Source of the DNA: a virus
Length of the DNA: 51,636 nucleotides
IMG/VR virus record: IMGVR_UViG_3300025087_001438
Span: 1 to 51,636 of that record
Reading direction: 5' to 3' (one strand)
In this document: piece by piece, positions 1 to 51,636 of the stretch
Position numbering within the stretch: position 1 is the first letter of the stretch
Layout of the letters: each line of letters opens with the position of its first letter
Program-made: the position numbers and the translations under genes
Notes under the pieces: model-generated
The model's input: the letters and a program-made list of their open reading frames with translations, nothing else
Databases searched by the model: none
Told to the model about the DNA's origin: nothing

Positions 1-404
1 TAATTATTATTAGCCGAAGCGCCAGCCACATATAACTCATCCAGGTCGTTAAGCATTTGAAAGCGACAACTGGCTGGAGCGTCAGAAATAATGGTGGTCA
101 ATCCGCCGTTACTGTCCAAGTAGCGCAGTGTACCAGCCGTGCCATCGGAATCGTTACTGCCAACTATAATCTTGTCATTGGAGCCATAGCGGTAGACAAA
201 ACCGCCGTAGGTATCAGTACCATTGCCGACTACTGCCACCCGTTCATAGCCATCACGCCGCTTAGCCGAACCTATTTTGGCATTATAAATAGCATTTTTG
301 GTCAGTTTGACTTCGCTGCTTTTGCGTAGTAAGTGGGAGGTGCCAATTTGTAGCCCTCCCGATAAGTCCAGTTGGCGGTTAGGTCTGGGATTATTGCTGG
401 CCAT
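1..404 (-). CDS. Tail hub / beta-propeller protein, N-terminal part (gene continues across the contig ends)
   Basis: The start ATG is at 404 with AGGAG just upstream, inside the end of the preceding gene. The first 134 residues open with a DLSGGLQIGTS motif of the kind seen in phage beta-propeller tail proteins (P22 gp10 / T7 gp12 type). The frame is open to base 1 and resumes in frame at the right end of the window once the 14-base terminal duplication is removed. The joined protein is 640 aa. It probably forms part of the short tail tube below the portal. The family call is by sequence style only. Confidence 0.85.
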   Translation of the reverse strand, partial: MASNNPRPNRQLDLSGGLQIGTSHLLRKSSEVKLTKNAIYNAKIGSAKRRDGYERVAVVGNGTDTYGGFVYRYGSNDKIIVGSNDSDGTAGTLRYLDSNGGLTTIISDAPASCRFQMLNDLDELYVAGASANNN

Positions 405-405
405 C

Positions 406-1611
406 TTATCTCCTGAAGGAGGTTATGGTCGAGTCTTGGGGTCGGAAACTGCGGGACGTGCCAGCATCCTTACGGTCAATGGTTTTGTAGCGGGCTTTTT
501 CACGCTCGTACAGCCCCAGATATTTAGCATCTTGGGTGATATTAGGGTCAGCTATAGCTCGTTTGCCCCAGTACATAGCTTTGCAGTAGAGCTTGTAAAT
601 ATAAGGGGAGGGAGTTTCAATGACATCACCCTCGGAGTCAATGACCGTAAAGTACTTCCAGTAGTGCAGGTAAAAGACATTAGAGCCAGTGGTTTTAGCG
701 GGGTGTGAGAAGCGGAAACGGTTAACCGAGGTATCTAAGGTCATGGCGACTGGTTTGTCATCGCTAACTGTTGTAGAACTGACAGTATTATCGGCGTACT
801 TGTTGCGGAACTCCTCCATTGGGATGACTGTGATAGTATTGGTTTCATCAATATCGGGGTCGGTAGAAGTATCTGTGAAGTTATAGTCCATGCGGTCAAA
901 CTTCCACATAGATTGTTTGCCATTAGAGTCAGTCGGGAAATTCAGATAGTTAAGGTTGATGGTTCGGGTATGGGCACTGCGGGCGTGTAAGAAAGTGTAT
1001 GGACGGGCTACATTAGCCTGTAAATCGTCATCAACATCGTTAAAGTAGCCCAGATATTCCCTACGGGTAACATGGACTTCTTGGGGGTCGCCAACCTCCT
1101 GTAATATCTCATCTATGATATTGCCGACTTGTTCCCGCCGCCAACCGGTGGCTTTAATCGGGTCTGACTGGGCGCTTTCCAAGGTTGATACGGAATGGTA
1201 GAAAGAAGTTTTGTAATAATAAGCCGAGGTGCCCTGGGTGTCGTCATAAATAGTCTGGAGGCTGAGATTGTCGACATCCATATTTTTGGTAACCAGCAAC
1301 GAGTAAGTACTGCCGCTATCGGTTGAACGGTAAAAGCGTACTTGGTCAAAGGTCATCACATAAACTGGGTCGTCGGCTGAGTGGGCGTAGAGTGTCGTGC
1401 CAACGGTCAGGGTCAGGTTGTCGGCATTGACGGCTGAAACGGTCACTATCTCAGCGGTTTCGGTGCCCATTTCACCAATCATAATCCGGTCATTGGCTGC
1501 AAAGCGGTCAGCGTTCTTGACGATTATGGAGGTGACGCCGACAGAGTAAGGATTGGCTAGGTAAGATTTTTCCCAGTGGGTAGTTTCGGCATTAAATACA
1601 TTTATCCTCAT
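406..1611 (-). CDS. Virion structural protein, probable head-tail adaptor / tail accessory protein
   Basis: A 401-aa protein. The first 160 residues look like beta-rich repeats. The C-terminal half (about 165-400) has a helix-rich stretch with a GNIIDEILQEVGDP motif and a conserved WGKRAIADP-type end, as in podoviral head-completion and connector proteins. It sits directly upstream of the tail hub gene with one base between stop and ATG. No Shine-Dalgarno sequence precedes its ATG. Instead, a copy of the AGACTATTGT promoter element lies 31 nt upstream, so it is probably the first gene of a late unit with a leaderless mRNA. Exact role uncertain. Confidence 0.7.
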   Translation of the reverse strand: MRINVFNAETTHWEKSYLANPYSVGVTSIIVKNADRFAANDRIMIGEMGTETAEIVTVSAVNADNLTLTVGTTLYAHSADDPVYVMTFDQVRFYRSTDSGSTYSLLVTKNMDVDNLSLQTIYDDTQGTSAYYYKTSFYHSVSTLESAQSDPIKATGWRREQVGNIIDEILQEVGDPQEVHVTRREYLGYFNDVDDDLQANVARPYTFLHARSAHTRTINLNYLNFPTDSNGKQSMWKFDRMDYNFTDTSTDPDIDETNTITVIPMEEFRNKYADNTVSSTTVSDDKPVAMTLDTSVNRFRFSHPAKTTGSNVFYLHYWKYFTVIDSEGDVIETPSPYIYKLYCKAMYWGKRAIADPNITQDAKYLGLYEREKARYKTIDRKDAGTSRSFRPQDSTITSFRR

Positions 1612-1617
1612 ATTTTA

Positions 1618-1655
1618 ACTATTGCCTATCTAGTACTTTCCCACAATAGTCTGTT
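1618..1655 (-). promoter_or_regulatory. Late promoter copy 1 (AGACTATTGT element)
   Basis: Minus strand. The ten-base core AGACTATTGT sits at 1643-1652, immediately after a TAA stop. TTGTGG would be the -35 box, then 17 nt, then AATAGT as -10, which ends 6 nt before the ATG at 1611. The same core occurs six times in intergenic positions. The -10 assignment is my inference. Confidence 0.6.
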
Positions 1656-2517
1656 ATCGCCATTGCCTAATAGCCCCTCGCGGGTCGGCATTGTTGATAA
1701 TAGTTTGGGGGTTGGAGTTGATGTCTATAAGCGTGGTGGAGGTGGAAGTACTAGAAGTAGATGTCGAGCTAGTCGAGGTGCTATTGGTCGTACTGGTAGA
1801 TATGGAGGTGGAGTTGGAGGTCGAGGTGCTAATCGAACTTGATGTGCTAGAGGTGGATGCGCTGGTGGTACTGGCTGAGGTACTACTGGTCGAAGTGGAA
1901 GTAGCATCACTGGCGATAAAAGTAGCTACTACGGCCGCATAAGTGTTACTACTGGGTCCAGTCCATTCAGCTTGGTACTGAGCTTGGGTAGATACGGTCT
2001 TACTTTCTATGGATAGGGGGTGGCCAGCGATATCTATTTGAGTATAGTTGGAAAAACCGCTGCCGACTCCAGTATCACCTGAATTGCCGCAAGTCACCCC
2101 GACGACCAGTTCATCGCCGTAACTGGTAACGGCTGTATAGCCGGAGGTAACAGGTGTTCCACCAGCGGTTTGACCACTTACTTTATCAAGCACTCCACTG
2201 GTCAAAAGTCCCGACCATTCTTCAACGGCAATTCCTACGCTGCTGGCTATCGAATACTCGATAGTAACGGTATGCCCCGCTCCCCCGACTATATTAGAGG
2301 CGTACCAGATTTCGGCTGTGTTGCCGCTGGCACCCGCCTGTTCCCGTGCTACGGCTCTGGTGAAAGCATTGCCTTTATTGTCGCTGACAGTGATAGTACC
2401 GCCACTGGCTGAACCTTGCCCCGCCGCTATGATTAAAGTATTACCATTAGTGGAGATGAAAGAGGCCGTAGTTTGGGGTGAGCCACCTGTTTTAGTAATA
2501 GTCTGGATAAGTGTCAT
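1654..2517 (-). CDS. Structural protein with beta-sandwich domain and S/T-rich tail
   Basis: A 287-aa protein. Residues 1-203 look like a beta-sandwich domain rich in G, T, V and A. Residues 205-262 are almost pure Ser/Thr. A 25-residue end follows, starting TTLIDINSNP. The STTLID junction recurs in the 3291-4553 protein, so the two share a C-terminal module. The ATG overlaps the preceding stop (ATGA) and has AGGGGTGAG as ribosome binding site. Probably a surface-exposed tail or fibre component. The S/T tract is a plausible O-glycosylation target (inference). Confidence 0.7.
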   Translation of the reverse strand: MTLIQTITKTGGSPQTTASFISTNGNTLIIAAGQGSASGGTITVSDNKGNAFTRAVAREQAGASGNTAEIWYASNIVGGAGHTVTIEYSIASSVGIAVEEWSGLLTSGVLDKVSGQTAGGTPVTSGYTAVTSYGDELVVGVTCGNSGDTGVGSGFSNYTQIDIAGHPLSIESKTVSTQAQYQAEWTGPSSNTYAAVVATFIASDATSTSTSSTSASTTSASTSSTSSSISTSTSNSTSISTSTTNSTSTSSTSTSSTSTSTTLIDINSNPQTIINNADPRGAIRQWR

Positions 2518-3275
2518 CTGCTCACCCCTATAGTCGCATGAGGTTGGAGGTTGGTAATTATGCCACTGGTTGAGCTTGTGGAGGTGGAGTTGGAAGTTGA
2601 GCTAGTGGATTGGGAGGTCGACGAGGTTGAAATTGAGGTCGATAAGCTGGTAGACACCGAAGTGCTGGTGCTGGAAGTGGAAAGGCTGGAACTAGTTGAG
2701 GTCGTAACTGATACGGATGTGGTGGTACTGGTGGAAATTGATGATGACGTGGAGGTTGAAGTTGTGGCGTCGGTGTAATAAACAGTCATGCGGATGTGGT
2801 CGATATAGGCGGTAATCGTACCTCCTCCCGTAGGAGCCTGTTTGCGCTCAAATTCTGCGACAATACCATTTATGGTCGCTCCACTTGGAATGGTAAAACC
2901 AAAATTTGTTGCCTTTAGATAGTGGCTTATAGCTGTATCCACTCCGTCAGTCCAAACAGTTGCAATTACTACACCAAAGGTTGTGGCATTGATATCTGCG
3001 TCTGTCCAAGACATCCCCCACAGATTAGAGGAGCTACCAAAAGAAACATAAGCTTCAGTCAAGGACCAAGCAGTACTAGCGCTTTGGTCGGTACCACTGA
3101 TAGTCCCACCCTTGACAATTCTTATCGAATAATCTTTAGGGATAGCTTCAACAGAAAATACTGTGGCATAAGAGTCATCACTAGTTTGGGAATTGTTAGG
3201 ATTACTCCAAGTCTTTGTTCCAATATCAGCAGAATCAGCAGTCGTGCTCGGACTCAGTGGCCCCTGAGAAGCGAT
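2514..3275 (-). CDS. S/T-rich structural protein with a likely ATC start codon
   Basis: The reading frame is open from just after the TAG at 3291 and would give 253 aa. There is no ATG, GTG or TTG near the strong ribosome binding site AGGGGGAGG (minus strand, about 3284-3292). The ATC at 3275-3273 is 8 nt after GGAGG and would begin MASQGPLSPS, which looks like a natural N-terminus. The nearest conventional in-frame start is a TTG at 3062, with no ribosome binding site, and it would cut the domain. The protein has a globular domain (1-180), an S/T tract (about 185-240) and a short end. It is either a rare initiation codon or a base error. Confidence 0.6.
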   Translation of the reverse strand: MASQGPLSPSTTADSADIGTKTWSNPNNSQTSDDSYATVFSVEAIPKDYSIRIVKGGTISGTDQSASTAWSLTEAYVSFGSSSNLWGMSWTDADINATTFGVVIATVWTDGVDTAISHYLKATNFGFTIPSGATINGIVAEFERKQAPTGGGTITAYIDHIRMTVYYTDATTSTSTSSSISTSTTTSVSVTTSTSSSLSTSSTSTSVSTSLSTSISTSSTSQSTSSTSNSTSTSSTSGIITNLQPHATIGVSR

Positions 3276-3290
3276 GGTATTACCCTCCCC

Positions 3291-4553
3291 CTAATTATTC
3301 CAAACATTAAAAGACGGTATGGTGACTCTGGGTATGGTCATGTAATCAATTAGGGTGGTGGAGGTGCTGGAGCTTGTGGAGAGTGATGAGCTAGTCGAAC
3401 TAGTGGAGATTGATGTCGATACTGAGGTACTAGTGCTGGAAGTGCTGATTGAGCTGGAAGTTGAGCTGGTGGACAGCGAAGTCGAGCTACTGGTGCTACT
3501 GGTGCTGATAGAAGTCGACTGACTGGTAGAAATGCTGGATGACGTGGAACTGGTAGATATGGAAGTACTGGTTGAACTACTGGTACTGCTGGTACTGATT
3601 GACGTACTGATACTGGTCGAGATGCTGGAAGAAGTACTAATAGAACTAGAGGTCGAACTGGTGGAGGTACTGACAGAGGAACTGGTCGAGCTGGTAGAAA
3701 CCGAAGTGGACATTGACGTACTGGAGGTACTGATGGAGGTCGAAACAGATGAAGAAGTACTGGAAGTCGATGTGGAGATAGAGCTGGAGGTACTAGAGGT
3801 GCTTATGGAACTACTAGTACTGGAAGTGCTGATACTGGAACTAGTACTGGATGTTGAGATAGAGGTGGAAATACTACTGGAGGTGGAACTGGTGGAGATA
3901 GAAGAACTAGTAGAAATTGAGGAGCTAGTGCTAGAAGTACTAGTAGAGATTGAGCTACTTGTAGAGCTTGTGCTGATGGACGTACTAATCGAACTGGAAG
4001 TAGAGGAGGTGCTTATCGAGGTTGAGATACTGCTAGAAGTACTGCTTGTGGAAATTGAAGTGGAGGTGCTAGAAGTAGAGATTGAGCTGGATGTGGAACT
4101 AGTACTAGTAGAGATTGAACTCGACGTACTAGAAGTAGAAATGGAAGTGGAAATCGAAGAACTGGTTGACGATGTTGAGATAGAGGTGGAAATAGAGCTT
4201 GAGGTGGAAGAAGTACTTATTGAGCTACTAGTCGAGCTGGTGCTAATCGAACTGCTCGTACTGCTGGTACTGATAGAACTACTTGTGCTGGAGGTAGATG
4301 TAGAAATAGAAGAACTGGTACTGGAGGTGGAAATAGAGGTCGAGATACTCGAACTAGTTGAGCTGGTAGAAATAGACGAACTGGTACTGGAGGTGGACGT
4401 GGAAACACTGCTACTTGTCGAACTAGTGGAAATAGATGTAGAGCTACTAGTAGAAATTGATGTTGAACTTGATGTGGAGGTTGTTGTAGCATCCGCAACA
4501 TTAGCTGACCCTTGACCGAAGTATGGTTGGCCAAAATAATTTGAGCCAAACAT
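3291..4553 (-). CDS. Mucin-like S/T low-complexity virion protein
   Basis: A 420-aa protein. It starts MFGSNYFGQPYFGQ, an N-terminus type found on phage tail-associated proteins. Residues 23-398 are then built almost only from Ser and Thr with a regularly spaced Ile, Val or Leu, in units such as ISTSSTSSS. It ends LIDYMTIPRV followed by a short tail, resembling the end of the 1654-2517 protein. Codons are heavily varied between repeats, so the protein repeat is conserved better than the DNA. Probably an extended, possibly O-glycosylated, fibre or brush (inference). Confidence 0.7.
   Translation of the reverse strand: MFGSNYFGQPYFGQGSANVADATTTSTSSSTSISTSSSTSISTSSTSSSVSTSTSSTSSSISTSSTSSSISTSISTSSTSSSISTSTSSTSSSISTSSTSSSISTSSTSSSISTSSTSSSISTSISTSSTSSSISTSISTSSTSSSISTSTSSTSSSISTSSTSTSISTSSTSSSISTSISTSSTSSSISTSISTSSTSSSISTSTSSTSSSISTSSSISTSSTSSSISTSISTSSTSSSISTSSTSSSISTSSTSSSISTSTSSTSSSVSTSISTSSTSMSTSVSTSSTSSSVSTSTSSTSSSISTSSSISTSISTSISTSSTSSSTSTSISTSSTSSSISTSQSTSISTSSTSSSTSLSTSSTSSSISTSSTSTSVSTSISTSSTSSSLSTSSSTSTTLIDYMTIPRVTIPSFNVWNN
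3360..4487 (-). repeat. Coding repeat: 1.1-kb Ser/Thr tract
   Basis: About 375 codons of degenerate ISTS/STSSS-type repeats. On the plus strand the same DNA reads as a long open frame rich in E, L, V and D, which is a by-product of the repeat. Related shorter tracts lie at about 1732-1905, 2562-2775, 23466-23597, 24112-24270 and 50602-50787. Confidence 0.9.
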
Positions 4554-4555
4554 GG

Positions 4556-5095
4556 CTACCTACTAGCTATGATAGAGTGTAGAGCGTTTTTATGAGCAGG
4601 GGTTAGATTAGTGCCATATGGAAGCACGCACCAGCTTAGAAATAGCTCAGTCCCGTCTTTTAGGGGAACTTTAACATTAGCGGTTGTCCCGTTACCAAAA
4701 GAGAAGTTATCTGGAAAGTCACCAATCGTTACTGGGCTGCCATCTTTTTTCTTGAGGCTTGGGCTGATATACACTTCCCTCGGTGACTGTTCTATACTCT
4801 CACTGACTATAGTTTCCTGTAGGTCTTGAGCTGTAACAGTTGTCGGGTCAAACGGTAAATGTTGGGTAGCGTGTTCATCACCAATACGCTTTTTGGCCTC
4901 AGCTAGAGTTTCTTTTTTAAGCGTCAGTCTATTAAGACCCTCTTTTTTATGTTGGATTTCTGAGCCGTATTGAGGATTGGGCAGTTGAGCGTGAGCAATA
5001 ATATCATCACGGATTTCCCCAGCGTAGCGACCCTTAGCAATTATCTTGCCTTTATCGTCCCTGATTGTTTCTTTTCCTTCAAAAATACAAAGCAT
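4556..5095 (-). CDS. Hypothetical protein of the tail module
   Basis: A 179-aa protein, not recognised. It is charged and mixed, with a lysine-rich middle and a beta-type C-terminal region containing DGTELFLSWCVLPYG. It lies 2 bases from the start of the S/T-rich 420-aa gene and 9 bases from the upstream structural gene. GGAG-type spacing precedes the ATG. It could be a chaperone or accessory factor for the neighbouring fibre proteins, but nothing in the sequence proves this. Confidence 0.6.
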   Translation of the reverse strand: MLCIFEGKETIRDDKGKIIAKGRYAGEIRDDIIAHAQLPNPQYGSEIQHKKEGLNRLTLKKETLAEAKKRIGDEHATQHLPFDPTTVTAQDLQETIVSESIEQSPREVYISPSLKKKDGSPVTIGDFPDNFSFGNGTTANVKVPLKDGTELFLSWCVLPYGTNLTPAHKNALHSIIASR

Positions 5096-5104
5096 AATTT
5101 CTCC

Positions 5105-5902
5105 TTAACTTACTGCAAAGGTATAAACGTGTAATTCATCAGCACCTAATGTTATAGCCCCATCTCCACTTATGGCCCTAATAATCACATCCGTGATTGT
5201 TGCACTTGGTTGGGCATCGGTTAATGTTGGGTTGCCCAATCCTGAACCAGCTGCTGCTACATTTCCTGTAGTAGCTGCGGCAACGCCCGAACCTTGGAGA
5301 TTATAATTAGCAATTCGTGGGCCTAACCAAAAGTTTGCGGAATGGGCTTCCGCTTGGTCGGTGGCAGTAGTTCTAACCAACGAAACAGAACTACCCGCCT
5401 CACCTATCACTGTAGTATTAAGTTTAACTCCAAAACCATTACTGCTTGCAGCGCCAGTTGTTCTCCTAACTGACACTAAACCAAAGATTGGAATATTTGT
5501 AGCTATGCTAAGTCCAGTAGCTGTCAATAAATCAACCGCTGTGGTGCTAGTAGTGGTAGCTTCGGTGGTATTTCCGCCGACCCGAGTTAGACCTTCGGCA
5601 TCGGTTAGAGTTTTAGCGGTAACCGTAGCCGCTATCTGGTCGCCTACTACAACTGAGCGAGCTGTAGAGCTTTCCTGCGCCCTAGTTATAGTAAAAGTAT
5701 CAGTTGAGATGGTCGTGACTCGGACTATTTCAGCATTGGTCGTTAGAGGCTGTGCCCCAGCAGGCCAGACGGTTGCATTAAAAGGCACAGTTGGAAATTT
5801 AGCGCCATCAGCGGCGGCAACTACTAATGAAGTTCCAGTAGTGGCTGGTGATGGGGCAGTAGCTACTGTTGAGTAAGCAAAGTTTTTATGCTGATCAGCC
5901 AT
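5105..5902 (-). CDS. Probable tail or surface structural protein
   Basis: A 265-aa protein rich in Ala, Thr, Val and Gly, with an N-terminal segment (about 20-100) like the beta-domain of phage tail-associated proteins and a beta-rich C-terminal half. No cysteine or catalytic motif is visible. Its ATG has no Shine-Dalgarno sequence and lies 34 nt after promoter element copy 2, so it starts a late unit that continues into the S/T-rich genes. Product call rests on composition and position. Confidence 0.6.
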   Translation of the reverse strand: MADQHKNFAYSTVATAPSPATTGTSLVVAAADGAKFPTVPFNATVWPAGAQPLTTNAEIVRVTTISTDTFTITRAQESSTARSVVVGDQIAATVTAKTLTDAEGLTRVGGNTTEATTTSTTAVDLLTATGLSIATNIPIFGLVSVRRTTGAASSNGFGVKLNTTVIGEAGSSVSLVRTTATDQAEAHSANFWLGPRIANYNLQGSGVAAATTGNVAAAGSGLGNPTLTDAQPSATITDVIIRAISGDGAITLGADELHVYTFAVS

Positions 5903-5910
5903 ATATTGTC

Positions 5911-5949
5911 AGTATGATATAAAAACAGAATAAACCACAATAGTCTGTT
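5911..5949 (-). promoter_or_regulatory. Late promoter copy 2 (AGACTATTGT element)
   Basis: Core at 5937-5946, directly after the TAA of the glycosyltransferase gene. TTGTGG, 18 nt, then CATACT as -10, which ends 8 nt before the ATG at 5902. It marks the boundary between the sugar operon and the tail genes. Confidence 0.6.
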
Positions 5950-6898
5950 AGAGGGGGGTGATGGTGTTTTCTGGCATTTTATAAATCTCACCGTCTTTGG
6001 GGCAAGTAGCAGTAAAACCGTCTTTGGTGAGCATAATCTCCTTGCACTTAGGGCATCTATAACCCCATATATCAAAGCCCTTACCCCACTTTTCATGGTT
6101 TTGGTTCCACTGCAACTCAGGTATTATTAAACTCTTTATATCTTCCTCATCTCGGACAGACTTGAACGAACTAGACCAGTGATGCCATACCCACGACCTA
6201 GTCGTACCGACACATCTATAGCCAAACATCCTTGCTCGGCAACTGTAATCATAATCTTCGCCTCCGCCTGGGTAATATCGTTCATCTAACATACCGACCT
6301 CTAAAAACTTGGCAGTATCAATTACTGAAGCGTACATCGTCACCCCGTCAATAACCGAACCTGGTTTAATGGTCAGATGTTCGTTTACATAATGTTCATC
6401 TTCAATAAGATGCCGCCAATCCTCGTCAGTATATTTATCTTTATAAGGGATGATGTCAAAGTCATCCCCTGATTCCCTGCCGACTGACCAATCCGCCAAT
6501 CTAATAGAGGCGGGGTTTACAATCATGGCGGGGGTAGTAGGAGTGGCTTCTTCAACTTTCCTGAAAGTTTCTATCACCCCATCCCACCAAGCTGGATGAA
6601 TTAGTTCCACATCGTCGTTCAGCATTAGAAAGTAAGGGGTATCGACTAATCTTATACCCAAGTTGGTTGCTTGGGCGAACCCCAAATTACCAGTGTAATG
6701 AACATCCGACTTTGGAGTTCTTATCACCATTAAATTTTTATATTGGTTTCGTAGCTTAGTAGCGTCTATACCGTTGATAGATTGGTCTATTATGTAGGTA
6801 TAGAAGATATTGTCCGTGTACTCGTACAGGGTTTGGAGCATCCGCTGTACGAGGTCTGGACGAATAATAGGACAAATTACGGTTAAAAGCTTAGCCAT
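5948..6898 (-). CDS. GT2-family glycosyltransferase with C-terminal zinc ribbon
   Basis: A 316-aa protein. It has a GT-A fold start (TVICPIIRPDLV), the metal/nucleotide motif in FLMLNDDVEL, and a C-terminal catalytic-loop type GGGEDYDYSCRARM. An extra zinc-ribbon-like end carries CPKC and a second Cys about 15 residues later. Its 5' end overlaps the preceding gene by 8 bases. It is the last gene of the sugar operon. Donor and acceptor are unknown. The zinc ribbon is unusual for the family and may hold a virion protein partner. Confidence 0.8.
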   Translation of the reverse strand: MAKLLTVICPIIRPDLVQRMLQTLYEYTDNIFYTYIIDQSINGIDATKLRNQYKNLMVIRTPKSDVHYTGNLGFAQATNLGIRLVDTPYFLMLNDDVELIHPAWWDGVIETFRKVEEATPTTPAMIVNPASIRLADWSVGRESGDDFDIIPYKDKYTDEDWRHLIEDEHYVNEHLTIKPGSVIDGVTMYASVIDTAKFLEVGMLDERYYPGGGEDYDYSCRARMFGYRCVGTTRSWVWHHWSSSFKSVRDEEDIKSLIIPELQWNQNHEKWGKGFDIWGYRCPKCKEIMLTKDGFTATCPKDGEIYKMPENTITPL

Positions 6899-7220
6899 TT
6901 TCGGGGGCTTTGTAGATAGCCTCCCCTTGATTGTACTTGAAAAGCTCTGCCTCTTCTACCTCTACCACATCGTCCATTATGAAACCCAGTGTATCTAGTA
7001 TTTCTGGCTTGGTAATCCACTGGCGGGTCTTGGCTACTTCGTCTATTAAATAAACCTTGTCTCCCCCTTGTTTTGTTCGGACTACTCGCTTGCCTTCCGG
7101 TAAAACTCGTGCTGGTTCAACAGTTCCTGTAACTTCTACAGTCGTACTATCTATTTCAACCCCTTCAGCAGCTAGTTTGTCTATTAGTTTATGTAATTGT
7201 TCTACGTCTTCGCGTGTCAT
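6891..7220 (-). CDS. Hypothetical protein between glycosyltransferase genes
   Basis: A 109-aa protein. The N-terminal 30 residues form a predicted helix. The C-terminal half carries a GDKVYLIDEVAKTRQWI motif, a pattern I associate with small domains found beside or inside phage and bacterial sugar genes. The start has AAAGGAGG 8 nt upstream and overlaps the previous stop by one base (TAATG). Possibly a sugar-binding or scaffold partner (inference). Confidence 0.55.
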   Translation of the reverse strand: MTREDVEQLHKLIDKLAAEGVEIDSTTVEVTGTVEPARVLPEGKRVVRTKQGGDKVYLIDEVAKTRQWITKPEILDTLGFIMDDVVEVEEAELFKYNQGEAIYKAPENG

Positions 7221-7699
7221 TACGAACCTCCTTTAATTATATTTAGATTGGCAAATTCGCCATGGTATTTAATTGCTGCTTTATTATATGCTCTGGCTGC
7301 CTCTTTCACATCATCAAATCTCCCTAAAAATATTGAAGAACTATTAGACCAAATACGGGCTATCCACTTATTTTGATGTCGGTATACGCCTTTGTAACCA
7401 GATTTATTATTTCGATTGGGTTTAGGTCTATTATGCTGGTTTTCGGCATGGGTACAAATACGTATTTCGGAGCGTCTATTATCTGTTCTAATGCCATGTC
7501 TATGGTCAACTTCTTCGCCTGGCTGGGCGTTCAAAAGCAAACGGTGCATTTTAATAATTTTCCGCCTGCCATTAATAATCTTATCAGTGATTGCATATCC
7601 ATCTTTATTTAGATGCCAGCCACCAATAGAGTTAACTAACTTTAAGTCCTTATCATCGACTAAAACTTTAGTCCCATTTTTGAGGACAACCTCAGTCAT
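7220..7699 (-). CDS. HNH endonuclease with AP2 DNA-binding domain
   Basis: A 159-aa protein. An HNH_3-type core runs at about 50-90 (KMHRLLL, then EEVDHRHG and TDNRRSEIR). An AP2-type domain follows at about 101-155 (GYKGVYRHQNKWIARI). This is the usual layout of a free-standing phage homing endonuclease. It is wedged between two sugar genes with overlaps of 8 and 1 bases, so it rides in the operon rather than taking part in the pathway. Confidence 0.85.
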   Translation of the reverse strand: MTEVVLKNGTKVLVDDKDLKLVNSIGGWHLNKDGYAITDKIINGRRKIIKMHRLLLNAQPGEEVDHRHGIRTDNRRSEIRICTHAENQHNRPKPNRNNKSGYKGVYRHQNKWIARIWSNSSSIFLGRFDDVKEAARAYNKAAIKYHGEFANLNIIKGGS

Positions 7700-8666
7700 C
7701 TATAACCTCCTGAATTTTACTCATCATACTATCTAAAGTATACCCCCTATCTATTAAATACTGTCTATAGCTGATGGAATCATATTCTTGGCTAGTAATC
7801 TTATCTATGGCTTGGTCTATGGAATCCCATGTCAGACCGGGCCAGATATCATCAGCTCCAAAAAATCTATGGGGCACGACTTTAATACCCTTCGCCATTG
7901 CTTCAGCGATTGCATAAGAAAACCCTTCTTTCACAGAACCATGCAGAAGAAAATTTTTATCCTCTAGAAATTCGTCAACAGTTTTACCCTCTAAAAGAAT
8001 ATTAGTAAACTCTATATTTAAGTTATGATGTTCTACAAAATCATCAAAATATGCATACTCCCAGTTGGAGTCGCTTCGTTGTCCCAGCCAGTGAATCTTA
8101 TACCTTGGGTCTATTTGTTGAAGTTTCAAGATAACTTGTAAAAGTAGATGCGTTCCTTTAGAGTTCCATTTCTCAGAAACGATAGCTATATCAAAACCCG
8201 GACTACGCTTTTTAAACTTATAGCGACTTAAATCAACTCCACAGGGAATAGTATGAAACTTGGTTTTATCGGTCAATCCAGGTAGGTTAGCAATATTTGC
8301 GACCTCCCTTATATGATTGGCTATAAAAATAACATCATCCACTAAACTCCATCGAGCGGCATGTTGATGGCCTTGCCAAATCTCGATATCAATCGGTCTA
8401 ACGATAATTCTCTTATCTGATAAATCCATGTCGTACAAACTCCACGGTTTGTAATTGGCATTATCTGCCAGTAATGCTTCCCCTGGATTTGTGGCGGAAA
8501 CGATATTGTTATCAGCGGTGTCCATCCATATTAAATCTGCCCATTCATTAGCTAACTGAGGATTCCAGTATCTTTCCGTCTTAACTTCGTGTCCCTGTTT
8601 ACGCCACCAGTTAGCCATATCACTGGTAAATTTCCCGAAATATGGGTCTGTAAGAAGAATTTTCAT
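7692..8666 (-). CDS. Glycosyltransferase, GT-B fold (GT4-like)
   Basis: A 324-aa protein. It has an N-terminal Rossmann start (KILLTDPYFGKF) and a C-terminal nucleotide-sugar half with the E-x7-E type segment HGSVKEGFSYAIAEAMAKG. It overlaps both neighbours by 4-8 bases. It should transfer a sugar from a nucleotide donor. Specificity cannot be read from the sequence. Confidence 0.8.
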   Translation of the reverse strand: MKILLTDPYFGKFTSDMANWWRKQGHEVKTERYWNPQLANEWADLIWMDTADNNIVSATNPGEALLADNANYKPWSLYDMDLSDKRIIVRPIDIEIWQGHQHAARWSLVDDVIFIANHIREVANIANLPGLTDKTKFHTIPCGVDLSRYKFKKRSPGFDIAIVSEKWNSKGTHLLLQVILKLQQIDPRYKIHWLGQRSDSNWEYAYFDDFVEHHNLNIEFTNILLEGKTVDEFLEDKNFLLHGSVKEGFSYAIAEAMAKGIKVVPHRFFGADDIWPGLTWDSIDQAIDKITSQEYDSISYRQYLIDRGYTLDSMMSKIQEVIDD

Positions 8667-9550
8667 AAAATCCCCTGTACTATGTTCAATAAATCTTCCA
8701 CCCGATTCTTAACCTTTAGTTCCTTTTGGGCATACTCGTAACCATGGGTGGCTAGATTTTCCCGGTCTTCGTCAGCTTCTAGCCAGTACTCAATACTTAA
8801 TAGACAGCTAGGTATATCGTAGAAATAACCAACATAGGAACGCAGAACACTACTAATCAAAGGCTGATAGCGATGGAGTACAAATCCCCCACAACACATG
8901 ATTTGGGCTGGTCTATCGCTCCAATATCCAGCCTCGATTGTATGGTCTATGGATAAGATTACTTTGGCTCTAGCGTATAGTTCTGGCAGACCTTCATCCA
9001 TTATTGGGGGGCGGACGTCTTTGAAGCCCTCCCAAGCATTAACCGAATGTATTACTAGATTAAACTTCTCATCTACGGCTTTAAGAGTTTCGTTTCTTTC
9101 AGTAGCAAAATCAAGATAACTTCCCGTAAAGAGCACATCTATGTCTTTCTCGATAGGGGTGGGATGTTTGTCTAGGAAACTAGGGGCGAAGTCTTGGCTC
9201 AGCCATTGCCAATTAGGGTATTTACTATCAGCTATACGTTTGGATAAGTAGAGGTCAGATTCTTTGACTAGGCGTTCGTGCCATTCTTGACCGTCTGCTT
9301 GGTAATCGTAACTCCAGTAGACAACTGGTATATTCAGTCCTGTGTGTAAGTCTCTTATAAGGTTCTCACCATATCCGTCCCATTGGGACATCAGAACAAA
9401 ATCATATCTTTCATTTAATATAGGTCGTTCCTCTCTCTGACATCGTACAACCTCATGCCCTAATTCCTCCAACGCATCAGAGATATGGACTTCGTCGCAG
9501 ATAGAATTATCCCAGCCTCTACCAAAGTTCCCAAAAAATACTATTTTCAT
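8663..9550 (-). CDS. CgeB-like glycosyltransferase
   Basis: A 295-aa protein. The N-terminus KIVFFGNFGRGWDNS, the central DIDVLFTGSYLDFATERN and the C-terminal CCGGFVLHRYQPLI followed by a final helix match the CgeB / Glyco_trans_1_2 type of GT-B enzyme. Its start overlaps the upstream gene by 4 bases (ATGA). It is probably co-translated with its two GT-B neighbours. Confidence 0.75.
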   Translation of the reverse strand: MKIVFFGNFGRGWDNSICDEVHISDALEELGHEVVRCQREERPILNERYDFVLMSQWDGYGENLIRDLHTGLNIPVVYWSYDYQADGQEWHERLVKESDLYLSKRIADSKYPNWQWLSQDFAPSFLDKHPTPIEKDIDVLFTGSYLDFATERNETLKAVDEKFNLVIHSVNAWEGFKDVRPPIMDEGLPELYARAKVILSIDHTIEAGYWSDRPAQIMCCGGFVLHRYQPLISSVLRSYVGYFYDIPSCLLSIEYWLEADEDRENLATHGYEYAQKELKVKNRVEDLLNIVQGIL

Positions 9551-10542
9551 GCTGTTGCCTCCCTAAAAAACTTACGCCAATTCCCTATATGATGACTCCA
9601 CTGCCAGTTTCGTAATATCTCATCTCGTCCTTTAGCTCCCATCTCTCTACGTTTGACTGGGTGGTCACGCATATACTCCAAGGCAGTTCGTAATTTATTC
9701 GTAAGTTGCTCCCCTTCGTTCTGAGGCCAGCGTTGAATATGGGGCGGGTCGGGTAATAACATAATGCCACCGCCTGCATCAGTAATATGATGGTCAATGC
9801 CTTGGTAGGTAGTAACAACAGGAATGCCGCAAGCTGCGGCTTCCAAGACAGGAAACGATAGCCCGTAAGAGTTATCTATTCTGACTAACACGTCCATTTG
9901 ATTATAAATATTAGGTAATCCAGACCAATACTTACCTCCGGCAACTACCCGTTTTTTGAACTCCATGTCTCCCAAAGGCTCTAAGTCTCCACCATTATTG
10001 ACCCAATTCTGAGGGAAAAACATCCATCTTATACCTGGCATATCATATAGGGGTTTTATACCTTCTATAATCTGTCTGCGAGGATTACCGTATGACCCCA
10101 CCACGCCGACGTGCAATAAATCGTCTTCACGTTTCATTTTAAAGGGTTGAAACAAATTAGTATCAATCCCAAATCTTACAGAGTGAAGCATTCGCCCACT
10201 AGCGTCCATAGCATCTACGACATCGGTGGCTGAGGCTAAATAGGCGGCTCTAGTCCAGTCTCCCTCCCCCGGTTCATACATAACCACAGCGACCTTGTGC
10301 TTGTACTTTTCCTTGTCCATAACCCCCCAATGAGAGGGTAATAAAGGTACTAATAAGTCGTAATCATCAGGATTGCGTGCAAATGGCGACTCTCTAGTAA
10401 GAAAGTCTTCATAAGGTGGGTAGGGAACTTGGGCTTGCTCTATAAAGAATTCATCTGAGAGGTAGCGGATTAAATACTCGTAGTGGGCTTCCATGTACCA
10501 GCCACCTTGTATCCCTGGGGGAATAAATAATATCTTTTTCAT
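9547..10542 (-). CDS. Glycosyltransferase, GT-B fold (GT1/GT4-like)
   Basis: A 331-aa protein. KKILFIPPGIQGG forms the N-terminal glycine loop. The C-terminal donor site reads YGLSFPVLEAAACGIPVV, the classical E-x7-E equivalent. It ends with a helix typical of the fold. Its stop overlaps the next ATG by 4 bases. Confidence 0.8.
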   Translation of the reverse strand: MKKILFIPPGIQGGWYMEAHYEYLIRYLSDEFFIEQAQVPYPPYEDFLTRESPFARNPDDYDLLVPLLPSHWGVMDKEKYKHKVAVVMYEPGEGDWTRAAYLASATDVVDAMDASGRMLHSVRFGIDTNLFQPFKMKREDDLLHVGVVGSYGNPRRQIIEGIKPLYDMPGIRWMFFPQNWVNNGGDLEPLGDMEFKKRVVAGGKYWSGLPNIYNQMDVLVRIDNSYGLSFPVLEAAACGIPVVTTYQGIDHHITDAGGGIMLLPDPPHIQRWPQNEGEQLTNKLRTALEYMRDHPVKRREMGAKGRDEILRNWQWSHHIGNWRKFFREATA

Positions 10543-11133
10543 CTATTTTATCCCTCTAAATCTGAAATCATACTGGGGTTCGGCGTGTCCTAATTCACTA
10601 TCGTCCCCATGACCGAAACCGACAGGTATTTCCGTTATACTTTTAAAGCCCCGCTCTTCCAGTTTGAATCTCAGGTATTCTTTGGTATAACCGCACAGGT
10701 GATACTGCCCCTCGCCGTCGCTACCCGTAGTACCGTATAAAAGACCCATAACCCGATGCCAGGGCTGATTGTTGCCCGTAGGTGTGACGTGAACGGTTGG
10801 CATTAGGGCACAAGCCACCAAAAGGTCGGGTAATTCTATTTCCACTGTTCCGCCAGGTTTAAGGACTCGGTGGGCTTCAGCGATAGCCTGGGTGCCTTTT
10901 TCCATATCCAGGTGTTCCAAGACGTGAACCATTATTACTTCATCAAAGGTTTCGCTCTCGAAGTCTAATTTAACAGCGTCTCCATACAGCCATTTGGAGT
11001 CTTCGCTATCCACCCATTTATCGACTTCCCGCTGGTCGGTTAAGGGATTAGGAGAGCCAGGGTAGTAATACTTATCAACATTGTAGTAACCCCTGAGAGG
11101 CACGTTGCCCGCGCCCACATTGCAGCGTTTCAT
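10543..11133 (-). CDS. SAM-dependent methyltransferase (Methyltransf_11-like)
   Basis: A 196-aa class I methyltransferase. Motif I is shortened (KRCNVGAGNVPLRGY). The acidic post-II segment is YGDAVKLDFESETFDEV, the HVLEHL motif follows, and then AHRVLKPGG. Proteins of this shape often methylate sugars in O-antigen clusters. It abuts the glycosyltransferase start without a gap. Confidence 0.8.
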   Translation of the reverse strand: MKRCNVGAGNVPLRGYYNVDKYYYPGSPNPLTDQREVDKWVDSEDSKWLYGDAVKLDFESETFDEVIMVHVLEHLDMEKGTQAIAEAHRVLKPGGTVEIELPDLLVACALMPTVHVTPTGNNQPWHRVMGLLYGTTGSDGEGQYHLCGYTKEYLRFKLEERGFKSITEIPVGFGHGDDSELGHAEPQYDFRFRGIK

Positions 11134-11669
11134 TTAATCACCCTCACAATCTTATTACCAAAAACTTCTTTATTGTCTCCATGATATTCATCAATCCATT
11201 GTTTAGTTTCCTCGTGGTCATAATCATGATAGATAACTATCCCACCTTTTTTGACTTTAGGTATCCAGTTGAGAGCATTTTGCTTTATAGATTCGTAATC
11301 ATGATGAGGGTCTAAGAACAGTAAGTCTATTGGTATGGTCCAAAGGGCGGCAAACTCATCAGCGTCACCGTGGATAAAGAACCCTTTTTTACCAATACCA
11401 ATTAAACCATCCTTAATAGCAAACGGTCCCCTACCAATACTCTTTTCGTGTACCTGGACATCATTTATATCTATACCAATTAAATAGACACCTTCTTTAG
11501 CGTAGTGGTGGGCGACAGTCATCGACTTACCCTCATCGACACCAATTTCTAAATAGACTTGGTCGGGTTTCAGTTTACCGACTTCCTCTTTAAACACTTC
11601 CATTTCAGTACCGCCGAAGACTCCCTGAATGTTATCACTGATATATTTACTAAGCTCCCCAGGATTCAT
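11130..11669 (-). CDS. SAM-dependent methyltransferase (Methyltransf_24-like)
   Basis: A 179-aa protein when started at the ATG at 11669, which has GGAGAG 10 nt upstream and overlaps the SDR gene stop as ATGA. The motif I segment is VYLEIGVDEGKS. The acidic motif is LLFLDPHHDYESI, followed by VKKGGIVIYHDYDH. It is a paralogue in style of the gene at 15743-16222. Probable sugar O-methyltransferase or related class I enzyme. Confidence 0.75.
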   Translation of the reverse strand: MNPGELSKYISDNIQGVFGGTEMEVFKEEVGKLKPDQVYLEIGVDEGKSMTVAHHYAKEGVYLIGIDINDVQVHEKSIGRGPFAIKDGLIGIGKKGFFIHGDADEFAALWTIPIDLLFLDPHHDYESIKQNALNWIPKVKKGGIVIYHDYDHEETKQWIDEYHGDNKEVFGNKIVRVIK

Positions 11670-12562
11670 TGTAATTTTTCTCTCCAACCATCTAATACAC
11701 TTATCATTGTTTCCTCCAAGCTGTAGGTCGTAGACCAATTCGTCCATTTTTTGAACTTCTCGCAAGACGGTCTTTTGAAACTGAAATCGCCTGGACGATA
11801 CAAGGCTGGATTGACTTTAGTCTTTATAGGCACTTTGGCATTTTTAATTAGTAAGTCCATCAACTCCTGCATGGTTACGGAATTATCGGAACAGATATTG
11901 TAAACGTCTGGGGGGAGGTCAATGGCTAAACGATAAGCTCGGACTATATCCCTGACGTCAGTGTAATTACGAATGGTCGTTAGATTGCCGTGTTCTACCA
12001 CCTTACGCCTGCCAAGTTCGCACTCCACGATTTGTTTGGCGAAAGCACTCTCAGCATACATCTCGCCCCGTCCGGGTCCGGCGTGGTTAAAAGCCCTGGT
12101 TATGACTACCTCTAATCCATAAGCGTTAGTGTAGACTCTCCCCAGATAATCCATCGCCATTTTTGACACGGCATAGGGGGATTTAGGTTCTGGGAGGGTT
12201 TGCTCGTCAATTACCCCCTTCCCATTCATAGCATCACCGTATTCTTCACTTGTACCACAAAGCATAATTTTGGTTTTAATTTGGAGTTGCCTGACAGCTT
12301 CTAAGATATTCATTGACCCGATAGTATTAACTTCAAATGTACGTTTTGGATTAGAAAATGATTCTGGTACGAAGGCTTGTCCTGCTAAGTGAAAAATATA
12401 GTTAGGGCGGATTGCATCCAGGGTATTGCGTACCAGCTCAAAGTTGCGGATGTCCTGTCCGTGGCGCAGATTGAACTCAAAGACCTGCATACTTTCATCT
12501 TTTAGCAGTTGGGCTAGGTGAGTGCCAACGAATCCAGCACTCCCTGAAATTAAGCAAGTCAT
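11666..12562 (-). CDS. Nucleotide-sugar SDR (GDP-4-keto-6-deoxymannose reductase / GDP-mannose dehydratase family)
   Basis: A 298-aa extended SDR. It has the NAD(P)-binding GSAGFVGTHLA, then HLAGQAFVPESFSNP, the catalytic GTSEEYG and YAVSKMAMDYL (YxxxK), RAFNHAGPGRGE and RNYTDVRDIVRAY. These are hallmarks of the Rmd/Gmd group acting on GDP-6-deoxyhexoses. It overlaps the adjacent PLP-enzyme gene as ATGA. Such a pair could make or reduce a (3-)deoxy sugar nucleotide. It could be a reductase, an epimerase-reductase (ColC-like) or a dehydratase. Confidence 0.8.
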   Translation of the reverse strand: MTCLISGSAGFVGTHLAQLLKDESMQVFEFNLRHGQDIRNFELVRNTLDAIRPNYIFHLAGQAFVPESFSNPKRTFEVNTIGSMNILEAVRQLQIKTKIMLCGTSEEYGDAMNGKGVIDEQTLPEPKSPYAVSKMAMDYLGRVYTNAYGLEVVITRAFNHAGPGRGEMYAESAFAKQIVECELGRRKVVEHGNLTTIRNYTDVRDIVRAYRLAIDLPPDVYNICSDNSVTMQELMDLLIKNAKVPIKTKVNPALYRPGDFSFKRPSCEKFKKWTNWSTTYSLEETMISVLDGWREKLQ

Positions 12563-13656
12563 TGGTAGAACTCTTTCACGGTTTTTATAAGATAATCGAG
12601 GTCTTTTTGCTTGAGATACTGATGGCATGGTAACAATATTCCTTTCTCACCTATATATTTTGCGACTGGGTACTTTTTCTTCAAGTATGGCTTAGTTATC
12701 GGCTGTGAAATTAAAGGCATCATAGTACGGCTTTGTATGCCATGTTTTTCCAGGTAAATCATCAATTCATTTCTACGTTCGACATAAGCGGGGAAGAACA
12801 TAAAAGCGTGAACGAAGAAACCCGAAACTGGATACTCTATTAAATCATCAAGCTCCCACGAAAGAATAGACGCGTTTAACTGGCGCTTCTCAATCATCTC
12901 CTGCCAATTATCCAGCCCGCCCAACCCCAAAGCCGCCTCCAGCTCGGTCATGCGGTCAGAGTAGCCATGACGGGGGAAGTGAAAGCGTTTCCAGATGTGT
13001 TTGGGTTTGTCGTCTATGGTTAGGTAGGATTCATCCCGTCCGTGAAACAGCATAGAGCGCATGGTGGTCATCAGCTTCTTGTCATTGGTTAAAATGAACC
13101 CCCCCACTCCAGTTACTAGATGATGGGCGATATAGGTGGAAAAACAGGTTGTATCACCAACGTGCTGATTCACGAACATTGTTTCGCAAGAGTCAGTCAC
13201 CACACGGAATTTATGCTTCTTAGCTATCTTCATAATGGCGTCCATGTCAGCTGGTTGTCCCAACAGGTGTACGGGCATGATGGCTACAGTCTTTTTGGTG
13301 ATGGCTTCCTCGATTAGTTCGGGGTTAATGTTGGCAGTTTCTTTCTCCACATCTACCAACACTGGGACAAGGTTGTTCATCAGCACAGCGTTCATGGTAG
13401 CTACGAAGGTTACGGCTGGAATTATTACTTCTGAGCCGTCTTTCCAGCCGTATTTGTCTTTAAGGGCGTGGAGGGATATTTTTAGGGCTGCTGTACCTGA
13501 ACTGGTAAAGATAGCATATTTAGCGCCATGAATCTCGGCAAACCTTTTCTCCAGTTCACGAGTCTTATCGCCGTAGGTTAGACGTCCGCTTTTAAGAACT
13601 TCTTTTATTAGCTTCTTTTGTTTACGGGTGACTTTCCAATCAGCAAGAGCAATCAT
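12559..13656 (-). CDS. DegT/DnrJ/EryC1-family PLP enzyme with His in place of the PLP lysine (sugar 3-dehydratase-like)
   Basis: A 365-aa fold-type I PLP protein. TSSGTAALKI (51-60) and TDSCET (Asp155) are the cofactor-binding motifs. The usual internal-aldimine lysine is replaced: the segment reads CFSTYIAHHLVTGVGG, with His178 at the lysine position. The same Lys-to-His change defines ColD and the E1/RfbH dehydratases, which remove the 3-hydroxyl of 4-keto-6-deoxy sugars. No Fe-S cysteine cluster is evident, which fits ColD better than E1. Substrate is inferred from the neighbouring SDR gene. Confidence 0.8.
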   Translation of the reverse strand: MIALADWKVTRKQKKLIKEVLKSGRLTYGDKTRELEKRFAEIHGAKYAIFTSSGTAALKISLHALKDKYGWKDGSEVIIPAVTFVATMNAVLMNNLVPVLVDVEKETANINPELIEEAITKKTVAIMPVHLLGQPADMDAIMKIAKKHKFRVVTDSCETMFVNQHVGDTTCFSTYIAHHLVTGVGGFILTNDKKLMTTMRSMLFHGRDESYLTIDDKPKHIWKRFHFPRHGYSDRMTELEAALGLGGLDNWQEMIEKRQLNASILSWELDDLIEYPVSGFFVHAFMFFPAYVERRNELMIYLEKHGIQSRTMMPLISQPITKPYLKKKYPVAKYIGEKGILLPCHQYLKQKDLDYLIKTVKEFYQ

Positions 13657-14180
13657 AATTCTCCTTTTAGTATAACAACTACTTCAGTTTGGTCTAAGAT
13701 AGTTTCTTGGGCGTCAAAATCACTTAGGTCGAAAACCGAGAAGTGTTCGCCTTGAGGTACAATTTCACGAGGTATAGCCAATACAATCTCCCTAGAAACA
13801 GACTTAATTCTTTCTAAAAACTCAAAAGGTTTATTAATATGTTCCAGAGTATGAACGACTAGGGCTAAGTCGACTTTCGGATATTCATTGATTTCATTAA
13901 AGTTAGCCAGTATAAAGTCATGGTCTGGGTTAGCTTTGTTAATAGCTTCCGAACTGAAATCCAGCCCGTAAAACTTGGTATCTTTGAAGTTGGGCTGTTT
14001 AGATAAATATTCGATTCCCTCGCCCAATCCACAGCCATAATCAGCTAGTGTTTTTACGTTGGACTTACGATGTAGATATTTATCATATAGTACCTCATAA
14101 GGGAAGACCCGCCATTCATCACCCGAGAAACGGCTATCCCACATTCCTTGAGTATTGATATTAACTTTTTGTTGCTTCAT
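13653..14180 (-). CDS. SAM-dependent methyltransferase
   Basis: A 175-aa protein. Motif I is LADYGCGLGEGIEYL, motif II-like FYGLDFSSEAINKA and post-motif VDLALVVHTLEHINKP. The fold is complete though short. It overlaps the previous gene by 20 bases and the next by 4. Probably modifies a sugar or a glycan intermediate. Confidence 0.75.
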   Translation of the reverse strand: MKQQKVNINTQGMWDSRFSGDEWRVFPYEVLYDKYLHRKSNVKTLADYGCGLGEGIEYLSKQPNFKDTKFYGLDFSSEAINKANPDHDFILANFNEINEYPKVDLALVVHTLEHINKPFEFLERIKSVSREIVLAIPREIVPQGEHFSVFDLSDFDAQETILDQTEVVVILKGEL

Positions 14181-15072
14181 AACTTTTCTCGAATAATCTT
14201 TCCCAAGCCCCGATTTTCTTTTCCCACGACCAGTCTTTACATACTAATTTACGGTTACGCTGACCCATCTCATTAATGCTGGATTTATCTAATTCCTGTA
14301 GAGACTGCCTCATACCATCAATTATCTGTGTCCTGTGAGCTTTAGTCCGCTCCTCACTCCAATGATATTCCCATTGGTCATTACCAAAGGTTGTTTCCAA
14401 GACTTCGGGTGCAATCCCCACATTCGTACTGATAATCGCTAGACCGCAACTCATAGCCTCAATCGTGGGGCGGTGGAAACCTTCTTCATAAGAAGTAACC
14501 AACAGGACATCGATAGAATTATAGTAATTGGGCATACCATAAATAGAGCGTCTATTTTGGTCAAGGTTTAGGGGTAGAAATTCAACGTCCAACCCTTGCA
14601 CGACCTTTTTAGCGATATCAAGGTTCTTAGAGTCTGGCGAACCTATCCAGCCAACCCTAATTTTATCCGATTCGACTTTTTGCAGGGGTTCCCAAAAATC
14701 AGTATCAACTCCATAGTTCACAATATGCAGATTATAATCTATACCCGGTTCCTGTTTATTAATATAATCATACAGGTACTTGCTGACCACACCCCGACCA
14801 GCAATCTCCGGCCAGCCCAAACAGCCAGTTTCGTATCTGGAATGGGCGATAATTATAACTTTCTTTCTAGGCAGGAAAGCTGGTGTTTTAGTGATATACC
14901 AAGGCACAATTAAATCGTACTGTCCGTGCAACTGTTCAGCCCTGTCCAAGTCCATTACCACGTCCATCTTAAATTTCGTCTTATCACAGTAACGGGCTAT
15001 CATCTCAGCCGCCCAGACCCAGTGTTGGGCGCCTTCGTGCCACATCGATGGAATATGTAAGACTTTAATCAT
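14161..15072 (-). CDS. Glycosyltransferase, GT-B fold (GT4-like)
   Basis: A 303-aa protein. KVLHIPSMWHEGAQHWVWA is the N-terminal loop. The central IRVGWIGSPDSKNLDIA begins the donor domain. TSYEEGFHRPTIEAMSCG is the E-x7-E motif. Overlaps with both neighbours indicate co-translation. Confidence 0.8.
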   Translation of the reverse strand: MIKVLHIPSMWHEGAQHWVWAAEMIARYCDKTKFKMDVVMDLDRAEQLHGQYDLIVPWYITKTPAFLPRKKVIIIAHSRYETGCLGWPEIAGRGVVSKYLYDYINKQEPGIDYNLHIVNYGVDTDFWEPLQKVESDKIRVGWIGSPDSKNLDIAKKVVQGLDVEFLPLNLDQNRRSIYGMPNYYNSIDVLLVTSYEEGFHRPTIEAMSCGLAIISTNVGIAPEVLETTFGNDQWEYHWSEERTKAHRTQIIDGMRQSLQELDKSSINEMGQRNRKLVCKDWSWEKKIGAWERLFEKSYEATKS

Positions 15073-15746
15073 TTATGCGCCCCATAGTATTTCCGCATCA
15101 GTTCAGCGTCATAAGCCATTTCCTCATTATATATACTAGAGTCTTTACTCAGATTGTTACCGGCCATGATATGGGTGATAATGGCGTTCGTTTTATCCGT
15201 CCAGCTCAGTCCGGCCTTATCTATCCTAGAATAGTAAGCCGCTTCACCAAGCAGGTTTCTGAACCGCCCATCCCAACCACCTGATTTTTTGAAGGCTTCA
15301 CGAGTTATGGCTAACATCCCAGCGTCCCGATATCCGAAGTCAGTCAGAACTCCATCAGGCGTGTCATAAATATGCTGAACTTGCTGCCTGGATAACTCTA
15401 TCTGTTGGGGGTAAGCGATATCGAATTCTTCCAGATATTTAACCAATTTATTAATAGTCCGTTCGTGTACGAATATGTCACTCTGGGTGAAAATTAAGTA
15501 CTCGCCTTTGGCAATTTTAGCTCCTTGATTATACGAGGCGTAGCAAGTTCTGTTTCGCTTATTCTCTATTAGGGTATAGGGAGCAAGAACACCGTAATCG
15601 TCACGGAATCTGTGGGCTTGGCAGTTATCGATAATGATAATCTCGAACTCGGGGTCGGTAAACTTACGAATTGCCGCTACTGCCGCCATATCCATATGCC
15701 TCTGAGATTTCAAAGGCGAATAAGAGTTGAGAATTATAGATATCAT
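15069..15746 (-). CDS. GT2-family glycosyltransferase
   Basis: A 225-aa GT-A protein. It starts MISIILNSYSPL, has EIIIIDNCQ, then YNQGAKIAKGEYLIFTQSDIF with the DxD-equivalent SD. The acceptor-side segment is FKKSGGWDGRFRNLLGE. It overlaps neighbours by 4 bases on each side. Confidence 0.78.
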   Translation of the reverse strand: MISIILNSYSPLKSQRHMDMAAVAAIRKFTDPEFEIIIIDNCQAHRFRDDYGVLAPYTLIENKRNRTCYASYNQGAKIAKGEYLIFTQSDIFVHERTINKLVKYLEEFDIAYPQQIELSRQQVQHIYDTPDGVLTDFGYRDAGMLAITREAFKKSGGWDGRFRNLLGEAAYYSRIDKAGLSWTDKTNAIITHIMAGNNLSKDSSIYNEEMAYDAELMRKYYGAHK

Positions 15747-16222
15747 ATCCGCACCGATACCATACCCGTATTAAAACCAGGTTTCTTATACCACTTGGGC
15801 TTATTAAGCGTCTTGACGAACTTCTTAACTTCTCCGCTGTCAGCGTCATGGAAAAACACCCAACCACCCTTGACCACGAATGGTGAAAAGTTATCCCAGT
15901 CACCAGTAACTCCCTTCTTACTGTGGTCGCCATCTATGAATAAAACCTTAATAGGTAGAGTCCAGTTTTTAACAGCCTCGTTAGACTCTTTTTGGATAAA
16001 GTTAGTGCCTCGAATATCGGGGTCGTCCCTGACATCTATACCAAAAACATCCCCCTTGAAATACCTACGGGCAAAGGCTAAGGATTTTCCCTTATCGACT
16101 CCTACTTCCAGATAAACATTATTCTTGCTGGATTTTTTAAGAGCTGGATAAATACAAGCCATATCAAAGCTGGAGAAAGCTCCCAAAGGCAGTTCTAGGT
16201 CTACCTGTTCAAAGTCCGGCAT
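15743..16222 (-). CDS. SAM-dependent methyltransferase-like protein (Methyltransf_24)
   Basis: A 159-aa protein. VYLEVGVDKGKSLAFA is motif I. VLFIDGDHSKKGVTGDWDNF and VVKGGWVFFHDAD are the later motifs, very like the protein at 11130-11669. It overlaps the GT2 gene start by 14 bases. Probably a second copy of the same enzyme type with a different target. Confidence 0.72.
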   Translation of the reverse strand: MPDFEQVDLELPLGAFSSFDMACIYPALKKSSKNNVYLEVGVDKGKSLAFARRYFKGDVFGIDVRDDPDIRGTNFIQKESNEAVKNWTLPIKVLFIDGDHSKKGVTGDWDNFSPFVVKGGWVFFHDADSGEVKKFVKTLNKPKWYKKPGFNTGMVSVRI

Positions 16223-17021
16223 ATTTCTCCTGCTTATACTTAATCTTGGCTGGGTCGGTAGGTATCATATCCTTATTCATCCATACATCCGAGCCGAGTT
16301 CATCGCGGTCAAAGCCATGCTTGCTCTTAAAGTATTCGATGTTGTTCTGGTAATAGTCTTGGTGGGTGCCATCAAAGGTACCTGATTTATTGCTAAAGTG
16401 GTAGACTAGCACATCTCGCAGGCGCATAGGTGTAACTCCCGCTAGGTTGATGCGGGTCTGTAGGTCAGTGTCGCTATTCGATGACCAGGGGTCGAAGGCT
16501 GTATCGTAGCCACCTAGGAAGTCCCATAGGTCTTTGCGGATAAAGAACGGCAGGTTAAAGCCAGTTTCTTCTTTAATCTCATCTTCCTGATGTCGTACAA
16601 ATAGATTAACTACATCTGGCTTAAATTCCTCCACAGTCAAACCTCCATCGAGCTTCAAGAATGGGGGAGCGGACCCTGCATTATTAGTAGGCTCTACTAA
16701 GTTAGGCGAAAAGACTGGATAGTCAAATCGCAGATTCTTATCCCAACTTGGTGCGTAGTACATATCCGAGTTACTAACCATAATGTAATCGGTGTCGGGT
16801 GCGACTATCTGGACACCTATATTAGTACTTAAGCATTGTCCCTGTTTAGGGGTATGAATATGGTTGACCTTGAGATGTTTTAAATCTGGTTTATGGGAGG
16901 TGCCGTTAGTCATCACGATTATTTGTCCCTCAAACCCACTATCTCTTAAACTCTCAACACACAATCGAAGATACTCACCATCTACTTCAAAAAGGGAAGG
17001 AATAACAACTGAAACCTTCAT
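16209..17021 (-). CDS. GT2-family glycosyltransferase
   Basis: A 270-aa GT-A protein. VSVVIPSLFEVDGEYL opens the fold. YIMVSNSDMYYAPSW carries the DxD-equivalent, and LWDFLGGYDTAFDPWSSNSD is the catalytic-loop region. Its start overlaps the GroES gene stop as ATGA. Confidence 0.8.
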   Translation of the reverse strand: MKVSVVIPSLFEVDGEYLRLCVESLRDSGFEGQIIVMTNGTSHKPDLKHLKVNHIHTPKQGQCLSTNIGVQIVAPDTDYIMVSNSDMYYAPSWDKNLRFDYPVFSPNLVEPTNNAGSAPPFLKLDGGLTVEEFKPDVVNLFVRHQEDEIKEETGFNLPFFIRKDLWDFLGGYDTAFDPWSSNSDTDLQTRINLAGVTPMRLRDVLVYHFSNKSGTFDGTHQDYYQNNIEYFKSKHGFDRDELGSDVWMNKDMIPTDPAKIKYKQEKYAGL

Positions 17022-17299
17022 TTGACCTCCAATACAGTACCCAGAACATCAAAAACCGATATTAAAATAAAATCTTCATCGTTTAACTTAATTTCAGTAG
17101 CAGAGTAACTCTTATAAAGAATTATACTTTTTGGCTCAAATACTAAATCTGAGTAATCACCATTATTAATTACTTCTGCTGAGTTATCCTTCTTAACTTG
17201 GACTTTTTCTGGTAAAAGAATTCCAGATTTGGTCTTAGCTTCTTTGGGCTTTATAACCCTTGCGAATAGATAATTTTTAGATGGTTTTATGGTTTTCAT
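17018..17299 (-). CDS. GroES-like co-chaperonin (Cpn10)
   Basis: A 93-aa protein, close to the usual length of about 95. It shows NYLFARVIKPKE at the N-terminus, KTKSGILLPEK (mobile-loop region), AEVINNGDYSD, SIILYKSYSATEIKLNDED and the end FDVLGTVLEV, all in the Cpn10 order. Phage co-chaperonins work with host GroEL to fold capsid proteins (known for T4 gp31). This one lies inside a sugar operon with ATGA overlap to a glycosyltransferase, so late folding of capsid or of the large S/T proteins is a plausible role. Confidence 0.85.
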   Translation of the reverse strand: MKTIKPSKNYLFARVIKPKEAKTKSGILLPEKVQVKKDNSAEVINNGDYSDLVFEPKSIILYKSYSATEIKLNDEDFILISVFDVLGTVLEVK

Positions 17300-17306
17300 A
17301 ATTCTC

Positions 17307-17822
17307 CTATATCTTTAACTTTACTAACACGCCAAGACTTTCAATCTCCTGCCTAAGAAGGCTGGTATCTGCCTCCGTTTTATCTTCAAACAGGCGAGTG
17401 TGGAACTCAATATCTAACAGACTTAATCGCTGGATAGTGCCTTCGTCAATCATCTTCCTAAGCACTGCGAACTCCGCCCCTTCCGCATCAAACGAACAAG
17501 CGATAGTCGCTTCAGGTAGTTTAGCTACGAAACGAGAGAAATCTATACAAGGGACAATTACTTTTCGGTCAGGGGATTTCCTAAGGCTGCTAATATGTGA
17601 AGCGTCATTCCTGTCACCGATAGCAAATTCCACTTCCCCATCCTCTGTCCAAACAGCCTTCTTCACCCAATTAACCTGAAAGGGAAATCGTTTAATAGAC
17701 TCTTCCACATTTAGTTCGGTGTTCGGTTCAAAAGCATAAACTATCCAACTTTCGTCCATTAGGGGGGCGTAGTAATCTAGGGCTTTGCCGACGTAAAAGC
17801 CACAGTCCAAGAAATATTTCAT
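17307..17822 (-). CDS. FkbM-family methyltransferase
   Basis: A 171-aa protein. It begins FLDCGFYVGKAL (motif I variant), then VYAFEPNTELNVEESI, and CSFDAEGAEFAVLRKM, the EGAE motif typical of FkbM-type O-methyltransferases. It is shorter than many family members. It overlaps the deacetylase gene by 4 bases. Confidence 0.78.
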   Translation of the reverse strand: MKYFLDCGFYVGKALDYYAPLMDESWIVYAFEPNTELNVEESIKRFPFQVNWVKKAVWTEDGEVEFAIGDRNDASHISSLRKSPDRKVIVPCIDFSRFVAKLPEATIACSFDAEGAEFAVLRKMIDEGTIQRLSLLDIEFHTRLFEDKTEADTSLLRQEIESLGVLVKLKI

Positions 17823-18403
17823 TGGACAACCTCACTAACGAACTTGAAGTTATCAGTCTGCTTAACTTTCTCCAATAGTTGTGGAAGGGTTTCGTCTATT
17901 CCGTTACCCATACACGACCAAGTATGACCATGCACAGAGTTTTCACCCACTTTATATACAGGTAATTCTTCGGGTCGGCGGTCATCGTTGTAGGCTTGGT
18001 CGGCCACCCAGAACTCGTTGTCGACTAGCCATTTGTATATATCGTCACTTATTTGCCAGCCGGGTGCCTTGAATCCCATAGCGAAATACACATCTAACAA
18101 CTCTTTTCTACCATCTTGATTCATCCAACCATCAAAATCGTCATAACTCATTTTCTCGCACTCGTAATTAGAACTGTGAGTAAAACCATGTTGGGCAATT
18201 TCCACCCAATCACGGTTAGTTTTAGACCACTCTAATAGTTCTATGGTAGATTCATCAGGAATAGTAAAGAGTGTAATCTTAAAAGCTGGGTTAACTTCTT
18301 TAAGTTTCAGAAGTTCCCCTCTACAATCCCGTGATTGACACATATCAGAGATAACATGCGAGCACCCGAAGTCGTCACTGTCCCAGACTTGGTAATCACT
18401 CAT
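17819..18403 (-). CDS. Polysaccharide deacetylase-like (NodB-type) protein
   Basis: A 194-aa protein. DSDDFG (8-13) supplies the paired aspartates. QHGFTHSS (His72, His76) is the metal-binding HxxxH. FKAPGWQISDDIYKWL matches the conserved PGW motif, and VHGHTW (His158, His160) supplies the late histidines. All key residues look present, so it should remove N- or O-acetyl groups from a sugar or sugar polymer. No signal peptide, so it acts in the cytoplasm. Confidence 0.78.
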   Translation of the reverse strand: MSDYQVWDSDDFGCSHVISDMCQSRDCRGELLKLKEVNPAFKITLFTIPDESTIELLEWSKTNRDWVEIAQHGFTHSSNYECEKMSYDDFDGWMNQDGRKELLDVYFAMGFKAPGWQISDDIYKWLVDNEFWVADQAYNDDRRPEELPVYKVGENSVHGHTWSCMGNGIDETLPQLLEKVKQTDNFKFVSEVVQ

Positions 18404-19091
18404 AGTTAGCCAACTTTTCTAGCCACTCATTCGGATATTGTTCGTTCAACAACTTGGCGTTTGGTACAAGGCAGTGGCCGCCAATCTTACCTTCGGGGGG
18501 GTCAAGTATGTACCTCTGCGCCCAATTCTCCCCCAGTTCGTGATAGAGCTTGTTATAATCACGGTCAAACTCTTTGAGCAATTCAAAGTCCATATCTATC
18601 TTGTCGGCTACAGACTTTTCATAGTCAGTCCATATCAAATTAATTCCATACTTAGCTATAGAGCGAATCTTTAGAAACTCAGTGAAATCGGAATTAAAAA
18701 CTTGCCTAGTATTTATATACTTATCAGTGAACAAACCCGTGAAAAAGAATCCTTCTTCATTATCATTAACACCTATCCATCTAGGCATTGTACGAATACT
18801 AAGTTCTAGTTCTGGGTGGCGACCCTCGATAGGTGAGTGAACAGCACCTAGTATCTGTTTAGTAGTACCTATTGGGACGGTGGAGTAAATGATTGTATGA
18901 CTAGGGTTAAAACGGTGCTGATAAGTAATCACATCGTCTACAAACGACTCACTAAACGGGAAACAGATATGAAGCACCTCTAGCGGACTCATAATATCCT
19001 TGGATTCTAAATCTAGGGTTTGAGCATCTTTAAAGATAGCCTTAATAGCTTGTCCAATCTCCCCCATTCCCACAATTAAATGCTTATCCAT
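18396..19091 (-). CDS. Short UDP-glucose/GDP-mannose dehydrogenase-like protein
   Basis: A 231-aa protein from the ATG at 19091, which has GGAGGTGGAG just upstream; a longer frame to 19127 lacks this. It has LIVGMGEIGQA (NAD loop), HSPIEGRHPEL, and GGHCLVPNA with Cys207 at the catalytic-cysteine position. Family members are usually about 400 residues, and the C-terminal UDP-sugar domain is missing or reduced. Activity is uncertain. It could be a minimal dehydrogenase or a binding protein. Confidence 0.72.
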   Translation of the reverse strand: MDKHLIVGMGEIGQAIKAIFKDAQTLDLESKDIMSPLEVLHICFPFSESFVDDVITYQHRFNPSHTIIYSTVPIGTTKQILGAVHSPIEGRHPELELSIRTMPRWIGVNDNEEGFFFTGLFTDKYINTRQVFNSDFTEFLKIRSIAKYGINLIWTDYEKSVADKIDMDFELLKEFDRDYNKLYHELGENWAQRYILDPPEGKIGGHCLVPNAKLLNEQYPNEWLEKLANYE

Positions 19092-19686
19092 GCTCCACCT
19101 CCACCGAGTATAAATCATGATAAGCATCTTTTCTGGGAAGGCGTTCGTGCGTCCACTTTAAGTTTAAAGAATCTAAGAATTTCTCCCACTTGTCTTTGGC
19201 ATAAACCGCCCCATAACCATCATCACCGTCATCATTTATCTGGTCTGTGTTGCCTAATCGCCAGAAGGTGAATATAACTAGCCTCCTAGCCACTCTCAGG
19301 GCCTCGCTAACGGGTGTTTCATAGCCATTGGTGTGTTCCAGCACATCTTGCATGATAACCACGTCAAACGAGTCGTCCAGGTGTCTGAGTTTCCTAACAT
19401 CACCTATAGAGAAAATTCTCATTGGTTTAACTCGCTGGTTGGCCACTCGCACAAACCTTTCGGAATAATCCTCCCCCCTATATTTAACTGATGGCCCGAA
19501 CTCTAGGAAATGCTCAAAATTATGTCCGGGCCCACAGCCTGCGTCTAGCACCCACTCCCCACTTTTAAGATACTTGCCTATAAGGTGTCTTAGGGGTGAG
19601 CCAGGCCCCTCAGAATACGAGAGCATATAGTTAGCCGCACCTTCATCCGTCGCCATATGCTTATCCCAAAAATTTTGGCTCTTCAT
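19084..19686 (-). CDS. SAM-dependent methyltransferase
   Basis: A 200-aa class I enzyme. Motif I is VLDAGCGPGHNFEHFL. RGEDYSERFVRVANQRV follows, then DVVIMQDVLEHTNGY and ALRVARRLVIFTFW. It overlaps the next gene's start by 8 bases. Probable sugar or glycolipid-type methyltransferase; substrate unknown. Confidence 0.8.
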   Translation of the reverse strand: MKSQNFWDKHMATDEGAANYMLSYSEGPGSPLRHLIGKYLKSGEWVLDAGCGPGHNFEHFLEFGPSVKYRGEDYSERFVRVANQRVKPMRIFSIGDVRKLRHLDDSFDVVIMQDVLEHTNGYETPVSEALRVARRLVIFTFWRLGNTDQINDDGDDGYGAVYAKDKWEKFLDSLNLKWTHERLPRKDAYHDLYSVEVEHG

Positions 19687-20363
19687 GAAATAACTTCTCT
19701 CTTGAACATACCAACCAAATCGCCAGCCTCAGGGTCAAACTTTCCCAAGTCATTGACATAATCCTCAGTTGTCACATAAGTAGCATTGGGATTGAGATGA
19801 ACTCTGTTACCTGATGAACCAGCCGACCAGCCCTGACCCCTGCCCCTGCGCCAAAAGCCCAAAGATATTTGGGTGGAAAAATAGACCAAGTCATTATCCC
19901 AGGAGTTATTAGGCTTCAAATTATCAAATAGGGATTGTAAGTTCGCTAGGCGTATGACTGAACCAGGGATATAAGCTATCTGAACAGCATAAGGAACTGT
20001 AGACTTCTGTTCACTATTGGGAATCACCCCCTCCGTGTAATTATCCCCCAATCTATAGCCGTAAATCTTGTTTGACCAATCATTAATAGCTGTGGCCGAG
20101 GACATCACTGCCAGTTTTCTGAAATAGGGGCTTTTTTTGAACAGTCCCATCTGAGAGGAGAAATAGCCAGAATTGACCAAACAATCAGCCTCCACCATAC
20201 AGACGAAGTTCTCGTGCCCCGTTTCTAACCCCATAACAGCATCTATCCAGTCACTAGCCACTAGTAATTCCGAATCTATGTCCTTGAGTTCCCGATGAAG
20301 GTTTTCATAGGTCAGTTTGATAACGTTCGGTTCATGTGAGTCTTTTATGATGACACTAAGCAT
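19683..20363 (-). CDS. GT-A-type glycosyltransferase-like protein
   Basis: A 226-aa protein from the ATG at 20363, chosen because GGAG lies 8 nt upstream. LSVIIKDSHEPNVIKL begins the fold and NFVCMVEADCLVNSGYF holds the DxD-like site. The later half is divergent. The start lies within the end of the preceding gene (8-base overlap). Confidence 0.65.
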   Translation of the reverse strand: MLSVIIKDSHEPNVIKLTYENLHRELKDIDSELLVASDWIDAVMGLETGHENFVCMVEADCLVNSGYFSSQMGLFKKSPYFRKLAVMSSATAINDWSNKIYGYRLGDNYTEGVIPNSEQKSTVPYAVQIAYIPGSVIRLANLQSLFDNLKPNNSWDNDLVYFSTQISLGFWRRGRGQGWSAGSSGNRVHLNPNATYVTTEDYVNDLGKFDPEAGDLVGMFKREVIS

Positions 20364-21138
20364 AATAATTCTCCACATCTTGTTTAGAGGCATACTCCAG
20401 TAACTGAACCTTATCGTCGCCTTGTTCTAAGGCGGGGTGGTAAATATCGTTGTGTCCAGTATCTTCGGGTTTGAAGTTTTCGGGGTAGCCCCACCTATCA
20501 GTATCTGGAGTGCCGAATAAGTGCAGACACCGTACTTCCGTGGCAAAGGCCGTTTTGTAACCAGCCTCCCTGAGCTTGCCGCAGACATATTTTTCTTCCT
20601 GTCCCCTGCCTGGGGCTTCACGATGCCACCCCCCCACCCTAGAAGTAACTTTAGTGTCCATTATCCGGTAACTGCCACCTGGATGGGGAAAATCGACTAT
20701 TAAGTCATTGTCGTGTCCTTCGAAGATATTACCTGTGCCTATCATCACTTGGGTGCGGGCGGCAATCGCCTTATAATCTGGGAAATACTGCATCAGTTCG
20801 TAAAGTTCTTCCAACCAGTCCTTATCACCCTTCTTGGGCATAATCAGGCAATCATTGTCTACACAGACAAAGTAATCACTACGGGTACATTCTTGTAATA
20901 ATAGATTTCTAGCCGCCTCCAACCCAAGGTTAGTCTTAATCGGGATAAATTCGTCTATCAGGCCATTATCGTGGAGAGACTCTAGGAACTCAGGGGTGTC
21001 GCCGTTTGAGCCGTTGTCTAACACTACCAAGCGGAAATTCTCTCTGTTAGTGTTGCGGTGAATAGTGCGGATAACCAGCTCGGTCATTTTGGGGCGGTTC
21101 CAGGAGACAAGGTGTAAATCCAAAGGCTTAGTCAACAT
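20356..21138 (-). CDS. GT2-family glycosyltransferase
   Basis: A 260-aa protein from the ATG at 21138, with GGAGAG upstream; the frame is open further up but that part lies inside the next gene. LDLHLVSWNRPKMTEL, LVVLDNGSNGDTPEFL, TNLGLEAARNLLLQ and YFVCVDNDCLIM (DxD) are in GT-A order. Overlap with the upstream gene is 11 bases. Confidence 0.8.
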   Translation of the reverse strand: MLTKPLDLHLVSWNRPKMTELVIRTIHRNTNRENFRLVVLDNGSNGDTPEFLESLHDNGLIDEFIPIKTNLGLEAARNLLLQECTRSDYFVCVDNDCLIMPKKGDKDWLEELYELMQYFPDYKAIAARTQVMIGTGNIFEGHDNDLIVDFPHPGGSYRIMDTKVTSRVGGWHREAPGRGQEEKYVCGKLREAGYKTAFATEVRCLHLFGTPDTDRWGYPENFKPEDTGHNDIYHPALEQGDDKVQLLEYASKQDVENYYA

Positions 21139-22006
21139 CGTATATCTCTCCAAAGTGTTCGTAGACTTCTTCGTGCGCCCGTGGATATTGAATGTATAAA
21201 AGGGCGTCTTTACTCTCGTCAGTTGGGTGGAGTGGTAGAGAATGGTTATCACGGGTTAAAAGATAGAACTGTAAGTGGTCATCACCCCACGGATTACCTA
21301 GTGATAGCCCATGGCGGTATACTCCATCCTGAAACGCCGTTTCCGGGTTTTCAGTATAGGTGTACTCCCAGTGGTCTCTTTCGGGGTCTATCTTCATCGG
21401 GAATTTAGAGTCAGCCGCAAACTGATAGCAGTTGACTACATCAGGAATACGATACTTGGGGTCAGATGCCCACAAATCACGGCGGAAAATAAATGACCCT
21501 GCCCCGATATGTCCGCTCCTGAACCACTCGTGCCCATCACCTTCAATTTTAGGTCTGAAAGTTCTTCTAATAGCCGTATGATGGTCTGGGTAGTAAACGA
21601 TACTGCCAAAGTTAAATATCTTGTAATCGGGATAGTCTTTAATAGCCTGATTCAGTTCTCTCAAGTAATGGGAGCTGTACTCATCATCGCAGTCCAGCCA
21701 GCACAACCACTCGCCCTTAGCTTCTTCCATACCCCGATTACGGGCAATAGCTCGGTTCTGATTCTCCTGATGAATTACCTTTATCCGCTTATCGCTGTCA
21801 GCAAACTTTTGCAGTATTTCAGGGGTATTATCGGTGCAGCCATCATCCACCAATATCAGCTCCCAATCAGGGAATTGCTGGTAAATTATTGACTTGATGG
21901 CTCTTTGGACTTCTCTAGCCCGCCAATGTCTATGTTCAGCATCCGTGACACCTTCGTCTTTGGCGGAGTACACAGGAATTATGACACTAAACTTCGGTTT
22001 TAACAT
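21128..22006 (-). CDS. GT2-family glycosyltransferase
   Basis: A 292-aa GT-A enzyme with textbook motifs: FSVIIPVYSAKDEG, ELILVDDGCTDNTPEIL, NRAIARNRGMEEAKGEWL and LCWLDCDDEYSS (DxD). A domain of about 110 residues follows. It starts inside a 47-codon gene that bridges it to the upstream GT-B gene. Confidence 0.88.
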   Translation of the reverse strand: MLKPKFSVIIPVYSAKDEGVTDAEHRHWRAREVQRAIKSIIYQQFPDWELILVDDGCTDNTPEILQKFADSDKRIKVIHQENQNRAIARNRGMEEAKGEWLCWLDCDDEYSSHYLRELNQAIKDYPDYKIFNFGSIVYYPDHHTAIRRTFRPKIEGDGHEWFRSGHIGAGSFIFRRDLWASDPKYRIPDVVNCYQFAADSKFPMKIDPERDHWEYTYTENPETAFQDGVYRHGLSLGNPWGDDHLQFYLLTRDNHSLPLHPTDESKDALLYIQYPRAHEEVYEHFGEIYDVD

Positions 22007-22130
22007 TTATTGTCCTATTCATAATATATTTGGTTACTTCTTCTTTGGAATGTAGTTTGACGGGCTTTTCTCCCTCAAAGTAAACTCTGTAAATACCCGA
22101 ACGAGACCTTCTAACCTTCGGTTTCGACAT
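21987..22130 (-). CDS. Small hypothetical protein bridging two glycosyltransferase genes
   Basis: A 47-aa frame, ATG at 22130, TAG at 21987. It overlaps the end of the GT-B gene (20 bases) and the start of the GT2 gene (20 bases), and fills what would otherwise be a 104-base gap. It is basic (SKPKVRRSRSGIYRVYFEG). GGCGGGTG precedes the ATG. Coding status rests on fit within the overlap chain. Confidence 0.45.
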   Translation of the reverse strand: MSKPKVRRSRSGIYRVYFEGEKPVKLHSKEEVTKYIMNRTINVKTEV

Positions 22131-23418
22131 TTTCACCCGCCTTTATAAGTGGTTCTATATATCTTCTAAACGTATAATCCGGATTACGCTTTGTCCTGAC
22201 CCACGTTTTCGCCCTGAAAACCTTATCGTTCTCCGAGTAGTATTTCAAAGCCTTTGCCATGTCCTCATAATATCCATCAATATTCTCGTAGGTGGTATTA
22301 ATCTCGCCGTTATAACCCGAAATAGCAATGTTAGCCCCGTCAAACTGCTTATAAAGGGCGTTCTTACCGTATATTTGTCTGAAAGGGGCGAAGTCCTGAT
22401 TTAGAATAACAAAATTACCCTTCAGCATCGCTTCCTGGGCAATTAAGGAATAAGTTTCACTCTTACTCGCCAGTAAAAAGACATTAGACAGAGTGAACAA
22501 ATCCAGTACTATTTCGTGGGGGATTTCCATCTGGGCGATATCGTCGAACTCAGACATAAAGGTAAGGCAATCTTCAGCATCCTGCTCTTTGGCTAGTTTC
22601 TTCAAGTCTGCCCTGTAAACTACTTTGTCGTCACCGGTGGACTGGAAGTCGCAGAATACCAGATGGGCGGTGGTACCTATACGTTTCAGGGCGGCTATCA
22701 AGCGGACATTGCCCTCGGCATACTTACCCCTGTCTAGGCGGATTGGCAGTATCATCAGTACTTCCACATTACCCAGTTTCTTTTTATCGTATAAGCGCTG
22801 GACTAAGGGGTGCATACCTTCTGTCGGGTCGGTAGAATGGGGGACTTCAACCACTTGGTCTTCTTCAAAATTGAAGTTACGGGCTACTCTGGGAATATCA
22901 TAAGCGTTAGGATAGCAGATAATCGAGTTGGCGAAGGGGGAGTTCAGGGCTTCGGCGTATTTCTCACCGTACATATTACGTTCTTGACTAACTATTGTCG
23001 GATTAGTAGCTGAGTGAATCCAGTGAAGCCAACGAATTGAGGGGCGGTCTTGAGCTAGTTTTCGGGCGGCTAAGTTCAGTACCGTGTAGTCGGGTAAGAA
23101 TATTAAATCATGGGTGATGACCACTGCCCCATCAGGTAAAATGTCGTTTAATTGCTGGTAAGCTAAATCCACAATTTCCTCGATGTTCTCAGCTTTATCA
23201 CTAGGGTCATGTAGAGCGAACGGGTAAGTTAGTTTGGTTTCTATTCCATAGTGGGGGGTGTCTTCTGGTGGCTCCCAGCCTTCGGAAGCTATTAAAACGG
23301 GCTGATAGCCAGCCCGCTGAAGCATCTTAATCTGTTCCCCTACAACTAGTATTGGGCTGAAAGAACGTAGGTAGGTGGAGAAGTTGCTGAGAATATAAAC
23401 AGTTTTATTTGTTCCCAT
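22111..23418 (-). CDS. Glycosyltransferase, GT-B fold (GT4-like), first gene of the sugar operon
   Basis: A 435-aa protein. VYILSNFSTYLRSFSP is the N-terminal loop. EVLMILPIRLDRGKYAEG begins the donor domain. LLASKSETYSLIAQEAMLKG is the E-x7-E motif. The ATG has no clear Shine-Dalgarno sequence and lies 21 nt after promoter element copy 3. This gene heads a run of about 25 genes on one strand with overlaps or gaps under 10 bases, down to 5948. Confidence 0.82.
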   Translation of the reverse strand: MGTNKTVYILSNFSTYLRSFSPILVVGEQIKMLQRAGYQPVLIASEGWEPPEDTPHYGIETKLTYPFALHDPSDKAENIEEIVDLAYQQLNDILPDGAVVITHDLIFLPDYTVLNLAARKLAQDRPSIRWLHWIHSATNPTIVSQERNMYGEKYAEALNSPFANSIICYPNAYDIPRVARNFNFEEDQVVEVPHSTDPTEGMHPLVQRLYDKKKLGNVEVLMILPIRLDRGKYAEGNVRLIAALKRIGTTAHLVFCDFQSTGDDKVVYRADLKKLAKEQDAEDCLTFMSEFDDIAQMEIPHEIVLDLFTLSNVFLLASKSETYSLIAQEAMLKGNFVILNQDFAPFRQIYGKNALYKQFDGANIAISGYNGEINTTYENIDGYYEDMAKALKYYSENDKVFRAKTWVRTKRNPDYTFRRYIEPLIKAGENVETEG

Positions 23419-23439
23419 TAACCCAAGTTAAACACCAGC

Positions 23440-23452
23440 ACAATAGTCTGTC
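23440..23452 (-). promoter_or_regulatory. AGACTATTGT element, copy 3 (start of the sugar operon)
   Basis: Core at 23440-23449 (minus strand reads ACAGACTATTGTGC). The distance to the ATG at 23418 is 21 nt, shorter than in the other five copies (31-34), and no matching -10 box is visible at the usual place. It is the only known signal ahead of the 17.5-kb sugar operon. Confidence 0.5.
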
Positions 23453-23462
23453 AAGCAGATTT

Positions 23463-23684
23463 TTAGACAGATGTAGTGGTGGAGGTCGAAGTACTGGTGG
23501 AAACTGAAGTTGAACTGCTAGTGGAACTGGTCGAGATTGAAGTTGAAGAACTAGTCGAACTAGTAGAAATGGAGGTGGAACTAGAGGTTGAAGTCGTGGT
23601 ATTTCCACCATGCCCACGCAAGCGAATGGTCGAATAGCCAGCGATTACACCAAACCATTGGCTGAGGTTGGCGGGCGAGGACAT
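23463..23684 (-). CDS. Small S/T-rich head-module protein
   Basis: A 73-aa protein. The N-terminal 29 residues (SSPANLSQWFGVIAGYSTI) look like a virion anchor. Residues 30-72 are almost all Ser/Thr with spaced Ile or Val, as in the tail proteins. The ATG directly follows the stop of the decoration-like gene. Probably a capsid-surface peptide. The tract is a plausible glycosylation target. Confidence 0.65.
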   Translation of the reverse strand: MSSPANLSQWFGVIAGYSTIRLRGHGGNTTTSTSSSTSISTSSTSSSTSISTSSTSSSTSVSTSTSTSTTTSV

Positions 23685-24032
23685 CTACTCCTCCTTGTAA
23701 TTGATTTGTAAAAAGTAGTTGTTGCCATTTCCAACCGTAGAAGTCACTTTAATGACTTCATTTCTAGCACCACTTATTACTACTGGTACATAACCTGATG
23801 CAGGGGTGGCGGCTGGGAAGATAGTATGGATAGTATTGTTGGAAGTCCCGAAGTAAACTCGGATTTTACCAGAGTTTCCCTCAGTGTTGATGTAAATACC
23901 TTTAACAGCCGCTAATTTACCCGACGTAGGGGTAATAATAGTTGCAGCTGTTTGGTTAGTGTCGTATTCGTTGGTGAAAGAAGTATCGAAGTCGTGGCGA
24001 TTAGCCACACCAGTTAATGATGAAACTGCCAT
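23685..24032 (-). CDS. Probable head decoration protein
   Basis: A 115-aa protein, beta-rich, without cysteines or catalytic motifs (AAVKGIYINTEGNSGKIRVY). Size and position downstream of the capsid gene suggest a capsid-surface or head-completion protein. AGGAG lies before the ATG. Not tied to a named family. Confidence 0.6.
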   Translation of the reverse strand: MAVSSLTGVANRHDFDTSFTNEYDTNQTAATIITPTSGKLAAVKGIYINTEGNSGKIRVYFGTSNNTIHTIFPAATPASGYVPVVISGARNEVIKVTSTVGNGNNYFLQINYKEE

Positions 24033-24071
24033 AATAAGTTCTCCTTTAGCTTAATTAGCAAGGGCGGGAAA

Positions 24072-24085
24072 GGGGCCGCAGCCCC
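24072..24085 (-). terminator. Intergenic GC-rich hairpin after the S/T-rich head protein gene
   Basis: On the minus strand GGGGC-TGCG-GCCCC follows the stop of the 24109-24948 gene, then TTTCCC. The U-tract is short, so it may be an attenuator or mRNA-stability hairpin rather than a full terminator. Confidence 0.4.
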
Positions 24086-24108
24086 AATCCAATCCCCATA
24101 TTTTGTTT

Positions 24109-24948
24109 TTACGGCGTGGTCGTCGTAGATGTTGATGTTGAACTCGTGCTTGAGCTGGTGCTCGAAGTCGAGCTGGAAGTACTAGATGTAGAACTTGAAG
24201 TGCTGGACGTCGAGGTCGTAACCGTCGTGGTAGACGTAGAACTTGACGTAGAGCTGGTTGAAGTCGTAATCGAGTACTCAGGCACATCATTGAGCGTCGT
24301 GCCGTCTGACCAGTTATCGTAGTTGTAAGCGATGATGAGAGCCGTGGTGTTATTCGGCGTGGTTGCCGGAGTTACCAAGTTTCTCTCAACCGTGCCACTG
24401 GCTACGACAGTTGGTGCGTTTTGAAGTGTCAGAGCGCCATACGGCGTGGTACGCGAATATACCTTAACAGTGGTGTTATTCTGCCACAACCGATGGTTGA
24501 CACCTAACTTGTTGGTCGTGCCAACCGAGAAAGTAGCTGCCGTGGATAGTTGGGCGTCAATATTGACGCTAGTGACTGTCCTAAAAGCTAGGTTCCCATT
24601 GACTGCGCTCGAAGCGTCCGCCGCAAAGCGGAAAGCTTCAGAGATAGTCTTGCCTTCAACGTTAGTACCTGTAATGGTCACGACTGATTCTTGAATATCA
24701 CCAGTCGTGCCGCCGGGCGTAACGCTCAAAGCTCGTGGCACATCAGGGTCGGTTAGACCGGACGTAATCGTCTGGTCAGCGCCAACCGTAGCCGCTGTAG
24801 CCGCCAAGATTGCGGTGGACGTTCCTGCATTAACCTCATTGGAAGTATCGGTGTAAGCGAAAGTTGTACTATAGAGGTTCTTGTAGTTAAACGTACCGAA
24901 AGTGTGGCGACCCGCAATCGGCCAGGTCTTTGCTCTGTAAATTGCCAT
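24109..24948 (-). CDS. Head fibre/decoration-like protein with S/T-rich tail
   Basis: A 279-aa protein encoded right after the capsid gene. Residues 1-225 are beta-rich (DPDVPRALSVTPGGTTGDI). Residues 227-277 are a Ser/Thr tract ending TTTTP. It is the second S/T-tailed protein of the head module, so the particle surface, not only the tail, may carry these tracts. Confidence 0.7.
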   Translation of the reverse strand: MAIYRAKTWPIAGRHTFGTFNYKNLYSTTFAYTDTSNEVNAGTSTAILAATAATVGADQTITSGLTDPDVPRALSVTPGGTTGDIQESVVTITGTNVEGKTISEAFRFAADASSAVNGNLAFRTVTSVNIDAQLSTAATFSVGTTNKLGVNHRLWQNNTTVKVYSRTTPYGALTLQNAPTVVASGTVERNLVTPATTPNNTTALIIAYNYDNWSDGTTLNDVPEYSITTSTSSTSSSTSTTTVTTSTSSTSSSTSSTSSSTSSTSSSTSSTSTSTTTTP

Positions 24949-24970
24949 ATTTTTTTCTCCTTAATCCCCC

Positions 24971-24988
24971 GGGGCGGTTGCCCGCCCC
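24971..24988 (-). terminator. Hairpin after the major capsid gene
   Basis: GGGGCGG, 4-base loop, CCGCCCC, located 16 bases past the capsid gene stop on the minus strand. There is no T-run, so partial termination or 3'-end protection of the capsid transcript is likelier than full termination. Confidence 0.45.
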
Positions 24989-25004
24989 ATCAGGTTTAGC
25001 TTAT

Positions 25005-25937
25005 TTAGCTGTTGTCTCCTAACGACCCGTACACGCCACGCCAATCACTCCAACCGGCACGGCATCGGAAGCCGTCCTTCCATTTAGCGACATCATTGTC
25101 GAAGTCGTATTCTGGACCCTGTAGACCAGTGTCTAAACGGTTAAAGTAGATTAGTTTGTGTTCGGAACTATCGAGCAGGAACCAAGCGGTATCGCTACCA
25201 CCAGCGCCACTGCCAATGCGGTCCCAAACAATGATTCTCAGTCTTCCCTGGTAAGGGTTAATGTCGTTGTTGGCCGTACCGACTCGTAGTGTAGAGTCAA
25301 GCAAGATTTTGGCTTCTTTTTCAAGTGCCGGTGGGACTAACAAAATGTCGGGGTTTATGCCGACTAATTGTCCCTTGTCGTCAAGCGTGCCGCGCATAGC
25401 AACTAAGGCGGTTTCTAAACTGGCCTCATTGAAGTCAGTCGTAGCCCTGTTGCTAATATCGGTTCCGCCATCGGTTCGGGTGTGAGTCGCACTAACTAAC
25501 GCTCTTGCATCACCGGCTGTAAAGGTGGCTTTACCGCCACCACCGGATGTAAAGGCGAAGTTAAAGATGTCAGCACCAATTTGGTCTTTAGTACGCATCT
25601 TAGATTTGGCCAGGTCGGATGTACCGCGCTTCATTACTCCGAAACGGTCATCGTCATACATCTCCTTAGAGATGGAGATAGCTTTCGTCCATTTCTGATG
25701 CGTGTAGGTCACATCGTACCCTTGCGCTCGGTCTTCGTAGGTCACTGGTGAGTTTTCACCGGTTAAGACGAATTGGCTCAAGCCCGATGCCGAGCTTTCA
25801 ATTTCTCGGTCTTTAGAACTGTTTTCAATGTTGAAAATGTTTTGGTACTGGGTCGGGACTTGCTTCAGCTCGTCACCGTAAATCTTACGGATATTTGAGT
25901 TAAGCGTGTCTGCCCAGGCTGATTGTAATTCTGCCAT
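25005..25937 (-). CDS. Major capsid protein (HK97-fold type)
   Basis: A 310-aa protein. It begins with an amphipathic N-arm region (ADTLNSNIRKIYGDELK) and includes SISKEMYDDDRFGVMKR (spine-helix region), a long central domain, and DILLVPPALEKEAKIL followed by YGSLG at the end, as in Mu gpT-like and related HK97-fold capsids. It lies downstream of the scaffold and decoration-like genes, in canonical order. Shine-Dalgarno sequence present. Confidence 0.85.
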   Translation of the reverse strand: MAELQSAWADTLNSNIRKIYGDELKQVPTQYQNIFNIENSSKDREIESSASGLSQFVLTGENSPVTYEDRAQGYDVTYTHQKWTKAISISKEMYDDDRFGVMKRGTSDLAKSKMRTKDQIGADIFNFAFTSGGGGKATFTAGDARALVSATHTRTDGGTDISNRATTDFNEASLETALVAMRGTLDDKGQLVGINPDILLVPPALEKEAKILLDSTLRVGTANNDINPYQGRLRIIVWDRIGSGAGGSDTAWFLLDSSEHKLIYFNRLDTGLQGPEYDFDNDVAKWKDGFRCRAGWSDWRGVYGSLGDNS

Positions 25938-25947
25938 ATTTTACTCC

Positions 25948-26421
25948 TTAAGTCGCTACCGGGTAAAAAGCATGCTCGCGGATTTTGAAGACACCCACAG
26001 AAGTATCGGTTTCCACCGGACTAATCTGAGGGTTGTACTCCAAACAGAGCAGCTGTCCCGTGCTTGAGGAGGTAGTACTGGTGTCGACCAATTGAGCACC
26101 AGTAGCCCCTGTCAGGTCAAAATATGTCCCGACATGGGTTACACCAAAAGTAGTTCCATCATTGTCGTTATCAATCAGATAACGCATCTCTGGGTCGACA
26201 ATGACTTCAGCTTTTACCGTACTAGCCGTGTTACCGGTAGCGGTTTCATTGCAGTAGCCTATAAGTAAGGCACCAGCAATGGTAGCCGAAGTAATTTCAC
26301 CAGAGGCAAAGTAGACAAAGTCGCCTTTGGTGACGGTAACCGTATCGGTAACTATAAACTCCATAGTTGTATAGTTGGTGCCACCATCAGTACGACCAAG
26401 TAGTTGTACTTGAACTGCCAT
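25948..26421 (-). CDS. Head decoration / capsid stabilisation-like protein
   Basis: A 157-aa beta-rich protein (VTVTKGDFVYFASGEITSATI) in the position, between scaffold and capsid genes, where DUF2190-like or gpD-like decoration proteins occur. It includes a small TSTTSSSTG patch. Function inferred from place and composition. Confidence 0.65.
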   Translation of the reverse strand: MAVQVQLLGRTDGGTNYTTMEFIVTDTVTVTKGDFVYFASGEITSATIAGALLIGYCNETATGNTASTVKAEVIVDPEMRYLIDNDNDGTTFGVTHVGTYFDLTGATGAQLVDTSTTSSSTGQLLCLEYNPQISPVETDTSVGVFKIREHAFYPVAT

Positions 26422-26438
26422 GATTTACTCCAATTTAA

Positions 26439-27275
26439 TTATTTAACGTAGGGTTCGAGTTCCGCCCGTATCTCAGTGTCAGTTTTACCGGCTGCCCAGG
26501 TCTGTTTAGCGATGGCAATTTCAGCGTCAGTCACTTTGGACTGTCCAGCCTTAGGTTTGGTGGCCGATACGGTCTTAGACGATGAAGCCCGGTCTTTCAG
26601 GGCATTATCTAACTTATCCTTATCATCCACTTTGTCATTTGGTTGCCAATCGAGTATGACAGCCGCCTTGGCGTATAACTCTTTGGGAGGCGCCAGGCGT
26701 TGCTCAGAGTCCATAATGGTTCTACTGAGTTGGGCGACGGTGCGCGTAAAGCGCTGATACTCAACGGGGTCGGTAACTTGGGCATAATGGGCTGAGAAGT
26801 CCGCGTAAGCGCTTTTGAGTGCCTCGTCCAGATTTTGCTTCGCCCAAAGGCGTAACGGGTCGGACAAGTCAATCTCTTCAGTTGCCTCGGTCTGGTCTGT
26901 CGTTTCGGTTTTATCCAATTCGGCTTTCAATCGTAGGGCTTCGCCCGTCGAATTGCGGTAGGCCAGTTCCAAGTTTTTGCGGTATTCCTCTTCAGTATCG
27001 CCCGCGATACCAGAGAACTCTTTGACGAACGAAGTTTCCTCATCGGAAGTTTCTTCCTCCTCGGATTCTTCGGTTGCGACTTCGTCGGTTTGTCCTTCGT
27101 CGTCACTAGTTTCGGCTAACTCTTCTTCGGGTTCTTCGGCTTCAGGCGTTTCGTCCGACTCTTTCGAGCTTTCTACTTCGTCCTTGCCGTATTTTGATTC
27201 CCGGAGTAGCTCTTCAGCGTCTACTTCTTTGTCGTCGTCGACGACCTTCGGTGCTACTTTGGCTTTTGTAGCCAT
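26439..27275 (-). CDS. Scaffolding protein
   Basis: A 278-aa protein. The first 80 residues are extremely acidic (many Glu, Asp and Ser). The middle is a long helix-rich segment, and the C-terminal end is basic and helical (KAGQSKVTDAEIAIAKQTW), the usual capsid-binding helix of internal scaffolds. It lies between portal and capsid genes. No protease gene is seen, so it may exit intact. Confidence 0.78.
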   Translation of the reverse strand: MATKAKVAPKVVDDDKEVDAEELLRESKYGKDEVESSKESDETPEAEEPEEELAETSDDEGQTDEVATEESEEEETSDEETSFVKEFSGIAGDTEEEYRKNLELAYRNSTGEALRLKAELDKTETTDQTEATEEIDLSDPLRLWAKQNLDEALKSAYADFSAHYAQVTDPVEYQRFTRTVAQLSRTIMDSEQRLAPPKELYAKAAVILDWQPNDKVDDKDKLDNALKDRASSSKTVSATKPKAGQSKVTDAEIAIAKQTWAAGKTDTEIRAELEPYVK

Positions 27276-27302
27276 AGTGTCCTTTCAGTTTGTCTTTCCA
27301 GG

Positions 27303-27342
27303 CCAGCTAAAGCTGGTGTCTAAGGCCCTTGCGAGAGGGGCC
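27303..27342 (-). terminator. Pair of intergenic hairpins upstream of the scaffold gene
   Basis: Two inverted repeats: CCAGC-4-GCTGG at 27303-27316 and GGCCC-9-GGGCC at 27324-27342. They fill the 67-base gap between the 81-aa gene and the scaffold gene. No clear T-tract. They may set the level of read-through. Confidence 0.35.
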
Positions 27343-27588
27343 CTAGGCATCAGATTTATTAACCTGTAGGTAAATTTCACGAATTAAGTCCAAAGTAATC
27401 TTGGATTGGCGGGCGCGGCCAGCCAGAAACCTGACTGTTTCCAGGTCAGGAGCCGCCAGGGCATCTTTACCCAACCCCTGCACACTTAAACGATGCAGTT
27501 TCTTCAAAGCCGTGTAGCCTTCGGTATCATATAAAAGTGCCAGAGCTTCTTTTTCTTTGGCGGACAGTGAGTCCAGAACGCTCTTCAT
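27343..27588 (-). CDS. Small head-module protein, unknown function
   Basis: An 81-aa all-helical protein (SLSAKEKEALALLYDTEGYT). Position between portal and scaffold. The ATG has no Shine-Dalgarno sequence and lies 31 nt after promoter element copy 4, so it heads the capsid transcription unit. Confidence 0.6.
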   Translation of the reverse strand: MKSVLDSLSAKEKEALALLYDTEGYTALKKLHRLSVQGLGKDALAAPDLETVRFLAGRARQSKITLDLIREIYLQVNKSDA

Positions 27589-27595
27589 AATCTAA

Positions 27596-27631
27596 CTGTT
27601 ACAAATTTATTTTATAAAAACAATAGTCTAT
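27596..27631 (-). promoter_or_regulatory. Late promoter copy 4 (AGACTATTGT element)
   Basis: Core at 27620-27629, overlapping the TAG stop of the portal gene. It is the most diverged copy (AATAGACTATTGTT). TTGTTT, 16 nt, TAACAG as -10, then 7 nt to the ATG at 27588. Confidence 0.5.
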
Positions 27632-29814
27632 TCAGGGCTGGCGAAATTAGTCGGCTCTAAATCGGCTACCTGAGCTTGAGGGATACCCAATTCGGCGCTG
27701 GGGTTGGGCGGAGGTAGTCCAGGTCCGCCAAGGGGTGTTTCCATGCCAGGCATTCCTGCCGCTACCTCCGGTTTAGGCATTAAACCGTGCTGGGCCATCA
27801 AATCAGCCGCCGCTCCAGTGGCTGGATTATTATCATGTTCTTCCATAATGTGGGCCATGATTAACTGTTTAATCTCTTGGGGCAGGTACTTGAACTCCTC
27901 GGTCTGGGTGTACATTAGATGGACTATGGTGTGGTCTTCGCTGGCGTTTTGAGTTCCGGACAATGGCTGTCCGGCGGCTATGACCATGTTCTCGCTCTCG
28001 GCCAGCATCATCATGTCCTTTTTATTCTCGACATTCTTCAGCCATTTTTCCGGTTTGATGTTATTGACTGCCAGAACGTCAGCCGTAGCCGTATTGATAT
28101 CCATGACTGCCATAGTCGCTGGGTTGGATAGCAACAGCCCGAACATCTCAGTCTTTTTGGTCTGCTCGATAGCCTTGCTAATCGGGGTGAAGATATCAGC
28201 GTCCACCGAAACGTCAAAGGAACCTTGGAGATACTTGGCGTATTCTGGTTTAAGAGTCAGGGCTGAGTTGCCTTTGACGTCTTCCATTCGCAGGGATTTC
28301 TTACCATCGTCATCGACAATGGCGAACTTCTTGCCTTGTACGGAGATGGTACGGAATATCTTTTTCTCCCGCTCTTTATTGTTTTGGGTGATTTTCTCTA
28401 GTCTCGGAGTACCATAAAGCCACTGAATATTACTCCACTTCAATCTACCGATACGAATAACAGTATCCATCTCAGCGGAAACCATAATTAGGTTGACCCG
28501 TTTTAGAGAAGTTTCTTTTAAGATAGCCGCTTCGGTAGCCGTGCCGCCCATATTGACCCCTTGAATACGGTCATCTATACCATGGGCCCGGCGGATGTCT
28601 TCCAGCAGGATTTCCTCAGTACGGAAATAAGAAGCTGGGACATCGCCGTATTCCACCGGTACCAGGGCATTTTGGATTGGTTGGCCGCCGGTATCAACAG
28701 AAATCAGACCGTGCGGGCGGGAAACCAAATCTTCGTCGTCAATGTCAAAACTGGTATTATGCATGAACATTTTGTTAATCTGAAGCTTCTGACGGTCCAT
28801 GTTGAGATTTCTAATAGTCTTGCGCTCTTCGGACAGGTAGTGGATGACCTTGGGAATACCCAGACCCCAGAAGCGACCCGGAACCCTATATTGATACATG
28901 ACGGCCAGCGGCAGTTCTTTGTGTTTGGAGGGGAGAGGGCCGTCGTAGATAGTGACGTTGTTGGCTACTACCCAATAAGCGTCAATGGAGCGGTTGTAAT
29001 AGTGTAAAACTTCCACATCCTGCTCGGTGGTGTCTTTAGGTAGTTTGTAATAGGAACGGTTGGAAGTATCGCCGCCTTGGACGACGAACTCGGTGTCGAA
29101 AAAGCCGGATTTGTTCTCATAAATGCGGTGGAACTCCTCGATATTTATAATCTCCCGCTTGAACATATCGTTGGCTTCGTTGATATGCTTGGCTTTTTCG
29201 TCAATATAAATAAATTCGTTGGGTACCCACTCGGTATAATCGTCATCGAAGTCGGTAATTTCCTTGTCGGTGTACTTAATCTCACCGTCATCGTTGACTG
29301 AAGTCGGGTCTTTGACCACCCGTTTGTCCCTCCGCCAGTAATTCATCAGGAACGCAGTGCCCCTAATCGCCGCCGCCAGTTTAGCTAAGAAGTACTGATA
29401 GTCGTAATCGGTATTGTTCATGTTGTAGGTCAGCACGGCGTTGGAGAATTCGGTTATCGGCTCGTCAGACTCTTCGGTTGGGATAAGGTTGGGGCGGGAT
29501 TTGCGCTCAATCGTTTCCTGCATCTGGGCTTGGATGGCGGCAAAAGCGTCCGGGAGATGCAGGTTAGCCCGCCAGTCGTCATCGACACTCTCGCGAAACA
29601 TATTGTATTCTTTATCGGCTAGCTCCCAGTCCTGTTCGGCCTCAGTCCGCAGGGAGTCATCACGCAACCAATAAAAACGTTCATAAACCCGGCGGCGTAC
29701 TAGACGCTGGCGCTTGTTGGGCTTGTAGCGGTTGGCATCCCGTGGTTCGGGTTCCAGTTGGCCAGCTTGTTTTTGCAACCTGGCTAGTTTGGTTTCAAGT
29801 TCGGAGTCAGCCAT
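27628..29814 (-). CDS. Portal protein
   Basis: A 728-aa protein, about the length of the P22-type podoviral portal. It has an N-terminal helical, charged region (RRVYERFYWLRDDSLRTEAE), a central stem/clip region with RVPGRFWGLGIPKVIHYLSEE, and a helical C-terminal barrel-like end rich in Pro/Gly/Met. It lies next to the large terminase. First gene after promoter copy 5, with only a weak GAG before the ATG. Confidence 0.88.
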   Translation of the reverse strand: MADSELETKLARLQKQAGQLEPEPRDANRYKPNKRQRLVRRRVYERFYWLRDDSLRTEAEQDWELADKEYNMFRESVDDDWRANLHLPDAFAAIQAQMQETIERKSRPNLIPTEESDEPITEFSNAVLTYNMNNTDYDYQYFLAKLAAAIRGTAFLMNYWRRDKRVVKDPTSVNDDGEIKYTDKEITDFDDDYTEWVPNEFIYIDEKAKHINEANDMFKREIINIEEFHRIYENKSGFFDTEFVVQGGDTSNRSYYKLPKDTTEQDVEVLHYYNRSIDAYWVVANNVTIYDGPLPSKHKELPLAVMYQYRVPGRFWGLGIPKVIHYLSEERKTIRNLNMDRQKLQINKMFMHNTSFDIDDEDLVSRPHGLISVDTGGQPIQNALVPVEYGDVPASYFRTEEILLEDIRRAHGIDDRIQGVNMGGTATEAAILKETSLKRVNLIMVSAEMDTVIRIGRLKWSNIQWLYGTPRLEKITQNNKEREKKIFRTISVQGKKFAIVDDDGKKSLRMEDVKGNSALTLKPEYAKYLQGSFDVSVDADIFTPISKAIEQTKKTEMFGLLLSNPATMAVMDINTATADVLAVNNIKPEKWLKNVENKKDMMMLAESENMVIAAGQPLSGTQNASEDHTIVHLMYTQTEEFKYLPQEIKQLIMAHIMEEHDNNPATGAAADLMAQHGLMPKPEVAAGMPGMETPLGGPGLPPPNPSAELGIPQAQVADLEPTNFASPE

Positions 29815-29821
29815 ATCTCAC

Positions 29822-29859
29822 ATTAAGATATAGCTAGGTTAAAAGCACAATAGTCTGTT
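29822..29859 (-). promoter_or_regulatory. Late promoter copy 5 (AGACTATTGT element)
   Basis: Core at 29847-29856, directly after the TGA of the terminase gene. TTGTGC, 17 nt, CTTAAT as -10, then 7 nt to the portal ATG at 29814. Confidence 0.6.
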
Positions 29860-31376
29860 CAATATCCCGTAACCACCGAACGGGGTTTGACACTCATCAG
29901 GCGTTTTTTAGAGGGCTTGTCGTCACTACCCCAACCCTTAGCATTAGGTGGGGAAGCCCGCTCGGCAATAGTCGCCAAAGAATCTATCATATCATCGTGC
30001 TGGCCTCTAGGAAAATGCAGCAGCTCATACTCCAGCTCTATCAGTTCCGGACATTCTTTAATATGGTAAATGTGGCCAAATTCGTAGAATGGAGCCAACC
30101 CCCTGATACGTTCCTCTTTGGATAGTTTCTGGGAGCGAATTTCCTCCACCGGCAACCAAGTGTTACGCCGTTTCATCTCGTTGTTCAGCTCCACACCGAT
30201 AGATTTTTGGGTGGCGATGGTTTCCAGGTATATCCGCCCAATTTTAATGTCCTGGAAATCACGGTGGGTGTAGATTCTAAAGATTTCATTGATAATATCG
30301 CCATAGGTCATCTTTTGGCGGGTGATATAACGTACATAAATATCCCGCTGGAAGTCCATACCGGCCAGTACTAAAGCAGCGTAGTCTGAGTAAGTACCTT
30401 CGTAGGATGGGTCTACGCTTAAATACCAGTTTATGGGGCGGCCTTTAATTTCTTCTTGGGTCTTGTATTTAATATAGTCACGTTTAAAAACCGCCGTTTC
30501 ATCACTGACAGGACTGTTAAGATATTGACAAGAAAACAAGTAACCACCCAATGATTCTCTCTGGCTGTCAAGGAACTCTTTATCCAACCGTTCGGGGAAA
30601 AATAAAGAACCATCGTCCTTGTAAGCCCCCCTGATTAGAACATTAAAACGGCTCTGTTGGAAGTCAATAATATACTGGTAGAGGTCGGTGAAGTCCCAAT
30701 GCGTCCCCACTACCACCAATGGCTGACCGGGGTCGAGCAGAGCCAATCCCAGTTTGTAGTGTTGGATAACCTGGTCGATTTGTTCCCTATTTGTGACGTT
30801 TTTCTCGGAGTGCAGGTCATCCATAATAATTAAATCGTAGTGCATACCAGTCTTAGTAACGTCAATCCCGGCGGCTGAAATAGTCGGTTCTTTCAAGGGG
30901 CGGGTGCGACAGGGTAGTATCAGCTCAGAGTCCGTCCACAGCCGAGCCTTACTCTTCTTCTCGAAAGGATACATTCCGTGGATAGCCTTAAAAATTTCCC
31001 GGTACTTGGGGTTGCCCATCAGATGTTCGATTATCTCCCGCATAAAAGCCTTGCTCTTGGAGAAGGTTTCAGAGTCTATTAAAATCCGGGCATTCGGCTC
31101 GTTCAGGACATACTGGAGAGTCAAGCCGATAGTCACGATTGAGCTTTTGAACACACCCCGGGGTTCCAGCAGCAGCAGAAAATTCTTGGAGGGGTCAAAC
31201 CCCTCAATATTACTGATACCCGGATGGTTGGGGAGGACGGAAGTCGTGTAATCGCATAGTTCTTGGTGGACGTGGGGCACCATTAAATCGTAGCCCAGCA
31301 CCTCCCTACACAGAAAGTAAAGGTCAGTCCGGCAGCGGAGGGCTATCTTCTGGAGGGCTAAGGTTTGTAAATCCAC
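29859..31376 (-). CDS. Terminase large subunit
   Basis: A 505-aa protein. The Walker A segment at 71-78 is the deviant EPRGVFKS. Walker B is LIIMDD (182-187). The C-terminal RNase H-like nuclease has SVDPSYEG (Asp322) and the final acidic motif QHDDMIDSLA. Together these give the ATPase and nuclease of headful DNA packaging. The small subunit is 1 kb away, separated by two small genes. Confidence 0.9.
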   Translation of the reverse strand: MDLQTLALQKIALRCRTDLYFLCREVLGYDLMVPHVHQELCDYTTSVLPNHPGISNIEGFDPSKNFLLLLEPRGVFKSSIVTIGLTLQYVLNEPNARILIDSETFSKSKAFMREIIEHLMGNPKYREIFKAIHGMYPFEKKSKARLWTDSELILPCRTRPLKEPTISAAGIDVTKTGMHYDLIIMDDLHSEKNVTNREQIDQVIQHYKLGLALLDPGQPLVVVGTHWDFTDLYQYIIDFQQSRFNVLIRGAYKDDGSLFFPERLDKEFLDSQRESLGGYLFSCQYLNSPVSDETAVFKRDYIKYKTQEEIKGRPINWYLSVDPSYEGTYSDYAALVLAGMDFQRDIYVRYITRQKMTYGDIINEIFRIYTHRDFQDIKIGRIYLETIATQKSIGVELNNEMKRRNTWLPVEEIRSQKLSKEERIRGLAPFYEFGHIYHIKECPELIELEYELLHFPRGQHDDMIDSLATIAERASPPNAKGWGSDDKPSKKRLMSVKPRSVVTGY

Positions 31377-31389
31377 TGATTAAAGTATA

Positions 31390-31602
31390 TCACTTCCCCC
31401 AGGATTGTTCGGGGACGCATTTCGGACTATCTAGAGGAATACTGTCACCGTAAGGACAACCAGTAGGCGTGTGAGGAATGTATTTATCAGCGCAGCGTCC
31501 GACGGTTTCAGTGCCAGTACAATCGCCATCGTACTTCTCGGCCTGAACGCTTAACGCCCACCCCAGCAAAACAATAGCCAGTATAATTAACAGTTTCTTC
31601 AT
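31390..31602 (-). CDS. Small secreted cysteine-rich protein
   Basis: A 70-aa protein. KKLLIILAIVLLGWALSVQA is a signal peptide (basic N-end, hydrophobic core, VQA cleavage site). The mature 49 residues have four cysteines in a disulfide-like spacing. It overlaps the zinc-finger gene stop as ATGA. It is exported by the host, so a role at the cell surface, such as superinfection exclusion or lysis control, is possible but unproven. Confidence 0.65.
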   Translation of the reverse strand: MKKLLIILAIVLLGWALSVQAEKYDGDCTGTETVGRCADKYIPHTPTGCPYGDSIPLDSPKCVPEQSWGK

Positions 31603-31979
31603 TTATTGCCCTTCGTCTTTAGTCGAACAATTAAACCCAACCCATCAACATAGTGTTTTGGTGAACAATACTTTAGTAACTTGAGATGGGTCTTAAACTT
31701 CTGCTCACAATCAGGAAGGAAACAAACTCTTTCAAATACTTCCTTATCAAAATTGTAATAGTTGGGATTCCCACGACTAGTCTGCCACTCGTCAAATGCA
31801 AGGTCTGTCCGGGTTAGCTCAAAATCTAATGTCCGGGTTGATTTGTCCGGGTAATTCGGGTCATTTTGTCCGGGTTGTTCGCCTTGTTTTGTCCGCCTTC
31901 GGTAAGCTTTAGAGCACTTCTCAGAACAGTAGGTAGCTTTACCGCCTATTTCCTTATTACAGTTCAAACAGCTCTTCAT
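31599..31979 (-). CDS. Double zinc-finger protein
   Basis: A 126-aa protein. The start at 31979 is chosen because the longer frame to 32015 would lie inside a perfect promoter. One zinc site is CLNC...CSEKC (residues about 4-20). A second is formed by CFLPDC...YCSPKH near residue 90. The ATG is about 8 nt after the -10 box, so the mRNA should be leaderless. Possible DNA- or RNA-binding regulator, or an HNH relative lacking catalytic residues. Confidence 0.65.
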   Translation of the reverse strand: MKSCLNCNKEIGGKATYCSEKCSKAYRRRTKQGEQPGQNDPNYPDKSTRTLDFELTRTDLAFDEWQTSRGNPNYYNFDKEVFERVCFLPDCEQKFKTHLKLLKYCSPKHYVDGLGLIVRLKTKGNK

Positions 31980-31986
31980 ACCCCTG

Positions 31987-32015
31987 ATTATATATGTCCA
32001 GTTGGACAATGTCAA
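31987..32015 (-). promoter_or_regulatory. Perfect sigma70 promoter with palindromic operator
   Basis: Minus strand: TTGACA (32010-32015), 17-base spacer, TATAAT (31987-31992), all consensus. The spacer contains the palindrome TGTCCA-AC-TGGACA, a likely repressor site. Initiation would fall within a base or two of the ATG at 31979. Confidence 0.85.
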
Positions 32016-32408
32016 GTATTATTTTTTTCTACCAGACAAGGAGTTAAATATTTTCTGTCACACAAGGAGTAATGCTAATCCTACACAACAGGAGGTTGAC
32101 GCATCAGATTGGGTGGTCTATGGGGTCTGATTGGGTGGCCCGTGACCCCTGTTAGTAGTGGAGCACGCTACCCCTTAAAACACCATTAAACAGCCTATAA
32201 CCTATATATAATAATGAGTACAGTACACGCTATATGTAGTGGGGGGTGGGTGATACGCTTAGCTTACGCTACTACCCCTGTTAATGTACGACTGCCTGTT
32301 TTGTTAAAAAAAGGTATAAAGTATCAGGTCTTGCCTTTTTAACACCTTAAAAGGGCTTAGAATGGCTAGAAATTAGCTTTAACCCGTTCTATTACTCTTG
32401 CTCGTCTA
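32016..32408. other. 393-bp non-coding region, possible origin or packaging site
   Basis: No convincing gene. It holds direct repeats ACAAGGAGT (32036, 32062), GATTGGGTGG (two copies near 32108-32138) and ACCCCTGTTA (near 32145 and 32275), an AT-rich stretch (CCTATATATAATAATG) and G-rich runs. A plus-strand TTGACG-17-TATGGG lies near 32096-32124. Its place between terS and the zinc-finger gene suits a pac site or origin; this is inference. Confidence 0.4.
32303..32343. terminator. Bidirectional terminator-like inverted repeat after terS
   Basis: GTTAAAAA..GG (32303-32314) pairs with CCTTTTTAAC (32334-32343) around a 19-base loop. The stem provides A-runs and T-runs on both strands, and it lies 66 bases beyond the TerS stop. 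Confidence 0.5.
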
Positions 32409-32888
32409 TTATGCTTCTAATACATTACTTGTAGGGGTGGGTTTTTCAGCACTCCGTTTACCGAAAATCACACCAAGCAAGTCCGTCTCGCTGCCATGCT
32501 CTAAAGCTACGGCTATCCTACCTGAATCTACAGGGCTTAAACTTGATGGGGTGGCGCGGTCTAGTAAATCCAAGGCCATGCGTGAAGCATGAAGCCTGGT
32601 GGTATGTTCTGGTAGCTGGGTATCAAAAAAATCACCTTCCACCTGAGCGTACTTGGTAGCTTCCAGTCCGTCTTTAATGGGGGCGAGGGCTTTTTTGAGG
32701 GTTATGCCTTGTCTGTTTAACTCTCTTTGCAGCTCCGTCTGTATTTCAGCTTTTTTCAGCCGCCTGCTAACCGACACTTCACCGGCGTGGACACTCTGGT
32801 CAGGGTAGACTACTGCTGCAATCTGCTTAAGAGTCTTGCCCTTAGCCTTGTGCTTGATTATCTCAATGTCTTTGCTTCTCATAACCAT
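32409..32888 (-). CDS. Terminase small subunit
   Basis: A 159-aa protein. The N-terminal helix-turn-helix (GKTLKQIAAVVYPDQSVHAG) is followed by a helical segment with ITLKKALAPIKDGLEATK and LHASRMALDLLDRAT, the layout of TerS proteins that recognise the packaging site. A second ATG two codons in is equally possible. It is divergent from the early plus-strand operon. Confidence 0.75.
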   Translation of the reverse strand: MVMRSKDIEIIKHKAKGKTLKQIAAVVYPDQSVHAGEVSVSRRLKKAEIQTELQRELNRQGITLKKALAPIKDGLEATKYAQVEGDFFDTQLPEHTTRLHASRMALDLLDRATPSSLSPVDSGRIAVALEHGSETDLLGVIFGKRSAEKPTPTSNVLEA

Positions 32889-32987
32889 ATTCTACCATTC
32901 TTTAGTTTTGGGTGGGGTGTTGTGCATACTACACTGGCTGTAACAGATAGAGGTTGTTTATAAGTCTAAGCAAATGTAACATTCTGC

Positions 32988-33016
32988 TTGACCGCCTAGT
33001 ATGTAGGTGCTATGCT
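32988..33016 (+). promoter_or_regulatory. Early promoter of the plus-strand operon
   Basis: TTGACC (32988-32993), 17 bases, TATGCT (33011-33016). Near-consensus sigma70 boxes at ideal spacing. The spacer holds CCTA-5-TAGG. It is followed at once by a structured non-coding stretch rather than a gene. Confidence 0.8.
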
Positions 33017-33126
33017 GTTGGCAGAGTTAAGCGAACATAGAGAAACTTAGCTAGTAAGTAAGAAAATATAGGGGTGAGCGAAAGTCAAGCTGGATAATCT
33101 CCGCACGCTTACCACGATTAGTTCGC
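33017..33126 (+). ncRNA. Candidate structured RNA or leader (three-way junction)
   Basis: Outer stem GCGAAC (33031-33036) with GTTCGC (33121-33126). One arm is ACTTA-GCTAG-TAAGT (33045-33059). A second arm is GGTGAGCG (33073-33080) with CGCTTACC (33106-33113), with an inner GGA/TCC. It starts right after a strong promoter and has no open frame. It could be a free small RNA or a regulatory leader of the early operon. Confidence 0.5.
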
Positions 33127-33236
33127 CCCACAACCTTAACTAACACTTCACAATTTATCTAGGGATTGTCATTAATAAACCTAAGGTGTTACCCACGATC
33201 TAGGGGTTCGCCTTTTGTTCGCTAAATAAGGGGTTG

Positions 33237-33365
33237 ATGATGAGAAAATACACTGTTCGAAAGGTTGGACATCTTAACTGGGGCGTGTTTATCGGGGAAC
33301 ACTTGATAGAAAAGGGTTTTTTCTCGAAAATAGCAGCTCATCAATGGATTAAGCTCAACCGCTAG
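33237..33365 (+). CDS. Small early protein (42 aa)
   Basis: ATG ATG start at 33237 with AAGGGG upstream, TAG at 33363-33365. The product is compact and basic (KYTVRKVGHLNWGVFIGEHL), with a beta then helix pattern. First coding frame after the early promoter. Function unknown. Confidence 0.55.
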   Translation: MMRKYTVRKVGHLNWGVFIGEHLIEKGFFSKIAAHQWIKLNR

Positions 33366-33380
33366 CAATTTATTGCTGGC
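33361..33380 (+). terminator. Hairpin at the end of the 42-codon gene
   Basis: GCTAGCAA-TTTA-TTGCTGGC forms an 8-bp stem with one G-T pair. It overlaps the stop codon. No T-run, so it is more likely a processing or attenuation hairpin. Confidence 0.35.
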
Positions 33381-33456
33381 AACCCCTAGATAAAAGAAGC
33401 TTAACAATTAAACGGCAGTTATGCCGGATAACAAGTAACTTTTCCTGCTCCTTTAA

Positions 33457-33545
33457 GGGGTGGGTGGGCGGTTTTCAATGCTCCGATGAACGGTAGCCAG
33501 TCCGTAGACAGGCGGTATTAGTCATTGTAAGCCAGCCACCCACTC
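33457..33545 (+). ncRNA. Candidate structured leader upstream of the 66-codon gene
   Basis: GGGGTGGGTGG (33457-33467) pairs with CCACCCACTCC (33535-33545), an 11-bp stem with one G-T pair. Inside it CAATG pairs with CATTG, and ACGG with CCGT. The G-rich arm could also form a G-quadruplex. It ends 23 bases before the next ATG. Confidence 0.45.
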
Positions 33546-33568
33546 CATAAGAGTAGACAAGGATAAAA

Positions 33569-33769
33569 ATGAAACGTATTACGGTAACACCACTTCAAGA
33601 AGTAAAAGAACGGATAAAACATCAGTTAGTTTACTACCAGCGAGCACAGGAAGAACTGCGAGTCGCTGAGGAGAATGTCCGCACACAAGTAAAAAAACTC
33701 ATGGAAGAAGAAAAGAAGTTGAATAAACTTTACTTCGCTAAGAGAGATTTACTGCGGAACATTAGTTAG
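33569..33769 (+). CDS. Small coiled-coil early protein
   Basis: A 66-aa protein, nearly all charged helix (KERIKHQLVYYQRAQEELRV), a probable coiled coil. Shine-Dalgarno AAGGA lies 6 bases before the ATG. Function unknown; the size and place suit a host-takeover peptide. Confidence 0.65.
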   Translation: MKRITVTPLQEVKERIKHQLVYYQRAQEELRVAEENVRTQVKKLMEEEKKLNKLYFAKRDLLRNIS

Positions 33770-33825
33770 AACGTACGATTAACTAATACGCTCTTAGGGG
33801 CGGGATAAGCTACTTGTAAAACCAC

Positions 33826-33871
33826 CTCTGTTTAATAACAGTATTATGTAGGGGTGGGCGTTCGAGCATTA
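33826..33871 (+). repeat. Hairpin CTGTT-TAAT-AACAG and the GGGGTGGG motif
   Basis: A perfect 5-bp hairpin at 33826-33839, then GTAGGGGTGGGCG. The same GGGGTGGG motif appears near 32432, 33457 and 36502. It is followed by the long hairpin listed next. Confidence 0.35.
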
Positions 33872-33895
33872 TGTGAGATTGCTGGAACGCTCAAA
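33861..33895 (+). promoter_or_regulatory. Strong stem-loop before the 55-codon gene
   Basis: GCGTTC-G-AGCA pairs with TGCT-G-GAACGC: ten base pairs and one G-G mismatch, with an 11-base loop. It ends shortly before the AAAGGAG of the next gene, so it can regulate translation or be a processing site. Confidence 0.5.
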
Positions 33896-33911
33896 CTAAG
33901 AAAGGAGTTTT

Positions 33912-34079
33912 ATGAAGAAAATTAGAATTAAGTATATGCCTGAAAAGGACGCTATTTTAGTGATACGACCTAACAAAAGGCGCAAGCACTGGGCTGACGG
34001 CCTGAGTCCAGCCCAAGAAAATAGAGTCATACAACGTCAAGAACGATATAATGAAATAATAAGGATTTGGAATGAGTAA
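33912..34079 (+). CDS. Small basic early protein
   Basis: A 55-aa protein, highly basic (VIRPNKRRKHWADGLSPAQ). AAAGGAG lies 7 bases before the ATG. Its stop overlaps the next ATG by 8 bases. Not recognised. Confidence 0.6.
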   Translation: MKKIRIKYMPEKDAILVIRPNKRRKHWADGLSPAQENRVIQRQERYNEIIRIWNE

Positions 34080-34233
34080 CCTAACTAACGACATATTTTT
34101 AGAGAACGTTTATGACAAATACTGGGACAAATATTTAGTGGAGTGCAAGACTACTAAAACCCACGCCAACGCTGGTGACTTTTTGGTGTGGCTGGATGAA
34201 AAAGACTTAATCCCTGAGTACCAAGATGAATGA
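34072..34233 (+). CDS. Small acidic early protein
   Basis: A 53-aa protein (SNLTNDIFLENVYDKYWDKY). Overlaps both neighbours by 8 bases, as part of the coupled early chain. No motif recognised. Confidence 0.55.
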   Translation: MSNLTNDIFLENVYDKYWDKYLVECKTTKTHANAGDFLVWLDEKDLIPEYQDE

Positions 34234-34417
34234 TACCGATAGAATGGCCATTGAATTGGAAATTACCGACAAGACCCAAAAGCTGCTTGACTTAGTAGAC
34301 CTCCAGACAATCCAAATAAACGATGTTTTACAGTTATGTGAGGATTATAGGCGATTGCTGGATAAAATGGCTCTCACGGCCTCTGAGAGCGTTAAGGGGC
34401 CATATGTCCGCCAATAA
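34226..34417 (+). CDS. Small helical early protein
   Basis: A 63-aa protein, predicted all helix (KTQKLLDLVDLQTIQINDVL). It overlaps its neighbours by 8 and 14 bases. Function unknown. Confidence 0.55.
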   Translation: MNDTDRMAIELEITDKTQKLLDLVDLQTIQINDVLQLCEDYRRLLDKMALTASESVKGPYVRQ

Positions 34418-34607
34418 CTTCCTAAGCATTGAACCGAAAGGTAATAAATGGCAGGTTTGGGTGCGAGATGATGATATTGGCGGCGGCAGCCTCCGAAAAA
34501 CCTTTAACGATAAGCTAGAGGCCATCGAATACGCCCAAGAAATACAGGATACAGAGCTTATCGAGTACGGTATAAACATTAGTAATGCAAAGGAGCAAAA
34601 TGACTAA
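34404..34607 (+). CDS. Small early protein with beta-strand domain
   Basis: A 67-aa protein. The start at 34404 is chosen for AAGGGG upstream. KGNKWQVWVRDDDIGGG, then a helix, resembles a double-stranded-beta or AP2-like mini-domain (KWQVWV, then EAIEYAQEIQ), so DNA binding is possible. Confidence 0.55.
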   Translation: MSANNFLSIEPKGNKWQVWVRDDDIGGGSLRKTFNDKLEAIEYAQEIQDTELIEYGINISNAKEQND

Positions 34608-34803
34608 GAAACTAACCGCCCCCACTGAGAAAATAGTAACATTTGCTCTAGTATGGGGCGACCAGCGATACTGCGTGAAGTGCCAACAACCCCTAGCCTA
34701 CACCTACCATAGATGGGGCAAAAAGCGTCAGGGTTACTGCGCTAATCCTAAATGTGCGAACTATGCTTTAGTGGCAGCAATGGCTTTGAAGGACAAATCA
34801 TGA
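34600..34803 (+). CDS. Small zinc-finger early protein
   Basis: A 67-aa protein. The start at 34600 is chosen for AAAGGAG 5 bases upstream. Four cysteines as CVKC...CANPKC form a zinc ribbon. Overlaps the previous gene by 8 bases and the next as ATGA. Possible transcription-modulating protein. Confidence 0.6.
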   Translation: MTKKLTAPTEKIVTFALVWGDQRYCVKCQQPLAYTYHRWGKKRQGYCANPKCANYALVAAMALKDKS

Positions 34804-35051
34804 CCCAAGAACCTACAGACCTACGCCAAGTACTTTATGAACTAGTGGGTAAGAATGGCTTGTATGGTGTTAGGGTAGAAGCCGCCCACACCAAGATAGT
34901 GGAGCTGGTTATGGATATGATTGGGGAGGACGAACAGGTAGCACCTAAAGACAAGCATTATTATCCTACCACGCCACCAATATTCAACGAGAAAGCTCAT
35001 GTTCGCAATAAATTACGCAGCCAACTAAGACAACGTATAAAGGAGTTATAG
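34800..35051 (+). CDS. Small helical early protein
   Basis: An 83-aa protein. The start at 34800 forms an ATGA with the previous stop. Helical N-half (DLRQVLYELVGKNGLYGVRV) and a basic C-end (RNKLRSQLRQRIKEL). Not recognised. Confidence 0.55.
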   Translation: MTQEPTDLRQVLYELVGKNGLYGVRVEAAHTKIVELVMDMIGEDEQVAPKDKHYYPTTPPIFNEKAHVRNKLRSQLRQRIKEL

Positions 35052-35165
35052 ATGTGGAAATGTTGGATATTTGGTCACAATTATTGGAAGCCACCCATTA
35101 AACCTGAGAAGATATTTACAGCTGATGTAGAAAAACGTCTAACCAAGTTAAGAAAGGTTAAATAA
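35052..35165 (+). CDS. Tiny aromatic and basic protein (37 aa)
   Basis: ATG directly follows the previous stop, with AAGGAG upstream. Begins MWKCWIFGHNYWKPPI, then a basic helix. The fit in the chain supports translation; function unknown. Confidence 0.5.
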   Translation: MWKCWIFGHNYWKPPIKPEKIFTADVEKRLTKLRKVK

Positions 35166-35321
35166 ATGAGTAAACTATCTGCTCGTAAGAAGCCAATAAT
35201 TGAGAAGTTGAAACATAAAGAGAATTGGACACCTGAACTTCGCTATGTCCATCGCAGTCGGCTTATATTTGGGTTTACTCTGGGGATAATCTTTGGGCTT
35301 GGTTTACGAGGTTTACTATGA
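35166..35321 (+). CDS. Small membrane protein (51 aa)
   Basis: The basic N-half is followed by one transmembrane segment (LIFGFTLGIIFGLGLRGLL) at the C-terminus. Directly abuts the previous stop and overlaps the next ATG as ATGA. Likely inserted in the host inner membrane early in infection. Confidence 0.55.
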   Translation: MSKLSARKKPIIEKLKHKENWTPELRYVHRSRLIFGFTLGIIFGLGLRGLL

Positions 35322-35572
35322 CCCCTGAAGCTAAGATAGAAGAGATTTTTCATGCTCATTTAGTTAATATCAATATGTTTTACGGTGACATGGATAAAAG
35401 CGAGCAGTGGGAAACTAATCAAGTATGTTTGGTTGACGCCATTCAAGCCCTAATTGTAGAGGCTAGGGTTGATGAGCTAGAAAATAATATATTACAGGGC
35501 AGCAATGAGATTATGATACCCACTTCTGCAATTAAAGGACGCTTGGAAGCACTTAGAAAGGGAAGCGAATGA
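35318..35572 (+). CDS. Small early protein
   Basis: An 84-aa protein, acidic and helical (CLVDAIQALIVEARVDELEN). ATGA overlaps at both ends. No family recognised. Confidence 0.55.
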   Translation: MTPEAKIEEIFHAHLVNINMFYGDMDKSEQWETNQVCLVDAIQALIVEARVDELENNILQGSNEIMIPTSAIKGRLEALRKGSE

Positions 35573-35748
35573 GTAAAGTATGGCAACATCGTTTGAGATA
35601 CCACCACCCACGTCTTGAATGGCCAGCGACAGTTCAAGTTTTAATGTATGGGTATGAGGGATTTATTAACCATCAAACTAAACCTAGATGTACATTTGCA
35701 GAGCTTGGTAAGAATTGTCCCCTGGTTAAAGAATTGAACACCCCATGA
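35569..35748 (+). CDS. Small early protein (59 aa)
   Basis: ATGA overlap at both ends (35569 and 35745). It is His- and aromatic-rich (VWQHRLRYHHPRLEW) with two Cys. Too short for an ordinary gene caller, but the double overlap supports it. Confidence 0.55.
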   Translation: MSKVWQHRLRYHHPRLEWPATVQVLMYGYEGFINHQTKPRCTFAELGKNCPLVKELNTP

Positions 35749-35999
35749 AGGCTGTAGGGGATAATAGACAAGATATTCTGAATAAGTATTGGGGGGTGTT
35801 TCTAGAATGGAGTAGGTCTGAGCCAAAAGATAGAACATCTAATATGCCTTATCTAGGTGGCTCTAGAATTGATAATTTAGGCTACCAAATAACAAAAAAC
35901 TGGGCAACAATGCCAACCAACGATAACTTCTGGCTATGGTACACAGAATATAAACTCACTCCTACAAGACCCCTTAAGAAGCAAGGAGGTAAGAAATGA
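35745..35999 (+). CDS. Small early protein
   Basis: An 84-aa aromatic-rich protein (ILNKYWGVFLEWSRSEPK, later NFWLWYTEYK). ATGA overlaps at both ends. Not recognised. Confidence 0.55.
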   Translation: MKAVGDNRQDILNKYWGVFLEWSRSEPKDRTSNMPYLGGSRIDNLGYQITKNWATMPTNDNFWLWYTEYKLTPTRPLKKQGGKK

Positions 36000-36220
36000 G
36001 AAAAATAGGCCGTAGGGGGAGAGAGTACATAAAGTGGAGGGATGAAATAGCGATACCATATTTAGATAAAACCTCTGGGCATTCCTGTAATTGTTGTGGG
36101 GTGGGCGGGAAATTGGACGTGGCGCATAAACTTAAACGGGGGTCGCACCCCCACTTAAAAATGAGTTTAGAAAATATAGAATGGAAGTGCAGAAATTGTC
36201 ACCTGAAAGAACATTTATGA
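35996..36220 (+). CDS. HNH endonuclease (short)
   Basis: A 74-aa protein. CNCC, then VAHKLKRGSHPHLKM, and WKCRNCHLKEH give a complete HNH core with zinc knuckle. Lies in the coupled early chain. Could act in packaging, recombination or as a homing nuclease. Confidence 0.75.
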   Translation: MRKIGRRGREYIKWRDEIAIPYLDKTSGHSCNCCGVGGKLDVAHKLKRGSHPHLKMSLENIEWKCRNCHLKEHL

Positions 36221-36405
36221 AACAAAAAGGACGGATTAAAAAAATACTATGGGTAGAGAGCCGAGGGAAAGATTTGGTAGGGGAGGCCGTACTGGAAGAT
36301 GGCACGATAGGCTCTTTTTGGGTTGGCGGGGATGTCGATGTCTTTTTTGACTCCCTCCAACATAAAATTAAACTACACGTTAAATGGCAGAAAAGTAAGG
36401 GTTGA
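36217..36405 (+). CDS. Small early protein, beta-rich
   Basis: A 62-aa protein (VESRGKDLVGEAVLEDGTIG), with an SH3-like beta pattern. Start at 36217 by ATGA overlap with the HNH gene. Last gene of the first early chain. Confidence 0.55.
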   Translation: MKQKGRIKKILWVESRGKDLVGEAVLEDGTIGSFWVGGDVDVFFDSLQHKIKLHVKWQKSKG

Positions 36406-36431
36406 CAAGGCATAGCCCTATATGCTATGCT
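36402..36431 (+). promoter_or_regulatory. Second early promoter with operator-like palindrome
   Basis: TTGACA (36402-36407), 18 bases, TATGCT (36426-36431). GCATAG at 36410-36415 and CTATGC at 36425-36430 form an inverted repeat overlapping the -10. A small hairpin (CTCT-4-AGAG) follows in the leader. The first gene downstream is a winged-helix protein, so autoregulation is likely. Confidence 0.75.
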
Positions 36432-36448
36432 CTCTATGAGAGGGAATT

Positions 36449-36718
36449 ATGCGAGGCGTTAGGATAACTACGAAACAACGGATTATGGAGCATTTAAGAT
36501 ATAGGGGTGGGTGGATTTCAGGCGTAGAACTGGAACACTGCGCCGATACCTGGGGAGCGAAGCCGAGCATTATCTCACGCAGGGCTAGGGAACTAGAACA
36601 TGATGACGGTTTGATTGAACGCCGGATAATCAACGGTTTTGTCCAATACCGCGCCCTCCCCAGACAATTCATATCAGCTAGTGAAGCTAATTCATTTATT
36701 AAAACTTTAGGAGAATAA
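36449..36718 (+). CDS. Winged helix-turn-helix regulator
   Basis: An 89-aa protein. RITTKQRIMEHLRYRGGWIS begins a wHTH. GAKPSIISRRARELEHDD is the recognition helix region, and GLIERRIINGFVQYRAL is the wing. GAGAGGG precedes the ATG. Probable repressor of its own promoter or switch for the replication/recombination genes that follow. Confidence 0.7.
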   Translation: MRGVRITTKQRIMEHLRYRGGWISGVELEHCADTWGAKPSIISRRARELEHDDGLIERRIINGFVQYRALPRQFISASEANSFIKTLGE

Positions 36719-36719
36719 A

Positions 36720-36929
36720 ATGTCAGGGACAAAATCAGGAGCCGACCTAGCCACTAAAACTATTAAGAGTTTGTATGGCAAGGATTTTTTTAAACGTATA
36801 GGTGCTTTGGGTGGTTCGACTAAGACAAACGCTACCCACTTAAGAGGTTTCGGCAGTGACCATGAACTAGCTCGTGAGGTTGGGAAAATAGGTGGCACCA
36901 TAAGCAAACGGAGGCCAAATGTTAAGTAA
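36720..36929 (+). CDS. KGG-repeat-like small protein
   Basis: A 69-aa protein. Gly-Gly-containing repeats (KRIGALGGSTKTNATHLRG, later EVGKIGGTISKRR) resemble the KGG / YciG-type motif. Basic. Possibly nucleic-acid binding or stress related. Confidence 0.55.
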   Translation: MSGTKSGADLATKTIKSLYGKDFFKRIGALGGSTKTNATHLRGFGSDHELAREVGKIGGTISKRRPNVK

Positions 36930-37674
36930 CGACCTTTCTGTAAAACTTTATCAAAGTATCGCCGAAGAGAACAAAGAACGGGAATATAAGCATTGGCACG
37001 CTAGTGCGATTGCCATGTGTCCGAGAGCGCATTACTACGCCCGTCTAGGCATACCAGAACTGGTAAAACCGAGTGCCGCTAAGATACTCAGGTGGGGGGC
37101 GGGGCATCATTTGGAAACCGCTATCCGCCCGCACATCGAGAAACTTTACCCCGATGTAATTAGTAACAAACGTCTGACTTCTAAGAAGCTAGACTTAACC
37201 GGCGAATACGATAACTTCTCCCCCACCAGCAAAACCTTGATTGAGGTCAAGTCAGTAGATGATTATGCCTTCTACGAAAACAACGGCGTAACATCACTCA
37301 AAGAACAGATAGGGCTGTGGCCCAATGGCCAAAAGAAATGGGCAGCCAAAGACGAACCCTATCTTGGTCACCAACTGCAAAACCACGCTTATGTTCTGCT
37401 ACTGCAAGAAAACGGACAGGAAGTCGAAGAGATACACTATATTTACGTCGCTCTCAAAGGCCGCCTGGTGGCTTACAAGACCAAAGTCAACCCCGACTAC
37501 ATTGAGAATGTCGAAAACCGTCTGGCGGCTCTCAGAAACGCCTGGAGAACCAAAAAACCGCCTGTTTGTATTTGCACGCCAGAGCATGAACTGTATGATT
37601 CAGTTACACAATACTGTCCATATAGAACCGAGGAAGATTGTTGTAATATTAATCTAAGTAAAGGCATAGAATGA
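36919..37674 (+). CDS. Cas4/RecB-like PD-(D/E)XK nuclease with Fe-S cluster motif
   Basis: A 251-aa protein. Cys34 in MCPRAHYYAR, His63, Asp98 in GEYD, Glu109 and Lys111 in LIEVKS, and Gln152/Tyr158 in HQLQNHAY form the Cas4-type active site. C-terminal cysteines 217, 219, 233 and 241/242 complete an Fe-S cluster. No Cas genes are near, so it is probably a recombination or end-processing exonuclease. GGAGG lies before the ATG. Confidence 0.82.
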   Translation: MLSNDLSVKLYQSIAEENKEREYKHWHASAIAMCPRAHYYARLGIPELVKPSAAKILRWGAGHHLETAIRPHIEKLYPDVISNKRLTSKKLDLTGEYDNFSPTSKTLIEVKSVDDYAFYENNGVTSLKEQIGLWPNGQKKWAAKDEPYLGHQLQNHAYVLLLQENGQEVEEIHYIYVALKGRLVAYKTKVNPDYIENVENRLAALRNAWRTKKPPVCICTPEHELYDSVTQYCPYRTEEDCCNINLSKGIE

Positions 37675-38009
37675 AAGTAACTAAAATTTTAGACACCCAG
37701 TTCAAAACAGGTAAAACGGCCAAAGGCAAGCCGTGGACACTGGTTAAAATAGAGGCCGAGGGTAAAACGGCAACTGGTTTTGGGCCGGTAGTTGTAGGCG
37801 ACGAGGTAGACCTGACCTTTAATGAGCAGTACGATAACTATTCGTTCAAGGTTCTTAAGCCGAGTGTCATCCCCGACCCGCCCATTAAAGACACTAACCA
37901 GGAAATCCTGGAACTGATTTACGAGGACACTGAAGAAATATTGAAAATCTTAAAAGCCAGTGAAATACCAATCGTCGAGGACGACCCCAATGAAATCTTC
38001 CCCGATTGA
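37671..38009 (+). CDS. OB-fold-like small protein, possible ssDNA-binding protein
   Basis: A 112-aa protein. Short beta strands (TKILDTQFKTGKTAKGKPW, TLVKIEAEGKTATGFG) followed by an acidic C-terminal tail (EDDPNEIFPD), the layout of single-stranded DNA-binding proteins. It lies between the nuclease and RusA, supporting a recombination role. Fold assigned by eye. Confidence 0.5.
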   Translation: MKVTKILDTQFKTGKTAKGKPWTLVKIEAEGKTATGFGPVVVGDEVDLTFNEQYDNYSFKVLKPSVIPDPPIKDTNQEILELIYEDTEEILKILKASEIPIVEDDPNEIFPD

Positions 38010-38193
38010 GTACAGCGCCCGACAATTTCAGCTTAGCGTGGCTAAAGCTCTAGACCAAGTGGAAGCTGGGCACGAGGTGGTGATTCTGCGTTGGCCTTTG
38101 GGTGGGCCGAACTTGCCAGGAGCCGTGCCTAAGGTATATCGTATCGTTAAAGATGAAACTCAAAATCGCCGGAAGACTGCCGACCCTCAATAA
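37990..38193 (+). CDS. Phd/YefM-like small protein
   Basis: A 67-aa protein from the ATG at 37990. YSARQFQLSVAKALDQVEAG and HEVVILRW match the N-terminal DNA-binding part of Phd/YefM antitoxins. No toxin gene is adjacent, so it may be a repressor or an orphan antitoxin against host toxins. Confidence 0.5.
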   Translation: MKSSPIEYSARQFQLSVAKALDQVEAGHEVVILRWPLGGPNLPGAVPKVYRIVKDETQNRRKTADPQ

Positions 38194-38500
38194 ATACATC
38201 GAAACTGAACGGGCTAATAAGTTCGCAGCAGCTAAGATGAAAAAAGACTTCACGGAATTGGTGGCATGGGAGGCCAAGTCCTGTTCTTTAATAAAAGGAC
38301 CAGCTGATTATACCTTCACTTGGACGGTGCCCAATAAAAGAAGCGACCCGGACAATATCGCTTTTGCTTGTAAGTTTGTTTTTGACGGGCTAGTGATGGC
38401 GGGCAAACTTCCCAATGATAATTTACGCTATGTTAGAAGCATCACCCATTTTTTTGAGATTGGTGAGCCTAGGGTGCAAGTAGATATTGAAGAGGCTTGA
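38153..38500 (+). CDS. rusA: RusA-type Holliday junction resolvase
   Basis: A 115-aa protein from the ATG at 38153. NKRSDPDNIAFACKFVFDGL (61-80) is the RusA catalytic signature, with Asp65, Asp67, Lys74 and Asp78. It should cleave branched DNA before packaging. Its stop codon lies inside the -35 box of the next promoter. Confidence 0.85.
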   Translation: MKLKIAGRLPTLNKYIETERANKFAAAKMKKDFTELVAWEAKSCSLIKGPADYTFTWTVPNKRSDPDNIAFACKFVFDGLVMAGKLPNDNLRYVRSITHFFEIGEPRVQVDIEEA

Positions 38501-38525
38501 CACAGCGAAAGAGAAGTAAGATAAT
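38497..38525 (+). promoter_or_regulatory. Strong sigma70 promoter after rusA
   Basis: TTGACA (38497-38502), 17 bases, GATAAT (38520-38525). No gene follows for about 350 bases, so it probably makes a small RNA. Confidence 0.8.
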
Positions 38526-38531
38526 CTAGGT

Positions 38532-38650
38532 ATCTATTTGTACTTCTTGAAGAAATATAAATAGTGTTTAACAAAGAGAAAACCCCGCTAGATGCGGGGC
38601 TGTACTTCTTGATACTCTAATGTTATCAAATTGAAACTCTTTGTCAAGCC
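38532..38650 (+). ncRNA. Candidate small RNA with nested stem-loops
   Basis: Driven by the promoter just upstream. ACAAAGAG (38572-38579) pairs with CTCTTTGT (38637-38644). Inside is a strong CCCCGC-TAGAT-GCGGGG hairpin (38583-38599). TGTACTTCTTGA occurs twice (38539, 38601), flanking that hairpin. No open frame. Confidence 0.5.
38577..38599 (-). terminator. Rho-independent terminator (minus strand)
   Basis: On the minus strand the CCCCGC/GCGGGG stem is followed by TTTTCTC. It could end transcripts coming from the minus-strand HNH gene. On the plus strand A-runs precede it and no T-run follows. Confidence 0.5.
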
Positions 38651-38877
38651 CTACTTTTACAAACTGTAGTTCACAGCCTACTCAAAAACTGGATAGACGA
38701 TACTTGCCATGAAGGAGGCTTGATGATAGCGCTAAGTCTAGGGTGAGGATATATTAGCCCCTGTTACGTCCCCCCTAGCCAATGCGGTGTTATCAGAGTA
38801 TTAAACCTATCAAAATGTAAAAGACATCCCCTACACTCCTCGCTCGAAGGAAGGGGCTGCTGTGCTAAAATCCAAGT
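38651..38877. other. Non-coding, hairpin-rich region
   Basis: Part of a 377-base stretch without a convincing gene (38501-38877). CTAGGG near 38742 can pair with CCCTAG near 38790. CCCCT-20-AGGGG lies near 38829-38854. It includes AAGGAGG followed by 4-7-codon frames only. Confidence 0.4.
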
Positions 38878-38964
38878 ATGAAGCAACGTAAAATAACCTT
38901 ATTCGGCCTCCCCACGACAGCTTACGTCACCTCAGACGGCAGTTATACAATTAGCTGGGCTTAA
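38878..38964 (+). CDS. Possible 28-aa peptide
   Basis: ATG at 38878, TAA at 38962. MKQRKITLFGLPTTAYVTSD is amphipathic and reads like a real small phage peptide, but the ribosome binding site is weak. It meets the HNH gene tail to tail. Confidence 0.3.
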   Translation: MKQRKITLFGLPTTAYVTSDGSYTISWA

Positions 38965-39275
38965 CGGTTTGAGTATTGGCCTTTTCTACTGAATTGGTGG
39001 TGACTATAGTGGCATCTATGACACAAAGTAGTAAGATTAGGGATGTCTTTGACTTTATCTACCCCCAAGGATTTTTTCCCGCATAATCCGTTTAAGTGAT
39101 GTACATCAAAACGCTTTTTACCATTTTTGGATAACCATATAGCGAAACACATTTGACAGGTATGGCTATCTCTAACTCTGACTAATTCTCTCACATAATC
39201 TCTACCTTGCATCCATCTAGCAGTTTCTGTGTTGATATTATGGGTTTTATAAACTCCAGTTTTATAACTTCTCAT
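38961..39275 (-). CDS. HNH endonuclease, opposite to the early operon
   Basis: A 104-aa protein. CQMC, then FDVHHLNGLCG, and LTTLCHRCHYSHHQF form the HNH core. It lies alone on the minus strand within the plus-strand region, typical of a mobile free-standing homing endonuclease. TATACT lies 8 bases before its ATG, so its mRNA may be leaderless. Confidence 0.75.
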   Translation of the reverse strand: MRSYKTGVYKTHNINTETARWMQGRDYVRELVRVRDSHTCQMCFAIWLSKNGKKRFDVHHLNGLCGKKSLGVDKVKDIPNLTTLCHRCHYSHHQFSRKGQYSNR

Positions 39276-39343
39276 GTGTTAAGTATAACACAGACATTTG
39301 AGTTTTTATACTCAGACTTGGTGTTAAAACCTGTGCATATCGC

Positions 39344-39374
39344 TTGACCACCCAACTAATAGGCAGAGTATACT
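39344..39374 (+). promoter_or_regulatory. Early promoter with TTGACC box
   Basis: TTGACC (39344-39349) and TATACT (39369-39374), spacing 19, or GTATAC at spacing 18. It shares GCTTGACC and GGCAGAG with the promoter at 32988, so the two may be controlled together. Confidence 0.6.
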
Positions 39375-39380
39375 GTATGG

Positions 39381-39437
39381 GTGCCGAACTGAGACCCACC
39401 CTCTCAGGAGCCTTGAAGGATTACTAACCTTCGGCAC
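39381..39437 (+). ncRNA. Candidate structured leader RNA (three-stem)
   Basis: Closing stem GTGCCG (39381-39386) with CGGCAC (39432-39437). Arm CTGAGA-7-TCTCAG (39389-39407). Arm AAGG-8-CCTT (39416-39431). It lies directly after a promoter and ends 105 bases before the next frame. Same design as 33017-33126: promoter, then closed multi-arm structure. Confidence 0.45.
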
Positions 39438-39541
39438 TTTAGACTCATGTAATTAAAAGGAACCAATGGCAACCTGACTGAACTGACCGCCAACCCATTA
39501 AACAAGTATTTGATAAGAATTTATTCTATATAGATAACCCA

Positions 39542-39826
39542 GTGTTGGGAGGGGCTTGTCTGACCAAAACTCAGGCTAAAGCCCGCCGTAAGATTCAGCG
39601 TGAGATGTTCCTGGAACGTGTAGAAACCTCAGAAGCTAATTTTAGGTGTTCTATGGCTAAAATGGCCAAAGGGCTGTTATATGGCTTTGTGTGGGCTGTG
39701 AGAGCTTATACGCTTATTTTCTTTTACGGGGTGATGTTTATAATCTCGGCCTACGAAAAAGCCAGGCTAAAAATACCAACATTAAGCAGACGATTATATA
39801 AATGGTTGTTAGCTCGTATTTCATAG
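39542..39826 (+). CDS. Small membrane-associated protein
   Basis: A 94-aa frame with a GTG start at 39542; an in-frame CTG after GGGAGGGG or the ATG at 39605 are alternatives. Basic N-half (TKTQAKARRKIQREMFLERV), then a hydrophobic stretch (LLYGFVWAVRAYTLIFFYG) and a basic end. Probably one transmembrane segment. Start uncertain. Confidence 0.5.
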   Translation: MLGGACLTKTQAKARRKIQREMFLERVETSEANFRCSMAKMAKGLLYGFVWAVRAYTLIFFYGVMFIISAYEKARLKIPTLSRRLYKWLLARIS

Positions 39827-39967
39827 TTGACCGTTTTCCAATTCGTAAATTCTAGCTTTCACCCACTCAACATATCTTTCCAAGTCAGGTAATTCTCTTT
39901 TTAGCTTATTGATTTCAGTTTCATAGGGGGCGTTATCTTCGGGAGCTGTAATATTTACTTCACTCAT
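39821..39967 (-). CDS. Small coiled-coil protein (48 aa)
   Basis: ATG at 39967 (ATGA overlap with the previous stop), TGA at 39821. ETEINKLKRELPDLERYVEW is a charged helix. Overlaps the end of the plus-strand gene by 6 bases. Last gene of this late unit. Confidence 0.5.
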   Translation of the reverse strand: MSEVNITAPEDNAPYETEINKLKRELPDLERYVEWVKARIYELENGQL

Positions 39968-40080
39968 TGCGCCGCCTGCCACACCAAGAACGCCACGATA
40001 ATAAATTGCAGGATATTGCCGACAATACCCGTAGCTGTGCGGATGCGTTCATTACGCAATCTGTTCGTTAAAAGTTTCAT
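39964..40080 (-). CDS. Very small transmembrane protein (38 aa)
   Basis: ATG at 40080 inside the end of the preceding gene, TGA at 39964 forming ATGA with the next start. KLLTNRLRNERIRTATG, then GNILQFIIVAFLVWQA as one transmembrane helix. Could be an additional holin/antiholin or spanin-like part of lysis. Confidence 0.5.
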   Translation of the reverse strand: MKLLTNRLRNERIRTATGIVGNILQFIIVAFLVWQAAQ

Positions 40081-40306
40081 AGTCTATGTTTAGGACACAT
40101 TCTGTCGGGATACAAAGGGCATCACCGACATCATCGTTACCCTCTTGGACGCTTTGGACAAGAATGACCGCCACTTCATCTTTGACCAGCAGATAGCCCA
40201 GGGATTTGCATAACTGGGGTAGCAATTCTTTGGCTGCTTCGAGGGTTATCCAACCCGCTTCGCTGTTGGCATCGTGCCAGGTCACCTCCACACGACTATA
40301 TTCCAT
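40052..40306 (-). CDS. Hypothetical phage protein
   Basis: An 84-aa protein, alpha/beta pattern (VEVTWHDANSEAGWITLEAA), in the style of small conserved phage proteins near lysis genes. GGAAAGGA lies before the ATG. Function unknown. Confidence 0.55.
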   Translation of the reverse strand: MEYSRVEVTWHDANSEAGWITLEAAKELLPQLCKSLGYLLVKDEVAVILVQSVQEGNDDVGDALCIPTECVLNIDYETFNEQIA

Positions 40307-40320
40307 ATATTCCTTTCCAG

Positions 40321-40434
40321 GTTAATTACCTGAGAGGGAGCTGGCGATAAAGTTGAGAGACTTTTGTGAGATGGAGTTTGTTAAAGGAGCTAAATTGTGC
40401 GAGTGAGAGGCCAACTCCCTCTTAAATAATTAAC
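40321..40434. repeat. Long interrupted inverted repeat (24-base arms)
   Basis: The left arm 40321-40344 contains GTTAATTA and AGAGGGAGCTGG. The right arm 40411-40434 contains CCAACTCCCTCT and TAATTAAC. About 66 bases lie between. It fills the only sizeable gap between late genes here and could be a terminator, an attenuator or a mobile remnant. Confidence 0.6.
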
Positions 40435-40440
40435 GCTTGG

Positions 40441-41484
40441 TCATGCTGGCCTCCTAATATGCTCGCTTTTAATTAGAGTTTCAGATTGGACTTCACCGTT
40501 CCCAACAACTAAAAATCGTTGAGAGGCTGGTGCGGGTGCTCTTGTACCAGCTAGGGAGAAATCATCTTTACCCTTGAGAGCGCCATTCCCATAGTAGCTA
40601 CCTTCGCCTATGCTCAAAATTACAGGAACGTGAAAGTGATGAACGAGCATATCGTCAAACTCACCAACAGTCTCCCCTATGGTTTTCCATTTCATAAACT
40701 CTTTCCACATACCATAGAAAGCCAAAGACATAGAGTTCTGTTGTTTTATGGTGTCACCATGTAGGACCATGAACTTGCGCTCTTCTACATTTATAATTGT
40801 CCAGAAACTCTCAGGCGTGTGAAAGTTCAGGTTGGGTTGGTTGACTCCTTTGGCTTCCAGCATCTTGTAAAGCATATAATCCAAGGACTCAATCTGTTTG
40901 CGGTTATAAAATGGCACGCGGTACATTCTTGGATGGTTACCCGATACGCCAACAAAATTAACTTCTGGGAAGGCTTGGCAAAGTTTTTCTAACCCGCCAT
41001 ACATCATCTCGGCGCAGTCCAGGGTTTGTTCAATAGGCATAATTTCATTAGACCGGGACAGGTCGTCATGGATGTCGCCGGAAATCATATCGCCGCCGCC
41101 AATAACCCAAATAGACGAAATCTTATGTTCCTTGCCTAAACGGATGGCTTCATTAACGGTGTAGTCAAAACGTTCTCTGGCTATTTCTGGGCTGTACTCG
41201 GCCACCCCTCCAGTGCTTCTAGCCGTAACCAGTTCTCCGTAGTGGACATCACCGACATCCAAGATGCCAGCAGTCCGCAGGACACCCTTACCGAGTTTCC
41301 TTAGTCTGGCTACAGGTACTTCTGGGCGGGCGGTCACTGATTCACGGATGGCCAGAGCGATAACTGACTCTTCGGCGTCACCTCTCGCGCTGTCCCGTAA
41401 CATCTTCTCGACTAGGGATAGCCGTTTTTTGAGCCTCTCAACCTCTCCTAGCTCTTCAAAAGTTTGTTCCGGCTGTTTCTCCAT
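40441..41484 (-). CDS. Calcineurin-like metallophosphoesterase
   Basis: A 347-aa protein. VGDVHYGE (Asp79, His81), GGGDMISGD (Asp132), VSGNHPRM (GNH), VLHGDT and HHFHVP are the five metal-site blocks in order. The N-terminal 70 residues form a helical, charged extension. Substrate unknown; could be a nucleic-acid or nucleotide phosphatase. Confidence 0.85.
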   Translation of the reverse strand: MEKQPEQTFEELGEVERLKKRLSLVEKMLRDSARGDAEESVIALAIRESVTARPEVPVARLRKLGKGVLRTAGILDVGDVHYGELVTARSTGGVAEYSPEIARERFDYTVNEAIRLGKEHKISSIWVIGGGDMISGDIHDDLSRSNEIMPIEQTLDCAEMMYGGLEKLCQAFPEVNFVGVSGNHPRMYRVPFYNRKQIESLDYMLYKMLEAKGVNQPNLNFHTPESFWTIINVEERKFMVLHGDTIKQQNSMSLAFYGMWKEFMKWKTIGETVGEFDDMLVHHFHVPVILSIGEGSYYGNGALKGKDDFSLAGTRAPAPASQRFLVVGNGEVQSETLIKSEHIRRPA

Positions 41485-41960
41485 TACCCCTCCTTCGGTA
41501 TGTACAAAGTACCGTTAGGCTCTTCGTCTTTTTTTAGTTCCCAATCAATAAAAGCCTCTTCTTCTTGCTCAGAAGGCATAAAGTCCACCAACACATCTGG
41601 AGTCCAGCCAGCCTGTGACACGAAACTACCCTTCTCACGGTTGGCATGGTGCAGGTCATGGCGGCGTTTGTCAGTCAAGGTAAAACCGGCCATCCAGTCC
41701 ACCAATTCCTGTTGGCCGAAGACTCTCGTCCAGCCCTCGTTTCCTTGGTCGTCTATCCGGGTGAAGCCGACATAATCACAGTAGTCTTTTTTCCAAAACA
41801 ATTGTACGGCCAATAAGCCGATATTCTGGGCTTCCTTCTGGAAGTTTTTGCGCTTACGCAGTTCCTTACGCTGGGCCTCATTCCTGACAAGATAATGGGG
41901 GGTGTTTTGGTCACCTTCGGTAATAGAAATCTCGTAGGGCTTCCACCTCTTTTCGCTCAT
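41484..41960 (-). CDS. Hypothetical protein
   Basis: A 158-aa protein, not recognised. Basic N-half (RNEAQRKELRKRKNFQKEAQ), a WTRVFGQQELVDWMAGF centre and an acidic C-end. One base overlap with the phosphoesterase gene. Probably co-expressed with it. Confidence 0.55.
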   Translation of the reverse strand: MSEKRWKPYEISITEGDQNTPHYLVRNEAQRKELRKRKNFQKEAQNIGLLAVQLFWKKDYCDYVGFTRIDDQGNEGWTRVFGQQELVDWMAGFTLTDKRRHDLHHANREKGSFVSQAGWTPDVLVDFMPSEQEEEAFIDWELKKDEEPNGTLYIPKEG

Positions 41961-42232
41961 GGCCGCCTCCCCTCTAATTCACGGTGTAAGCGTTCCTGTT
42001 CAACGCAGTATTCCATAACTTCTATGGTTGGTTTGGGTGGGCCGTTGGGGTTGACCCTATGTAATTCCATCTCCACGAACCGGCACATCTCTATTTTGTT
42101 AGAAGGTAGTTTCCGATATTCCTGCTCTAAAGGAGTAGTGTACTTACTGCCTGGATAAGCAGTATGATGGCGGACGAGGTAATGTTCTTCTAGGGGACAC
42201 TCCTTTTGCCATTTTTTAGGGCACTTCTCCAC
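41957..42232 (-). CDS. Hypothetical Cys/His-containing protein
   Basis: A 91-aa protein. CPKKWQKECPLEEHYLVRHH could bind a metal. Helical C-half. ATGA overlap to the next gene. Function unknown. Confidence 0.5.
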   Translation of the reverse strand: MEKCPKKWQKECPLEEHYLVRHHTAYPGSKYTTPLEQEYRKLPSNKIEMCRFVEMELHRVNPNGPPKPTIEVMEYCVEQERLHRELEGRRP

Positions 42233-42243
42233 ATCAGCCCTTT

Positions 42244-42441
42244 CTAAAGCGTGTTTTTAACAAACTTGGTAGCTTTGTGGGCTAAACCAATACCAAAGAC
42301 AACTTCGAGGACGTTGACAACTTGTTGGTCATAGCCAACCCAGCCATTGTTCACGGCTATCATGTAGACCGTAAATAGGAACGCACCGGCGTAAGTTTTC
42401 TTACCGTTCAAGACGTCCCAGACTTTTTTTAGGTAGCTCAT
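42244..42441 (-). CDS. Holin
   Basis: A 65-aa protein. Short basic N-end (KKVWDVLNGKKTY), then hydrophobic AGAFLFTVYMIAVNNGWVG and a second VVNVLEVVFGIGLAHKA segment: two transmembrane spans with a basic tail. Located beside the endolysin gene. Size and layout fit small phage holins. Confidence 0.75.
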   Translation of the reverse strand: MSYLKKVWDVLNGKKTYAGAFLFTVYMIAVNNGWVGYDQQVVNVLEVVFGIGLAHKATKFVKNTL

Positions 42442-42455
42442 ATATTTCCTTTCTA

Positions 42456-43103
42456 TTAATTAACTTTGTAAATACCAGGGTTAAGAACTTCTACCACGGA
42501 ATTGTCCAGCACATACAGCGTCACGGAATAAATCAAATCTTTCCAGACGTTATCAGCTCCGGCCGCCCAGCCGTCATTGCCCGTACCGGTTGTCCAGTAG
42601 GCTATGTCATTGGCGTTAGGTTTGTGGCCGGGCCATCCCGTCCGTAGATTAAAGTTTTCTAGGTCGCCTTTGTTCGGGAACATAATATTGCCTCCTTCGC
42701 TTAAATATTTTTCTAAATCAATGTATTGGCCCTCAATTTTCAGTTCATCATGCAGGTGGGGGCCGCTGGAAAAACCGGTGTTACCCGATAAACCTATCGC
42801 TTGCCCCTCGGCAACCGTTTGGCCACTCTTAACGTCTATGCGGTTCATATGGCAGGTTTTACGCTGTTTATCGTCTTTAGTGATTACAACTTCTTTACCC
42901 CTACCAGTGCGTATGTTAGAGCTGCGGTCATAAATATTTACTCTGCCACCCATACCAGCTACTAAAGGCGTATTGGCGGGCAGCCCATAATCTGTTCCTG
43001 GGTGTCGAGAACCTGGGTAAGTAGAATAAGCGGGGTCAACAACCCCGAACTTACGGGTGACGAAGTAGCTACCGTTAAAACTTAGACGCATCAACCGCCC
43101 CAT
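42456..43103 (-). CDS. M23-family peptidase endolysin
   Basis: A 215-aa protein. SRHPGTDYGLPA (His34, Asp38) and GPHLHDELKI (His116, His118) are the zinc-binding HxxxD and HLH motifs. His85 is in CHMNRID. A C-terminal region of about 90 residues may bind the cell wall. Cuts peptidoglycan cross-links at lysis. ATG at 43091 is an alternative start (MRLSFNG). Confidence 0.85.
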   Translation of the reverse strand: MGRLMRLSFNGSYFVTRKFGVVDPAYSTYPGSRHPGTDYGLPANTPLVAGMGGRVNIYDRSSNIRTGRGKEVVITKDDKQRKTCHMNRIDVKSGQTVAEGQAIGLSGNTGFSSGPHLHDELKIEGQYIDLEKYLSEGGNIMFPNKGDLENFNLRTGWPGHKPNANDIAYWTTGTGNDGWAAGADNVWKDLIYSVTLYVLDNSVVEVLNPGIYKVN

Positions 43104-43315
43104 TTATTAATAGCTATCTGAGCCAAGACAACGACTATGGCTATGGCACCAGAGGCGTAAGCCAAGCGCAGATTGATTTTGGTTATCTTAGCGTCTAGGT
43201 TACTTAAAGTCGTAGGAATATGGTTAGTGACAGCTTCTTTCACATACTTCATGTCGGTTTCTAAAATAGCCAAACGTTCAATTTCTAGTTTTGTCAATTT
43301 ATACTCCTGAGACAT
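43091..43315 (-). CDS. XhlA-like cell-lysis accessory protein
   Basis: A 74-aa protein from the ATG at 43315. Coiled-coil N-part (LERLAILETDMKYVKEAV-type heptads) and C-terminal transmembrane helix (ASGAIAIVVVLAQIAINKW). This is the XhlA layout and it is next to the endolysin. A 12-bp overlap with the lysin gene supports co-translation. Confidence 0.7.
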   Translation of the reverse strand: MSQEYKLTKLEIERLAILETDMKYVKEAVTNHIPTTLSNLDAKITKINLRLAYASGAIAIVVVLAQIAINKWGG

Positions 43316-43769
43316 ACTGCCATTTATATCCACCAGAGGTTAAAGTTCTGCCTGCCAGCGTATTCATTATTCCGGTTCTAGTGATGCCCGTTTCTTGACT
43401 AGCTTCTGTTATTGAATGATAGATAGATAACTGATTCCCCTTGCTGTTGAATTGAGCAACCATTCGATTTCGCCATGTAGCAGGAATACCCCTACGATTT
43501 TGAGAAATACGTTTTCTCTGTGCATCGGTAAAATCCATCTTTCGATGGCACGAAGGACACAGTTGTTTCCAATCAGATATATCTCGTTTATATTCACGAC
43601 TTAAGTTAGACCATTCAAAACGTTTACCAATGTGAATGGGGCTGTTCTCACAATAGTTAGCTTTCCCAAAGTTCTTATACAACCATTTATGAGTCGCAGC
43701 TACTCCTGGTATATATTGAGCCTTAATTTTATTCTCGGCCGTTAAATATACTAGTTTTGTCATAATCAT
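43299..43769 (-). CDS. HNH homing endonuclease with NUMOD-like domain
   Basis: A 156-aa protein. HNH zinc core with NYC, KQLCPSCHRKMD (about 75-85). C-terminal NUMOD1-type SITEASQETGITRTGIMNTL recognises DNA. Inserted in the lysis cassette with ATGA overlap to its upstream neighbour. Confidence 0.78.
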   Translation of the reverse strand: MIMTKLVYLTAENKIKAQYIPGVAATHKWLYKNFGKANYCENSPIHIGKRFEWSNLSREYKRDISDWKQLCPSCHRKMDFTDAQRKRISQNRRGIPATWRNRMVAQFNSKGNQLSIYHSITEASQETGITRTGIMNTLAGRTLTSGGYKWQYVSGV

Positions 43770-43888
43770 TTCTTCTTTTTCTTGGGTCTTATCTTTGAAC
43801 CATATTTTTTACTCCACCGTTTAGCCAAAGTGGGTTTTTTAGCATATAGAAACCGGCGTTGTTTAGTACTACGGAATGGAGGGCTCAT
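43766..43888 (-). CDS. Small basic protein (40 aa)
   Basis: ATG at 43888, TGA at 43766, with ATGA overlaps on both sides. RSTKQRRFLYAKKPTLAKRW and a poly-Lys end; this FRS..QRRFLYA style is frequent in phage mini-proteins. Probably nucleic-acid binding. Confidence 0.6.
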   Translation of the reverse strand: MSPPFRSTKQRRFLYAKKPTLAKRWSKKYGSKIRPKKKKK

Positions 43889-44178
43889 ATCATCCTTTCT
43901 CGAATTTGCTGGGCTATTTGCCCAATAGTCCGATTATAAAAATGTTCATTACAAAGCACAATACTCTGTCCATTAATAGAACGAGTCAGGTTGCCCCACT
44001 TACCACAGAAAATACACGGTTCAGAGTTAGGGGTGGGTTTGACACCTTGCTCCCCTACTACATTATCTTTCGTTAAATCTTGTAGTACGTCTTCTGGTAC
44101 ATCTTTAACACTTACTAGTCTGCCGTCTTTCAGGTAACGCTTTCCGGCTTTTCCTTGAATTAATTTGTATTCGCTCAT
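43885..44178 (-). CDS. Small zinc-finger protein
   Basis: A 97-aa protein. CIFCGKWGNLTRSINGQSI and LCNEHFYNR form a CxxC...CxxH zinc site. A helical C-terminus follows. Late position. Function unknown. Confidence 0.6.
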   Translation of the reverse strand: MSEYKLIQGKAGKRYLKDGRLVSVKDVPEDVLQDLTKDNVVGEQGVKPTPNSEPCIFCGKWGNLTRSINGQSIVLCNEHFYNRTIGQIAQQIRERMI

Positions 44179-44190
44179 CGTTTACCTCCT

Positions 44191-46842
44191 TTATGGTACA
44201 AGTTGTAGCTCCCTAGAACTTTTTTTAAGCCGACTTCTGATAGCTTTGACTCTAGTTCTGGGATTGATTTTACTTTCTTGATAAGTTCTTTTGAGGTCAT
44301 CTGTCGCATACTGACCGTATTGTTCACCCCATTTATCCAAAGCTTGAGCCAACTGTTCATTATAATCATCGGCTATCCTTTGGGCTTCGTCAACATTGCC
44401 CGCTTCGTAGGCTTCGTCAAACTTCTTTAACTGGTCGTCTTTGCTCGAAGAACCAACTTTCAGATTCTGGAAGAAGTTTTTGGTGGCCTTTTGCTGTCCC
44501 GTAGAAGCTCCTTGCTGCTTAAGTTTTTCAATATGCTCTGTTTGTTTATCGGAAATATTTAAGTCTTTAATGCCATAGGTTTGGACGCCTGTGCCAAAAA
44601 AGCCAGGAACTGCCATAGTGATTCCCTTTACCACGTCTTCTTCATTTTTAGCCGCATCGTAGGCTGATTGGAAGTTTAGGGGGGCGAACAGCCTAGCAAT
44701 CTCAGTATACGGATTGACTGGCTGGCCACTGCGGTCTTCCCCTCTTATAAAATGTCCAGCTGTAGCGAAAATTGGGTTTAATTTATTCTCGACCAAGTTC
44801 CCAGCGATGCTGATTCTATCAGCCCCGCCATAAGGTTTATCTTCTCCAGATAACACTGTAACTTTTCCAGTTTGGGAACTTTTATTTTCACCGGATAGTT
44901 CTCTCCAAGCAAAAACTATATTCTGTTGAAAACCACCTAGTACGTCATAACGGGTATCGCCGAACTTAGCTTTTAGAAAGTCGGCACTGCGAGGGTCGGT
45001 TTCTATCTCCGCTCCCATAGCGTTTAGAGCAGTCAGAACTGTTCCGGCAACAGCCGCGAAAGCCCCAGCCGATTGCAAGGCTTGTTTTTGGGCTGGGCCA
45101 CTCAGACGGGCATAGTAATAAGGGTTGAGCGTATTCAGGCGGGAAGCCCACAGGCGTGGAGAGAAAAGTGTGGTGGATAATAGACCAGCGTGTTTGCTTA
45201 AAAGTCCGCCAGCTTTGCCTCCTCGACCAGAAGCAGTGTTTATAAACTCACCCAAATCTTTCAGCTCTCTAGGAGTTAGGTTCTGTTTCACCCAATCTAT
45301 TCCGCCATAAGAATCAATTAGCTTTTTAGCGACATCAAATCTAAATCTGGTAGCTGTGCCATCATAAGCCCGGGCAGTCCGTCTGATACCAGGTATCTTA
45401 CCGGCTATATCAAGCGCCACAAAAGCCTCTTCACTTTGCTTAGTGATGCCAGTCAAGGCAACACCCATATCCTTGCTCATCACCTCATATTCAGGCGCTT
45501 TAGCCATTCTAACCATTTCTTTATTGAAGTAACTTTCGTTTTTCATGTATTTAACAGATTCAATATTAGCTCTCGTCCATTCTTTGGGATGACGAGAGCC
45601 AAGTACCAGTCCCTGTCTTAAACCGAATGATAAATCAAGAAAAGAAGTCATAACAGTTCTAGGTACTCCAACGAGCTGGGCTGCCAAGTTTTTCATCCGT
45701 TCAAAGATTGGTATGCTAGAACGCACGGTATCGGCCATTTCTTTGCCGAAAGCATTTTCGAGAAGTTTAATATCGCTGAAAGTCGGTACTCCGTCTTCCC
45801 CGTGGGTGGCTTTACGAAGAGCTGTCTGGGTATTGAACCTAGCTGAATTCGGTTCAAGTCCTAATCTAGTGAAAGTCTCATCTGGTAAGGACTGAACGTG
45901 TGCTCGACCTTGGGTAAATATATCTTCGGCCTTGTCTGGGCTGAATTTCTGAGCTATACCACTAAATTCCACTTTTGGCAGTTCCCCCTGAAGGGCTGAC
46001 CGTTCCGCAAAGTAACCTTCGCTTCCTTCTAATTTCTTACCAGCAGCTTTAGAGGCAGTAAATTTTTTACCTCTAGCTTGGGAGTAAAGTATTTCTTGCT
46101 CACGCCTCAACCCTTTGGCTCCTTTAACTGGAGTAACACCTTTGCTGGCCGGTGTGCCCCTGAGAAGATTAGTGATGTCTTGGGCTATGACTGGTGGTTC
46201 TGGCAGAACCTCACCTTTAATGGCTTGCGGAGGCAAAATACTGGGTGGGGTTGTTTTCCCTTTATTTAATATATTTTCAATAGCATAGCGGTCAGTAGCG
46301 ACAGCTATTTGCCGAGCCGTATCGTCATCTATCTTACCCAAGACTTTTTTAACATCTTGGGCGGTTTTGGCCTTGATTAACTTGTTAGTAACTTTGGAAC
46401 CAGGTAGGAATGGGACGTCACCAGCGGCCATTAAACTGGCAATCCCTAAAGCGGCTGGGACACCCCTACCAGCTTCTCTTTGTTGGCCGTAGGTTTCTTG
46501 ATAGGAACTAATCGGTTCATCGCCAAAAATAGCTTTGAATAATTCCTGGTTTCTAACTTCATCTGGGTTGATAGTTTCTCCACCAAATAAACTCTGACCG
46601 GTTCGAAGTACGGGACGGGTGATGTAGGTCTGGGCTACTTTTTGAGCACCACCTAAATCTCGACGGGCAGCTTCAGCTTGGCCACGTACCCCCGAAACAT
46701 TAGCTGCCCCTAGACGGGTAAGGTTATAGGGGGTAGTAGCTACTTTACCGACATCACTACCAACATCACGCAAGAAACCAAAAACCCCCCCACCAGGTTT
46801 CTCGTCGCCTCTGGCAAGTTTCTTAAGGAAATTAAAAGCCAT
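44191..46842 (-). CDS. Large internal virion protein with LPD38-type domain
   Basis: An 883-aa protein. The N-terminal 150 residues have an amphipathic part and GVPAALGIASLMAAGDVPFLPG as a hydrophobic segment. The region of about 390-700 (RTVMTSFLDLSFGLRQGLVL, later LFSPRLWASRLNTLNP) matches the LPD38 domain of large polyvalent proteins. Charged helical C-end. Probably ejected with the DNA to form part of the injection channel. Neighbour of the transglycosylase gene. Confidence 0.75.
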   Translation of the reverse strand: MAFNFLKKLARGDEKPGGGVFGFLRDVGSDVGKVATTPYNLTRLGAANVSGVRGQAEAARRDLGGAQKVAQTYITRPVLRTGQSLFGGETINPDEVRNQELFKAIFGDEPISSYQETYGQQREAGRGVPAALGIASLMAAGDVPFLPGSKVTNKLIKAKTAQDVKKVLGKIDDDTARQIAVATDRYAIENILNKGKTTPPSILPPQAIKGEVLPEPPVIAQDITNLLRGTPASKGVTPVKGAKGLRREQEILYSQARGKKFTASKAAGKKLEGSEGYFAERSALQGELPKVEFSGIAQKFSPDKAEDIFTQGRAHVQSLPDETFTRLGLEPNSARFNTQTALRKATHGEDGVPTFSDIKLLENAFGKEMADTVRSSIPIFERMKNLAAQLVGVPRTVMTSFLDLSFGLRQGLVLGSRHPKEWTRANIESVKYMKNESYFNKEMVRMAKAPEYEVMSKDMGVALTGITKQSEEAFVALDIAGKIPGIRRTARAYDGTATRFRFDVAKKLIDSYGGIDWVKQNLTPRELKDLGEFINTASGRGGKAGGLLSKHAGLLSTTLFSPRLWASRLNTLNPYYYARLSGPAQKQALQSAGAFAAVAGTVLTALNAMGAEIETDPRSADFLKAKFGDTRYDVLGGFQQNIVFAWRELSGENKSSQTGKVTVLSGEDKPYGGADRISIAGNLVENKLNPIFATAGHFIRGEDRSGQPVNPYTEIARLFAPLNFQSAYDAAKNEEDVVKGITMAVPGFFGTGVQTYGIKDLNISDKQTEHIEKLKQQGASTGQQKATKNFFQNLKVGSSSKDDQLKKFDEAYEAGNVDEAQRIADDYNEQLAQALDKWGEQYGQYATDDLKRTYQESKINPRTRVKAIRSRLKKSSRELQLVP

Positions 46843-46845
46843 GAG

Positions 46846-48048
46846 TCAATCCAATATACTAGAGCCACGGGCGTTTTGGCTAGGGACTTGGGCAGAACCG
46901 CCCCCAAACCCATAGGCATTATATGGTAAGTTTCCCAATACTGTCTGTGGGTCGGCAAATATCCGCCGTGAAGATGGTTGACCAATGCCAGTAGGAATTC
47001 GCAGAGGCCCAATTTTTCGTGTAGAAACTACAGGAGTTTTGGGGGTGCCTGGGAGGCCGTAATACTTATTGTAATGCTGGCGGAAGTAGTCCATTATTTT
47101 CTGGGTGAAATCATCTGGCGATGAGTTTTTAGCTAAATGTTCAGACCATAATTTTTTCAAGCCAGGGTCATTATCTACAGTTGTTTTAACGTAAGCGGCT
47201 GCCTCTTTATCGCCAGTTTCCATGTCTTGCATGGACTGAACAAACTTATTAAGACGGGTGTAGTCCGAAACGTATTGCTGGTCTTCAGGGTTATCGGAGT
47301 CCTTGACAATTTCAGTTGGTCTTGTACCTGTTCTTTGCGATACTGTCGCAACATCCACTTGGTTGCCTTGGGGGTCAATGAAGTCATAGCCGCCATTATC
47401 TTTGGGAACTTTTTTATACTTACTGAAATCGGCCATATCTTGCTCTAATTGCTGGGTTTTGGCTTCCACGTCTTTTTGGTACTTGATTTGTTCCTCTCCG
47501 ATATTAGCCAATGCCCCAGTGGCGATTTCAGATTGAGGCAGCTGAAAACTACTTCGGTAAAGATTGGCTATTTCCGGGGAAGCGTCTAAGGGCGAAGGTG
47601 GGGCTTGGATATTACGGGCACCCAATACAGCATCTCTAAGAGCTTGGACTTGGGCGGGGTCAAAACCAGCTGTCACTGAACTACCGGCACTGGGATTGTA
47701 ACTAGTGCCACCGCCTGATGAAGCGGCTGACGGGCCACCTGGATAGGGGCGATTACCCAGAGCACCGAACTTCTTACCTTGGTAAGAATTATTCTCACCC
47801 CAATCTTTATAACCTCGTTGCTGGAAACGCCTGAGAGCATCCTGGATTTGCTGTTCAGGGGTGGCAATTGAACCTCTGGGACTTTGGGACTGGAACAAAC
47901 CGTAAGAAGCGCCCCTGTCACCTACAGCTTCTGGTCGTCCGCCTGATTCACCTTGGATGACATAGAGCATTTTATCGACTTCCGAAGCCGGAAAAATGCT
48001 GGCTAAGCGAGCACGCCATTGTTCAACTGCTGGGGAGTAGGCCATCAA
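46846..48048 (-). CDS. Virion transglycosylase / internal protein
   Basis: A 400-aa protein. Lytic transglycosylase-like N-domain: YVIQGESGGRPEAV with catalytic Glu34 and SYGLFQSQ (50-55). The rest is helical and Pro/Gly-rich. It would open peptidoglycan locally during DNA entry. ATGA overlap with the coiled-coil gene. Confidence 0.8.
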   Translation of the reverse strand: MMAYSPAVEQWRARLASIFPASEVDKMLYVIQGESGGRPEAVGDRGASYGLFQSQSPRGSIATPEQQIQDALRRFQQRGYKDWGENNSYQGKKFGALGNRPYPGGPSAASSGGGTSYNPSAGSSVTAGFDPAQVQALRDAVLGARNIQAPPSPLDASPEIANLYRSSFQLPQSEIATGALANIGEEQIKYQKDVEAKTQQLEQDMADFSKYKKVPKDNGGYDFIDPQGNQVDVATVSQRTGTRPTEIVKDSDNPEDQQYVSDYTRLNKFVQSMQDMETGDKEAAAYVKTTVDNDPGLKKLWSEHLAKNSSPDDFTQKIMDYFRQHYNKYYGLPGTPKTPVVSTRKIGPLRIPTGIGQPSSRRIFADPQTVLGNLPYNAYGFGGGSAQVPSQNARGSSILD

Positions 48049-49322
48049 AAATATCCCCCGTAGGCATTGCGAGCCTGGGACATTCGGGCTGGGTCGCTGA
48101 GGCTGGTTAGGAATTCATTAAAGACTATTTGCCTTTGCCTTTTTTCCTCGGCTAAGAAAGCGTCTTGGCGCTGTTTTTCCAGTTCGTTGCGTCTGGCTTC
48201 TTCAGTAACCGACCTTGGGCCGCCGGTTTCACCATGCACTGCGTAGTAAGAATCAATATCGAATTTGGCCTGGGCTTTGGTCTGCTTAGAAGCCAGAGCC
48301 GCTGCTTCTTTTCTCTGGGCAGCCGTGGTTTTGGTACCGACTTCCTCTTGGCCTTTTTTAGTTTTAGCCAACTCACCGCTACGAGCTAGGTCTTCCTGTT
48401 TTTGTTTGGCTTCCAAGTTTATCTGGGACTCTTCCTGGCCTTTCTTGGTCGTGGCCAGTTCCCCACCTCGTACTAGGTCGCCAAGGGTGCGGGACTGGAA
48501 TAGCTTTTGCTCGGTGCGGGCTTGGCCAAAAGCCTCTTCTTGACGGCCTTCAGCAGTAACCTGGGCTTCTTGACTGCGTTCACGAGCTTGACCTCCTAGC
48601 CCGCCACTTAACCCCCTGGTAGCCAGTTCACGGGCTAGGGCAATTCTTTGCTCATCGGCTTGGGTACCGGTATCAGTCTGGAAAACATCGGCTTGTTGGT
48701 TGATGTTAGCTACGTTCGTACCGACATCTTCAATCGTCCGGCCCTTGGTGATGTCAAATCCAGCCAAGGTGTCAGTTAAGTTTTTCTCCAGTTGCCCGAC
48801 ACTCAGACCTCTGGTTTGTTCAAGCTGTTGGCCAGTAGCCGTGTAAGCCGCCAAGGTATCCATTAAGTTCTTCTCCAAATCAGCTAGTTTTATAGTTAAG
48901 TCTTCATCGGTCTGTTTGCCTATAAGCTTATTAGACTCCTCTGCTTGTTCATTAGTTAAGTTGAAAGCCTGTTCACGCAGTGAGCGGTCTATACCCTCTT
49001 GTTTAAGAAAAGTATCCAGTAACTTGGTGTAGTAGGGATTAACGGCACCTTCAGCGGCTTGACGGGCTTTGGCTTGATTGGCGGCAATATCGTATGAAGG
49101 GATTGGCGGCGGAGGGGGAGTGAAGTATTGGGTAGAAGTCTGTCGTGGGGGAGTGCTGTAACCGCTGTTTCTTAGAATTGGCGATGAAACCGGAGCTGGC
49201 TTAGGCGGTTGATAGATTGGAATTGAAATAGGCCCCAGTCGATTGACCGATAGAGTTCCACCACTAGCAGGAGGTATCCTGGCATTTTGGAGGAGTTGGG
49301 TGATATTAGGAAAAAGTGCCAT
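48045..49322 (-). CDS. Coiled-coil internal virion protein
   Basis: A 425-aa protein. The N-terminal 90 residues are Pro-rich (YFTPPPPPIPSYD). The rest is a long alpha-helical coiled coil with internal duplications: ADLEKNLMDTLAAY and GQLEKNLTDTLAGF; GELATTKKGQEE and GELAKTKKGQEE. Ala/Gln-rich. Late promoter copy 6 is upstream, with no Shine-Dalgarno sequence at the ATG. Probably ejected with the transglycosylase. Confidence 0.7.
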   Translation of the reverse strand: MALFPNITQLLQNARIPPASGGTLSVNRLGPISIPIYQPPKPAPVSSPILRNSGYSTPPRQTSTQYFTPPPPPIPSYDIAANQAKARQAAEGAVNPYYTKLLDTFLKQEGIDRSLREQAFNLTNEQAEESNKLIGKQTDEDLTIKLADLEKNLMDTLAAYTATGQQLEQTRGLSVGQLEKNLTDTLAGFDITKGRTIEDVGTNVANINQQADVFQTDTGTQADEQRIALARELATRGLSGGLGGQARERSQEAQVTAEGRQEEAFGQARTEQKLFQSRTLGDLVRGGELATTKKGQEESQINLEAKQKQEDLARSGELAKTKKGQEEVGTKTTAAQRKEAAALASKQTKAQAKFDIDSYYAVHGETGGPRSVTEEARRNELEKQRQDAFLAEEKRQRQIVFNEFLTSLSDPARMSQARNAYGGYF

Positions 49323-49331
49323 ACTGTTTTA

Positions 49332-49369
49332 TTAATAGGATACTGGTAGTTAATCCACAATAGTCTGTT
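49332..49369 (-). promoter_or_regulatory. Late promoter copy 6 (AGACTATTGT element)
   Basis: Core at 49357-49366, right after the TAA of the 49368-50111 gene. TTGTGG, 17 nt, TATTAA as -10, then 9 nt to the ATG at 49322. Confidence 0.6.
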
Positions 49370-50111
49370 AGTTGGCCGACTCTTGTAAAAGGAAAATCTT
49401 GATAGTCTTAGTACCCGTGCTGGCTGTCCCCCCAGTCGCCACGCAGGAACTTAGCAAATAGATGTTTGAAGCATCAGCATCCACTGAGTAAGTTATCCAG
49501 TTACAGACCGTGCCTGAAACATTAGTATAGGTTGTCCAGGGCAAAGAACGGAAACGGTTGGGTGTGTAGTCGGTGTCCTGGATGAAGGCCAAGACCGTTG
49601 GGATAAAGTTTAGCCCGTGGGCAATGCTGACAGTCGTTGAACCACTGGCGAATGAACCAGCGGCGGCCGTAGCTGTGGCGTCGGTAGTAGTGGCCGTAAC
49701 ACTGTCCACAATTTTGAATATATTTTGGTCACTGTTGAAGACTAGTTGGTCAAGTAATGCCGAAGTGACATCATAACCAGACTTGGCTATTTTCAAAGCC
49801 GTTGAACCATCAGTAAATCTGCCGAACTGGGCGATATTTACGCCACTGGTATCCAGTATCCTAAGACCGAACGCCCCATCATCCAGCTGGCCTTGGGTTA
49901 TAACTGCGTTGCCGTCATCATCAAAGTAAGTTTGTTTGCCAACTCTGCCTTCCATTAAGATATTTCTCATTCGGAAAGCATCACCAATAGCACCGCTAAT
50001 TTGGGCGCTGTCAAAACGTATCTGGCTGGAAGGCACAGTCGTTAGTTTGTCTACTGAGCGGCTTAAGAACTTATCTAAGCCCGAATCTTCGTAACTATAT
50101 TCATTATCCAT
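49368..50111 (-). CDS. Tail fibre/tip-like protein
   Basis: A 247-aa protein. The N-terminal 40 residues could attach to the tail hub. A central beta-rich part (TYFDDDGNAVITQGQLDD) and a C-terminal beta-sandwich domain end in KTIKIFLLQESAN. Overlaps the hub gene by 8 bases. Candidate receptor-binding or adaptor protein. Confidence 0.62.
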   Translation of the reverse strand: MDNEYSYEDSGLDKFLSRSVDKLTTVPSSQIRFDSAQISGAIGDAFRMRNILMEGRVGKQTYFDDDGNAVITQGQLDDGAFGLRILDTSGVNIAQFGRFTDGSTALKIAKSGYDVTSALLDQLVFNSDQNIFKIVDSVTATTTDATATAAAGSFASGSTTVSIAHGLNFIPTVLAFIQDTDYTPNRFRSLPWTTYTNVSGTVCNWITYSVDADASNIYLLSSCVATGGTASTGTKTIKIFLLQESAN

Positions 50112-51636
50112 TGACCGTTACCTCAGCTAACGTCCACCAAGTCGTTATCCCGTTCCAGACCCCTGGGTCGCCGACCTCATTATGGACAAACTTAAAGTCA
50201 ATATCCCGCCCCTCGATAATTTCCCCGCCAGTTGGGAACAATAATTTCTCCACGTTCTTATTTACTTGGCCTAGAGTCCTGAAAGCTCCCCCATCAATGG
50301 AGTATTGTAATTGAGCGCCTCTGGCATTTTCCGAGTCGACCAAGACTGACAAGTAGCGTTTGGTCTGGTCGGTACCAAAATTATTCCTGCCTAGCTGAAC
50401 TTCCATCGGTATGGGGTCGACATGGTCGCGGTTAGTCGTTTCATCACGAAACAGATTGCCTAGCTCATCAGTGAAGTACGGTTTGGTGTAGCCATGCATA
50501 GTGTGGTTGAACTGGAAACGGAACTCCCGCTTATGTTCCTCAGTCCACCAGGCGTTAAGGTCAAAGTCGTAACACAAGCGGTAGACTTTTTTGGCTGAAA
50601 CGGCAGTTGTAGTGGATGTGGAGGTACTGGAAGTCGAAGATGAAGTCGTGCTGACTGAGGTGGAACTAGTCGAGGTAGTTATGGTCGTAAACGAACTAGT
50701 ACTAGTAGAAGTGCTGGAAGTCGAAGTGCTGGAGGTCGAGCTGGATGTAGAGCTGGTGCTAGTAGACGAAGTGGAGGTGGAGGTTGTTACGCTTTCTAAG
50801 GGTAACAATTCGCCCACCGCCACTTTATACACCCGACCAACTGCGACAGCTGAAGCTTTAGGGAAATTGGTCTGGTTAATAGCTCTGATGTAGGGGTCGA
50901 TGGCTCTTGACAGTAATTGGAGTTGGCCAGTATTGTCGTTATAGGCCCAGACACCAGTGGTATGTAGCCAGATAGTCCAGGAGCCGATATTTTGGATGGT
51001 TTCGTGCGATACACAGCCGATTGTTTCGGAAACGGTAATCAGATTAGCCCCGTCCCATTTTAAGAAAGAGTTTTTAGTGAACAGGAACAGCCGGTTGTTG
51101 TTCTTACCCCAACCAGTAAACTCCGGTTTGGCTTCACGGCCTGGTGGTACTCGTTCCCAGTCAGCCGTTTCGGGAGTCTTGTAATCGGTGTTCCAAAAGC
51201 GTGACAGCTTGCCTTTAGTGTCGGTCAGCCAGATTTCATCGTTGTCTTTGACATTCAGGGTGGCCATCTCAAAGCTGAAGCGGTTGTTCTTTTTATCAAC
51301 AGCTACGACGCTCAAGCCGGTAACCAATCGGGCTTCGGTGCCACTTGAGTAAATATCCAGCTGCATACCGGCTTTGATGTAGCGTACCGAATCAACCCGT
51401 ATATTTTGTAGTAGTCCCGCCTGGTCGGTCTGGACTTGGGTGATAAAACCCAGCGGTGGTGAGGACTTATAAAACCGGTCAAAGTAATACTTACCATTGA
51501 CATAGCAGTTGATAGCGTACAGTTCCCCATTATACTCAGTGATGAACTTGGAGGCTGGAGCTTTATAAACGTTGCGGGTGGTAGAAGTACTCAAGGTGTA
51601 GTCAATGTTGGTCAGGGGCAGATAATTATTATTAGC
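50104..51636 (-). CDS. Tail hub / beta-propeller protein, C-terminal part, with internal S/T insert
   Basis: Continuation of the gene that begins at 404. The final 14 bases repeat the window start. Residues 135-640 of the joined protein have repeated strand-turn motifs (WAYNDNTGQLQLLSRAID) of a beta-propeller. About residues 414-475 are a pure S/T tract (50602-50787) between two beta strands, so it would loop out on the surface. P22 gp10-like tail protein by style. No stop or gap is seen across the join. Confidence 0.8.
   Translation of the reverse strand, partial: ANNNYLPLTNIDYTLSTSTTRNVYKAPASKFITEYNGELYAINCYVNGKYYFDRFYKSSPPLGFITQVQTDQAGLLQNIRVDSVRYIKAGMQLDIYSSGTEARLVTGLSVVAVDKKNNRFSFEMATLNVKDNDEIWLTDTKGKLSRFWNTDYKTPETADWERVPPGREAKPEFTGWGKNNNRLFLFTKNSFLKWDGANLITVSETIGCVSHETIQNIGSWTIWLHTTGVWAYNDNTGQLQLLSRAIDPYIRAINQTNFPKASAVAVGRVYKVAVGELLPLESVTTSTSTSSTSTSSTSSSTSSTSTSSTSTSTSSFTTITTSTSSTSVSTTSSSTSSTSTSTTTAVSAKKVYRLCYDFDLNAWWTEEHKREFRFQFNHTMHGYTKPYFTDELGNLFRDETTNRDHVDPIPMEVQLGRNNFGTDQTKRYLSVLVDSENARGAQLQYSIDGGAFRTLGQVNKNVEKLLFPTGGEIIEGRDIDFKFVHNEVGDPGVWNGITTWWTLAEVTVNG
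51623..51636. repeat. 14-base terminal direct repeat
   Basis: The last 14 bases equal the first 14 (TAATTATTATTAGC). Removing one copy keeps the tail-hub gene in frame, so it is likely an assembly overlap of a circular or permuted molecule. Confidence 0.85.

What the first reader, a model, noticed from the sequence alone, without database searches (positions are those of the whole stretch)
1654..24270. Candidate self-glycosylation system: mucin-like virion proteins plus a 17-kb sugar operon
Six structural-type proteins, in both head and tail modules, carry long Ser/Thr tracts (about 1732-1905, 2562-2775, 3360-4487, 23466-23597, 24112-24270, 50602-50787). Between the head and tail modules lies one operon of about 25 genes with about ten glycosyltransferases, methyltransferases, a deacetylase and sugar-nucleotide enzymes. 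Ser/Thr tracts are classical O-glycan acceptors. The physical coupling suggests the phage builds and attaches its own glycan coat to the particle. Alternatively the operon modifies the host surface to block superinfection.
Basis: partly seen in the sequence, partly recalled or inferred. Interest (0 to 1): 0.9.

Follow-up and report, generated by a model that had tools for sequence, protein, structure and literature searches.

The report
Phage sugar operon with glycan-acceptor tags
An uncultured virus of bacteria carries a 17-kb set of sugar-attaching genes and puts long serine/threonine tails on six unrelated proteins, most likely particle proteins; comparison with related viruses suggests the tails are dedicated attachment sites for a sugar coat that the virus builds itself, although the sugar has not been seen.

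Summary
The window is a circular podovirus-like IMG/VR genome with six S/T tracts (44-378 aa, 87-98% S+T) at the stated places. They flank a 17.5-kb, 23-ORF operon with about ten glycosyltransferases (GTs), six methyltransferases and two nucleotide-sugar enzymes.

Comparative tests favour self-glycosylation. (1) Tract sequence is conserved as protein while codons are scrambled (S-T swaps 2.9% against 47% expected). (2) The six tracts sit on six mutually unrelated carriers; across relatives, 149 tract ORFs fall into 28 carrier families and 131 tracts are C-terminal. (3) Of 79 loci with a homologue of the first operon GT (down to 35% identity), 59 carry a tract within 10 kb, against 0 of 134 random viral loci. 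(4) Sister phages with the same synteny lack tract and operon together. (5) No protein in eight such operons has a membrane segment, which argues against O-antigen conversion.

Limits: no glycan is demonstrated. In the close family the tract/operon link may be only 1-2 evolutionary events. Many other phages carry S/T tracts without GTs, and one GT lineage has no tract.

Closest precedents: glycosylated mycobacteriophage capsids and bacterial serine-rich-repeat adhesins. A new variant of a known kind.

The parts
24109..24948 (-). Post-MCP protein: beta-sandwich domain plus a disordered C-terminal S/T tag at 24115-24267; probable head-surface protein
   Evidence: Tract. Tag present in about 28 relatives of the MCP family, absent in about 10 tract-less relatives whose protein ends where the tag would start. 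AF2 model pLDDT 87, beta sandwich with a low-confidence C-terminal tail. Virion location is inferred from position next to the MCP.
23463..23684 (-). 73-aa ORF consisting mostly of an S/T tract (23469-23600)
   Evidence: a carrier unrelated to the others
22111..23418 (-). First operon gene: GT-B (GT4-like) glycosyltransferase, the marker enzyme linked to S/T tracts; candidate initiating GT
   Evidence: AF2 model with Z about 15 to GT4 enzymes such as TarM, PimA, BshA; RLDRGK and SETYSLxxQE motifs conserved; 59 of 79 homologue loci carry tracts; no homologue in 50,697 phage records
21128..22006 (-). GT2 glycosyltransferase, second core gene of the operon
   Evidence: PF00535, 105 bits; conserved next to 22111 in tract-bearing relatives
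20356..21252 (-). GT2 glycosyltransferase
   Evidence: PF00535, 52 bits
19683..20393 (-). Operon protein of unknown family; a homologue is the only operon-like gene left in some tract-less relatives
   Evidence: no Pfam, NCBIfam or PHROG match; profile comparison with the GT2 family finds nothing
19084..19686 (-). Methyltransferase
   Evidence: PF08241, 52 bits
18396..19127 (-). Putative NAD-dependent sugar dehydrogenase-like protein
   Evidence: no family match; assignment from sequence motif only; conserved in relatives
17819..18403 (-). Putative polysaccharide deacetylase-like protein
   Evidence: DUF2334, E = 0.005, weak; conserved in relatives
17307..17822 (-). FkbM-family methyltransferase
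   Evidence: PF05050, TIGR01444
16209..17021 (-). GT2 glycosyltransferase
   Evidence: PF00535, 25 bits, above cut-off
15743..16222 (-). Methyltransferase (Methyltransf_24)
   Evidence: PF13578
15069..15746 (-). GT2 glycosyltransferase
   Evidence: PF00535, 50 bits
14161..15072 (-). GT4-type glycosyltransferase
   Evidence: PF13692, 42 bits
13653..14180 (-). Methyltransferase
   Evidence: PF08241
12559..13656 (-). DegT/DnrJ/EryC1 aminotransferase for an amino-sugar nucleotide
   Evidence: PF01041, 272 bits; best NCBIfam match PseC, below its cut-off
11666..12628 (-). GDP-mannose/dTDP-glucose 4,6-dehydratase-like enzyme
   Evidence: PF16363, 202 bits; gmd model, below cut-off
11130..11765 (-). 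Methyltransferase (Methyltransf_24)
   Evidence: PF13578
10543..11133 (-). Methyltransferase
   Evidence: PF08241
9547..10542 (-). GT-B glycosyltransferase
   Evidence: PF13524, 39 bits
8663..9550 (-). GT-B glycosyltransferase
   Evidence: PF13524, 55 bits
7692..8666 (-). GT4-type glycosyltransferase
   Evidence: PF13692, 30 bits
5948..6898 (-). GT2-like glycosyltransferase, last GT of the operon, conserved in distant relatives
   Evidence: PF00535, 19.6 bits, below the 23.3 cut-off; 29-73% identical homologues at the same end of the operon in relatives
3291..4553 (-). 420-aa protein: YFGQPYFGQ N-terminus, 378-aa S/T tract (3354-4487), 20-aa C-terminal tail
   Evidence: non-S/T residues (mostly Ile) at spacings of 9, 4 or 11
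2514..3062 (-). Protein with a near-C-terminal S/T tract (2565-2765)
1654..2517 (-). Protein with a near-C-terminal S/T tract (1732-1902)
50104..51636 (-). Tail/neck protein with an internal S/T tract (50605-50787); it continues through the contig ends into 3-404
   Evidence: homologues in relatives, tract missing in G013
25005..25937 (-). Major capsid protein (context)
   Evidence: phrog_371, E = 8.5e-26

Best explanation
This is a phage-encoded virion self-glycosylation system. The operon makes at least one modified nucleotide sugar (4,6-dehydratase plus DegT aminotransferase, perhaps followed by methylation). Its soluble GTs build O-glycans in the host cytoplasm on Ser/Thr of dedicated tracts. 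The tracts work as portable acceptor tags, mostly C-terminal, appended to several unrelated head and tail surface proteins. GT 22111 is the best candidate for starting the glycan on the tag; 21128 and the others would extend it and the methyltransferases would cap it. The particle would then carry a glycan coat, probably for protection, surface attachment or receptor mimicry. Shown here: the tracts, their protein-level selection, the operon, their linkage and the absence of membrane steps. Inferred: virion location, glycosylation itself, order of enzymes, and purpose.
For: Tract pattern conserved under scrambled codons: of 3264 compared positions, 2234 synonymous changes, 580 AGY/TCN serine switches, and S-T swaps 2.9% against 47% expected if S and T were interchangeable. 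Portable tag: 149 tract ORFs in 28 unrelated carrier families, 131 C-terminal; six different carriers in the window. Linkage: 59 of 79 loci with a gt22111 homologue have a same-strand tract within 10 kb, against 0 of 134 random loci, p = 1e-35 without correction for relatedness. Co-absence: G013 and other tract-less relatives keep MCP, post-MCP and tail genes but lack tract and operon. Operon lies between the head tract gene and the tail tract gene in the long relatives. No membrane segment in any protein of eight operons, while positive controls elsewhere in the window score high. Wider sample: a GT in 28 of 50 tract records against 8 of 45 random ones, p = 1.4e-4; 21 of 43 against 8 of 45, p = 0.003, without the window's relatives.
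Against: No glycan has been observed on any protein. In the close MCP family the tree needs only 1-2 changes, so co-occurrence there is few events. G014 has the tag but no GT in the 5 kb held downstream. A lineage with GT homologues at 41-44% (L480, L481, L483, L485, L486, L488, L489, L525) has no tract. 22 of 50 tract records show no GT2 or GT4. Fold similarity of 22111 is to GT4 enzymes in general and does not identify a protein O-GT. Virion location of the carriers is inferred.
Confidence: 0.72

Rival explanations
1. The operon remodels the host cell surface (O-antigen or capsule) to block superinfection or change serotype, and the S/T tracts are merely flexible linkers.
For: Many phage GTs act on the host surface; 21128 has weak PHROG matches to GtrB-like GT domains. 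Phage S/T tracts do occur without detectable GTs.
Against: No flippase, polymerase, polyprenyl-phosphate transferase or other membrane protein among about 148 ORFs of eight operons. It does not explain why tracts and operon share a gene neighbourhood, or why the tag sequence is conserved residue by residue.
Confidence: 0.1
2. The tracts are structural (extended or beta-rich fibres, spacers, or low-complexity adhesive tails) and are not glycosylated; the GTs serve another virion target and are linked only by shared ancestry of the head-tail region.
For: Regular Ile/Val spacing of 9, 4 and 11 in the 378-aa tract; strict S versus T placement suggests structure or specific recognition; few independent events within the clade; tracts without GTs elsewhere.
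Against: Tract composition differs between lineages (TSSTSSS, TTTSTST, SSSSS) and so do carriers, while the same GT family stays linked.
Confidence: 0.13
3. The GTs modify phage DNA (glucosylated or hypermodified bases).
For: Phage GTs of this role are known (cited in PMC12619734).
Against: Ten GTs with DegT, SDR and six methyltransferases are more than a DNA pathway would be expected to need (general knowledge); no base-modifying synthase was recognised among the proteins scanned; gives no role to the tracts.
Confidence: 0.03

Closest known systems
Glycosylated mycobacteriophage virions (Che8 and relatives; Freeman et al. 2023, Cell Host Microbe, cited in PMC11256854 and PMC12619734; original not held)
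   Same: Phage-encoded GTs; glycans at the C-termini of capsid and tail-tube subunits, as those papers cite it
   Different: Maravista, a relative of Che8, is reported with a few GTs. Here a 23-gene operon with sugar-nucleotide enzymes and methyltransferases is paired with long dedicated S/T tags on several unrelated proteins. No gt22111 homologue in 50,697 phage records
Serine-rich-repeat adhesins with the accessory Sec locus of Gram-positive bacteria (PMC6973325)
   Same: Long S/T-rich acceptor regions glycosylated by two to ten GTs encoded in the same cluster
   Different: No SecA2/SecY2/Asp genes and no DUF1975 in the GTs here; the acceptors are phage proteins, several per genome
Autonomous glycosylation of chloroviruses and mimiviruses (PMC4691112, PMC10117803; abstracts seen)
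   Same: Virus-encoded GTs and rare-sugar pathways for particle glycans
   Different: Giant viruses of eukaryotes; acceptors are capsid or fibril proteins, not portable S/T tags
Phage seroconversion gtrABC cassettes (own knowledge)
   Same: Phage-encoded GTs
   Different: gtr systems need membrane-embedded GtrA/GtrC and act on O-antigen; no membrane protein in the operon here

Membership tests
Phage virion self-glycosylation (Che8 type) | Glycosyltransferase genes encoded by the phage | tested here: met
   Ten GTs supported
Phage virion self-glycosylation (Che8 type) | Acceptor region at the C-terminus of head or tail proteins | tested here: inconclusive
   Tracts are C-terminal in most carriers next to head and tail genes; virion membership is inferred
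Phage virion self-glycosylation (Che8 type) | Glycan covalently present on virion proteins and lost without the GT | not testable with these tools
   Needs mass spectrometry and deletion mutants; uncultured phage
Phage virion self-glycosylation (Che8 type) | Homology of the GTs with those of the mycobacteriophages (a test of common descent, not of mechanism) | tested here: inconclusive
   No tblastn match of gt22111 or gt5948 in INPHARED phage records; the other eight GTs were not searched
Serine-rich-repeat protein / accessory Sec system | S/T-rich repeat acceptor encoded beside its GTs | tested here: met
Serine-rich-repeat protein / accessory Sec system | SecA2, SecY2 and Asp export proteins in the cluster | tested here: not met
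   No such domain and no membrane protein in the operon
Serine-rich-repeat protein / accessory Sec system | GtfA/GtfB pair with DUF1975 | tested here: not met
   Pfam scan of all operon GTs reports no such domain; the fold list for 22111 is generic GT4
gtr seroconversion cassette | Membrane flippase GtrA, membrane GtrB anchor and polytopic GtrC | tested here: not met
   No segment with Kyte-Doolittle mean over 1.9 in any of eight operons
gtr seroconversion cassette | Temperate phage with integrase | tested here: inconclusive
   No integrase among the proteins scanned; not every small ORF was scanned
Giant-virus autonomous glycosylation | Membership of the giant-virus (NCLDV) lineage | tested here: not met
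   Tailed-phage terminase, portal and MCP families

The most novel reading that the evidence does not exclude
A widespread, uncultured group of tailed phages uses a modular glycan-tag code: short S/T C-terminal tags moved between unrelated virion proteins, recognised by a dedicated GT-B enzyme family that starts cytoplasmic O-glycans, giving particles with a self-made glycan coat on both head and tail.
Probability: 0.5. Interest if true: 0.85.

Novelty: new variant of a known kind. Interest (0 to 1): 0.72.

Why it matters
Phage virions are usually treated as bare protein. A system with dedicated acceptor tags and its own sugar operon would show that some environmental phages build a glycan coat, with consequences for adhesion, receptor recognition and decay. 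It would also provide a soluble, lipid-free O-glycosylation toolkit with a simple transplantable tag. The tag and its marker GT give a direct sequence signature for finding and testing such phages.

Tried and rejected
1. Chance or microsatellite origin of the tracts: rejected by shuffles and codon usage.

2. gtr-type host conversion: rejected as the main reading because no membrane proteins were found.

3. Calling G013's leftover gene (23990-24583) a GT: withdrawn, since its family shows no profile similarity to the GT2 family. The 'GTloci 1' entries for tract-less records rest on this family.

4. Counting the MCP-family co-occurrence as many independent events: rejected, the tree needs only 1-2 changes.

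5. The general tract search was loose: it mostly returned Thr-rich linkers, and L184 looks like a spurious frame. The excess of GT records remains at p = 0.003 without the window's relatives, but two or more GTs at 18-70 kb is then only p = 0.1.

6. The first random-control pattern gave 14 hits only, so a second was run.

7. Host: the genome scan gave only distant matches (best 43%, an unnamed bacterium), so the host is not identified.

8. Post-MCP protein fold: no solved structure at Z 8 or more, so decoration-protein identity is not established. GtfA of serine-rich-repeat systems was not in the fold list of 22111, which does not exclude relatedness.

9. Cultured relatives for experiments: none for the two GTs searched; MCP and TerL relatives in INPHARED are at about 25-31%.

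10. Literature: no paper found on S/T tags with phage sugar operons; Freeman et al. 2023 itself is not held.
Full report
WHAT IS THERE. The window is a complete-looking circular phage record from IMG/VR: its last 14 bases repeat its first 14 (ends printed), and ORFs 3-404 and 50104-51636 both match one continuous ORF in relatives. It has tailed-phage packaging and head genes: terminase 29859-31376, portal 27628-29814 and major capsid protein (MCP) 25005-25937, and an SU10-type adaptor 406-1611. No cultured phage is close: terminase and MCP matches in INPHARED are at about 25-31% identity.

TRACTS. Their codon usage for S and T is that of the whole genome, including both serine codon boxes, so they are not DNA microsatellites.

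SELECTION ON THE TAG. The tract of the post-MCP gene can be aligned across 17 phages. It largely keeps the order TSSTSSSTSSTSSSTSSTSTSTTT while codons are scrambled: 2234 synonymous differences, 580 of them AGY/TCN switches, but only 94 S-T changes in 3264 comparisons (2.9%, against 47% if S and T were freely exchangeable). The protein sequence of the tag is therefore under purifying selection, even the choice between Ser and Thr. That fits recognition by an enzyme, but also a structural constraint.

OPERON. Between head and tail modules lie 23 same-strand ORFs (5948-23418). Eight GTs exceed Pfam cut-offs; 5948 is below the cut-off; 22111 is a GT-B enzyme by fold (Z about 15 against GT4 enzymes such as TarM, PimA and BshA). 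There are six methyltransferases, a GMD/SDR enzyme and a DegT aminotransferase, a plausible route to an amino-deoxy sugar nucleotide. The deacetylase and dehydrogenase labels are weak. 19683 remains unassigned. None of these proteins, nor any of the about 148 ORFs of eight homologous operons, has a clear membrane-spanning segment, while small proteins elsewhere in the window do. A cytoplasmic pathway is what a virion protein, which never crosses the membrane, would need.

RELATIVES. MCP and terminase scans gave a family down to about 31% MCP identity. In eight long tract-bearing genomes (G000, G001, G006, G008, G009, G018, G027, G031) the operon lies between the post-MCP tract gene and the tail tract gene. 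Of about 28 records with a tagged post-MCP gene, all with enough downstream sequence have gt22111 nearby, except G014, a 16.8-kb fragment with none in 5 kb; G002 and L066 are too short to tell. About ten records have an untagged post-MCP gene, and none has gt22111 or gt21128. In G013 the post-MCP protein stops exactly where the tag would begin, the tail protein lacks its tract, and the operon is missing. The MCP tree, however, needs only two changes (1-2 across bootstraps), so this is few events, not many.

WIDER TESTS. (a) Starting from tracts: 50 records with S/T tracts, found by a degenerate pattern, were compared with 50 random records. At 14 kb or more, a GT2 or GT4 was found in 28/50 against 8/45 (p = 1.4e-4). 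Removing seven relatives of the window leaves 21/43 against 8/45 (p = 0.003). Tracts without GTs are common, so a tract alone does not imply this system; many are Thr-rich linkers. (b) Starting from the GT: a profile of gt22111 found 79 loci down to 35% identity. 59 have a same-strand tract in the 10-kb flanks, 49 within 1.5 kb upstream; none of 134 random loci (1.08 Mb) has one. The exceptions include a coherent lineage in which the GT follows a different small protein without a tract. (c) Carriers: with tracts masked, 149 tract ORFs fall into 28 families without detectable similarity, and in 131 the tract is C-terminal. The six window carriers belong to six families. In distant relatives both carriers and tract wording differ (for example STTTSTSTST on small W-rich proteins) but the same GT stays linked. 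The tract thus behaves as a portable tag tied to this enzyme family.

MECHANISM. Shown: tags, selection on them, the operon, their linkage, and the absence of membrane steps. Inferred: the carriers are exposed on the particle (the post-MCP domain is a well-predicted beta sandwich with a disordered tail; location by gene order only); 22111 starts the O-glycan; 21128, 20356 and others extend it; methyltransferases cap it; the coat protects, attaches or mimics. I put 0.72 on virion self-glycosylation through the tags.

KNOWN SYSTEMS. Mycobacteriophage Che8-type virion glycosylation (cited in PMC11256854 and PMC12619734; original not held) is the closest in kind. Serine-rich-repeat adhesins are the closest in logic: a Ser/Thr-rich acceptor with two to ten cluster-borne GTs (PMC6973325), but their export genes and DUF1975 are absent here. 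Giant viruses make their own glycans (PMC4691112). None that I found combines a large phage sugar operon with dedicated portable S/T tags. I therefore rate this a new variant of a known kind, not a new category.

Noticed in passing
17018-17299 (-): A GroES/Cpn10 homologue (PF00166) is encoded inside the sugar operon; found in G001 but not in the other relatives compared.
   Followed up: no
7220-7699 (-): An HNH/AP2-domain homing-endonuclease-like gene is inserted in the operon; G001 and G008 have homologues at other positions of theirs.
   Followed up: no
3354-4487 (-): In the 378-aa tract the rare hydrophobic residues (mostly Ile) recur at spacings of 9, 4 and 11 residues, which hints at a repeat fold or a recognition unit.
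   Followed up: partly
G027 (52.6 kb record, loci L260-L262): This relative carries eight tracts, five of them of 145-280 aa; G058 (L453-L455) has ORFs of 2046 and 2507 aa with many tracts each.
   Followed up: partly
1654-2517 and 3291-4553 (-): Several tract proteins end in a similar short tail after the tract (LIDxxxxPR...), also seen in G001, G008 and G018; possibly a shared anchor or recognition peptide.
   Followed up: no
6891-7220 (-): A 109-aa protein conserved beside GT 5948 in the long relatives compared, matching only an unknown PHROG weakly.
   Followed up: no
L480, L481, L483, L485, L486, L488, L489, L525: A lineage with a gt22111 homologue (41-44%) directly after a small conserved protein (KNQGxxxCYxST...) that has no S/T tract; its acceptor, if any, is unknown.
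   Followed up: partly
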